DNA of 38,231 nt from Candidatus Zipacnadia bacterium (GTDB lineage Bacteria > Armatimonadota > Zipacnadia > JALGUG01): the NCBI GenBank assembly GCA_029820995.1, contig JALGUG010000041.1, positions 1 to 38,231 on the forward strand, read 5' to 3'. Shown piece by piece: positions 1-38,231 of this stretch (within the stretch, counting starts at the first letter, position 1; each line of letters begins with the position of its first letter). Under the pieces are notes generated by a model. It searched no databases and had not been told where the DNA came from. It saw only the letters and a program-made list of their open reading frames with translations. Made by a program: the position numbers and the translations under genes.

Positions 1-18
1 ACACGGGGTTGATAACTG

Positions 19-927
19 ATGCGACCAGTGATTATTGCGGACGCGAGCCGCGGTGGGCCCGGTGGAAGGCTCGGCGACTTCTTCCGTCGCTATCACCTGG
101 ATCGGATCGCAGGTGCGGCCTGGAAGATCGTGCTGGTGCTGATTGTGCTGGCGATCGTGTCGGGGAAGGCGGTGGTCACAGTGGGCCCGGGCGAGCGCGG
201 GGTGATTTTCAGCAAGATCTCGGGCGTGCTCGAGCGCGAGCTGAAGGAGGGATGGCACATCATTCTGCCGTTCCTGTGGGAACCGACGATCTACGACGTG
301 AAGCAACAGTCGTGGACCATCAGCATCGGCGAGAAGATGCCGCAGGCCGGCGAGCGGGTACCCGAGGAACCCAACCTGGTGGCTCTGACCAGCGATGGGC
401 AGCAGGTCACACTGGACCTGACGGTTCGCTATCATCCGGACCCGGTGAAGGTCTGGAGGCTGCACCAGCGCGTGGGTCCGGAGTACCTGAACAAGGTTAT
501 CCGGCCCCACACGCGTCGCACCGCACGGATGGTGGTGTCGCAGTACGATGTCACGGCGGTGTATTCGGAGGAACGACGGACTATTCAGCACGAGATTGCG
601 GAGGAGCTGAGTCGGGTGCTGCAGGACGAGGACATCATCCTCGACGAGTTCCTATTGCGGCACGTCAAGTTTACGGAACAGTTCCAGCAGGCAATCGAGG
701 CGAAGCAAGTGGCCGTGCAGGAAGTGGAGCAGATGGAATACGTCTTGCAGGCTGCGGAGAAGGAGAAGGAGAGCAAGATCGTGGAGGCGGAGGGCGAGGC
801 GGAAGCCATTCGGCTCCAGGGGACGGCGCTAAAGCAGAATCCGCTGCTGATTGACTATGAGTATGCGCGCAAGGTGGCGCCGCGCGTGGGAGCCATCATT
901 GGCAGCGAGGACCTGATACGCCGGTAG
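19..927 (+). CDS. SPFH/band-7 (prohibitin-like) membrane protein 1
   Basis: A 302-residue protein of the SPFH/band-7 (prohibitin, HflK/HflC) family. A basic N-terminus is followed by one membrane segment at about residues 33-52. The family-typical start of the SPFH domain (VGPGERGVIFSKISG) follows at about residues 55-69. The domain runs to about residue 200, and a charged Glu/Ala-rich coiled coil (about 215-262) follows. Family members form large ring or cage assemblies on the membrane and often control FtsH-type proteases; that role here is inference. The gene is followed 44 bases later by a paralogue, so the pair probably forms a hetero-oligomer in the manner of HflK-HflC. The ATG at 19 opens directly before the TM-containing N-terminus. 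Only 18 bases of upstream DNA are visible, so the start is not fully secure. Confidence 0.88.
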   Translation: MRPVIIADASRGGPGGRLGDFFRRYHLDRIAGAAWKIVLVLIVLAIVSGKAVVTVGPGERGVIFSKISGVLERELKEGWHIILPFLWEPTIYDVKQQSWTISIGEKMPQAGERVPEEPNLVALTSDGQQVTLDLTVRYHPDPVKVWRLHQRVGPEYLNKVIRPHTRRTARMVVSQYDVTAVYSEERRTIQHEIAEELSRVLQDEDIILDEFLLRHVKFTEQFQQAIEAKQVAVQEVEQMEYVLQAAEKEKESKIVEAEGEAEAIRLQGTALKQNPLLIDYEYARKVAPRVGAIIGSEDLIRR

Positions 928-971
928 CTGAGCGGCTGGAAAGAGAGCGAAGGCCCGAAAGGGGAGCGAAC

Positions 972-1865
972 ATGAGTGTGGTCAGAGATCAACGCGGTCT
1001 ATCAGGAATAGCGCTCGTGGCGGCGGTGGTAGCCATCATTGTGCTGGCGATCATCGTCGTCAGGACTTGCCTGATCGTCGTGCCGGCAGGACACCGCGGC
1101 GTGGTGTTCTCTCGGACTGGTGGCGTTCGGGGCAAGCCCTTGGGCGAGGGTCTCAACTTCGTCGTGCCGCTGGTGTGGTCGGTGGAACTGTTCGACGTGC
1201 GGTCGCAGACCTACACCTGTGGCGCTCAGCCCTATGCCGGCGAGATTCCCGGCGGCGAGCCGGTGCACGCCAAGAGCAGGGACGGTCAAGAGGTGAGTAT
1301 GGACATCTCGGTGCGCTACGCGCTGGACCCGGAGCAGGTGCCCTGGATCTACGAGAACGTGGGGATAGACATTATCGGGAGGATCCTGAAGCCGCAGCTC
1401 CGCAGCCATGCGCGAGATGTCGTTGCCGGTTACGAAGGGGTCACGATCTTTTCGCAGAAGCGCCGGGAGATCGAGAAGCAGATTGGTGAGCTGCTGGCCC
1501 AAAGCCTGGCCAAGAATCATATCTTACTGGAGCACCTGCTGGTGCGCAGGATCGCGTTCAGCACCGAGTTCCAGAGCGCGATTGAGCGCAAGCAGATCGC
1601 GATGCAGGACGCACAGCGCATGCAGTATGTGCTGGACAAGATGAGAAAGCAAAAGGAGGAGCGGATCATCCGGGCCACGGGCGAGTCGAAGGCCATCGCG
1701 CTCAAGGGCGCCGCGCTGGCGGCGTTCCCGGAGCTGATCCGCTACGAGTACGTCCAAAGCTTGCCGGAAGACATCAAGGTCGTGATCGCGGACACGCGCA
1801 CGATCATCAACATGTCCGACCTGGCGCCGACGACGGAAGTACAATCGCCATCCGCCAGACGCTAG
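972..1865 (+). CDS. SPFH/band-7 (prohibitin-like) membrane protein 2
   Basis: A 297-residue paralogue of the preceding gene. It has one long membrane segment at about residues 11-37, then the SPFH start (VPAGHRGVVFSRTGG, about 37-51) and a C-terminal coiled coil rich in Lys, Arg and Glu. It keeps the segment TEFQ.AIE.KQ(I/V)A.Q, shared with the first copy (TEQFQQAIEAKQVAVQ). The ATG at 972 is preceded by GAAAGGGGAGCGAAC, a clear ribosome-binding site. The two genes are adjacent and co-oriented and likely cotranscribed. They probably build a mixed membrane ring complex; the partner protease or substrate is not visible here. Confidence 0.88.
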   Translation: MSVVRDQRGLSGIALVAAVVAIIVLAIIVVRTCLIVVPAGHRGVVFSRTGGVRGKPLGEGLNFVVPLVWSVELFDVRSQTYTCGAQPYAGEIPGGEPVHAKSRDGQEVSMDISVRYALDPEQVPWIYENVGIDIIGRILKPQLRSHARDVVAGYEGVTIFSQKRREIEKQIGELLAQSLAKNHILLEHLLVRRIAFSTEFQSAIERKQIAMQDAQRMQYVLDKMRKQKEERIIRATGESKAIALKGAALAAFPELIRYEYVQSLPEDIKVVIADTRTIINMSDLAPTTEVQSPSARR

Positions 1866-1890
1866 CGTTCTTACGAAAGGAGCTTGCTTT

Positions 1891-2712
1891 GTGCCTCAGT
1901 ATCGGGTTGGTGCCCATGTTTATGTCTTCAGTCAGTACGGATTTGACCAGGTGGGCCAGTTTGAGGAGATCGTGGAGACCGTGTCTCGGGCAGGTTTCGA
2001 GGCCGTGGAGTTGATGGATCCCATGCTTGAGCAGCCCGGCTACAAGGAGCGCATAGATGCCGCACTGGAGGCGAACGGGCTGGCCCTGGTGGGCGCCTCG
2101 CACGGCTATCAGCTCTGGGACCCGGCGCAGGAGGAGCAGATCATCGCCGAAGGGACGCGCAGGGCGGAGCGGCTGTCCGTCTGGGAGGGGATGAAGGCAG
2201 GGACGAGCTGCAGCGGGAAGCGGTACGCCGACCGGACGGATCAGGAGAATGCCCAGGCCGTGAAGATGTGGACGAAGCTCGGCGAGATCTTCACGGAGCG
2301 GGGCGTGCGCCTGAACTACCACACGCATGGCGAGCCGGTCGAGGACGTGCGCCTCGTCACAGACAATGTGCCTCCCGAGGTTCTCGCACTGGGGCCGGAC
2401 CTGGACTGGCTGCGCGTGGGCGGCATTGACCCGTACGAGTTCTGCCGCGAGTTCGGTGACCGGCTGGACATGCTGCACATCCGGGACTATCACCTGGGCG
2501 GCGATCGGACGGAGGCGCTCGGCGAGGGCGACGCCGACTATGCGCGACTGGATGCACTGCTGCGGGAGATCGGCTTCACCGGCGATTTCGTGGTCGAGCT
2601 GGCTATCCCGGCCGGCCACGAGCCGACAAGGCCAGTGAACGAGCTCCTGAAGGCTTCCGTGGATCATCTCAAAGCCACAATAGGGTATCAGCCGCCGCGC
2701 GAGAAAGCGTGA
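1891..2712 (+). CDS. sugar phosphate isomerase/epimerase family TIM-barrel protein
   Basis: A 273-residue protein of the xylose isomerase-like/AP endonuclease 2 TIM-barrel superfamily. Visible features are the N-terminal strand with GAHVYVFSQYG, the strand ending GFEAVELMDP (Glu40, a likely metal ligand), LNYHTHGEPVED, the MLHIRDYH strand, and the C-terminal strand FVVELAIPAG with another likely metal-binding Glu. Such enzymes interconvert sugars, inositols or hydroxypyruvate-type substrates using a divalent metal. The exact substrate cannot be read from sequence. The start is GTG at 1891 with AAAGGAGCTTG just upstream. It begins 25 bases after the second SPFH gene, so it may be cotranscribed, although no functional link is obvious. 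Confidence 0.82.
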   Translation: MPQYRVGAHVYVFSQYGFDQVGQFEEIVETVSRAGFEAVELMDPMLEQPGYKERIDAALEANGLALVGASHGYQLWDPAQEEQIIAEGTRRAERLSVWEGMKAGTSCSGKRYADRTDQENAQAVKMWTKLGEIFTERGVRLNYHTHGEPVEDVRLVTDNVPPEVLALGPDLDWLRVGGIDPYEFCREFGDRLDMLHIRDYHLGGDRTEALGEGDADYARLDALLREIGFTGDFVVELAIPAGHEPTRPVNELLKASVDHLKATIGYQPPREKA

Positions 2713-2830
2713 TGCGACCTGATTGACCGTCCCCTGTACGGCGCGAGCGCTGTGGTCGGTTCCTCTGGATGCCGCTCTCGACGCTGCGGGCGGAACCGTA
2801 AGCCCCGGTGCGAACGTCAATACTGATGCG

Positions 2831-4474
2831 ATGAGCACTTCCCCATCCGGACAGAGCGGTTGGCGCACCAAGTTGCACATGTGGCTGGACCGGGCCCTGC
2901 GGTGGGCCGGCGCCAACCTGAGCCTGACCGCCATCGGTCTGGCGGGGATATTGGTCCTCGGCTGCGCGGGAGCCTATCGGTGTTCGCACGCGCCGGCACG
3001 AGTCGGCGGACCGGCGGGCGAGTTGCGGCGTGTCGTAGAGCGAGCGGGCACGCAGGAACAGCGGGTGAGGATCATCGAGGAGTGGGGCAAGAAGAAGCGC
3101 GCGGGGCGGCTGCGCGAACTGGAGCAGCGCTTCGCCGCAGGGAAGGCGAGCCGACAGGAGACGGAGGAGCTGGGGCGGCGGCTGGCCGATAAGGGGGATT
3201 TCGCAGGCGCGGGGCCGGTTCTGGCGGACCTGGTGCCGCCGTTCAAGCCGACACCGGGACCGCAACTGCGGGACTATCTGTGGGGGCCCTCACGGTGGCT
3301 TAAGTACCTCAAGGGCCGCGTGCAGCACCGACGCGACATGCAAGCCGCGCGCCGACAATACGAGCAGAATGCCCCCTTCGGACTGGCTGAGCAGAGAGGG
3401 CGCCCCGGAGTGACTCACTCGGAGAGCGACACGAATATGGCTCTGGCATTATACGAGTACTGCCTGACGCGCTACCCGAAATCTCCCCACGCCCAGGAGT
3501 GCCGGAAGGCAATCGCCGTTCTGGGATCGCGCACGCCGCAGGGGAAGCCAGTCGGTCGGCCGCTGGCAGTGGATCTAGTGAAGCAGGCCGATGGGCGCTT
3601 GCAGAGCGCTCGGACGGCAAAGGCGAAGGCCGAGGCACAAACCGCGAAGGCGGAGGCCCTGGCGATTCTGGCGGGATACGAACCGTCGAAGCGGGCCGAG
3701 AAGCTGCGCGCGCAGGCGGCGGTGCTGAGACAGGAGGCCGAGAGGGATTTCTACCGGCCCGAACGGGAGGCGAGCACGCGCCAGAAGCTCGAACGTTACC
3801 GACGCATGAGGAAACAGGGCCTGGGTCCGGAGGAATGGGCGGCAACCTGTCTGGGCATCGGGCGGTGCCTGGCCAAGCTGGGACAGAGAGACGAGGCGGC
3901 GAAGGAACTGCGCAAAGCGGCACATGCCGGCAGTGCCAAGACCTCGCTGGATGCGGTGCGCGAGCTGTGTCGGTTGGCGCCCGAGGGCATTAGCTATAGG
4001 GACGCGGCTCGCGAGGTGCAGAGGGCCTGGAAGTCGCACGAGGCCGAGCTACGTGCCGACAAGCAGCTCCGGCATTACCTTGGCTCTGCCTCCGGCGCGG
4101 CGCGAAAGATTGCCGAGAAGCTGCAAGAGCAAGGCGACCGGGCCGAGGAGGCGGAGCTGCTGGAAGTGGTTCTGGAGCTTGATACGCTTGGTCAGGACAA
4201 GTGGGACCAGCAGCGCAATGCCATGCGGCTCTTGACCAGTTATCTGGCGCAGAACCGCGAACCGGAGGCCCGCCGGACGGCCGAGCGCTGCGCTGAACTC
4301 GCGCGCCAGGACCGAGTCGAGGGCTGTACGGCACAGGACGTGCTGGCGTACGCCCGGACGAAGCCGGCCGCCGGCGATAAGGTGCAATGGAGCAGCTATG
4401 AGTTGAAGCGGATGGCCGAGCAACGCGCGCGGCGGGAGGAGGACGGTGTCCCGCTGCCACAGCCGGTTGAGTAG
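2831..4474 (+). CDS. membrane-anchored protein with TPR-like helical repeats
   Basis: A 547-residue protein of unknown function, counted from the ATG at 2831. The frame stays open upstream to a TTG at 2723, but that extension does not look protein-like. A membrane segment sits at about residues 30-50 and ends LVLGCAGAYRC. The rest is almost entirely charged, helical and rich in Ala, Arg, Glu and Lys. It includes TPR-like pairs (for example ALYEYCLTRYPKSPHAQEC and ECLGIG-type repeats with CLAKLGQRDEAAKELRKAA) and a heptad-like Lys/Ala/Glu stretch near residues 255-290. This suggests a membrane-tethered scaffold facing one compartment. It converges with the gene that ends at 4560. No enzyme motif was seen. 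Confidence 0.72.
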   Translation: MSTSPSGQSGWRTKLHMWLDRALRWAGANLSLTAIGLAGILVLGCAGAYRCSHAPARVGGPAGELRRVVERAGTQEQRVRIIEEWGKKKRAGRLRELEQRFAAGKASRQETEELGRRLADKGDFAGAGPVLADLVPPFKPTPGPQLRDYLWGPSRWLKYLKGRVQHRRDMQAARRQYEQNAPFGLAEQRGRPGVTHSESDTNMALALYEYCLTRYPKSPHAQECRKAIAVLGSRTPQGKPVGRPLAVDLVKQADGRLQSARTAKAKAEAQTAKAEALAILAGYEPSKRAEKLRAQAAVLRQEAERDFYRPEREASTRQKLERYRRMRKQGLGPEEWAATCLGIGRCLAKLGQRDEAAKELRKAAHAGSAKTSLDAVRELCRLAPEGISYRDAAREVQRAWKSHEAELRADKQLRHYLGSASGAARKIAEKLQEQGDRAEEAELLEVVLELDTLGQDKWDQQRNAMRLLTSYLAQNREPEARRTAERCAELARQDRVEGCTAQDVLAYARTKPAAGDKVQWSSYELKRMAEQRARREEDGVPLPQPVE

Positions 4475-4559
4475 ACTGGAAGCGGCTCCAAAACCCTAAC
4501 AACAGTCCCGAATGACTTCGCTCCTGCAAGGCTGTGAAAGCACCCCATAATATAGTATC

Positions 4560-5936
4560 TTAATATCTCTTGGTCGCGTTCTCCCCTCCTGGCCCGTCCA
4601 CAGTGATACTGCCCTGGTCCGCCTTCTGGCGAAGAGCCTCGGCGCGGTCCTTGCGGCCCAGGCGCTCGTAGCAGCGGGCCAGGTTCTCCGTCAGACCCTT
4701 GATCTGACGGGGGTCGGCGGCCTGAGAGAGAGCCTGCTCGAGAACGGGGATCGCGAGGTCCCAATACTCTCGTCTCATTAGCGCGCGGGCGCGGCGTTCG
4801 AGCTGCCCGTCGGCCATGGCACTGTCGCTGTACAGCTCCTCCGCTTCAGCGACAGGCGGGACGTTGCCGACGAGATGTGTGACGGGGACGCCCGCGGCGT
4901 GGGCCTGGGGGCGGCGGAACTGGACGGTGGCCTCGCCGGGGAGCCCCCGCGAACCGGGGAAGTCCTGCAGGGGCGCCAGAAGCTCCCAGGTGTACTTGCC
5001 TTTAGTGATCGTGTTCCCGCAAGGCGCGAAGGTCAGGCCGACATCCGTTTTCACGCGCTCGACCTGGGTGCGCGGGTCCGAGCGACCGTTCGCGAGCGGG
5101 CGCTCGCCGGTCCACTGGAAGGTCGCCAGGAACAGGTCGCCGCCGGGGTTGAGGTACAAGCCGTGGATGGCGATGGTGAGGTCGTCGGCGTGAACGGTCG
5201 CGAGGGGCTGGGACATGTTGTCCAGCTCATGGTCCAGTTCAATCACCCTGGCAGTGGGGAGGAGCTGCGGCTTGAAAAGCGTGTCGGGCAGGTCGGGCCC
5301 GAAGTCGTACTCCCAGCGTGCGGTGCGTTCGTTCGGCCCTGTGGGCCCCATGTGCTCCTCGATGAACAGCGGCAATTCGGTGCGCTCCAGCAGGCAGACT
5401 GTTGCGCTGCGTGCGCCGGAGCGGAGGCGGCCTGTGAGCTCAATGGTCTGCAGACGGCGGCCCTGATCGTCGCGCCGGCGACTCGTCTTCGCCGAGACCT
5501 CGTCCGGCAGGGGCTCGTTCAGCCAGGTCGGGCCCCAGGCGCGGCGCCGCCGTGCTTGAGGGGCCTCAGCCGCGCGCTTGACGACCAGACGCCCGCTGTC
5601 GCGGACGCTCCAGAGCGTGTCGCCATCGCAGACATCCGTCTTGGTCAACCGCCACTTGCCGTCGCGCCGGTCGAGGAACTCGGCGCGATATCGCCCGTCG
5701 GGTGCGTGCCACTGACGATAGCGAAAGGCCGGCCCCCCTTGGCTCCGGGTGACAGCGTGCTGGAGGAAGAAGCTCTGTTGGCTCTGCATAGCGGCCGTCA
5801 TCGGCTCGAAGGAGAGGCAACGCGTGGAGAAGTAGTGGAAGGCCTCAAGCCCGGCCCACAGGGCACTGGTCGCCAGAACGAGGGCGAGAACAGGATGCCA
5901 CCAGGTGCTCTTCTTGGCCGGCGGCTGCTCGGACAT
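4560..5936 (-). CDS. membrane-anchored protein with LolA-like middle and C-terminal TPR
   Basis: A 458-residue protein with a short cytoplasmic N-terminus, one membrane segment at about residues 13-33, and a long extracytoplasmic part. Residues about 55-200 contain alternating strands of the type GRYRAEFLDRRDGKWRL... DGDTLWSV. This recalls LolA/MucB-like lipoprotein-sorting folds, but the match is by pattern only. The C-terminus (about 390-445) carries a TPR-like unit (DLAIPVLEQALSQA ... NLARCYERLGRKDRAEAL). It is the last gene of the leftward leuC-leuD group, 48 bases after purN. Function unknown. Confidence 0.7.
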   Translation of the reverse strand: MSEQPPAKKSTWWHPVLALVLATSALWAGLEAFHYFSTRCLSFEPMTAAMQSQQSFFLQHAVTRSQGGPAFRYRQWHAPDGRYRAEFLDRRDGKWRLTKTDVCDGDTLWSVRDSGRLVVKRAAEAPQARRRRAWGPTWLNEPLPDEVSAKTSRRRDDQGRRLQTIELTGRLRSGARSATVCLLERTELPLFIEEHMGPTGPNERTARWEYDFGPDLPDTLFKPQLLPTARVIELDHELDNMSQPLATVHADDLTIAIHGLYLNPGGDLFLATFQWTGERPLANGRSDPRTQVERVKTDVGLTFAPCGNTITKGKYTWELLAPLQDFPGSRGLPGEATVQFRRPQAHAAGVPVTHLVGNVPPVAEAEELYSDSAMADGQLERRARALMRREYWDLAIPVLEQALSQAADPRQIKGLTENLARCYERLGRKDRAEALRQKADQGSITVDGPGGENATKRY

Positions 5937-5984
5937 GGCCGGTGACTCTCGATCGCACAGAACGACGGTCGGTCTTCCTGCCGG

Positions 5985-6668
5985 TTACGGCCGGAATCGC
6001 ACGTGCTTTCGCCGGCCGGAGGAGCCGTTCCAGACCTTGGCAGAGGCGGCCCAGTCGGGCGGATCAACTACGTCGGCGCGGCCCTCGACGATCAGCCGGA
6101 CGGCTTCGATGTAGCACTCGTGCTCGTGCGGGAGCAGGCGGGCGGCGAAGGTGTCGGGCGTATCGTCTTCTTCGATGGGGATCGCGCGTTGGATGATGAT
6201 GGGGCCCTGGTCGTACTCCTCCGTCACGAAGTGGATCGTGCATCCGCCGACCTTCATGCCGGAGGCGAGCACAGCTTCGTGTACATGATGGCCGTACCAA
6301 CCATGGCCGCCGAAAAAGGGCAGTAGTGCAGGGTGGCTGTTGATGATACGCCACTCATATTCGCGGATGATCGCCGGAGGAAGTTGCTTGAGGAAGCCCG
6401 CCAGGCAGATCAGGTCAACCTGGTGCGGCCGCAGGAAGGCGCGGAAGGCCGCGGTTAGCGCCTCGGGCGAGGCATAATCCTGCCGCCGGAGCGTGACCGT
6501 GGGGATGGCTCGGCCCGCAGCGCGCCTGAAGGCCCCGGCCTCGGCCTTATTGCCAAAGACCACGGCAATCCGGGCGTTCAGCACTCCGGTTTCGCAGGCA
6601 TCCATCAGGGCCTGCAGCGTCGTTCCGCCGCCGTCAGCACCGACCGCGAGATTGAAGCTGTCGGACAT
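5985..6668 (-). CDS. purN: phosphoribosylglycinamide formyltransferase-like protein (PurN family)
   Basis: A 227-residue member of the formyltransferase family. PurN transfers a formyl group from 10-formyltetrahydrofolate to glycinamide ribonucleotide in purine synthesis. The phosphate-binding loop is GADGGGTTLQ (residues 10-19). The catalytic Asn110 and His112 lie in IINSHPALLP, and Asp153 lies in EEYDQGPIIIQ; these match the Asn-His-Asp triad of E. coli PurN. The ATG at 6668 is chosen because AAGGGGGCAAAGCAC sits just before it and the phosphate loop follows directly. The longer frame to 6815 would add about 49 residues unlike the family. The loop GGHGWYGHHVH is longer than usual, so a formyltransferase acting on another amine is possible. 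Confidence 0.85.
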   Translation of the reverse strand: MSDSFNLAVGADGGGTTLQALMDACETGVLNARIAVVFGNKAEAGAFRRAAGRAIPTVTLRRQDYASPEALTAAFRAFLRPHQVDLICLAGFLKQLPPAIIREYEWRIINSHPALLPFFGGHGWYGHHVHEAVLASGMKVGGCTIHFVTEEYDQGPIIIQRAIPIEEDDTPDTFAARLLPHEHECYIEAVRLIVEGRADVVDPPDWAASAKVWNGSSGRRKHVRFRP

Positions 6669-6856
6669 GTGCTTTGCCCCCTTGCGCCGTGGTCGCAGCG
6701 CTTCTTTGCAGAAATCCGCATGACGTGGGGAGGCTGAATACGGCCCCTGCGGCCGGAGCGCTCCGCTCCCCGTGGAGGGCAGACCGGACTGCGAGCAGAG
6801 CTCGCAGTGGCACACATGCTTGACGGTTGCGGACCAACCGAACGAGTTGGCCGTGC

Positions 6857-8119
6857 TCAGGCTTGCCCTTTCAGACCGACTGCGCTGTGGCAGAAGCCCT
6901 TCACCCGATCATCCCTCACGGGGCAGTCGGCTGGATCGCACTTGTGCTCGTATCCACATGCCGCAAGTGCGACGGAGCACTGGAGGCCGGACTGCGCGTG
7001 ACACACCTCGCCAACTCCACTGCCGAACAAGCACGTGCCGCACATGTTACGCTCGCACATCGCGGGGACGAAATCGAAGGTGACGTCCAACTGCTCGGGG
7101 TAGAACGCGAGGTCCTCATCCTCCGTCAAGAGCTCATAGATCGCCCGAATGGTGCGCGGCATGTTCCAGGACTGGCGCTCCTGGCGAAGGTAGGGGCTGA
7201 ACAGCCCGCGGCGGAAGGTGGGGCTGTTGTTCCACACGTCTCCGGGCAGTTCGAGGGCATGCAAGCCCGCTCTGAGGCACTGGTTGCCCCGCTCCCATCG
7301 GTCAACGTCCGGCCGATTAGCAGCCTTCAGGGCCCCGACAAATGCGTCATTGAACTCTGGGCTCTTCAGGTAGTCCCGGAGCGAGCACCAGAGACGCTTC
7401 CGCTCGAAGTAGCGGAAGTTGGCATCCCACCCGTCAATGCACGAGTGCGGATCACGGCGGAACGCTTCGGCGTCCTGAGTGACCTTCTTCTGCATGTCCT
7501 CAAGCTCGTCATCGACTCGCTCTGCCCGGACCGTACCCCCGGCGCTGTAGGTCAGCCCGTCCAGACCGGCCGCGATTCTTCGGATGGCGTGCCGAGAATC
7601 GTCGTTCCCCGAGGCAGCTTGGGCGATGAACCGCGCCAGGCTTCGGTCGGCGAGCTCATCGAGCAGCGCCAATGTGCGGAAGATAAGGACGAGATCCTCG
7701 GGCATATAGCGGGAAGCAAATTGCACAGGCCCTTCAGTGATTTCGTAGCGTTCCAGGCGGGCGTTGGCTTGTTTGAGATCGCACTCGAGCCAGACGTGGA
7801 CGCGTCCCCGGCTATCCGGCTCCTGCCGTGTGTACTTCCGCAGCAGCGCGAGGACGTCCCCTCGATCGCGGCTGTAAGCCCGCGCGATATGGGAGAGGAC
7901 ATATCCGCCAACCTCCCAGATGCGCTGAAAGGGCGTCTGACGGTCTGTGATGTAGCAGAGCCAGTGCGTGAGCAGCTTCTCGTCGTCCGTGAGGTCCGCG
8001 GTGTAGTAATTGATGAGGTCGTAGTTGCCGGGCTCTTGCCAGCGAATCTGATCCAGCCAGGAGAAGGTCTGCAGAATCAGGTGCATCTTGTCCTTGCACG
8101 TGACCTCAAGCGGTCCCAT
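6857..8119 (-). CDS. unknown protein with cysteine-rich C-terminus
   Basis: A 420-residue protein that I do not recognise. Most of it is helical, polar and rich in Trp, Arg and Asp. The last 60 residues hold nine cysteines in order C-x4-C-x2-C-x9-C-x7-C-x6-C-x5-C-x4-C-x10-C. This looks like a metal site, possibly an iron-sulfur cluster or zinc. The ATG at 8119 is preceded by GGGGGGAGCAGTG, and a GTG lies one codon earlier. It sits between leuD (35 bases upstream) and purN on the same strand and is probably cotranscribed. Linkage to leuCD, whose product enzyme carries a 4Fe-4S cluster, makes a cluster-related role conceivable, but this is conjecture. Confidence 0.75.
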   Translation of the reverse strand: MGPLEVTCKDKMHLILQTFSWLDQIRWQEPGNYDLINYYTADLTDDEKLLTHWLCYITDRQTPFQRIWEVGGYVLSHIARAYSRDRGDVLALLRKYTRQEPDSRGRVHVWLECDLKQANARLERYEITEGPVQFASRYMPEDLVLIFRTLALLDELADRSLARFIAQAASGNDDSRHAIRRIAAGLDGLTYSAGGTVRAERVDDELEDMQKKVTQDAEAFRRDPHSCIDGWDANFRYFERKRLWCSLRDYLKSPEFNDAFVGALKAANRPDVDRWERGNQCLRAGLHALELPGDVWNNSPTFRRGLFSPYLRQERQSWNMPRTIRAIYELLTEDEDLAFYPEQLDVTFDFVPAMCERNMCGTCLFGSGVGEVCHAQSGLQCSVALAACGYEHKCDPADCPVRDDRVKGFCHSAVGLKGQA

Positions 8120-8156
8120 CACTGCTCCCCCCGATACCGCACCGGTCGCCGCGCTC

Positions 8157-8663
8157 TCAGGAATCGCCCAGCGCGAAGCCCTTGTGCTTTTTGATGTGCT
8201 CGACCAGGCCGCCGTCGTTGAGGATCACGGACATCACCGGCGGAGGCGGCGAAAAGGCGAACTCCTTGCCGTTCGTCTTGTCTACCAGCTTGCCGGCCGC
8301 AAGGTCCAGCTCCAGCTCGTCGCCCTCGTCAATCTCGTCCGTGTCCAGGACGATCGGCGGGAGACCGACGTTGATGCTGTTGCGGAAGAAGATCCGCGCG
8401 AAGCTCTTGGCGATAACGGCGCTCACACCCACAAGCTTGATAATCGCAGGGGCATGTTCGCGGCTGGAGCCCTGACCGAAGTTCCGGCCGGCGACCACGA
8501 AGTCGCCCGGCTGGACCCGCGAGGCGAACTCCGGCCTGGCATCCTCCAGGACGTGCTGGGCCAGCTCCGGGAGGTCGCTGCGCAGGTGGAAGTACCTGCC
8601 GGGAGCAATGTGGTCCGTGCTGATTCCGTCGCCGAACTTCCAGGCTTTGCCGGAGGATTTCAT
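8157..8663 (-). CDS. leuD: 3-isopropylmalate dehydratase small subunit (LeuD family)
   Basis: A 168-residue swivel-domain subunit of the aconitase superfamily. With LeuC it isomerises 2- and 3-isopropylmalate in leucine synthesis, or a related hydroxyacid. The conserved substrate-binding loop GQGSSREHAP lies at residues 64-72, preceded by PGDFVVAGRNF and followed by AVIAKSFARIFFRNSINVGLP, all diagnostic. The ATG at 8663 opens at MKSSGKAWKFGD. An in-frame extension to 8705 would add 14 residues but lacks the family start. The short length is typical of the stand-alone LeuD2 group, whose members also include homoaconitase and dimethylmalate dehydratase subunits, so the exact substrate is not certain. 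Confidence 0.9.
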   Translation of the reverse strand: MKSSGKAWKFGDGISTDHIAPGRYFHLRSDLPELAQHVLEDARPEFASRVQPGDFVVAGRNFGQGSSREHAPAIIKLVGVSAVIAKSFARIFFRNSINVGLPPIVLDTDEIDEGDELELDLAAGKLVDKTNGKEFAFSPPPPVMSVILNDGGLVEHIKKHKGFALGDS

Positions 8664-8747
8664 AGCGTGCCTCTTTCGAGCAGAAACGGTGAGTTGGTCT
8701 GACATGGCTTTTGAAGCGCGTGCCGGTATCGAGCCCGTTGTTCCGGA

Positions 8748-10001
8748 TCACAGGAACTCACGGGGGTCCGTGATGACCCCGGTGATCGCCGAAGCGGCGG
8801 CGGTGGCGGGACTGGCGAGATAGAGAAAGGCCTTGGGATTGCCCATGCGGCCCTTGAAGTTGCGGTTCTGCGTCGAGAGGCAGACCTCTCCGTCTGCCAG
8901 GACGCCTTCATGAATGCCGACACACGCGCCGCAGCCGGGCCCGGTGATGACGCAGCCCGCCTCGGCAAGGGCCTGGAACGTACCATCCGCCAAGCCGTCC
9001 AGGAGCACGGTCCGCGATCCGGGGGTAACAAGAGCGCGGGTGCCCTCGGCGACCTTTTGGCCCTTCAGAATGGAGGCACAGATGTGGAAGTCCTCCAATC
9101 GCCCGTTGGTGCTGGTGCCCATGAATACCTGGTCCACGTGCACCGGGCCCACGTCGCCGATGGGCTTGGTGTTGTCCACGAAGTGCGGACAGGCGACCGT
9201 CGGCTCCAAAGTGGAGACGTCGAACTCCAGCTCGCGCTCGTACTGGGCGTCCGGATCGGGGCCGACTTCCTGGTAGTCCGGTCCACGGCCGTGTCGTTGG
9301 AGGAACTCACGCGTTCTCTCGTCGGAGGGAAACAGCCCAGCCTTGGCGCCGCACTCGACCGCCATGTTGGACATGGTGAAGCGGGCCGTCATGCTCAGGC
9401 TCTCCATGGCGGGGCCGAGGAACTCAAGCGCCTTGTACGTTGCGCCGTCGGCCTTGACGGTCCCGATGAAGTGCAGCATGAAGTCCTTGCTGTACACGCC
9501 CTTCTGGAACTCGCCGGCGACATAGACCTTCCAGGACTCCGGCACGCGCATCCAGGTCTGGCCCAAGGCCATAGCCGCCGCGACATCCGTGGAACCCATC
9601 CCGGTGGCGAAGGCGGCCAGCGCGCCGTTGGTGCAGGTGTGTGAGTCGGCCCCGACGATCACGTCTCCCGGCCTGGCGTATCGCTCGCTGACCACATTGT
9701 GCGAGATCCCGCGGCCGATGTCGGACAGAATCGCGCCGGTCTGCCGGCAGAACTCGCGCAAGAACTTATGATCGTTTGACAGCTCCTGGCGCGGACTAGG
9801 CGAGGCGTGGTCCAGGAACACGATGGTTCGCGAGGGATCACGCAGCTTCTGCAGGCCCATCTCCTCAATCTGCCGCACGGTCAGAGGCCCGGTCCCATCC
9901 TGGACGTAGGCCAGGTCCACGGACAGGGCTGTGTACTCACCGCTCTTGACCTCGCGGCCGGCGTGCTGCGACAGGATCTTCTCCGTCATTGTCTGGCCCA
10001 T
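8748..10001 (-). CDS. leuC: 3-isopropylmalate dehydratase large subunit (LeuC family)
   Basis: A 417-residue aconitase-superfamily large subunit. The three cysteines that hold the 4Fe-4S cluster are visible: Cys123 in GADSHTCTNGAL and Cys357/Cys360 in TGPGCGACVG. GTSTNGRLEDF is the usual substrate-site segment. The length of about 420 residues fits the LeuC2/archaeal-type group rather than the longer enterobacterial LeuC. The ATG at 10001 has AAGGTGAGAAACC upstream; a second ATG lies four codons in. It is the first gene of a leftward group (leuC, leuD, unknown, purN, membrane protein). Homoaconitase or 2,3-dimethylmalate dehydratase activity is a possible alternative. Confidence 0.9.
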   Translation of the reverse strand: MGQTMTEKILSQHAGREVKSGEYTALSVDLAYVQDGTGPLTVRQIEEMGLQKLRDPSRTIVFLDHASPSPRQELSNDHKFLREFCRQTGAILSDIGRGISHNVVSERYARPGDVIVGADSHTCTNGALAAFATGMGSTDVAAAMALGQTWMRVPESWKVYVAGEFQKGVYSKDFMLHFIGTVKADGATYKALEFLGPAMESLSMTARFTMSNMAVECGAKAGLFPSDERTREFLQRHGRGPDYQEVGPDPDAQYERELEFDVSTLEPTVACPHFVDNTKPIGDVGPVHVDQVFMGTSTNGRLEDFHICASILKGQKVAEGTRALVTPGSRTVLLDGLADGTFQALAEAGCVITGPGCGACVGIHEGVLADGEVCLSTQNRNFKGRMGNPKAFLYLASPATAAASAITGVITDPREFL

Positions 10002-10332
10002 GGTTTCTCACCTTGCCGCACAACCTCGGACGGGAGGGCGTATATTGTTTATTATTATGGCACGGACGCCGCGGTTAGGGGTGTGAGCGTCGGAACGGTG
10101 TGCGTGCCCCAGAGGGAGCGCCTCATGGGCAGTTCGTTGCCGCAAAGCGGATTCCTGCCAAAGGACGAGGCCGGCGCAGTGGGGAAACCTCCCGGTGTCG
10201 AGATGAGTTGCTGGGCCGAGCGAGGGATCGGAAAACGATGTCCTTGGTCTCCGCCGGGCTGCGGAACGCTTAGAGACCTCACTCCATTTAGTTTAGTGAG
10301 GTGTAGCATGTCCCTCGGGAGGGCATAGACTG
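10002..10332. other. divergent intergenic region between leuC and the DNA methyltransferase
   Basis: This 331-base gap separates two diverging genes and so must hold promoters for both. It has an AT-rich island at 10041-10058 (TATATTGTTTATTATTAT), conspicuous in GC-rich DNA and probably part of the leuC promoter region. I could not assign convincing -35/-10 pairs. Near the methyltransferase end lies an inverted repeat, CCTCACT (10277-10283) with AGTGAGG (10295-10301). It could be an operator or a small leader hairpin. No convincing protein or known riboswitch was seen. Confidence 0.5.
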
Positions 10333-11337
10333 ATGGCCGGGCGCAGACGATCAGGGAGGGACAAGTTTCATCCAGGCAATACGCTCAACGACCTATCGGG
10401 GCGCGAGTGGATCAAGTTCACCAAGACTTGGTTCGAGCTGCCCAGCAGGGATGAGCAAGATGCATTGTCGAATGCTTCACAAACCGGCACAGAACAAGTG
10501 TCTGCCGGCTATGGCTTTGAGCAGTCGTGGACAGTGATAGATTCCAAAAGGTACTGGCAGAACAAGGATATGGAAATGCACCCGGCGAGATACCCGGAGG
10601 AGCTGGTGAGCGAGTTTGTCACCTTCTTCACCAAGGCAGGCGAATGGGTTCTCGATCCTTTCGCCGGCTCCGGCGCCACGGCTGTAGCCTGCGCCGAGAG
10701 CGGCCGACACTGTGTGGGCATCGAGCTGAGTGAGCGTTTCGCCCGCAAGGCCCAGGAGCGGCTGGCGCAGAGGAGCCCGCGCTCGGGTTGTGTCGTTCAG
10801 TTAGGTGACGCGCGCGACATCGCCGACGCCTCCTTCTGGGACCAGGCGCAGGTGCCCGATCTTCCGCTGGGCGACGGTGGCTTGCCACTGTTCGACTTCG
10901 TAATGACGTCGCCGCCGTATTGGGATATGCTGAGGCACAGCCGCGGCGGGGTTAAGTCTACGCACAAGCAGCGTGCGGAGAAGGGCCTAGAGACTGTCTA
11001 CTCCGAGGACAAGCGGGATCTGGGCAATATCAGCGAATATGACGAGTTCGTGGCGGAGGTGGCGCGCATCCTCGGAAACCTGAAGGGCCTGCTGCGTCCC
11101 GAGAGGTACATGGTTGTTGTGGCCCAGAACATGCGGAGTCCCGACGGAGAGGTTAAGACCTTCGCGTGGGACCTGCAAAGAGCGCTCTCAAATTCCTTTG
11201 ACTTCCAGGGCGAGCGGATCTGGTGCCAAAACTCGAAGGCCCTGGGCATTTGGGGGTATCCGAAGATCTTCGTGCCCAACTACCATCACCATTATTGTCT
11301 GATCTTCCGACGCCCACGGGAGCAGGTTGGGCCCTGA
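10333..11337 (+). CDS. DNA methyltransferase (N4-cytosine/N6-adenine type), permuted motif order
   Basis: A 334-residue SAM-dependent DNA methyltransferase. Motif I, the SAM site, is LDPFAGSGATAVA at residues 107-119. Motif IV, the catalytic amino-methylation site, is SPPYWDM starting at Ser193. A segment like motif X (HPARYPEELV) precedes motif I. The part from SPPY to the end (FVPNYHHHYCLIFRRP) resembles what is usually the N-terminal half of beta-class enzymes, so the two halves appear swapped. SPPY fits N4-cytosine or N6-adenine methylation of DNA. No restriction endonuclease is adjacent, so it looks like an orphan or regulatory methylase. The ATG at 10333 follows GGGAGGGCATAGACTG, an acceptable ribosome-binding site. 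Confidence 0.85.
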   Translation: MAGRRRSGRDKFHPGNTLNDLSGREWIKFTKTWFELPSRDEQDALSNASQTGTEQVSAGYGFEQSWTVIDSKRYWQNKDMEMHPARYPEELVSEFVTFFTKAGEWVLDPFAGSGATAVACAESGRHCVGIELSERFARKAQERLAQRSPRSGCVVQLGDARDIADASFWDQAQVPDLPLGDGGLPLFDFVMTSPPYWDMLRHSRGGVKSTHKQRAEKGLETVYSEDKRDLGNISEYDEFVAEVARILGNLKGLLRPERYMVVVAQNMRSPDGEVKTFAWDLQRALSNSFDFQGERIWCQNSKALGIWGYPKIFVPNYHHHYCLIFRRPREQVGP

Positions 11338-11363
11338 GGCTCGAACAGGAGGCATTGAGTGCC

Positions 11364-12602
11364 ATGACGCTGGCGATTGACGGTGGCGCACCTGTACGGA
11401 CGGATCCGTTCCCGGCACGGTTGCAGATTGACGACCGGGAGATTGAGGCCGTGATGGAGTTGCTGCAGCAGTGCAAGGAGGGCGGCGGCGCCTTCGATCG
11501 GTACGGCGGAACCCATGTGGATGCGTACGAGCGGGAGTTCGCGGCGCACGTGGGCACCAAGTTCGCAACGGCGTGCAGCGCGGGAACGGCGGCGGTGCAC
11601 ACGGCTTTGGGCGCTTTGCGGCTGGACATCGGCTGCGAGGTGATCTCCTCGCCGATTACGGACCCCGGCGCTGTGGCGCCGATCCTGTGGAACAACTGCA
11701 TCCCGATCTTCGCCGACGCCGATCCGGACACGATGAACATGGACCCGGCCTCGGTTGCCGAGCGCGTGAGCGACAAGACGCGCGCGATCATCGCGGGACA
11801 CATCGCCGGGCAGCCGTGTGACATGGACCCGATCATGGAGATCGCGGAGGAGCACGACCTGAGGGTCATCGAGGATTGCTCCCAGGCCCACGACGCGGAG
11901 TACAAGGGGAGGAAGGTCGGCTCCATCGGCCATTTGGCGGCCTTCAGCCTGATGAGCGGCAAGCACTCTACGGCCGGCGGCCAGGGCGGGATGGTGGTGA
12001 CTAACGACGAGGAGCTGTACTGGAATGCCAAGCGGTTCGCCGACCGGGGCAAGCCGTTCAACGCCGAGGGCCGCCGGAACCTGTTCCTCGGGAACAACTA
12101 CCGGATGACGGAGCTGGAGGCGGTGATCGGCCGCGTACAGCTTCAAAAGCTGCCGGAGATTGTGGCCAAGCGGCGGAGAGCCGTCGCGCGGCTCGAGGAG
12201 GGCATTCGGGACCTACGGAGGGTGAGGCTGGGGAAAGTGATCGAGGGGGCGAAGTCGGCCTATTGGTTTGTGCTGCTGAAGTTGGACCTGGAGGGCCTCA
12301 AGGTGCCGAAGGCGCAGTTCGCCGCGGCGGTGGCGGCCGAAGGAGTGCCGTGCACGGCCAGTTACGACCACATCGTCTATGAGCAAGATTGGATCCGCGA
12401 TCGGCAGACGTACGGGCAATCGAGGTGCCCGTGGGTCTGTCCGTTCTACGGCAAGGAGGTCAACTACGAGGGTTCGTGCCCGAACGCCCGCCTGGCCATT
12501 GACACGCACATGCTCACCTCGGTACACGAATGCTACACTGATCGCGAGGCCGACGACATCGCGGCGGCGCTGGGGAAGGTGGAGGCGGCCTATCTGAAGT
12601 GA
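11364..12602 (+). CDS. DegT/DnrJ/EryC1/StrS-family PLP aminotransferase
   Basis: A 412-residue fold-type I aminotransferase of the sugar aminotransferase family, which transfers an amino group to nucleotide-linked or free keto sugars. GGTHVDAYEREFA and ACSAGTAAVHTAL (cofactor phosphate region) mark the N-terminus. VIEDCSQAHDA carries the PLP-binding Asp. FSLMSGKHSTAGGQGG carries Lys200, the expected internal aldimine. Then follow NNYRMTELEAVIG and the C-terminal small domain. The ATG at 11364 is used because GAACAGGAGGCATTGAGTGCC precedes it; a longer open frame to 11223 would overlap the methyltransferase. Some members are dehydratases or regulators; Lys200 argues for aminotransfer. The last codons are duplicated in the following DNA (see repeat). 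Confidence 0.88.
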   Translation: MTLAIDGGAPVRTDPFPARLQIDDREIEAVMELLQQCKEGGGAFDRYGGTHVDAYEREFAAHVGTKFATACSAGTAAVHTALGALRLDIGCEVISSPITDPGAVAPILWNNCIPIFADADPDTMNMDPASVAERVSDKTRAIIAGHIAGQPCDMDPIMEIAEEHDLRVIEDCSQAHDAEYKGRKVGSIGHLAAFSLMSGKHSTAGGQGGMVVTNDEELYWNAKRFADRGKPFNAEGRRNLFLGNNYRMTELEAVIGRVQLQKLPEIVAKRRRAVARLEEGIRDLRRVRLGKVIEGAKSAYWFVLLKLDLEGLKVPKAQFAAAVAAEGVPCTASYDHIVYEQDWIRDRQTYGQSRCPWVCPFYGKEVNYEGSCPNARLAIDTHMLTSVHECYTDREADDIAAALGKVEAAYLK

Positions 12603-12632
12603 CGAAGGTGGAGGCGGCCTATCTGAAGTGAC
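12575..12632 (+). repeat. perfect 29-bp tandem duplication over the aminotransferase stop codon
   Basis: The 29 bases at 12575-12603 (beginning GAAGGTGGAGGCGGCC) recur exactly at 12604-12632. The first copy holds the last codons of the aminotransferase and its TGA; the second repeats them, including the stop, as noncoding DNA. In addition GGCGGCGCTGGGG occurs just before the first copy (12563-12575) and again just after the second (12634-12646). This suggests a recent slippage or short recombination duplication. The protein itself is unaffected because the first stop still applies. Confidence 0.95.
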
Positions 12633-12717
12633 GGGCGGCGCTGGGGCCGAGCCATCATGTTCGTCAAGTGCAAGCCCAAGTACATTCGAGGCGGTCAGGT
12701 AGAGGACTGGTGGACCC

Positions 12718-13785
12718 ATGAGTGAACTCACGACGTTCGAGCGCATGAGCCGCGTGTTCGATCACGAGGAGCCCGACCGTGTGCCGATGAGCGACGGCCC
12801 GTGGGCGAGCACGGTCGCGCGGTGGCATCGCGAGGGCCTCCCCCCGGGCGTTTCGCCCCACGGCTTCTTCGGCTGGGACAACATCGCCGGGTTCTCCAAC
12901 GACAATAGTCCCCGCTTCCCGGTGAAGGTTCTCGAGGAGACCGCCGATTATCGTATTCACACTACTGCCTGGGGCGCCACGATGAAGAACCTGAGCGGAC
13001 GGGCCAGCGTGCCGGAGTTCCTGGACTTCAGGATCAAGGATCGGGACTCGTGGGCCGAGGCCAAGGCACGTATGACTCCCAGCGAGGACCGCATTGACTG
13101 GGCATCGCTGGCCAAGAACTATCCCAAGTGGGAGGCCGCGGGCGCCTGGATCGTGGGGAGTGCGTGGTTCGGGTACGATGTGTTCGCGAGCTGGCACGTG
13201 GGCTATGAGCGGTTCCTGATCGCGCTGGCGGAAGACCCGGAGTGGTGCCGGGACATGGTTGAGACAGCGTTGGACCTCAACCTGGCGATGCTGAGCATGG
13301 CCTGGGACCGCGGCTACAAGTTCCACGCGGTACGCTGGCCGGATGATATGGGGTACCGCAACGGGCTATTTTTCTCGGTAGACACGTATCGGCGCGTCAT
13401 CAAGCCCGCTCAGAAGCGGCTGATTGAGTGGTGCCACGAGCGGGGCGTTAGGGCGATGCTGCACTCCTGCGGGAACATCATGGCGTTGATCCCCGACCTG
13501 GTGGAGATCGGGCTGGACGCACTCAATCCGCTGGAGCAGAAGGCCGGGATGGACGTATTCGAGCTGAAGGCCAAGTGGGGGGACAAGCTGGTGCTGGAGG
13601 GCGGCATTGACGTGCGGAACATGACGGACGGCGAGAAGATCGAGGAGGAGATCCGCACCAAGTTCGAGGCGGTCAAGAAGAACGGCGGATACATCTACCA
13701 CTCCGACCACTCCGTGCCCGACAACGTGAGCTTCGCCGACTACTGCCGCGTGATGGAGCTGGTACGGTACTACGGCAAGTACTGA
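12718..13785 (+). CDS. uroporphyrinogen decarboxylase (URO-D) family protein
   Basis: A 355-residue TIM barrel of the URO-D superfamily, a group that includes heme-synthesis decarboxylases and corrinoid-dependent methyltransferases (MtaA-like). The start FERMSRVFDHEEPDRVPMSD is typical. The segment MLHSCGN (His249, Cys251) gives an H-x-C pair like the zinc site of the methyltransferase branch. It is followed by GLDALNPLEQKAGMD and LVLEGGIDVRNM, a family-typical pair of strands. Heme-type decarboxylase hallmarks were not obvious at the N-terminus, so I prefer a methyltransferase or unknown role. It sits with sugar-related genes, where such URO-D paralogues are often found in these lineages. 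The exact reaction is unknown. Confidence 0.82.
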   Translation: MSELTTFERMSRVFDHEEPDRVPMSDGPWASTVARWHREGLPPGVSPHGFFGWDNIAGFSNDNSPRFPVKVLEETADYRIHTTAWGATMKNLSGRASVPEFLDFRIKDRDSWAEAKARMTPSEDRIDWASLAKNYPKWEAAGAWIVGSAWFGYDVFASWHVGYERFLIALAEDPEWCRDMVETALDLNLAMLSMAWDRGYKFHAVRWPDDMGYRNGLFFSVDTYRRVIKPAQKRLIEWCHERGVRAMLHSCGNIMALIPDLVEIGLDALNPLEQKAGMDVFELKAKWGDKLVLEGGIDVRNMTDGEKIEEEIRTKFEAVKKNGGYIYHSDHSVPDNVSFADYCRVMELVRYYGKY

Positions 13786-13853
13786 GCGGGGCTCCGGCAG
13801 GGAACCGCGAGCGGCGCACCAAGATGCACCGCGCTGACGGGAGGGGAGCCATT

Positions 13854-16421
13854 GTGCGCACTGCGATTCTGGTGCTGGCCACAGTTGCGGCGGGCCTGGG
13901 CCTGGGGCAGAACTTGATCGGGAATCCCGGCATGGAAGCGCCGGCCAGGGACGGCCTGGCGCACGGATGGGCGAAGAACTGCTGGGGCGAGAATGACGTG
14001 GTGTTCAGTCTTGATCCCGACAATCCGCACGAAGGGCGGGTATCGCAGAAGGTTGAGTGCCGCTCGATCACCAGCGGAGCGGCGCAATTCCTGTATCCGC
14101 TGAGGATCAAGGCGGGCCGTCGCTACGTGGTGTCCCTGTGGGTGCGGGCCGAGGGGAGGGTCCCCTTTATCGGCGGCTGCCTGCGGCATTCGCCGCCACC
14201 ATACACGCACCATGTGCCAGGCCAGTACGAGCCGAGCCGCCAGTGGGAGAAGTTCGAGTTCGAAGGCGTGCCGCTGGAGAGCGACGATAATGCGGGGCTG
14301 TACATCTGGTTCCAGCCGGAGGGCCGCGGCACGATCTGGGTGGACGAGGTCTCGGTTCTGGAGACCGAGCCCGCGCCGCCGGCGGGCGAGCGGCCCACGA
14401 GAAATGTGCTCCGCAATGGCAGCTTCGAAGTTGACCCGATTCGCGATTGGGAGAACGAGGGGGTGCAGTTTGCTGCGCTCGACGAGGCAGAGAGGGCCCA
14501 CGGGCGGCGGAGCTTGCGGTTCGAGCTGGAGGCGGGGCAAGGCTTCAAGTTGGATGCGCCCTGTCTCCAGTTCGACAGTGCCGACCAGCCCTTCGTGCTC
14601 TCGTGCTGGGGTCGCAAGCAAGGCGGCGGGGCGACGCTGGACCTGATAGTCCGCTCCGCGGTGCAGATCAAGGGCGCGAAGGCGCTGCTGCGGCTCCAGT
14701 CGGTCCTGACGGATGAGTGGCAGCGCTATCAGGTCAAGCAGAAGCTGCCGCGGTCACTCAATGGAGCCTATACTATCGAGGTGCGGGGACAATCAAAGGA
14801 GGGCGGGAAGCTCTGGATTGACGCACTCAGTCTGGCGCCGGCGCCGGACCGGCAGGAGTGGCAGCCGCGGGAGGCGGTGGAGGGATCGCTGGTCTGCGAC
14901 CGCGCCCCGGCGAACCTGTATCGGCGGGGCGAGCCCGTGCGGCTTACGCTCGAAGTCTACAACGGCGGAACCACTACTGCCACGGAGTTCGTGTGGCGCA
15001 TCGTGGACTACCGTGAGCAAGAGGTCCATCGGGAGCCCCTCGCCCTCTCCGTGGCGCCCGGCGCCCACGTTACAAAGGCCCTGGCATTTCAGCCGCAGTT
15101 GCTGGGCGCCTTTCGCGCGGAGGTGTTGCTGGAGGGACAAGAGCATCCCGTAGCGGAGGTTTGCTTTGGATCACTGCCGCCGGTCAGCAAGGTGCCGGCG
15201 CCGGATTCGTGCGTGGGCGGGCATTTCTCGCTGGCCTCCGACTTTCAGCTCGAGACGGCCAAGTTCATGGGCTTCAAGTGGACGCGGATTCACGATTGCT
15301 CGAGCATCACGCACTGGCGGACCGCCGAGCCTGAGCGGGGCAAGTTCGTGTTCTTCGACGACCAGGTGGAGCGCGCCAGGAGGAACGGCCTGAAGATCCT
15401 GGGCGAGTTTCTGCGCACGCCGGAATGGGCCTCGACCGCGCCGGAAGGCGCCGATCGGACGGCCTCCGGGGCTGCGCCGCCGAAGGACCTGAGTGACTTC
15501 GAGAACTACGTAGCCACCGTCGTGAGCCACTATAAGGGCCGCATTGATCACTGGGAGATCTGGAACGAGCCCTACGGCAAAGGGTTCTTCTCGGGAACGC
15601 CGGAGCAGTACGCCGAACTGGCCCGGATCGCTGCGCAAGCGACCCGCAAGGTCAACCCGCGGGCGAGGGTGTTTGCGCCCAGTGTGTCGCCCCACGTTCC
15701 TCCCTGGGCCAAACGAGCCCTGGCCGCCGGCTGCCTGGATGGGGCGAACGGCTTTTCCTTCCACGCCTACGGATGCTACCGCAAGAGGCCGTACGATCTG
15801 GTTTCCGAATGGGCCACCACGGGCGCAAAGCGGCTACCGATCTGGCAAACGGAGGCCGGCGTGACCTCAAGCTGCTTCTATCCGGATCTGCCGGACAAGC
15901 TGCTGAACTCATATACGAAGAGTTATCGGGGCCTGCCCATCGAGCAGACGGTCTCCGATGTGCTCAAGCTGCTGGCGCTCTCGCTGGCCAGTGGCAGCGA
16001 GAAGTTCTTCTACTACTGGACGAATGTGGAGGGCCGGCCACTGCCTCGGATCAGCGCGATGTCCATCTTCCAGTATGACCTCACCGTTCGGCCCTGCGGG
16101 GTCAGCTTCGCGATCGAGGCGGGCGCGATGGACGGTGCCGGCCCGGGGGGCATCCACGAGCTGGAGAACGGCATCACCACCTGCGTCGTGCGGAAGCCCG
16201 AAGAGATCATCGTGGTCGTCTGGGTCAGTAGCCGGATGGACGAGCGCGAGGCGACGCTGCTCAAGCTGCCGCGAGGAGTCGTGCTGCGGGACCCGATGTG
16301 GAACGTGCTGGCCCGGCCCACCCACGGCGAGCTGGCGGTGCCACTGGCGAAGGCACCGGTGGTCCTGACGGGGCCCGTAACAACCGAGGGGGCAATCCTG
16401 GCGGCGCTGAAGGCATTGTAG
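13854..16421 (+). CDS. secreted glycoside hydrolase, clan GH-A-like, with N-terminal beta-sandwich domains
   Basis: An 855-residue exported enzyme. A signal peptide (about residues 1-19, VRTAILVLATVAAGLGLG) is followed by two carbohydrate-binding-like beta-sandwich domains. These begin NLIGNPGMEAP (about 21) and NVLRNGSFEVDP (about 184). An Ig-like segment (about 355-435) comes next, then a catalytic barrel. In the barrel, Glu572 in IWNEPYG is the likely acid/base and Glu667 in IWQTEAG the likely nucleophile. This arrangement fits clan GH-A retaining hydrolases (GH39-like by impression, family not certain). The start is GTG at 13854 because GGGAGGGGAGCCATT precedes it and the hydrophobic signal begins at once. 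An in-frame ATG at 13824 would add ten residues. It probably degrades an extracellular polysaccharide. Confidence 0.85.
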   Translation: MRTAILVLATVAAGLGLGQNLIGNPGMEAPARDGLAHGWAKNCWGENDVVFSLDPDNPHEGRVSQKVECRSITSGAAQFLYPLRIKAGRRYVVSLWVRAEGRVPFIGGCLRHSPPPYTHHVPGQYEPSRQWEKFEFEGVPLESDDNAGLYIWFQPEGRGTIWVDEVSVLETEPAPPAGERPTRNVLRNGSFEVDPIRDWENEGVQFAALDEAERAHGRRSLRFELEAGQGFKLDAPCLQFDSADQPFVLSCWGRKQGGGATLDLIVRSAVQIKGAKALLRLQSVLTDEWQRYQVKQKLPRSLNGAYTIEVRGQSKEGGKLWIDALSLAPAPDRQEWQPREAVEGSLVCDRAPANLYRRGEPVRLTLEVYNGGTTTATEFVWRIVDYREQEVHREPLALSVAPGAHVTKALAFQPQLLGAFRAEVLLEGQEHPVAEVCFGSLPPVSKVPAPDSCVGGHFSLASDFQLETAKFMGFKWTRIHDCSSITHWRTAEPERGKFVFFDDQVERARRNGLKILGEFLRTPEWASTAPEGADRTASGAAPPKDLSDFENYVATVVSHYKGRIDHWEIWNEPYGKGFFSGTPEQYAELARIAAQATRKVNPRARVFAPSVSPHVPPWAKRALAAGCLDGANGFSFHAYGCYRKRPYDLVSEWATTGAKRLPIWQTEAGVTSSCFYPDLPDKLLNSYTKSYRGLPIEQTVSDVLKLLALSLASGSEKFFYYWTNVEGRPLPRISAMSIFQYDLTVRPCGVSFAIEAGAMDGAGPGGIHELENGITTCVVRKPEEIIVVVWVSSRMDEREATLLKLPRGVVLRDPMWNVLARPTHGELAVPLAKAPVVLTGPVTTEGAILAALKAL

Positions 16422-16470
16422 GGCAGTGTTGATAGCCGGGGACGGAACGGTAGGGCTAGAACGAGCGGGG

Positions 16471-16488
16471 CTCGCCCGAGGGGGCGAG
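16471..16488. other. short perfect hairpin downstream of the glycoside hydrolase
   Basis: CTCGCCC and GGGCGAG form a 7-bp stem with a GAGG loop, 50 bases after the hydrolase stop. No T-run follows, so it may be a weak or Rho-assisted terminator for the rightward transcript. Confidence 0.4.
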
Positions 16489-16608
16489 AACCTTGACACT
16501 GATTCCGCCCGGGGCCCGGCAGCAGGCGAAGGGTGAGTTCCTCAGCCTGGGGATCTGCGCTGCCGGTTGGGAGAAGGAGGACCAGTTCCTGCGCTCAGCC
16601 GCCCAAGA

Positions 16609-16648
16609 CACGACGGCCGCCGGTGGGGTCTTCCGAGCGGCCGTCGTG
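16609..16648 (-). terminator. strong hairpin at the end of the ubiquitin-like operon
   Basis: A perfect 12-bp inverted repeat, CACGACGGCCGC (16609-16620) and GCGGCCGTCGTG (16637-16648), encloses a 16-base loop. Read on the minus strand, it begins 20 bases after the stop of the JAMM-E1 fusion gene and is followed by TCTTGG, only a weak U-tract. It is well placed to end the 17-kb leftward transcript. It may also act on the rightward transcript arriving from the glycoside hydrolase. Confidence 0.7.
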
Positions 16649-16667
16649 CACAGCGGGGCGAGAGTAG

Positions 16668-18116
16668 TCAGCTTTGGCCGGCGCCGCGATTGACGTAGAC
16701 GCCGGCGGCACGGTTGGCCGGAGCGACCTCCACCCGAAAGCGCTCAGGCAGCCGATCGCCCCAGCCTCGGATGCTGTTCTCCTGTTCGCCACACAGGGGG
16801 CAATTATCCTGCTTTTGGAAGGCGCCCGATAGATCTGCGAGCTGGAGGCCGATCTCCTCGTATTCGATGTAGCTGGGCGTGGGGGCATCAAAGCCGCCGA
16901 AATACGACAGTATGGCTCGCCAACAGAGGTTGGCCGCGACGCAGTTGATCGTCACCACATTGGCCGGGGTGTCTCCGTCTCCGTTCTCAACGTAGCCCGG
17001 GTGCACGCGGTCGGTCACGTAGTGGGGATTGACGAGGTCGGTGGTGTCGAGGCCGTTGCAGACGAGACACTTGCCCTCCGGGGTCTGGACTCGAACCTGG
17101 CAACCGGCCTTTAGCCGGCCGTTCTTGGTGCGGCGCGTGCCGGCGCCCATATCAAACAGCGGCTTCTGGTAGCGGGCCGCGAACTGAGCCAGCTCATACC
17201 GAGCGAAGTCGTTGTCCACGGCGCCGATCAGAACATCACAGTCCTTCAGCGCCGCCTCGGCTTCCGGCTCGGGGTACCAGACGTCTACGGTGCGCAGGTC
17301 GGCGCCGGCCCCGAAGAAGGAGGTCAGCTCGCGCCGGGCGATCTGCGTTTTCCGCTCGCCGAGGTCGCCGGCGCGCCAGCCAAACAGCCGGTTGGCGTTG
17401 TGAATTTCGGCCCGGTCGGCGTCAATCAGGGTCAGACGCTGCAAACCGAAGAACTTGGCCAGGGCAATCCAGGCGCTGCCCGAGCCGCCACAGCCGACCA
17501 CTCCCCAGCGCAGAGTTTGCATCAACCGCAGCGCGCGCGTCCCGTGCTCACCCAGCATGCCGATAGTGCGGTCGTGGAGAGCGGCATCCACGTCAGCAAC
17601 GTAGTTCATGCTTGGAGCGCGGCTGCCGACGGTCAGGAACATCTGCAGCGACTGCGGCCCCGCAACCTTCACCAGATCAATGGGCTCCCAGTCCGTCTCG
17701 CGACTGCGGACGAATCCGCGAATACCGTTGGCGCCCCAGATCGCCTCGACGTGGTAGCCGTCGGCGATGAAGTCCAGCGTGTTGCGGGCCTTCATCGGAG
17801 CCTGGATGGCGTCGAGCACGGAGAAATTGGCCGCCCCACCGTGATTGTGAAAGGCCAGCAGCCCGCTGTGCTCACGCGTACGCTGGAGTAGCGCCAGTAC
17901 ACGATCGGCGTGCAGGCTGGCGTGCACGGGTGTTCGCTCCTCGTACTCCTGCTCCTCGGGGATGTACGTGTCGCGGACGATGAACTCCCGCTGGTGGTCG
18001 GTCTCAGACAGGCCGAGCAAGCCGAAGAACAGGCGCTCGTTCGGATCGTCCCCGCTGAAGTGCTCTCGCAGGCGCTCGAAGGCGCTCTCCGGGAACGACA
18101 GGACATTGCGTTTCAC
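16668..18116 (-). CDS. JAMM (JAB/MPN) - E1 (ThiF-like) fusion protein
   Basis: A 482-residue fusion of a JAMM metalloprotease and an E1-like adenylating enzyme. N-terminal domain (about 1-150): His90 and His92 in AFHNHGG and Ser99/Asp102 in FSVLD fit the HxH...SxxD zinc site; Glu27 is the likely catalytic Glu. C-terminal domain (about 195-440): nucleotide loop GVVGCGGSGSAW (from 205), acidic turn IDADRAEIHNANR (231-243) and Lys256 in GERKTQ, as in ThiF/MoeB/E1 enzymes. Two Cys pairs (CLVC and CPLC) probably hold a structural zinc. It would activate a Ub-like C-terminus while the JAMM part trims or removes it. It is the last gene of the cluster, 86 bases after the 76-residue Ub-like gene, its most likely substrate. 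Confidence 0.88.
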   Translation of the reverse strand: MKRNVLSFPESAFERLREHFSGDDPNERLFFGLLGLSETDHQREFIVRDTYIPEEQEYEERTPVHASLHADRVLALLQRTREHSGLLAFHNHGGAANFSVLDAIQAPMKARNTLDFIADGYHVEAIWGANGIRGFVRSRETDWEPIDLVKVAGPQSLQMFLTVGSRAPSMNYVADVDAALHDRTIGMLGEHGTRALRLMQTLRWGVVGCGGSGSAWIALAKFFGLQRLTLIDADRAEIHNANRLFGWRAGDLGERKTQIARRELTSFFGAGADLRTVDVWYPEPEAEAALKDCDVLIGAVDNDFARYELAQFAARYQKPLFDMGAGTRRTKNGRLKAGCQVRVQTPEGKCLVCNGLDTTDLVNPHYVTDRVHPGYVENGDGDTPANVVTINCVAANLCWRAILSYFGGFDAPTPSYIEYEEIGLQLADLSGAFQKQDNCPLCGEQENSIRGWGDRLPERFRVEVAPANRAAGVYVNRGAGQS

Positions 18117-18202
18117 GGGCGATCACTCCCTTCTGCCCGTGCGGGGGCCGGTATCCCCCACCTCGGCGGCGCGGGCTAGCTTGTCCCCTGGAGTCGTGGA
18201 CA

Positions 18203-18433
18203 CTAGCCGACGCGCCAGTTCTCAATGACTCCGTACACCTGGCCCTCCTTGTTCTGAATGGTCTCGTTGTCGCGCAAGGCGGCACCGGTGCGAGCATCGT
18301 AGAGGACCTTCTTGTTGGACAGGTCGGCCTTCTCGCGCAACTCGCGGACGGTGCAGGTCTCCGGCACGCACACGCGCTCGTCTCCGACGATCACTTCTAC
18401 CTCACCTTTAGTCTCAATCTTCGGATTCGACAT
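18203..18433 (-). CDS. ubiquitin-like (beta-grasp) protein ending in Gly
   Basis: A 76-residue protein, the same length as ubiquitin. After about ten residues comes a predicted beta-hairpin (VEVIVGDERVCVPE), a helix (TVRELREKADL), a strand (KKVLYDART), the turn GAALRDNETIQ and a final strand (QVYGVIENWRVG). This order and the motif with D-N-E-T before the last strands resemble bacterial Ub-like and multi-ubiquitin domains. The chain ends in a single glycine, as needed for activation without processing, rather than in Gly-Gly. The ATG at 18433 is preceded by CGGGAGCTGATCAC. Genes on both sides encode an E1-JAMM fusion and an E2-like fold. The assignment rests on pattern and context. Confidence 0.72.
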   Translation of the reverse strand: MSNPKIETKGEVEVIVGDERVCVPETCTVRELREKADLSNKKVLYDARTGAALRDNETIQNKEGQVYGVIENWRVG

Positions 18434-18545
18434 GTGATCAGCTCCCGTTGAGTGGTCGCCTCAGCGACCGGAATGGAGTTGCCGGCCCCGCGAACAGGGA
18501 ACGCTCTTCGGCGCCCGACGAGACAGGCGCCCACAGGCGTACGCC

Positions 18546-19019
18546 TCAGTAGAAGCGGCGATAGTTGTATTTGAGGCATGACGCCAGGTACACTTGCAGC
18601 ATTCGCAGATAGTCCAGTACCGTTGTGTGCTCGTCGGCCCGCGGAGGATGGATCGAGATGTAGCGCCAGCCGTCGTCGCCCGTTCTCCGACGCGGGCGGT
18701 CGCCGTAGAGAGGGATGGTAACGAACTTCTTTTCGGCCGGATCGAACACTTTAAGGCCCGGGTCAATGTAGATATCGCGGTAGAAATAGTACTGACCGTC
18801 CGCCACGGGATCATAGAGATTGCTGGGCACAGGGATTCTGACGTTGGTATGATCCTGGTTGATGTTGTCCGGTAGTTCCACGTTCTCGATGACGAGGACG
18901 CGGTTTGAGGCGTCGTCATTCCAGAAGACGTGCTCCTGAATGACCTTGCCGTTCTCGTCGCGCTCGTCGTACCGCGCCATGGCCAGTTCCAGGTCACGGC
19001 GGAAGCGTTCGGCGTTCAT
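18546..19019 (-). CDS. E2-like (UBC-fold) protein with Ser at the expected Cys position (tentative)
   Basis: A 157-residue protein. An N-terminal amphipathic helix (about 1-20) precedes a meander of strands (VLVIENVELP, VRIPVPSNLYDP, YYFYRDIYID, FVTIPLYG). Then come WRYISIHPP and a long helix TVLDYLRMLQVYLAS. The last part aligns by eye with NICIVDQW...TVRQLLENLADCL of the true E2 in this cluster, with Ser122 in the place of the catalytic Cys. It could therefore be an inactive UEV-type partner or an E2 using serine. The only other Cys (148) is near the C-terminus. Its ATG overlaps the upstream stop as ATGA. A perfect 12-bp palindrome AGGCGTACGCCT (18535-18546) lies at its stop. The fold call is tentative. 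Confidence 0.6.
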   Translation of the reverse strand: MNAERFRRDLELAMARYDERDENGKVIQEHVFWNDDASNRVLVIENVELPDNINQDHTNVRIPVPSNLYDPVADGQYYFYRDIYIDPGLKVFDPAEKKFVTIPLYGDRPRRRTGDDGWRYISIHPPRADEHTTVLDYLRMLQVYLASCLKYNYRRFY

Positions 19020-19555
19020 CCCGCATTCCTCCTGTTGGCGCGAGGGGCCCGACGGTTGGCCGGCGGCGTTACCGAGCCACGGGTCGGCAGCCGCTCGCTC
19101 TCAGTGTCCGCGTCGGACTCCTCGATGAGGCGCTCGTAGCCCGCACCGTTGGTGGTGATGTCGCGCCACAGGGTGGGCGCTTGACGGTCGCGTTTGCGCC
19201 TCGTTTCTTGGTCCCGCAAGTTGAAGGGCAAAGGTCGCATCTCATCCTCCCAGGTGGTGCGCAGTGTTTCATCCCAGATGGAGCTCAGCCGCTGGTCGTC
19301 GGCCAGCCGGACCTCCGAGGCGCCGAGCCACGGTGGGTGGTAGAGAGCACGCTCAGAGCCGAGCGGCTCGTCCGGCTCCAAATGCTCGTCAGGGTCAGCG
19401 ACGTCGTCCTCAAGGCTCCAGAGTTCGCCCGAGAGCAGATACCACAGAGCATCACGGAGATTGATAGTACGGGCTGCAGCGAACTTGACGTATCTGCCCA
19501 GGACGAAGCCACAGAAGAAGATGAGGATCCAGGTCCAGGCCGCCAGAGCGCTCAC
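19016..19555 (-). CDS. single-pass membrane protein of the cluster, unknown
   Basis: A 179-residue protein whose GTG start at 19555 overlaps the stop of the upstream gene (GTGA). A longer frame to 19639 would run inside that gene and is rejected. It has one membrane segment at about residues 5-22 (AWTWILIFFCGFVLGRYV). A soluble tail follows, first acidic (about 45-75) and then rich in Arg, with a basic low-complexity C-terminus (PPANRRAPRANRRN). No family is recognised. It may anchor part of the E1/E2-like machinery at the membrane. It is translationally coupled to genes on both sides. Confidence 0.72.
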   Translation of the reverse strand: MSALAAWTWILIFFCGFVLGRYVKFAAARTINLRDALWYLLSGELWSLEDDVADPDEHLEPDEPLGSERALYHPPWLGASEVRLADDQRLSSIWDETLRTTWEDEMRPLPFNLRDQETRRKRDRQAPTLWRDITTNGAGYERLIEESDADTESERLPTRGSVTPPANRRAPRANRRNAG

Positions 19556-19917
19556 CGCTTTTCCCTGCCTTCCCGCACAGCTTGCAGGATTGTCTCGATG
19601 ATGCTCTGCGCGCTTTGTTCGGCGACCGGCTTGGCGCAAAGGGCATCAATTTCTTTACGCAGACCGACTCCGGCTTTCGCGGCTTGAAGCAGCACAGGCA
19701 GGCACAGCGTTGCCAGCAACTCGTCGGAGGAACTGGCGTTCGCGATGCGTTCTTTCAGGGCCTGTGACTTGACGCAGGCCACTAGGGCCCATGCGAGGGC
19801 CTGAGACCGTGGATCGAGCCCTGCGCTGGGCAGCCAGAAGTCTTCTCCGGCCTCACGGGCGCGCAAGATGTCGGCAATGGTCGCCCGCAGTGGTCCGATG
19901 TCCCAGGATGAACTCAC
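19552..19917 (-). CDS. small helical protein of the cluster, unknown
   Basis: A 121-residue, mostly helical protein. The GTG start at 19917 overlaps the stop of the E1-like gene by four bases (GTGA), and its own stop overlaps the next start in the same way. Upstream frame to 20196 is open but lies inside the E1-like gene. It contains LRATIADILRAREAGEDFWLP, then several Ala/Leu-rich helices, and no Cys pair or enzyme motif. It resembles in size and composition the other unknown small protein of this cluster at 29828-30352, both being helical with Ala/Leu-rich repeats, but I cannot show homology. Confidence 0.7.
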   Translation of the reverse strand: MSSSWDIGPLRATIADILRAREAGEDFWLPSAGLDPRSQALAWALVACVKSQALKERIANASSSDELLATLCLPVLLQAAKAGVGLRKEIDALCAKPVAEQSAQSIIETILQAVREGREKR

Positions 19918-21293
19918 GGGAGCACACCTTCTTCCCTGCTGAAGCAGTCGCACGAGAAGCGCGAGCGAAGTGGCTCGAACCGAGCCGGCGATCGGCTGTC
20001 GTATTCCAGCACGCCATCGAATGCGAAGTCGGGGTCGCGTAGGGCCTGGCACAGGTGGAGCATCAGGCCGGCGGCGAGCCAATTCGTGCTGACGACGCTG
20101 CCCTGGGGGCGATCGCTGCAACTGACTGCTTCCCGATGCACCAGAGCCGCGAGGTCGGGGCGGCGGTGATGCAAACAGGCCGAGCCGCGTCCGCAAAGAT
20201 GGGTGGTGGCACCGAAGGGCGAGCAGCCGCCATTGACCATGACGAGCCGGCCACCGACGCGGCGGGCGGCATCGTCACAGATTGCGCGGACGGACCAGTT
20301 GTCGCCAGCCGCCAGCAAGACAGTGGCCTCGGGATGGCGGTCAATGAACTCCGGCCCCTGCACGAACTCCGGTATCGGCTCGACGATTAGGTCGGAGGGC
20401 GCGAACTGCGGCAAGCGCCGAGCGAGGGCTTGTACCTTGGGCTCGCCGGGCACAAGCAGCGGGCAGCGGGCGAGATTGCTCTCTTCGGCGACATCCCCGT
20501 CATAGATCACCAAGCGGTCGGTCAGGTCGGCGAGTCCCAGTGCCAGAGGATTCCCGAGACCGCCGGCGCCTACCAGGACAACTTCAGGATGGCGCGCCGG
20601 CACAGGCACAGGACGATGCAGTGGCAGCATGTGCCGTATCAGCGGGGGCTGCGGCGGCAGATCGCCGTCCAGTGGCATGACCAGGCGCCGCACTTCTTGG
20701 AGCGCGGTCCCGACCGCAATTAGCGCAGTGGCCACGTTTGCGCCGTGATCGTCGGCGGCGAATTGCTCAAGCTGTTGCAGAGCTTCCCAGTGAGCCCCAC
20801 CGGGCATGCTGGGGATGTGAACGACGCCGGCGCCGCGCCAATTGGCGGCCAAGATCAGAGTTTGCAATTCGCCCTCGACGGTTGCCCGCACGCTCTCGGC
20901 GACGGCAGGAAGATGACCCGTGCAGTCCACGAGGACGTGCGGGCGATCGAGGAACTCCCCCACTGCGACCAGATCTGCGGCACTACCGTCGGGGAGTATT
21001 CGCACCGGTACATCAGCATAGACCTCAGTGATGATCTGACTGAGTGCCGCTGCCGGCGTCTGACCGGTTCGGTGCAGGAAGGGGTCCGGCAAAGACAGCT
21101 CCGCGGGCTCCAGCAGGCAGACGCGGCAGCCCAATGCCGCGGCCCCGAGCGCCAGCAGCCGGCCAGGTCTGGTCTGGACGCCGCGGACGATGATCGTGGT
21201 CGCTGCCAGAGGGAGCTGATCCCAGCCGGGGATCAGATCGTGCCGGCTCCGGTCAGTTGTCTGGTTGTTCGTCGCAGGTCGCGGCAGGGCCAT
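19914..21293 (-). CDS. E1-like protein with two Rossmann-type domains
   Basis: A 459-residue protein. The second half is a clear ThiF/E1 adenylation domain: VVLVGAGGLGNP (from residue 238), IYDGDVAEESNLAR with Asp265, Asp267 and Arg276, Lys286 in GEPKVQ, and the later segment CSDRPQGSVVSTNWLAAG typical of E1-like enzymes. The first half (about 30-200) looks like a degenerate copy of the same fold (IIVRGVQTRPGRLLALGAAA...CLLEP, then VLVDCTGH), giving an inactive-plus-active pair like eukaryotic E1s. The ATG at 21293 has GAGGACCCGACCG upstream and overlaps the JAMM gene by 41 bases. It is likely the activating enzyme for one of the Ub-like proteins. Confidence 0.85.
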   Translation of the reverse strand: MALPRPATNNQTTDRSRHDLIPGWDQLPLAATTIIVRGVQTRPGRLLALGAAALGCRVCLLEPAELSLPDPFLHRTGQTPAAALSQIITEVYADVPVRILPDGSAADLVAVGEFLDRPHVLVDCTGHLPAVAESVRATVEGELQTLILAANWRGAGVVHIPSMPGGAHWEALQQLEQFAADDHGANVATALIAVGTALQEVRRLVMPLDGDLPPQPPLIRHMLPLHRPVPVPARHPEVVLVGAGGLGNPLALGLADLTDRLVIYDGDVAEESNLARCPLLVPGEPKVQALARRLPQFAPSDLIVEPIPEFVQGPEFIDRHPEATVLLAAGDNWSVRAICDDAARRVGGRLVMVNGGCSPFGATTHLCGRGSACLHHRRPDLAALVHREAVSCSDRPQGSVVSTNWLAAGLMLHLCQALRDPDFAFDGVLEYDSRSPARFEPLRSRFSCDCFSREEGVLP

Positions 21294-22449
21294 CGGTCGG
21301 GTCCTCAAGATCGGTATCGGTATGAGCCTGAGTAGCGTCGGTGGAGGCTACATCGTGTTGCTGAGCCCGCTCGTACATCATCTGCTGCAAGGCCTCCACG
21401 AGGTGTCCGGCGGCCGCAATTGCAACCGCCAGCGGCTCCGGCTGCTGCTCCGCTGCCGAAGCGCTCTCTGCGGATTCAGGTTCTTGCTCAGCGGGCGAGG
21501 CGTGAACCGAGGCCTCAGGCGCGGCGGCCAGCGCCGCAGGCGGTTGCTCCTGAACCGCGGCGACCGGGCCGTCGTCCTCCCACTCGCGGGAGGAGTCCAC
21601 TGAAGAACCGCTGTTGCGCCAGTTCTTCCAGATCCAGAATCGCGTGGGCTCGATGCGCTCGTTCACCAAGGCTTCCCACAGGCTTCGGTCCACCCGGAGT
21701 TGGGCCTTCTCCGACGCGGATTCGACCTCGATGGTGATGGGCTCGATGGTCCGCTTGGGCGCCCGGCACACAATCGAGGGGCAATAGCGAGTGACGAGAC
21801 ATCTCCCGAAGTAGTTCTCGCCGGCGTTTACGATGGCGTGCACGATACTCTGCGCCTGTGGCTCCTGCAGGTGCACTTCGCTGACGCTGAGCACGGCGCT
21901 GTGGTCCGGGGTCACGCCAAGCAGCGAAGGAGCGATGGGGTCGCCATCGAGGCGCAGTTCAGAGTGCGGAGTGAGCCGCAGGGAGCACTGCTTGACTGGT
22001 CTTTCGGCGGCGGGGATGAATTCGAGGAGCTGGGGCGACATCTCCTCGGCCATGGTGTTGAGCAGTTCCATATCCTGGGGCGACAGAAAGCCGGTTCCAC
22101 TGAGCGCACCGGGATGCCAGTGGGCACTGCCGATCAGAACCTCGCGGTCGTTCGATTCTTGCAGGCGGGCGGCGATCTGAGCCACTGACTCGCTGTCGGC
22201 AGTGACGCGACCGTGGCTCGCCTGCTGCGCGGGCAGCTCGACGCGCGTCACGCGGTCAAGAGCATCGCGCTCGGCGACTAAGAGGACGTAGAACTCGCGG
22301 CCCTTAAGGCGCCCGTCCTGCTCCATGATATCATTGATCAGGCGGAACTCCTGGTGGAAACGGGGGGTCAGCCGTAAGACGCGCGGCAAGGGAATGGGCT
22401 GACCGAGAAGCTGCTCCGCTTCGGTTTTTGCGTCTTTGGAGAAACTCAT
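21253..22449 (-). CDS. JAMM (JAB/MPN) metalloprotease with disordered acidic tail
   Basis: A 398-residue protein. The N-terminal domain holds a full JAMM zinc site: Glu43 in MEQDGRLKG (E-x2-G-x-L-x-G pattern), His110 and His112 in GSAHWHPGA, then Ser123 and Asp126 in LSPQD. Such enzymes cleave isopeptide or C-terminal peptide bonds next to Ub-like proteins. A middle domain (about 150-290) is unassigned. The last 110 residues are low complexity, rich in Glu, Pro, Ala and Gln, and probably disordered. The ATG at 22449 follows TAGGAGGACGAGC, an excellent ribosome-binding site. It lies just upstream of, and overlaps, the two-domain E1-like gene. Confidence 0.85.
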   Translation of the reverse strand: MSFSKDAKTEAEQLLGQPIPLPRVLRLTPRFHQEFRLINDIMEQDGRLKGREFYVLLVAERDALDRVTRVELPAQQASHGRVTADSESVAQIAARLQESNDREVLIGSAHWHPGALSGTGFLSPQDMELLNTMAEEMSPQLLEFIPAAERPVKQCSLRLTPHSELRLDGDPIAPSLLGVTPDHSAVLSVSEVHLQEPQAQSIVHAIVNAGENYFGRCLVTRYCPSIVCRAPKRTIEPITIEVESASEKAQLRVDRSLWEALVNERIEPTRFWIWKNWRNSGSSVDSSREWEDDGPVAAVQEQPPAALAAAPEASVHASPAEQEPESAESASAAEQQPEPLAVAIAAAGHLVEALQQMMYERAQQHDVASTDATQAHTDTDLEDPTDGPAATCDEQPDN

Positions 22450-22459
22450 GCTCGTCCTC

Positions 22460-23773
22460 CTAGCGTGCACGTTGACGCTGCGGGTTCCCCATGGGGCGCT
22501 CAAAGCGATAGACGGGCAGGCCGCTGCTCCGGGCCTCCGCGAGGGTCATTTTGCGGCGGCCGCAGCGGCGGGCCTCGCGATGCGGGCTGCACTTCAGGCG
22601 CCCCGCGTGGCCGACGTACCCGCTCCTCAGGATGTGTCCGGTTTGCTCAGCGATCTGGATCATCGCCACGGTGCTCCGCGCGGGCCATTGGTAGTCGTCG
22701 CTTAACCAATCGTCCAGGCAGACCGTGCTGCCGGCGTCCACAAACATGTGCGAATAGCGCGATGGTTTGGTCACTTGGGGCATTAGGCGATGCCTCAGGA
22801 CGAACTCCGGGCCGCATAGGCACGACAGGGCCGCCAGGCCCAACTGGAATCCGACGCGGCAGTCGGGGAACTCGTAGAAGGCGCCGTGCTCGTCCTCCAC
22901 GATATACGGACCGCCTGAGCTGACATCGAGGGCGACATAGGGCTCGCCGGTTTCGGGGACGCCGTAACGGATTTCCCAGGTCGAGGGACTGGTGTAGAGC
23001 AGATACTCAACACCCTCGCGCGGGCGATCCGCGAGGTGCCTGTCGAACTTGCGCAGGGACCGCACGATTTTCCTGCGCACTCGCGCAATCCGGTCTTCGC
23101 GGGCTGCGCGGGAGGGCAACCAGGACGCGACCCAGGCGGTCCAGGCGTCGTGCATCTCGGCCGAAGTCAGCGCTCCGTTCTGCTGAGTGAGATACTCGCC
23201 GCTCTCGAGCACGACCCGGAGCGCCTGGGAGTTGCCTTTGGTGCGGGGGGATTTGCGCACGAGCGGATAGACGCGATCGAACCACAACAGGTGTGGGCCG
23301 CGCAGGACTTCGGGCCCCGGGGCGCCGGCGGCAGGGGGATCGCCCATCAGAGTGCGCATGGATTCGGGCAGCGAGGACTGCAGTGGCTTGCGACCATCGA
23401 GGGGCTCTCCGGCTTCGACAAGGTCAAGTTGTTTCACCAGATCGTCTATGATTTCCAGACAGCGTGCGAGCTGCAGAGCACGCTCCATGCCGCCGGGGTC
23501 GGCGGGAGGCAGGCAGCGTTCGAGTTCGGGAAGGGCGCCAATCTCGCGCGCCCAATAGGCGTGCCAGCAGTCGCTGAAGACCTGGTCCACGTTGCAGCAG
23601 GGGCGCAGCAGCACGCGCCCCCCGCCGATGGCCACGGAGAAGGGGTCCGGTCGTCGGCGCGAGAACCGTATGCCGACCTGGTAGTACTTCGTTTCGTCCC
23701 AGGCGGCGATGCCGTTCTTGCACAGGAGGCCGAGGGTTAGACCCGTGGGGTTTTGGTTGCGGTTCCGTCTCAT
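22460..23773 (-). CDS. unknown cluster protein, 437 residues
   Basis: A 437-residue protein that I do not recognise. Its N-terminal third is beta-rich (KYYQVGIRFSRRRPDPFSVAIGGGRVLL), with scattered Cys and Trp. The middle is helical and basic (SRAAREDRIARVRRKIVRSL). Next comes a beta-rich segment (VEYLLYTSPSTWEIRYG, PYVALDVSSGGPYI). The C-terminus has a basic tail with KCSPHREARRCGRRK. In the same position other Ub-like operons carry substrate or adaptor proteins, but nothing in this sequence proves that. It is 10 bases upstream of the JAMM gene. The ATG at 23773 lacks a strong ribosome-binding site, so the start is uncertain. Confidence 0.7.
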   Translation of the reverse strand: MRRNRNQNPTGLTLGLLCKNGIAAWDETKYYQVGIRFSRRRPDPFSVAIGGGRVLLRPCCNVDQVFSDCWHAYWAREIGALPELERCLPPADPGGMERALQLARCLEIIDDLVKQLDLVEAGEPLDGRKPLQSSLPESMRTLMGDPPAAGAPGPEVLRGPHLLWFDRVYPLVRKSPRTKGNSQALRVVLESGEYLTQQNGALTSAEMHDAWTAWVASWLPSRAAREDRIARVRRKIVRSLRKFDRHLADRPREGVEYLLYTSPSTWEIRYGVPETGEPYVALDVSSGGPYIVEDEHGAFYEFPDCRVGFQLGLAALSCLCGPEFVLRHRLMPQVTKPSRYSHMFVDAGSTVCLDDWLSDDYQWPARSTVAMIQIAEQTGHILRSGYVGHAGRLKCSPHREARRCGRRKMTLAEARSSGLPVYRFERPMGNPQRQRAR

Positions 23774-23878
23774 CGTTTTGCACCGCCAGGCGCAGATGGT
23801 CGGCTGGGCCAGGTACCCGTCGGGGGCGAATTGGCCACCGCGTGCGAGCGGGCAACGTTGGCTTGTGCGCGGTGCGGC

Positions 23879-24289
23879 TCAAGCGCCGCCCACGTGGTCC
23901 ATGCCCAGGCGGTAGCGCAGCGTCCGTCGCTCGCCCAATCGCACTTCGCTGTCGCGCGTGGTGGGAGCACAGGGGCCGCCCTCCATCTGGATTTCCACCG
24001 ACGCGTCGGGACGGCGGTAACGTGCTCGGGCGTGATCGCCGAACACGCGGGTATCGTAGTCGGAGGCGTTGTCCAGCATCTCCAGCGCCAGACCGAAGAT
24101 CTGGTCGGCCGACCGACCCTCCACCTGATCCGCGGGCAACTCTACGGTGCGTCGGCCACCGGACCCGAGGTCAATCGTAACCGACACCGTATCGGTCGGG
24201 AGCTGGATCGCCGGGCGGGCCGGCCGATCGGCATCACGCTGATCATCCTGCGGTTGAATGTGCTCCAGGGTCATGCTGTCATGTTCCAT
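23879..24289 (-). CDS. small protein ending Gly-Gly-Ala, possible ubiquitin-like modifier
   Basis: A 136-residue protein. The first 30 residues are polar and probably disordered. Then come two strands (VSVTIDL, RRTVELP), a helix (SADQIFGLALEMLDNAS), a charged stretch with further strands (ASVEIQMEGG, SEVRLGERRTLRYRLG) and the C-terminus MDHVGGA. The hairpin-helix-strand order could be a beta-grasp fold. A Gly-Gly-Ala end would give an activatable Gly-Gly after removal of one residue by a JAMM enzyme. Both points are inference. The ATG at 24289 is chosen for the upstream GGGAGGCACAAAGACG. It follows the Clp-type unfoldase by 45 bases. Confidence 0.65.
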   Translation of the reverse strand: MEHDSMTLEHIQPQDDQRDADRPARPAIQLPTDTVSVTIDLGSGGRRTVELPADQVEGRSADQIFGLALEMLDNASDYDTRVFGDHARARYRRPDASVEIQMEGGPCAPTTRDSEVRLGERRTLRYRLGMDHVGGA

Positions 24290-24334
24290 CGTCTTTGTGC
24301 CTCCCATCAATCTTGGCTGGACGGGGCGGAGTTA

Positions 24335-26668
24335 TCAGCACACCGTCTCGAGTTCATCCTCCTCACCGTTCGGCGAGGTCGCCTCGAAGGTCACCTGCCC
24401 GTTCTCGACGGCCAACTGAACGTGATCGCCGGGTTTCAGGCTACCGTCACAAAGCGCTTCAGCCAGAGGCGTCTCGATGTCGCTCTCCACTTTGCGGCGC
24501 AGATCTCTTGGTCCGCCGCCCCGCACGTCGTAGTCGTCGGGCACGAGATGCGCCAAGAGCTCTTCTTTCCAGTGCAAGCGCACCTGATAGGGGAGCCGTC
24601 CCAGGTAAAGTTCGCAGACCCGGCGCAGTTCCGGGACGGTCAGGAAGTCGCAGACGGCGATGGTCAGCCGCGTGAACAGTTCGGGGCGGATCTGCTTGCG
24701 GATCGCCGCGATCATTTTGTCCACTTTGACCGTTGGCTGCTCGCGTTGGGCCAGGGTGTCGAAACCGATGTGGCGCTCTTTCATCACGGCCTCTGCCCCC
24801 AGGTTGGAGGTCATCAGGACCACCGAGTTACAGAAGTCGGCGGTCCGCCCGGTGGAGCGGTCCGTCAGACGACCGTCTTCCAGGATCTGCAGCAGGACGT
24901 TGAGCACCTCCGGGTGCGCCTTCTCCACCTCGTCGAGCAGGACGACGCAGTGGGGGCGGTGGCGCACCGGCTCGGTCAAGGCGCCGCCCTCCCCGTAGCC
25001 GACATAACCCGGAGGCGCGCCGACCAGCCGGGAGACGGTGTGGCGCTCCATGTACTCGCTCATGTCCAGCCGCACCATGGCTTGTTCGTCGCCGAACAGG
25101 CCTTCAGCGGTTGCTTTGGCCATCTCAGTTTTGCCGACATTGGTCGGGCCAGCCAGCAGCAGCGAGAGCGGCCGGGCAGGCTTGCTGTCCAGGCCGGCCA
25201 TGCCGGCCAGGTGGCGTGTCACCCCCTGAATCAGGACGTCTTTGGCCGCGTCCTGGCCGACGATGCGGCGGTCGAGCACCTCCCGGAGACGATTGATGCG
25301 CGTGGCCACGTCGGAGCTCATGGCGTCCACGGGGATGCCGGTGAGTTCGGCCACTAAGCCGCGCACGTCGGCTTCGGTGAGCCGGCGGTCACGCTCATCT
25401 TGATCGTTAGCCGCCAGCCGCACGGTGGCTGCTCCGATGTCGACCAGGTCAATGGCCTTATCCGGCTGATAGCGGTCATTGATGAACTGGTCCGCGAGCC
25501 GCGCCGCGGTCTCCAGCGCCTCGTCTACAATGTCCACATGGTGGAACTCCGCGTACGCCGGCCGCACCCCTTTCAGGATCTCAACGGTCTCAGCGGGCGT
25601 CGGCTCCGGGACATCCACACGGGTAAAGCGCCGGACGAAGGCGCGGTCCTTTTCGATCTGCAGGTAGTCTTCGGGCGTGGCGGCTGCGATGACTTGCAGC
25701 TCGCCGCGGGCAAGCAGAGGCTTGAGCATGTTGGCGGCGTCGAGCGTCTGGTTCTCCGCCGAGCCGGCGCCCAGGACCGTGTGCAGCTCGTCCAGGAACA
25801 TGATCACGTTGTTCTCGGGGCGGCTGGCTTCTTTCAGGATGCCTCGGAGTCGCTCTTCGAACTCACCGCGATACTTGGTGCCGGCCAGCAGTGTGCCCAT
25901 ATGCAAGGCAATGACGCGCTTGCCCTTCAAGCACGGGGGCACCTCGGCGGCCGCAATGGTCTTGGCCAAGCCGCCCTCCACCAAGGCCGATTTGCCGACG
26001 CCGGGCTCGCCGACCAGGACGACGTTGCGCTTGCGGCGGGACATCAGTCCGCGGATCAAGAGGTGAAGCTGCTGCTGGTAGCCGATGAGGACGTCGAGCT
26101 CCTGGGCGCGATAGGTCAAGTCGTCGCCGTACTCGTTGAGCAGCGGCGTGTCAGGGAACAGCTCGTCGAGTTGCGCCACGCCGGTTCCGCGGCAGACTTC
26201 GAGGGCCCGGCGCCAGAGGTCGTCGGGTGAGCGCTCAACGTAGTCCGCGAGCCAGCGGCGGATGCGGTGGTCCTGTAGGCAGGCGAGGAACAGGTCGGGC
26301 AGATCAATAGCGGTCCGGCCGCTGCGTTGGGCGAAGCGTCGCGCCTCGACGAACAGTATCTTCTGGTCCTGGGAGCCTTGGGAGCGATGCAGGACAACGC
26401 GGTTTGTGCGGCGATCGAAGCGAACGAACACGCGGTCGGCGCCGGCCTGTTTGAGCAGCTCATCCAGAGAGCGGGCCCGCTCGATCTCCCAGTCGCGCAG
26501 TAATCGGCCCAGCGGCGTCTCCTCCACACTAGCCTCGACGGTTCCCGCCAAGAGATGGATGGCGGTGAAGTTCATGTCGCCGCGCTCCACCTGGATGGTG
26601 TGGGCGTTCTGCAGCGCCGTCTGAGCCTTATCGGTGAACTCGAATTCCTTCTTCTCGTTGTCGGGCAT
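24335..26668 (-). CDS. ClpC/ClpA-type AAA+ unfoldase
   Basis: A 777-residue Hsp100 ATPase. A Clp N-domain (about 8-160) is followed by two AAA+ modules. Module 1 has Walker A GEPGVGKSA (220-228) and Walker B MFLDELH (Asp293, Glu294). Module 2 has Walker A GPTNVGKTE (507-515, with Asn for the usual Gly), Walker B VVLLDEVEKAHP (Asp579, Glu580) and the sensor region SNLGAEA. Between the modules only a short linker is present, so the ClpB coiled-coil M-domain is missing. IGF at 634-636 lies where ClpA, ClpC and ClpX have their ClpP-docking loop. It should unfold proteins and feed a ClpP-like peptidase, although none is encoded nearby. The ATG at 26668 follows CGAGGTACTACTGCA. Confidence 0.92.
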   Translation of the reverse strand: MPDNEKKEFEFTDKAQTALQNAHTIQVERGDMNFTAIHLLAGTVEASVEETPLGRLLRDWEIERARSLDELLKQAGADRVFVRFDRRTNRVVLHRSQGSQDQKILFVEARRFAQRSGRTAIDLPDLFLACLQDHRIRRWLADYVERSPDDLWRRALEVCRGTGVAQLDELFPDTPLLNEYGDDLTYRAQELDVLIGYQQQLHLLIRGLMSRRKRNVVLVGEPGVGKSALVEGGLAKTIAAAEVPPCLKGKRVIALHMGTLLAGTKYRGEFEERLRGILKEASRPENNVIMFLDELHTVLGAGSAENQTLDAANMLKPLLARGELQVIAAATPEDYLQIEKDRAFVRRFTRVDVPEPTPAETVEILKGVRPAYAEFHHVDIVDEALETAARLADQFINDRYQPDKAIDLVDIGAATVRLAANDQDERDRRLTEADVRGLVAELTGIPVDAMSSDVATRINRLREVLDRRIVGQDAAKDVLIQGVTRHLAGMAGLDSKPARPLSLLLAGPTNVGKTEMAKATAEGLFGDEQAMVRLDMSEYMERHTVSRLVGAPPGYVGYGEGGALTEPVRHRPHCVVLLDEVEKAHPEVLNVLLQILEDGRLTDRSTGRTADFCNSVVLMTSNLGAEAVMKERHIGFDTLAQREQPTVKVDKMIAAIRKQIRPELFTRLTIAVCDFLTVPELRRVCELYLGRLPYQVRLHWKEELLAHLVPDDYDVRGGGPRDLRRKVESDIETPLAEALCDGSLKPGDHVQLAVENGQVTFEATSPNGEEDELETVC

Positions 26669-26696
26669 TGCAGTAGTACCTCGTCTTGGTGCGGCC

Positions 26697-28316
26697 TTAT
26701 GCCAGAGCGGCTTCTGCGGCATGCTCCTGCCAGACGACGGTGATATCGGTGACGCGCTTACCTTGGAGGTCCGGCAGCATCTCATCCAGGTTGCCCCGGT
26801 TTTCGCGCAGCCGATCGCCCAGGGCCATGACGCGCTCGTCAATGGCGGCGTTGATGTGCTCCCAGCGCACCTTGCGCTTGCCGTTGTCAGCATCATGTGT
26901 GGCTTTCATGTTCGCCGTCTGCGCGACGCCATAGATCAAGGCGGGCGAGAGCATGTCGGGGAGGAAGACGTGGTGGTCTTCACCATCCACTTTGCACTCG
27001 ACCAACGGGCACGAGCGGTCCGTCAGCCGGTCGGCGGCGCGGAGACATGCCTCCTGGTGGTCATCGAGCTCGAGGCGTTCGAAGTGAACCTCCAGCACCT
27101 CGTGCACCTCGTCGGGTTGGAGGTATTCATATTTGAGCGTCGCGGTGAGGCGATGATCGTTGCGCAAGGCAAAGTCAATCTCCGCAGGGAGATTGGTTGT
27201 AATGGCCAGTACGACCGGAGCAGTCGGGTAGTGGTACCGCAAGTCATCAATCACGTTGAGCAGCGCCGAGGTGATGGCCTGGAGGGTCGAGCGGACCGAG
27301 GAGAACTCATGCTGGGTGCGACTGGTGGCGATGACGTCGCCCTCGTTGATCACCCACAGCACCGGGCGTTCCTGCGCCATCTCAGCCACATAGTAGCCAT
27401 CGGCCTTGACCGCACCCTCACTGCTGCCGAAGACGGGCTGACGATAGTGATGAGGAGCACGTTCCAGCAACAGACAGTCGGGTATCTGCTGGGCGGCCCA
27501 TTGCATGGAGTATGTCTTGCCCAAGCCGGTGACTCCCTGGCAAATGATGAAGATGGGGAAGCCCATCTTGTCTCGGTCGAGGAAGTCTTTCGGTCGGCTG
27601 AGCGGCTCGATGACATATTGCTCAACCTGCCGGCGCACTTTGTGACAACCGCCGAAGCGGAGCGCCCGCTGGACCCGCCCCTTGGCGTGGGATTCCTCAT
27701 CAATCTTCGGTGCGAGGGCGGCGGCAAGCCCGTGGCGGGAGCTGCCCAGGATGCGCGTGCCGCGGCCGAGCTTTCCGTTGATCGCGACCAGTGGCTGAGC
27801 CAACGTGACCCACTTGGTGCCGCCACTTTTGGCGCCCCAGTCCACTTTGGCACGTGTGCCAGTGTCGTCCAGGCCCAAGATGATGCCTTCTTCTTCGCAC
27901 TCAAATACGTTCGCGTCGGCCTCGATAGCCAAGGCCGAGGATGGATCGAGCCACACGGCCTGGCCCACAAAGGGGTCTTGGATGACCGGCTCGCCGTTTT
28001 CGCCGGTGAGAATGCTGACCCGGTCGTACTCCCCGCGGTGGGAGACGACAAGCGCGTTCTGCCCCGACAAGACCCGCTTGATCGGCACCAGCGTGTTTGG
28101 ACCCTTCTGCAAGTCGTCCAGCAGCTTGGCGAGCTGGGCGCGCTCCTTTTGACCGCGCGCATAGATTGCGTCGCATACGTCCAGCATCGTAGCGAACTGC
28201 TCAATGCTGTTGATCTGTGAGAGGATCGCTTTGCGCTCCCGAGCCTTCCGGGCGGCTTGCTCCTCCGTCATCTGCACATAGGCGATCAAGCGTTCGCCGA
28301 GGGGCTGGTCCGGCAT
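26697..28316 (-). CDS. ARC/Mpa-like AAA ATPase with N-terminal coiled coil and OB-like domains
   Basis: A 539-residue ATPase. Residues about 17-70 form a charged coiled coil (EEQAARKARERKAILSQI). Then come two beta-rich segments: FVGQAVWLDPSSALAIEA recalls the OB domain of ARC/Mpa, and EEEGIILGLDDTG...WVTLAQPL recalls its second OB domain. The AAA module has Walker A GVTGLGKT (261-268), a Walker B-like VLWVINEGD in which Asn replaces the usual Asp, and sensor-1-like AITTNLPAEIDFAL. ARC/Mpa rings unfold Pup-tagged proteins for the proteasome. Here the C-terminus is AAEAALA, without the HbYX docking tail. The ATG at 28316 has CTGGAGGTGTGTC upstream and overlaps the JAMM gene by 31 bases. Confidence 0.78.
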   Translation of the reverse strand: MPDQPLGERLIAYVQMTEEQAARKARERKAILSQINSIEQFATMLDVCDAIYARGQKERAQLAKLLDDLQKGPNTLVPIKRVLSGQNALVVSHRGEYDRVSILTGENGEPVIQDPFVGQAVWLDPSSALAIEADANVFECEEEGIILGLDDTGTRAKVDWGAKSGGTKWVTLAQPLVAINGKLGRGTRILGSSRHGLAAALAPKIDEESHAKGRVQRALRFGGCHKVRRQVEQYVIEPLSRPKDFLDRDKMGFPIFIICQGVTGLGKTYSMQWAAQQIPDCLLLERAPHHYRQPVFGSSEGAVKADGYYVAEMAQERPVLWVINEGDVIATSRTQHEFSSVRSTLQAITSALLNVIDDLRYHYPTAPVVLAITTNLPAEIDFALRNDHRLTATLKYEYLQPDEVHEVLEVHFERLELDDHQEACLRAADRLTDRSCPLVECKVDGEDHHVFLPDMLSPALIYGVAQTANMKATHDADNGKRKVRWEHINAAIDERVMALGDRLRENRGNLDEMLPDLQGKRVTDITVVWQEHAAEAALA

Positions 28317-29365
28317 GACACACCTCCAGTGAGAACCTGCTCAGCAGTACGATCGGGGACAACGGCGAGGCCTGGCTCGGCGACAACTTCGCCTCTCTGC
28401 CACGAGTAGAACATGTAGGCGGTGGTGCTGTCGTCCGTGCCGGCCACGTTGATAATCAGTGAGCCTTTCCAGGCCGCGGCCAGGCGATGACGAATCAGGC
28501 GCTTGTCGGTCGGCGAGATGGCCGCGACGCGGATATTCTGAGGGTCTTCCACGATGTGCGTGTGGTACACGCCGAGTAGAGGGAGCTCCTCGTTGACGAC
28601 CTCATCGAGCGCCTCGGGTGGCGCGGTGACGCTGGTCTCGTCGGCTTGTACCGTCGCGCTCAGAAGCGGGTGTGCTTTGAGCACAACGGTGAAGGCGCGT
28701 TGGATCTGGCAGTCGTAGAATAGGCGGCCGTGGAGCGTGCCCATGGCCTCTCGCTCGATGTCGCTGTGGACGTGCTCCTTGACCTGGTCGAAGGCGCTCT
28801 TGATGAATAGCTTGGCGCAGTTGCCGCGGGAGATCGTGCCGATGAGCTGGGCGGCTTCAATCAACTCGGTCAGCGGGCGGTGAGGCACGCCACTGAGCTT
28901 CCAGGTCCGATCAGTGACGCCACCGCTGAGGATGCGCAGGCCGCGCGCTGCGCGGGGCGCCACTTGGGGTGGGCTACCATCGAGACCGATCTGGTAGACA
29001 GCACGCGCTTTCTCATCGAGGCCCTCGTGCTGGATGATCTCAAGCCAACAATCCTGTGCGCTCCCCTCCAAGGCCTCACACTCAACGGGAATGGGCTGGC
29101 GGGTCACCAGGTGCCCGTTCACGTGCACACAGGCCAGCAGCGCGGCGACCTCGTCGGGCTGGTCGGGCGTGACCAGCGGCACCACTGTTGCTTCGCTTTC
29201 GCCGTCGCAGGGCACGAGGGGCAGGGCGATCAGCGCTTGCTCGGTGGCCAGAGGCTCCAGGGCGTACTTGGGCACCGGCCGGCGGAATTGCCGCTTGTCG
29301 GGTCCTCCGGTAAAGGCAAACGTGAGGTACTGCTGCATCGGTGCTTTCTCCGGCGACGCCGCCAT
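28286..29365 (-). CDS. JAMM (JAB/MPN) metalloprotease with N-terminal extension
   Basis: A 359-residue protein. The C-terminal half (about 185-345) is a JAMM domain: Glu206 in EAMGTLHGRL (E-x2-G-x-L-x-G), His268 and His270 in GVYHTHIVED, and Ser284/Asp287 in ISPTD give a complete zinc and catalytic set. The N-terminal 180 residues are of unknown fold, with strands and no recognisable motif. Such enzymes deconjugate or process Ub-like tails. The ATG at 29365 follows AAGAGGGGACTCAA. It overlaps the ARC-like ATPase gene downstream, suggesting deubiquitination coupled to unfolding, in the manner of Rpn11 in the 26S proteasome (analogy only). Confidence 0.87.
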   Translation of the reverse strand: MAASPEKAPMQQYLTFAFTGGPDKRQFRRPVPKYALEPLATEQALIALPLVPCDGESEATVVPLVTPDQPDEVAALLACVHVNGHLVTRQPIPVECEALEGSAQDCWLEIIQHEGLDEKARAVYQIGLDGSPPQVAPRAARGLRILSGGVTDRTWKLSGVPHRPLTELIEAAQLIGTISRGNCAKLFIKSAFDQVKEHVHSDIEREAMGTLHGRLFYDCQIQRAFTVVLKAHPLLSATVQADETSVTAPPEALDEVVNEELPLLGVYHTHIVEDPQNIRVAAISPTDKRLIRHRLAAAWKGSLIINVAGTDDSTTAYMFYSWQRGEVVAEPGLAVVPDRTAEQVLTGGVSCRTSPSANA

Positions 29366-29441
29366 TTGAGTCCCCTCTTTCCGCTTTCTACTCCTTCAAA
29401 CGCCCTTATGCTGCTCGGTCTTACAGAGCACTGAGCGCCCC

Positions 29442-29493
29442 GGGGAGCCGGGAACCTGCGCCGCCCGGGAAGGAGGCCGGCGCCCGGCTCCCC
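29442..29493 (-). promoter_or_regulatory. intra-operon hairpin between Ub-like and JAMM genes
   Basis: GGGGAGCCGGG (29442-29452) and CCCGGCTCCCC (29483-29493) form a perfect 11-bp stem around a GC-rich 30-base loop. It lies in the largest gap (136 bases) within the middle of the cluster. No T-run follows in either direction. It may be an RNA processing or stability element, or a leaky terminator that sets the dose of the tag-conjugating genes above the ATPase genes. Confidence 0.6.
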
Positions 29494-29501
29494 AAGGGAG
29501 G

Positions 29502-29831
29502 TCAGTTGCCGGTGAGCTCGGGCGCGAGCGTGAGGTCCACGCTTGGCTGCTCGCCCAGGCCGACACCGGAATCGCTCAAGGCGTTTCCCAGCGTCTGACC
29601 GGGGTCGAGGCGCACGGACGTGCTTCCATCGTCCGGCGGCCGCGCGTAGACGCCATAGGTCCCGCTCGGCAAGCCCAGTGCCGGCGCGTCGGCGGCGATT
29701 TCGGAGACCTTCAGGTCTCGGTCAATCGCGGCCGTGGCGATGAGCTTGCCCGACTCGTCATGGATTCGGGCCTCAATTTCGTCCACGTCCTGGGCGCCGA
29801 CTTCGTCGAACGGCTGATCGTATTTGCTCAC
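29502..29831 (-). CDS. ubiquitin-like (beta-grasp) protein, non-Gly C-terminus
   Basis: A 109-residue protein with a short acidic lead and then a beta-grasp-like order: strand EIEARIHD, turn, strand IATAAIDRDLKV, helix VSEIAADAPALG, strand GTYGVYARP, and SVRLDPGQTLGNALSDSG before the final strand VDLTLAPELTG. The pattern D-P-G-Q-T-L...G near the end recalls Ub-like domains of the YukD type. The chain ends Thr-Gly-Asn with no terminal Gly pair, so it may be a binding module or need trimming of the last residue. The GTG start at 29831 overlaps the upstream stop (GTGA). A Ub-like call rests on pattern and neighbours. Confidence 0.68.
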   Translation of the reverse strand: MSKYDQPFDEVGAQDVDEIEARIHDESGKLIATAAIDRDLKVSEIAADAPALGLPSGTYGVYARPPDDGSTSVRLDPGQTLGNALSDSGVGLGEQPSVDLTLAPELTGN

Positions 29832-30352
29832 CTTGGTTCACCTCCCGTTTTGGTGGATGTCCCGGCTGGCACAGGCTCTTTGTGCAGAGCCAGGAATTCT
29901 TCGGCGAGCGTTGAGCTGGTCAGGAGAGCCTTCACCAGCGGCGCGATCAGACGAGCCAGGTCGCTCAGCGTCGCCAGGCGCTCGGCGAACAAGGCGCTGT
30001 CGGTGGCCGGCATCTCGACCCCGAGGACTGCCCTGGCCGCCGTGAGCTCCAAGCGAAAGGGAGCTCGCAACTGCTCGTTGAGTCGCGTCACAAAGGCCTC
30101 ACACGCTCGCTGCCCGATCGGCTGCACCTCCTTCCCGAGCCGCTCCCGGGCCACAACCTCGACCAGAAGACGCAGCACGGACTCGTCGGCCTCGGCGACC
30201 AGCTTGCACCGCTGATTGCCGGCGAGCAGCGAAGCCGTCCAGCGCGGCGGCTGCTCGCGGACCTGCTTGAGGCCCTGCAAGGCACCGGAACGCGCCAGCA
30301 CCTGTGCAAGGCGGTCCACGACGTGACGTGCTGCGGTCGAAGTGTCCGTCAT
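29828..30352 (-). CDS. unknown helical protein of the cluster
   Basis: A 174-residue protein of mostly Ala/Leu/Arg-rich helices (HVVDRLAQVLARSGALQGL, LLVEVVARERLG, RLATLSDLARLIAPLVKAL) with no recognised motif. Its ATG at 30352 is one base after the E2 stop, and its stop overlaps the Ub-like start by four bases. It is therefore expressed in step with E2 and the Ub-like protein and may be their scaffold or adaptor. This is inference from position only. The C-terminus is flexible (PVPAGTSTKTGGEPR). Confidence 0.72.
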   Translation of the reverse strand: MTDTSTAARHVVDRLAQVLARSGALQGLKQVREQPPRWTASLLAGNQRCKLVAEADESVLRLLVEVVARERLGKEVQPIGQRACEAFVTRLNEQLRAPFRLELTAARAVLGVEMPATDSALFAERLATLSDLARLIAPLVKALLTSSTLAEEFLALHKEPVPAGTSTKTGGEPR

Positions 30353-30353
30353 G

Positions 30354-30986
30354 TCAGTCCACCTCCCGGTGCAGTACCCTGAGACCGGGCGCTCGGGGAG
30401 CCACAGGGCGCCGTGCCAGGTTGGCCAGGGGCAGCTCGAACTTGTGCTGGCGGGCGAAGAACTCGGAGGCGGCCGGATTCAGAGCATTCCGCGGCGCCAG
30501 CGAATAAGTGCCCGGCGTGAACACGAGGCAATCGGCCAGGTTTTCGAGCAGTTGGCGTACAGTCATGTCGCGCCGCCACTGGTCCACGATGCAGATGTTG
30601 TGGCCAATGGTGTGCGGGTGGGCAATCGTGGCTGAAAGGCCGACCATCACGACCTCCGGGCGTTGGTCCGGGTGGTCCGGCAGCCGAACCGCAACGTGGA
30701 CCGGACCTGCATCGAGGCCGACCATGCTGTCGTGGATCTTGGCAGCGCCCAGCCGTAGCAGTGCCCCAATGTTGCGCTCGCGAGCTAATCCGCTCAGCTC
30801 GTCGTCGGTGTATCGAACTGTAGGGATGTCGAGTTCGACGCCAAAGCACTGGTCGCCGGTCTGGGGCAAGCTGCCGTGTTGGGCCAGACGAACCGGACTG
30901 GAGGGATCGTTCGTCGCGGCCACGACGGACTCGAAGTGCCGACGCAGGTAGCTTTGCCGCTGGGCTTCAATGTTATCAGGTGTCAC
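30354..30986 (-). CDS. E2-like ubiquitin-conjugating enzyme (UBC fold)
   Basis: A 210-residue protein that looks like a working E2. The core runs VHVAVRLPDHPDQRPEVVMV (strands and the fP..yP..P-type loop), IAHPHTIGHNICIVDQW and the helix MTVRQLLENLADCL. It aligns with the eukaryotic E2 pattern HPN...G.ICLD...W....TI..VLLSI, which puts the catalytic cysteine at Cys132. The N-terminal 90 residues are longer than in ubiquitin E2s. The start is GTG at 30986, which follows GGGAGCTGAGTGGC and overlaps the E1 stop by 11 bases; the frame open to 31232 lies inside the E1 gene. It would accept an activated Ub-like protein from the neighbouring E1. Confidence 0.82.
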   Translation of the reverse strand: MTPDNIEAQRQSYLRRHFESVVAATNDPSSPVRLAQHGSLPQTGDQCFGVELDIPTVRYTDDELSGLARERNIGALLRLGAAKIHDSMVGLDAGPVHVAVRLPDHPDQRPEVVMVGLSATIAHPHTIGHNICIVDQWRRDMTVRQLLENLADCLVFTPGTYSLAPRNALNPAASEFFARQHKFELPLANLARRPVAPRAPGLRVLHREVD

Positions 30987-32130
30987 GCCACTCAGCTCCC
31001 AGCACCGCGGGTGCATCGCCGCGGAGCTCGTAATGGACCTGCCGGCGGCCCGCGCGGAAGGTGAGAATGGGCCACAGGGGCAGGCCGAGCGAGGCTGGAG
31101 TGCCGTCCGGCGGCAGGAGATCCTCCGTGATCTCCGTCGGCCCCCGCGCCGTGCCGATGACACTGGTTCCGCCACATTGAGGGCACTCGAAATGGCGCTG
31201 CATGGCCCACAAACGCTCCTCCACATGGCCACAGGGGCACTCCAGCCTCTGCTCGGTGTGCTCGAGGAGCAGTACGGGCTGCGCTCCCAGGTCCTCTTTC
31301 GCGCGCGCGAAGAATTGGCCCAGTGGGACCTCGCTATTTGCTGCGCAAACGTCGCGTTCGGCCAGCCACTGTGCCGGTCGGTGATCGCAATCCGGTGCCG
31401 CCGGGATGGTGCTGCGCCACACGCTGAGGCCGTTGGTCAGGTCGGCGCGAACCTCCACCGCCTCAGTGATCCGCCCGGTGATGAGGCCGGTCGCCATCTC
31501 CACAGCCAGCGCGCCGGCCAGCGCGCCGGCGCCGATGACGGCAATCGTGGGATCGGGATCGGGCAGGTTCAGCGGCCGCCCGGTGCAGCTTTCGCTCTCC
31601 AGCGAGTCCGGCAGCCCAAGGCAACGTGCGCAGGCCGCGTGCGGATCTGCCGGCCAAGCGCGAACGGCCACGCGGCGACCTCCGAGTCCGGTCGTGACCA
31701 TGGGCAACGATGCGAGCGTGGCCATTCGCGCCAGGAACAGCCGCGTGGCAGCTCGGTCTACACAATCAAGAATCACTGCTCCGCGCTGTGCGGCATACGC
31801 CCAGAAGCCCTGCCCGAGCCACTCGGCTCGGCCGACGAAGGCCACGGCGCGACAGTGCGGCAGCTTGTGGTTTCGGCGGCGGGCCAGCTCGGCCGCTTTG
31901 GGCGCGCCCGGCTCCGTGTAGGATGGCACCATAAGCGTGGTCTCGGTGATGATGTCGTCGTCAACAATGACACTGTCACCCACCGGGCAGGCCTCGCTAA
32001 GATGCGCTCCACTCATGCCTGCCCCGACGAGTATCAGGAGGGCGTGCTGGAGGCGATCGCCACCCGCTCTGCGGACGCGGTCTAGACGGTCGTTGCCATG
32101 GCGCACAATCTTGCGCAGATGCCGTCGCAC
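30976..32130 (-). CDS. E1-like (ThiF-family) enzyme with C-terminal zinc ribbon
   Basis: A 384-residue E1-like enzyme. LLILVGAGMSGAHLSE (nucleotide loop from Gly36), VIVDDDIITETTLM (acidic turn, Asp57-Asp59) and Lys78 in GAPKAAEL mark the adenylation domain. The usual Arg after the N-L pair is not present (TTLMVPSYT). DCVDRAATRLFLARM follows. Cys pairs AACARC and, at the C-terminus, CPCG...CPQCGG suggest zinc sites. The GTG at 32130 follows GGAGTAAGGACC and lies 5 bases after the FHA-RING stop; the frame open to 32214 overlaps that gene and is rejected. Placement directly before the E2 makes it that enzyme's probable partner. Confidence 0.82.
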   Translation of the reverse strand: MRRHLRKIVRHGNDRLDRVRRAGGDRLQHALLILVGAGMSGAHLSEACPVGDSVIVDDDIITETTLMVPSYTEPGAPKAAELARRRNHKLPHCRAVAFVGRAEWLGQGFWAYAAQRGAVILDCVDRAATRLFLARMATLASLPMVTTGLGGRRVAVRAWPADPHAACARCLGLPDSLESESCTGRPLNLPDPDPTIAVIGAGALAGALAVEMATGLITGRITEAVEVRADLTNGLSVWRSTIPAAPDCDHRPAQWLAERDVCAANSEVPLGQFFARAKEDLGAQPVLLLEHTEQRLECPCGHVEERLWAMQRHFECPQCGGTSVIGTARGPTEITEDLLPPDGTPASLGLPLWPILTFRAGRRQVHYELRGDAPAVLGAEWRDT

Positions 32131-32135
32131 GGTCC

Positions 32136-32591
32136 TTACTCCTGCCTGGCCTGACAGCGGAAACACTTCTCGGTGCTCTCGACGCAGAATTGGTGGTGGG
32201 CCACGGCGCCGCATGAATAGCAGAAGACTACCGCGTTACCCGGCTGGAAGCGCTTACCGCAGACGGCGCAGGCTTCCTGCGTGTGCCGAGCGGGATCGTA
32301 CTCCTCAACTCGTGGCCCGGTTACCCGTTCGAGCACCAGCGGTTCGCCCCCCAGCCGCAGGCGGTTCCTTATTCCGGAAAGCACGCGCATGCCCGCGATG
32401 AGCGCCCGTCCATCCACCGTATCGTCGTCGCACGCTGAAATGAGGATCTCCTGTCCTTCGGCTTGCACGATTGAGGCGTGGTGCTGCAGTATGCCGGCCG
32501 CATCGAGAACGATGTCGTTGCCGGCACCGGAGCCAATGCGCGTCAATGGCTTGAGCCGTAGAACCTGGTCGCCCGCTGTGGCTCGAAGCAT
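32136..32591 (-). CDS. FHA domain - RING/PHD-like C4HC3 zinc finger protein (E3 candidate)
   Basis: A 151-residue two-domain protein. Residues about 5-88 look like an FHA domain: LTRIGSGAGNDIVL, QHHASIV and later DDDTVDGRAL. The expected GR and SRxH residues are replaced (GS, LQHH), so phosphothreonine binding is doubtful. The C-terminal domain has four metal pairs: CAVC (108, 111), CYSC (124, 127), H-x2-C (133, 136) and CFRC (143, 146). This C4HC3 cross-brace pattern is shared by RING-variant and PHD fingers and by the prokaryotic RING families. Together with E1 and E2 next door, it is a good candidate E3-like targeting factor. The ATG at 32591 is chosen because AGGTAGGTGCTC precedes it. Confidence 0.75.
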   Translation of the reverse strand: MLRATAGDQVLRLKPLTRIGSGAGNDIVLDAAGILQHHASIVQAEGQEILISACDDDTVDGRALIAGMRVLSGIRNRLRLGGEPLVLERVTGPRVEEYDPARHTQEACAVCGKRFQPGNAVVFCYSCGAVAHHQFCVESTEKCFRCQARQE

Positions 32592-32687
32592 GATGAGCAC
32601 CTACCTGTCTATCGTCGCTCGCCCCGGTCCGGATGTCCATGCGAATCAGCATGGAGCAGCCGGGCAACAGGCGCACGTGCTTTCACG

Positions 32688-33929
32688 CTAGTGCGCATAG
32701 AAGGTGTTGTCCCGGGTGCGCACAAGGGCGATCTTGGCCTCTGGTTTGATGGCGTAGCCCTGGCCGCGAGAGGTCACGACCAGGTCGCGGAGCGCCGAGT
32801 GGGTCCTGCGCAGGGCAACGATGTCCTGCCGGATGGTCTGCTCGACATCGTCGCTGGACCGGCCTGGTCGCGAACGCTCGTAAAGCTCCTGATGAGATAC
32901 GACCGCGTCCGCGAAGTCGAGGGCATGTTCCACAAGAGCTTGAACCACAATGAACTTAACGTCCTTGCGCTCGATGATCTTACGCCCGCGGACATAGGCC
33001 TGGCCCCGGTCGTAGACTAGGAGGTCGAATCGCTTCGCGCAATCAGCCAGCTCGTCGTGCCGGATGACTTGCCATCCACTTCTGGTCTGAAGCTTAAGCA
33101 CGGAGCTGTGGTGCCGATACCGCAGGAAGAGCTCTAGTGCCAGTTTGCAACTGAATAGGACTGTGTTATCCGGATAGCGGGCGAGCAATCCGCATTCGAG
33201 GGCCTCTGCAACACGGTCCAGAGGGACGACGAAACGGTACGGGGGGGCCGTTAGCAGCTCAAGGTCGGGCCATAGCTCTCGGTGATCAGTGATGATCTGC
33301 TTCCACCAGGAGACCGGTGGCCGTTCGGCTTCAGCCAGCAGTTTCTGACGGGCCAACTGAACGTGCTCCTGTTCGATCCGGCCCCCCGGCGAGATATCTT
33401 CAGCGGCGAGGCAGATGAGGTGATCAATGAGTACCGGGGAAGCGCCGACCAGTTCCCGGATGTCGGCACTGGCGTTGACCCCGATGCGAAATCCATGGGC
33501 CCGAGCGAGTTCCGCGATGCCAGTCTGGTCGGCAACAACAAAAGGGAGGCGCCGCCAGCCCGAGGGAGTGCGCGGGACGGTTGGGCTGATGGCCGCGATG
33601 ACCTGAAGGTCGGGTTGGTACGGTACGAGTAGGGCTAGATCGCGGAGGAAGTGGTACAGTTTATCCCCCAAGCAGTCGAGTCCGATCAGGATCCAGTGCG
33701 TCTGCACGCCCCGCGAAGGGCCAGGCCGAAGGAAGCGCTTGAACTGTTCGATTCTTGCGCTGGGGCTGCCGGTCGCGAGCCGGAAGTCGAACACGCAGAA
33801 CCGCGTGTCGGCTGTGGCAATGTACACGAGGGCGCGTTGGGTGCCGCCGTCCTCTCCAACGTTGACAGCGATCAATTTGCAGTTCTCCAGCAGAGGCACG
33901 AGCTCCTGACACAGATCGGGCACTGCCAT
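32688..33929 (-). CDS. OmpR-type winged-helix regulator of the cluster
   Basis: A 413-residue protein. The last 95 residues form an OmpR/PhoB-type winged helix: VKFIVVQALVEH..DAVVSHQELYERS, then DDVEQTIRQDIVALRRTHSAL and VVTSRGQGYAI, matching the usual V-R-G-x-G-Y wing. The N-terminal 310 residues are of unknown fold, with no response-regulator Asp site or Walker motif recognised. They may sense a signal or bind a partner. The ATG at 33929 has GGAGGAGGGTAGCG before it. It is the first gene of the cluster and a likely transcriptional regulator of it. A shared motif (CTGTAAGAC) lies upstream of both this gene and the JAMM gene at 29365. Confidence 0.8.
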   Translation of the reverse strand: MAVPDLCQELVPLLENCKLIAVNVGEDGGTQRALVYIATADTRFCVFDFRLATGSPSARIEQFKRFLRPGPSRGVQTHWILIGLDCLGDKLYHFLRDLALLVPYQPDLQVIAAISPTVPRTPSGWRRLPFVVADQTGIAELARAHGFRIGVNASADIRELVGASPVLIDHLICLAAEDISPGGRIEQEHVQLARQKLLAEAERPPVSWWKQIITDHRELWPDLELLTAPPYRFVVPLDRVAEALECGLLARYPDNTVLFSCKLALELFLRYRHHSSVLKLQTRSGWQVIRHDELADCAKRFDLLVYDRGQAYVRGRKIIERKDVKFIVVQALVEHALDFADAVVSHQELYERSRPGRSSDDVEQTIRQDIVALRRTHSALRDLVVTSRGQGYAIKPEAKIALVRTRDNTFYAH

Positions 33930-34083
33930 CGCTACCCTCCTCCATTCAAGTACAACGGCCATCCAGGCCATTGTCTTACAGGCTGGAGTCGAGGGTTTCG
34001 TGCGCCGGGCGGTACGGCCCATCGGTGCGTCGGATCAGGTCAAGTGCTGCAGGGGGAACTTCCGCCGAGGTGTGGCGCTCCGC

Positions 34084-34112
34084 TTGACGCGGCTCGCCAC
34101 GCGTGCTAATAT
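34084..34112 (+). promoter_or_regulatory. rightward sigma70-like promoter
   Basis: TTGACG (34084-34089) and TAATAT (34107-34112) are separated by exactly 17 bases. The first matches the -35 consensus at five of six positions, the second the -10 at four of six. Transcription would start near 34119 and run into the 90-nt hairpin, with no protein gene on that strand. This suggests a small RNA, or antisense transcription into the SorC-type gene. Confidence 0.5.
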
Positions 34113-34118
34113 GCGGTT

Positions 34119-34220
34119 CGGCGAAAGGCAGCTCGCCTGTCCGATAGGGTGGGCGAAGGTCTCGGCGCGCGTAACCGGGGACCCTGTCTGACGCCAATTG
34201 GTGAGGCGAGCTGCCCCCAC
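34119..34220 (+). ncRNA. candidate structured small RNA or REP/MITE-like palindrome
   Basis: Three nested stems make one long hairpin. AGGCAGCTCGCC at 34126-34137 is complementary to 34204-34215, with one further T-A pair at 34138/34204 depending on register. GTCCGATAGGGT (34139-34150) pairs with ACCCTGTCTGAC (34181-34192) with one mismatch and one G-U. An apical CTCGG/CCGGG stem follows. An 11-base bulge (GCCAATTGGTG) sits on the 3' side only. The rightward promoter 14 bases upstream fits an RNA gene. On the minus strand the same hairpin could end the SorC-type transcript. A small palindromic repeat element is the third possibility. No known RNA family was recognised; strand and ends are provisional. 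Confidence 0.5.
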
Positions 34221-34291
34221 AGCTCGTCTCACTTACGTTCCATGGTATCTTCTCCCGGCAACGCCACATGTGCCGGCGGGGTCAACACTGC

Positions 34292-35602
34292 TCATGAGTT
34301 GTTCGCCGCGCGTGGCGCTCCCTCCTGCACCTGTTCTGTTAGGCCGTCCTCTGCGGCAAAGCCCAGCATGAGTTCTGCGGTATACGAATCGCAGAAGAAG
34401 GCGTTGAAGAATCCGTGTTTCAACGCCACATGTGAGGCCCGCGCTTTGTCCTCTCCACCGCTGCAGACACCGACGATGTGCCGCGGCCGCGACACGCTGC
34501 GTCTAGCGCCGGCCTCATCAATCCACTCGTACTCGACGTTGTGAGCGCCGAGCCACTTGAGCTGCTCCAGGTTCAGGCCGACGATGCGCTCGCGCATCTG
34601 GCGGAGCGCTGCCGTCTCGTCGCCAGCTTCCTTGGAGTCGGCAAACGGGTGCACATTGAGATCACCGCACATCCGGCGGATGACTTCGCGTTCGTCTGCA
34701 GTTAGCTGGTTGGTCAACCGATGCCACGCCGGGTCGCGCGGCGTACCCACGCCCATGAGGACCGCCATGGCATGCGCCATCAATCCGGTGGGTGTGCCCT
34801 TGACCCAATCCTCCCGGCGGCCGAACACCAGCCTGTGGCTGGGCTCGTCCCAGATAAGCGCTCGCGTGACTTCGAGAGCCGTCTCCGTCTCAGTGGCCTT
34901 GGGAGGCAAGAGCCCCGGCAATGAGAGAGTGAGGCAGCGTTGGTGCGCTCCGAGCCCGGAGGCGAGCTTTGCGGCGATGGTGTTGGCATCGTCCTCCTCA
35001 TGCCGGAACGGCGAACGGCGCAGATCAACGCGCGCCTCGTTGGCTGGAGGCTTGACCGCATTGGCGCCCAGTGTGGGAACGACGATGAGGTTCCCGTAGG
35101 TGCGGGCCGACCGCACTTGCTCGGCCACCGCGAGAAGGTGTTTCCCAAAGCTCGTGGCGATGACGGTCGGTGTTGACTCGCCGAACTCGCTCAGCAAGGC
35201 TTCCAAGAAAGAGGCAACCTGAGAGCCGATCAGTCGCAGGCGAGCTTCGAGTGGAGGCTCTTCGCCGGAGTTGTAAGACGGCGCGTCAACCACCACGGCC
35301 TTCTTCAGGCCGAAGCGGGAATAGACCCCCAGGAGCTGTCGTTCACGACGCAGTGAGCGAGCGTGGTCTGCGACCAGCGACCGATACTCGGCAGCCACGG
35401 TTTCGATGACACCTAGTTCGCGCGCCCTCGCGATCAAGCGTGAGATGGTCGTCGGAGAGACACGGAGTTCTTTGGCGGCCACCTCGCGGGGGTAGCCGCC
35501 GACCACTGCCAGGGCCACAGCCCTCAGAACGCGGTCACGTCCGGCCTCGGATCCAGACTCGCGGTCACTGGCGCGTTCGAGCGGGTGATGATCGGTGCGC
35601 AT
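34292..35602 (-). CDS. SorC-family sugar-responsive transcriptional regulator
   Basis: A 436-residue regulator. A helix-turn-helix at about residues 30-65 (GGYPREVAAKELRVSPTTIS) is followed by a SorC/DeoR-type sugar-phosphate-binding domain. Conserved-looking segments are TVIATSFGKHLLAVAEQV, NLIVVPTLGANAV, and near the end HIVGVCSGGEDKARASHVAL (the G-x-S/C-G-G-x-x-K binding loop). Family members are repressors or activators of sugar catabolic operons that respond to phosphorylated sugars. The target is not visible; the neighbouring dehydrogenase at 37421 or the TIM-barrel gene at 1891 are only candidates. The insert around residues 205-230 is longer than in typical SorC proteins. The ATG at 35602 is the only sensible start. 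Confidence 0.82.
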   Translation of the reverse strand: MRTDHHPLERASDRESGSEAGRDRVLRAVALAVVGGYPREVAAKELRVSPTTISRLIARARELGVIETVAAEYRSLVADHARSLRRERQLLGVYSRFGLKKAVVVDAPSYNSGEEPPLEARLRLIGSQVASFLEALLSEFGESTPTVIATSFGKHLLAVAEQVRSARTYGNLIVVPTLGANAVKPPANEARVDLRRSPFRHEEDDANTIAAKLASGLGAHQRCLTLSLPGLLPPKATETETALEVTRALIWDEPSHRLVFGRREDWVKGTPTGLMAHAMAVLMGVGTPRDPAWHRLTNQLTADEREVIRRMCGDLNVHPFADSKEAGDETAALRQMRERIVGLNLEQLKWLGAHNVEYEWIDEAGARRSVSRPRHIVGVCSGGEDKARASHVALKHGFFNAFFCDSYTAELMLGFAAEDGLTEQVQEGAPRAANNS

Positions 35603-36269
35603 GGCCAGGTCAGGTATGCTGTCGCGGTGGGTTCAAGCTTGCGTTACATCAACTCTACTCGAGAGTCGGCACTGGAGTCAAGGGGTGGTTTCTGGTATTT
35701 AGTGCCAGCCTCGTTCGCATTTGACCATTTGCCAGGCGACTGGCTGGTAAAGTGTGCATCATGGTGACATAATGTGGAGTCGTTAAGGCTCAATTCGAGG
35801 ACAGATTGTCTTACAGAGCGGCGGCTTGGCAGTTATCCACAGTTTGTCAACAGTTATATCCCCATATTTGGTTTGTGCTCCTGCAGTCGCCATTGGAGGG
35901 CCGAACCTACCGAAATCCGATCGGCTTTGGCCCCTGGGCAGCGCGTGCTGGTGTCGTTTCCCAGCGGGCAACGACCGGGGCCCGAGGCCGCGAGCACAGC
36001 GACCGCAAGGGCGACTTGGTCTGAGCAAGAGAAGGGGGCGCGAGTGAGTGATCCGGTGCGCAAGGGATCTTGGACCAAAACTTCTGCAGCGTCAACAGGA
36101 ACCGGCGCGACGGCGGCGAAATGAGAATTGGCCAGGGACGACACGAGGCTGCGACGGAGCGAGCGGGCAGCCCGAGGGCCAGGGCTGGAAGCCCGGGGAG
36201 GTGAGCTTTGGCTGTTGTCTTGTCTAGAGGGATTGAGGAAGTGACCAAGTTTGTGCGGAGGTGAGCAGG
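35603..36269. other. 667-base noncoding stretch, divergent regulator/CBS gene region
   Basis: This is the longest gap in the window. It contains promoters for the leftward SorC-type gene and the rightward CBS gene. Its first half is less GC-rich than the neighbours. One exact DnaA-box sequence TTATCCACA lies at 35833-35841, followed by a second CAGTTAT at 35851-35857. GTCTTACAGAGC (35808-35819) repeats the sequence at 29418-29429. A 26-codon open frame with a plausible ribosome-binding site runs from 36044 to 36124, but nothing supports it further. No RNA family was recognised. Confidence 0.6.
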
Positions 36270-36647
36270 ATGCCGACAGCCAGGGACATTATGACGACTG
36301 AGGTCGTTAGCATTGACGGAGAGGCGACTGTGGCCGACGCCGTAGCTCAAATGAAGGCCAAGGGCGTGCGTGCCCTGGTCGTTGACCGTCGCAATCCGGA
36401 CGATGCCTACGGCATCATTACGCAGCGCGACATCGCTTATGCCGTCCTGGCTCAAGGGCGGGACGCTGCAGCCGTCAAAGTGCATGAGATCATGTCCAAG
36501 CCGCTCGTCGTTGTGAACCCGGACCTCGATGTCAAGTACGTCGCTCGACTGATGGCGAATTTCGGCCTGTCACGGGCGCCGGTGATTTTCGAGGGCAAGG
36601 TTCAGGGGATCGTCTCGGTCAGCGACATCATCAACAAGGCGATGTAA
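36270..36647 (+). CDS. tandem CBS-domain protein
   Basis: A 125-residue protein made of two CBS motifs. The first (about 5-60) is [22 protein letters not shown] ... [10 protein letters not shown], the second (about 70-125) [20 protein letters not shown] ... [13 protein letters not shown]. Paired CBS motifs form a Bateman module that binds adenosine nucleotides and reports energy state. A stand-alone pair usually regulates another protein; the partner is unknown here. The ATG at 36270 is used because GGAGG lies nine bases before it. An in-frame GTG at 36261 would leave almost no spacing. Confidence 0.9.
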
Positions 36648-36751
36648 GTTTGTGGGGGGACAGGCCGGCTGTTGGGCCCCAAGGAGACAATGACGCTTCC
36701 GGGCAGGCGGGCGTTGCAATCCCCGCCTGCCCGGCACGGTGGAGGTCTGCC

Positions 36752-37387
36752 ATGGGTCAGCGAGGCTTTACGCTGATCGAGCTCTTGGTCGTCATCGCGA
36801 TTATTGCGATACTCGCCGCTATTCTGTTTCCGGTGTTTTCTCGCGCCCGGGAGAAAGCGCGGCAAGCTTCCTGCCTGTCGAACCTCAAGCAGCTCGCCCT
36901 GGCGTGGGAGATGTACGCGCAGGACTACGATGAGGTCTGCCTGATTTATACGCTCGGCACGACGCAGATGACATGGCCGGACGGGTCAACGGCCGAGGGA
37001 CGTTGGCACTCGGTGCTGATGCCGTATGTGAAGAATATGCAGATCTTCAACTGTCCGTCGAACCGCTTCCGCTGGGACGGCGGGTACACGCAGGCGCTGC
37101 GCCTGGGGTACAATCGTTATCTCGGCCAGGTTGTGGCCCTGTCCCGCATCAGGGAGCCGGCGGTAACCTTGCTCTTTGCGGACACGGACCACGATGCCTC
37201 TTCGACGGCCCCGAGAAGCTACGTCGTCGAGGCCAACCGCTATGTGGACGGCTTCCTCTCAGACCGCCACAACAAGGTCTGCAACGTCGCCCTGGCGGAC
37301 GGGCACGCCAAGGCCTACAAGCTGCGGCAGCAGACTGCGTGGATGATGCCGCAAGGCATCACGGGCGTGAAGATCTGGGACTACTGA
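36752..37387 (+). CDS. type IV pilin-like prepilin with H-X9-DG C-terminal motif
   Basis: A 211-residue prepilin-like protein. The leader MGQRG is followed by [19 protein letters not shown]: cleavage is expected after Gly5, with the typical Glu10 five residues into the mature chain, then one hydrophobic helix. [13 protein letters not shown] and [13 protein letters not shown] follow, as in large pseudopilin families of Armatimonadota and Planctomycetota. Near the C-terminus His-x9-Asp-Gly ([16 protein letters not shown]) matches the prepilin-associated H-X9-DG motif. The ATG at 36752 follows GGTGGAGGTCTGCC; 34 more upstream codons are open but do not belong. These lineages carry many such proteins, and their surface role is mostly unknown. 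Confidence 0.92.
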
Positions 37388-37420
37388 GCGTGCGCGAGCA
37401 CCGCTCGAGGAGGAGGGTTC

Positions 37421-38231
37421 GTGAAGGCCAAGGCTGTCGTGCTAGAGCGTTTCAACGAGCCGCTGGTGGGCCGTGAGTTCGAGGTCCAGCCGCTGGCGGA
37501 GGGCGAGGTGCTGGTCAAGATCCTCGCGGCGGGGGTGTGCGGGTCCGATGTGCACATGTGGCGGGGCAAGGACCCGCGGACGCCACTGCCAATGATCCTG
37601 GGTCACGAGGGGATCGGCCGGATTGCGGACACGCAGGGCGAGAAGTTCGACGTTTTTGGCCGGAAGCTTGAGCCGGGCGACAAAGTGGTCTGGGAGCGCG
37701 GCATCATGTGCGGGAAGTGCTACTACTGCGTGATTAAGAAGCAACCCGCTCTGTGCCCGCACCGCCAGACCTACGGTATCTCGCTGGGCTGCACGGACCC
37801 GCCGCACTTCGTGGGCTGCTACGGGGAGTACCTCCACCTACGGGCCGGCGCGCACATGATCAAGCTGCCCGAGGAGGCCGATGCTGCGGTGCTGGTGCCG
37901 GCGACGTGCTCGGGCGCCACCGCGGCGCACGCGGTGGAGCAGGCGGGCATCCAGGGCGGCGACAGTGTGTTGATTGTCGGCCCGGGCCCGGTGGGGATCT
38001 TCTGCCTAGTTTTCGCCTTGTGTGCGGGGGCGAGCAAGGTGTTCGTCATGGGCACCGGAGCCGACGCTGAGCGGCTGAAGCTGTGTGAGGACTTTGGCGC
38101 CACAGCGACAATCAACACCGGGGACCTTGACGCCGATCAGCGGCGTCAGTTCCTGATGGACGCAACCCACGGCCTGGGTGTCAACGTCGGGCTCGACTGC
38201 ACGGGCGCTGTGGCAGCCTTGTCCGAGGGAC
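37421..38231 (+). CDS. zinc-dependent alcohol dehydrogenase family protein (3' end cut off)
   Basis: The first 270 residues of a medium-chain zinc dehydrogenase; the gene runs past the window end. GVCGSDVH and GHEGIGRI carry the catalytic zinc ligands, and CGKCYYC...ALC gives the four cysteines of the structural zinc lobe. The nucleotide domain has SVLIVGPGPVGIFCL with the NAD-binding glycines. Such enzymes oxidise sugar alcohols, sugars or simple alcohols. The C-X6 spacing and the long insert before the structural zinc resemble polyol dehydrogenases, but the substrate is not known. The start is GTG at 37421 with GAGGAGGAGGGTTC upstream. It begins 33 bases after the pilin-like gene. Confidence 0.88.
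   Translation, partial: MKAKAVVLERFNEPLVGREFEVQPLAEGEVLVKILAAGVCGSDVHMWRGKDPRTPLPMILGHEGIGRIADTQGEKFDVFGRKLEPGDKVVWERGIMCGKCYYCVIKKQPALCPHRQTYGISLGCTDPPHFVGCYGEYLHLRAGAHMIKLPEEADAAVLVPATCSGATAAHAVEQAGIQGGDSVLIVGPGPVGIFCLVFALCAGASKVFVMGTGADAERLKLCEDFGATATINTGDLDADQRRQFLMDATHGLGVNVGLDCTGAVAALSEG

Follow-up and report, generated by a model that had tools for sequence, protein, structure and literature searches.

Two or three likely ubiquitin-like tagging pathways and two unfolding-family ATPases in one bacterial gene cluster

A single gene cluster in an uncultured Candidatus Zipacnadia bacterium likely encodes two or three ubiquitin-like tagging pathways together with two ATPases of unfolding families. 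We analyzed a 38,231-nucleotide stretch of its genome (contig JALGUG010000041.1; hereafter the window), in which 18 closely spaced genes run along the minus strand from position 33929 to 16668. These comprise three ThiF-type E1s, three candidate tags, three JAMM motifs, an FHA-RING protein, E2a with its catalytic Cys, U437 as a second likely E2, a degenerate E2_E-like protein, one Cdc48/PAN-class AAA ATPase and one Clp-type ATPase. The cluster is confirmed as a genuine conjugation-type gene row, likely made up of cascades A and B and an appended module of known type, C. Bacterial E1/E2/Ubl operons are already known, and those known to us read as tagging systems; the apparently undescribed part is the presence of two likely cascades and unfoldase-class ATPases in one operon. 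From gene content, motifs, spacing and a gene order kept in one relative, we propose, with a probability of roughly 0.55, that the operon is a tag-and-unfold machine, in which proteins tagged by cascades A and B are pulled apart by the AAA and Clp rings. The genes, in order along the strand, are as follows:

32688..33929, minus strand: predicted regulator, first gene; start ATG at 33929; C-terminal OmpR-like winged helix
32136..32600, minus strand: FHA-RING protein, candidate E3; Prok-RING_1 and FHA
30976..32214, minus strand: E1a, adenylating enzyme of ThiF type; Cys-rich C-terminus, possible GTG start at 32130
30354..31016, minus strand: E2a, conjugating enzyme; HPH...NIC active site
29828..30352, minus strand: helical protein between E2a and UblA; same place in the relative G267
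29502..29831, minus strand: UblA, candidate YukD-like tag; C-terminus PELTGN
28286..29365, minus strand: JAMM1, candidate tag peptidase; HTH..SPTD motif
26697..28316, minus strand: AAA ATPase, Cdc48/PAN class; N-terminal region of about 220 aa
24335..26668, minus strand: double-ring ATPase of Clp type; lacks a long M-domain and has an IGF loop in D2
23879..24310, minus strand: UblB, candidate tag; beta-grasp-like core, C-terminus GG-A
22460..23773, minus strand: U437, likely second E2; HMFV..G..VCLDDW motif
21253..22449, minus strand: JAMM2, candidate tag peptidase; HWHP..S..D motif
19914..21293, minus strand: E1b, ThiF-type adenylating enzyme; ThiF 1.4e-12
19552..19917, minus strand: helical protein, last of the shared block; same place in G267
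19016..19555, minus strand: protein with one predicted N-terminal transmembrane helix; hydropathy maximum 2.18
18546..19019, minus strand: E2c, degenerate protein of Prok-E2_E-like type; lacks the Cys found in relatives at this position
18203..18433, minus strand: UblC, candidate tag of 76 aa; ends WRVG
16668..18116, minus strand: JAB-E1 fusion; ThiF 2.6e-25 at residues 184-440

A preliminary description had placed seventeen genes on one strand; the single strand holds, and with the winged-helix regulator the genes number 18. Nearly all of the frames (17/18) passed a simple codon-position GC filter, the exception being the short helical frame at 19552; as some antisense frames pass it too, the filter alone is little proof. 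Intergenic spacing varies with the choice of start, four genes may overlap the preceding gene by 4 bp, and the widest gap, before JAMM1, is 136 bp, which is consistent with one transcript.

Gene order in relatives, to which the preliminary description had pointed as a check, is indeed retained in one relative. A block of 13 genes, from the FHA-RING gene to the helical gene after E1b, is kept in order at G267:C189, in a MAG from a different family of Candidatus Zipacnadia, with identities of 24-37%; eight of the 13 genes were recovered by tblastn, and the other five were assigned by place and 27-36% alignment. The G267 block opens with the FHA-RING homologue, and no counterpart of the regulator (Trans_reg_C E=0.002, under cut-off) was seen in G267. 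Complete loci of the block are known from these two genomes only. In a third genome, G266, RING and E1a lie at the end of a contig, and neither the G267 AAA nor U437 found a match, so that this genome may have an incomplete block or one that the assembly has lost.

Domain matches uphold the view of a ubiquitin-like conjugation cluster with an FHA-RING E3 candidate and two different AAA+ ATPases. In pathway A (FHA-RING, E1a, E2a, UblA and JAMM1), the FHA-RING protein scored 31.7 bits for Prok-RING_1 (cut-off 29.1) and 20.7 bits for FHA (cut-off 20.7). E1a matched ThiF at 2e-8 and the E1s of the phylum by hhalign at P=99.5, is 31% identical to its G267 counterpart over 355 aa, and has the motifs GAGMSG and GAPKA; the E1 GxGxxG and GxPK/GxRK motifs are intact in the cluster E1s. 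Sequence divergence keeps E2a and UblA from matching Pfam directly. By hhalign, E2a was matched to true E2s of the UQ_con-type family (P=95, E=2e-8), with its HPH...C aligned on their HPN...C and the catalytic Cys in register (Cys127, counted in 205-aa numbering). A scan for the E2 active-site pattern in 2271 open frames of 34 stretches gave 16 occurrences, 15 in E2 genes and one in U437, with a shuffled expectation of 1.0 per pass. The initial count of E2s is corrected: an active-site motif resembling that of E2s in the 437-aa protein brings the candidate E2-fold proteins to three. JAMM1 matched Prok-JAB/JAB weakly, under cut-off, and the JABs of the phylum by hhalign at E=0.001 with P only 19; the HxH..SxxD motif was found in three cluster proteins, with weak Pfam JAB matches, under cut-off, for JAMM1 only.

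Operons of YukD-like Ubl, E1, E2 (UQ_con), JAB and Prok-RING_1 (with FHA) genes were reportedly described by Burroughs, Iyer and Aravind in 2011 as bacterial E3-containing systems. As simpler YukD-Ubl/E1/E2/JAB/RING operons occur at 7 of the 19 phylum loci examined (one, L061, assigned by Pfam), pathway A appears to be a divergent form of that kind. It shares with them the RING and FHA domains, Cys-rich E1, E2, JAMM and the Ubl tail PE(L/I)T(A)G; unlike them, the window also has a second E1/E2-like/Ubl/JAMM set and two ATPases, one a Cdc48/PAN-class AAA and the other of Clp type.

The first of the two ATPases matched AAA at 1.1e-7 and a Cdc48-type D1 in the PDB at 4.7e-10, which places it nearest Cdc48/PAN. 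Its Walker B position reads NE, and that of its G267 homologue (24% identity over 572 columns, the gene split into two in-frame ORFs) reads DD, where DE is usual. The preliminary description had called it ARC/Mpa-like. As in the Mpa/ARC-Pup-proteasome system, an AAA ATPase of the same broad class adjoins a tagging system; unlike there, pup_AAA (TIGR03689) is far under cut-off (14.4 bits vs 504.75), the C-terminus, AEAALA, has no HbYX, and the 20S proteasome was not found; the assignment is not supported. The claim that no proteasome is visible stands: the only PF00227 match in the window's genome, which is 95% complete, is HslV.

The Clp-type ATPase (probable start 26668) matched AAA_2 at 6.3e-57, with ClpB/ClpA models under their equivalog cut-offs. 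Its IGF aligns with the LGF and MGF of two Clp proteins encoded elsewhere in the genome, which also encodes ClpP and HslV. This [ILMV]GF loop in D2, which we take to be the ClpP-docking loop, is missing from the most ClpB-like genomic Clp protein and from the G267 and G007 counterparts of the window Clp. At the G267 slot stands a weakly similar 382-aa single-domain protein with no D2, which gave no Pfam AAA match and was not recovered in a search with the window Clp; its kinship to Clp was judged by eye and by a 29% alignment. In G007, genes for Clp D1 and D2 adjoin a Ubl-E2_E fusion and a JAB-E1. Tag-and-degrade, as first proposed, therefore draws on the IGF loop of the window Clp and loses ground at the other two loci, where the slot is unrecognised or the loop absent; unfolding or disassembly is the safer reading.

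If cascades A and B function as their motifs suggest, then UblA would be trimmed after ...LTG by JAMM1, and UblB after ...GG by JAMM2; the trimmed tags would be adenylated by E1a and E1b and carried by E2a (Cys127) and U437 (Cys352). As a candidate E3, the FHA-RING protein may recognise partners that are phosphorylated. Unfolding or disassembly of tagged targets would fall to the AAA and Clp rings, with possible hand-over to ClpP in this genome by way of the IGF loop, and recycling of the tags to the JAMM enzymes. A more ambitious version, possible though rather unlikely, is a proteasome-less bacterial analogue of the ubiquitin-Cdc48/26S logic: two orthogonal tags, served by separate E1, E2 and JAMM enzymes, would direct targets to a Clp ring and a dedicated ring of Cdc48/PAN class, with substrates chosen by a phospho-reading FHA-RING E3 and ClpP as an optional end point. 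An operon that joins two likely full cascades to unfoldase-class ATPases would allow a direct test of whether bacteria couple ubiquitin-like tags to unfolding without a proteasome, a question that touches on the possible assembly of the ubiquitin-Cdc48-proteasome axis.

Module C (E2c, UblC and JAB-E1) adds a third unit, of a known type, to the cluster in this genome. The JAB-E1 has an HNH..SVLD motif at residue 90 and near-full-length relatives elsewhere in the phylum. By hhalign, E2c matched the E2_E-like proteins beside eight JAB-E1 genes (P=67, E=5e-5); E2c itself has no Pfam match, and two relatives match PF14462 above cut-off, one at 2.6e-13. UblC resembles the Ubl portion of the Ubl-E2_E fusion in G007 (0/1000 shuffles as good); no similarity was found to two other such Ubls, and hhalign to the pooled set was not significant. 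Ubls of this module type measure about 70-75 aa and have a C-terminal Gly, and the candidate UblC, at 76 aa, ends in RVG. In Iyer et al. (2006; PMC1779556), the fifth operon type (row 6e) joins a Ubl, an E2_E-like protein and an N-terminal JAB fused to an E1, and includes an E2-like protein without the Cys. Module C, with UblC as its candidate Ubl, has this row 6e architecture, which is also that of Bub (JAB-E1, E2-like protein, small Ubl); here it trails another system in one gene row. The Caldiarchaeum archaeal ubiquitin operon (PMC5654768) has a JAMM-trimmed ubiquitin precursor, E1, E2 and small RING; the window differs in its bacterial host, two likely cascades, ATPases inside the operon and undetected 20S proteasome. 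BilABCD (PMC11354881) has four genes, with one two-domain, ISG15-like Ubl (BilA) and no ATPase or RING, and likewise unites E1, E2, Ubl and JAB in one operon.

In another possible, though rather unlikely, account, the cluster serves in conflict (anti-phage or stress) by conjugation, with tagging itself as the output, as proposed for Bil/Bub-type systems, and the ATPases regulate or disassemble and are not degradative unfoldases. The JAB-E1 matches Citrobacter BubCD in the PDB (1.2e-5), among other E1s, genes of conflict type occur in related operons (a CHAT protease at G000:C203, a weakly ART-like protein in G007), and the Clp slot or loop is degenerate in both G267 and G007. Against this, PADLOC, applied to 10 of the cluster's 18 proteins, yielded nothing beyond cross-hits to E1-E2, JAB, TRIP13 and, once, CARF, and viral contigs contained no E1a relative.

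Pathway B (UblB, U437, JAMM2 and E1b) is a likely second cascade. E1b (hhalign P=96) has a homologue in G267, and JAMM2 matched the JABs of the phylum at E=1e-4, P=54. We consider U437 the likely second E2 from its sequence motif, with candidate active-site Cys352: the H, FV, G and C are invariant in 4/4 homologues, two of them near-identical, and the G267 homologue lacks the motif's W. UblB is a candidate beta-grasp-like tag according to its AF2 model, in which residues 41-100 have pLDDT 75-82 and later strands about 56-62; structural matches are of ubiquitin/ISG15/SUMO/YukD type, and the Foldseek list includes Caldiarchaeum ubiquitin (6fnn, TM 0.53 by target). The initial claim of one full set stands as to the conjugation set and fails as to its being single, with cascades A and B likely, plus module C.

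A further reading, which we consider improbable, is that U437 does not have an E2 fold, nor perhaps UblA a Ubl fold, leaving one complete cascade (A) and accessory proteins. U437 had no Pfam match above cut-off and nothing meaningful in a PDB profile search, its hhalign at the E2 active site is weak (E=0.012), and its AF2 model is uninformative on fold (pLDDT 31.6). The best hhalign partner of UblA is the YukD-Ubl family, over 83 columns and not significant, with RnfH-Ub at E=0.13 and scores against two YukD-Ubls within shuffles; tail, length and position make it a candidate YukD-like Ubl fold. What argues for two cascades is the invariance of H-FV-G-C, the specificity of the motif scan, the beta-grasp-like UblB model and the conserved tag tails: LTGN of UblA is identical in G267, UblB has its GG there too, and both tags end in G plus one residue in either genome. 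Sulfur transfer or cofactor metabolism with ThiS/MoaD-like tags is very hard to credit: ThiF is the nearest solved structure to E1a by sequence, and its weak NCBIfam matches are ThiF, MoeB and SAMP E1, but the operon holds E2a, RING and JAMM genes and family scans of it show no thiamine or molybdopterin pathway gene.

The helical protein at 29828..30352, with no family match at cut-off in the family scan, is 36% identical to its G267 counterpart in alignment, and that at 19552..19917, which may overlap E1b by 4 bp, is 33% identical to its own. Module C-type genes (JAB-E1/E2_E/Ubl) occur in other Armatimonadota, and in G267 they lie on a different contig from the 13-gene block.

The window is an entire contig (G000:C353; 38231 bases) from a 5.5 Mb MAG with a completeness of 95% and a contamination of 5%, and it carries a cluster of 18 genes. 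Among the minus-strand frames of the cluster, 17 of 18 passed a codon-position filter; starts with a 4-bp overlap are possible for four genes, and the widest intergenic gap is 136 bp. Searches with Rfam and for tRNA genes gave zero matches, and promoter and terminator scans returned signals no better than chance. The features are as follows.

33929 to 16668, minus strand: the 18-gene cluster
Genes 1 to 9, in order: wHTH regulator, FHA-RING, E1a, E2a, helical, UblA, JAMM1, AAA, Clp-type ATPase
Genes 10 to 18, in order: UblB, U437, JAMM2, E1b, helical, one-TM protein, E2c, UblC, JAB-E1
34292 to 35602, minus strand: SorC-type (Sugar-bind) regulator gene, directly upstream of the operon and on the same strand

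We assign the RING protein, E1a, E2a, UblA and JAMM1 to a pathway A, and UblB, U437 (437 residues), JAMM2 and E1b to a pathway B, which are likely two ubiquitin-like cascades; E2c, UblC and the JAB-E1 fusion make up a 3' module C. The parts are known; their arrangement, two likely ubiquitin-like cascades together with unfoldase-class ATPases, is apparently undescribed in the open-access literature searched. The arrangement is real, and we read the cluster, with a probability of roughly 0.55, as a tag-and-unfold system with JAMM recycling.

Simple operons of YukD-Ubl, E1, E2, JAB and RING genes, a kind reportedly described by Burroughs in 2011, served as the comparison for the cascades. All five parts were found in 7 of 19 phylum loci examined, counting one locus with a split E1 and one with its RING gene on the opposite strand; in one such operon (L061), YukD (4.4e-12), UQ_con (3.4e-11), JAB (1.6e-10), Prok-RING_1 (5e-17) and FHA (2e-7) all exceed their Pfam cut-offs. 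Aligned by hhalign with the simple-operon families, the window families gave probabilities of 99.5 for E1a, 97 for JAB-E1, 96 for E1b and 95 for E2a (E=2e-8), and of 61, 54 and 19 for RING, JAMM2 and JAMM1, respectively. The best partner of UblA was the Ubl family, at a non-significant level, and UblB, UblC and E2c found no partner among these families. The best alignment of U437 was with E2, a weak one (E=0.012) spanning 32 columns where the active site lies. A scan of 34 stretches with 2271 open frames for the E2 active-site pattern gave 16 occurrences, in 13 E2 genes of simple operons, the E2a genes of the window and of G267 (a Candidatus Zipacnadia MAG), and U437; shuffled controls gave 1.0 occurrence per pass over three passes. 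The G267 homologue of U437 keeps the H, FV, G and C of the pattern and is missing its final W. A PDB profile search with U437 gave nothing better than E>=1, and structure prediction yielded an uninformative model. The UblA tail, LTGN, is identical in the window and G267, and the UblB tails of the two loci read GGA or GGGGV. The eight simple Ubl tails end in EITAG (six), EITAGR (one) or EITAG read on into a longer frame (one).

The preliminary description had proposed looking for the same gene order in other Armatimonadota, and a 13-gene order, from FHA-RING to the helical gene after E1b, is indeed present in G267 (contig C189). With window proteins as tblastn queries against 25 loci, a small set to which the E-values refer, we detected eight of the 13 block genes there (RING, E1a, E2a, UblA, JAMM1, AAA, JAMM2 and E1b) at 24-34% identity and in the same order and strand. 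The remaining five were recognised by place, length and alignment, with these identities:

Helical gene after E2a: 36%
Clp slot (the place held in the window by the Clp-type ATPase): 29%
UblB: 30%
U437: 27%
Helical gene after E1b: 33%

AAA matches occur in 12 of 291 phylum genomes, the window's own included, and longer stretches were compared for nine of the 11 others; among these, only G267 (same class, other family) is co-linear with the window. A scan of genome contigs with an E1a alignment gave two relatives among 112 pattern matches, G267 and G266. The cluster-bearing relatives are Candidatus Zipacnadia MAGs of the Armatimonadota and share the class label given to the window's genome. G266 carries RING and E1a at the end of a contig; searching it with the G267 AAA and with U437 found neither. 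U437 has matches in two of the 291 phylum genomes and, in a protein-database search, two further proteins. Such searches with AAA and E2a returned the window itself only, one of them scoring just 7998 candidates sharing most words, and 254 viral stretches held no E1a relatives. The cluster is partly conserved. Another locus, L021 (G275:C119), has an AAA match plus short, weak matches to the helical gene after E1b, the one-TM protein and U437; this could reflect kinship that is more remote or has decayed, or chance.

Among PDB structures, the AAA protein finds Cdc48-type D1 domains (4.7e-10), and PAN/Cdc48 models match it weakly. Walker A is intact, and Walker B has NE in place of DE. An earlier ARC/Mpa-like label did not hold: the family score is below its cut-off and HbYX is absent. 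In the G267 gene (L019:3316-5076), a stop and a gap of 24 nt separate the N-terminal part from the ATPase, both in the same frame; the gene may be naturally split or decaying.

For the Clp protein, the PDB matches are ClpB, ClpC and ClpA chains, and the long ClpB middle domain is missing; every ClpB or ClpA equivalog score fell under cut-off. The D2 loop reads IGF in the window protein and LGF or MGF in two genomic Clp proteins, and the genomic Clp closest to ClpB has no such loop, in a comparison that leaves out the L088 row. The label 'ClpC-like' is ours and follows the loop; NCBIfam placed none of the three genomic Clp proteins above a cut-off, the two with LGF and MGF loops included. The G267 Clp slot holds a 382-residue protein with D2 missing, which has no Pfam AAA match, is missed by a search with the window Clp, and looks by eye like a degenerate N-domain joined to a single AAA domain. 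In the phylum genome G007, Clp D1 and D2 genes adjoin a Ubl-E2_E fusion and JAB-E1, and the loop is not GF; this locus (L110, G007:C18, 9184-16465), where D1 and D2 come from separate genes, also has a weakly ART-like protein and, by eye, multi-TM and vWA-like proteins.

The tag-and-unfold reading is weakened because the G267 Clp slot went unrecognised by search and no AAA was found in G266. The same evidence weakens the idea of a bacterial ubiquitin-Cdc48/26S analogue without a proteasome, which we consider unlikely. The window's genome has ClpP and HslV. Degradation via ClpP is possible there; it is not conserved, since the G267 slot is without D2 and the G007 loop is not GF. That no proteasome is visible, as first described, stands for the window's genome: its PF00227 match is HslV, not a 20S subunit, and the AAA match beside it is probably HslU.

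At a threshold of 1e-6, 55 of the 291 genomes have JAB-E1 relatives, many matching the ThiF part alone. In 8 of 15 loci compared, the E2c profile matches weakly (E 0.001-0.2) directly 5' of JAB-E1, and in seven of the eight a small Ubl-sized ORF precedes that match. Two scanned E2-like proteins beside JAB-E1 pass the Prok-E2_E cut-off (2.6e-13 and 2.8e-6), and that of G267 has no match above it. UblC is similar to the Ubl of G007, with a score that none of 1000 shuffles equalled, and shows no such similarity to two other Ubls. The G267 JAB-E1 module sits on a separate contig from the 13-gene block, and module C is therefore outside the shared block. The PDB match of the window JAB-E1, Citrobacter BubCD, links module C to Bub. 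In PMC1779556 (section 14), the fifth operon type has the architecture of module C.

In the simple operons, several proteins (L056, L061-L064, L066) end, by eye, in a short acidic-hydrophobic motif (for example DLGIELL, DIDIDLH, DLEIEFL) resembling a tag-interaction motif. A trypsin-like protease gene (L064:4005-4922; Pfam 1.5e-33) lies between E2 and Ubl, and genes with similar endings occupy the same place in L056 (6535-7563) and L062 (4803-5810). A second operon in the window's genome (L054, G000:C203:260-10547), a candidate tag-linked protease, encodes a ThiF E1, a CHAT-domain protein, a weak JAB protein and a fusion of YukD, which scores below cut-off, with UQ_con. It also encodes two Prok-RING_1-like proteins, both below cut-off, of which one matches UQ_con weakly.
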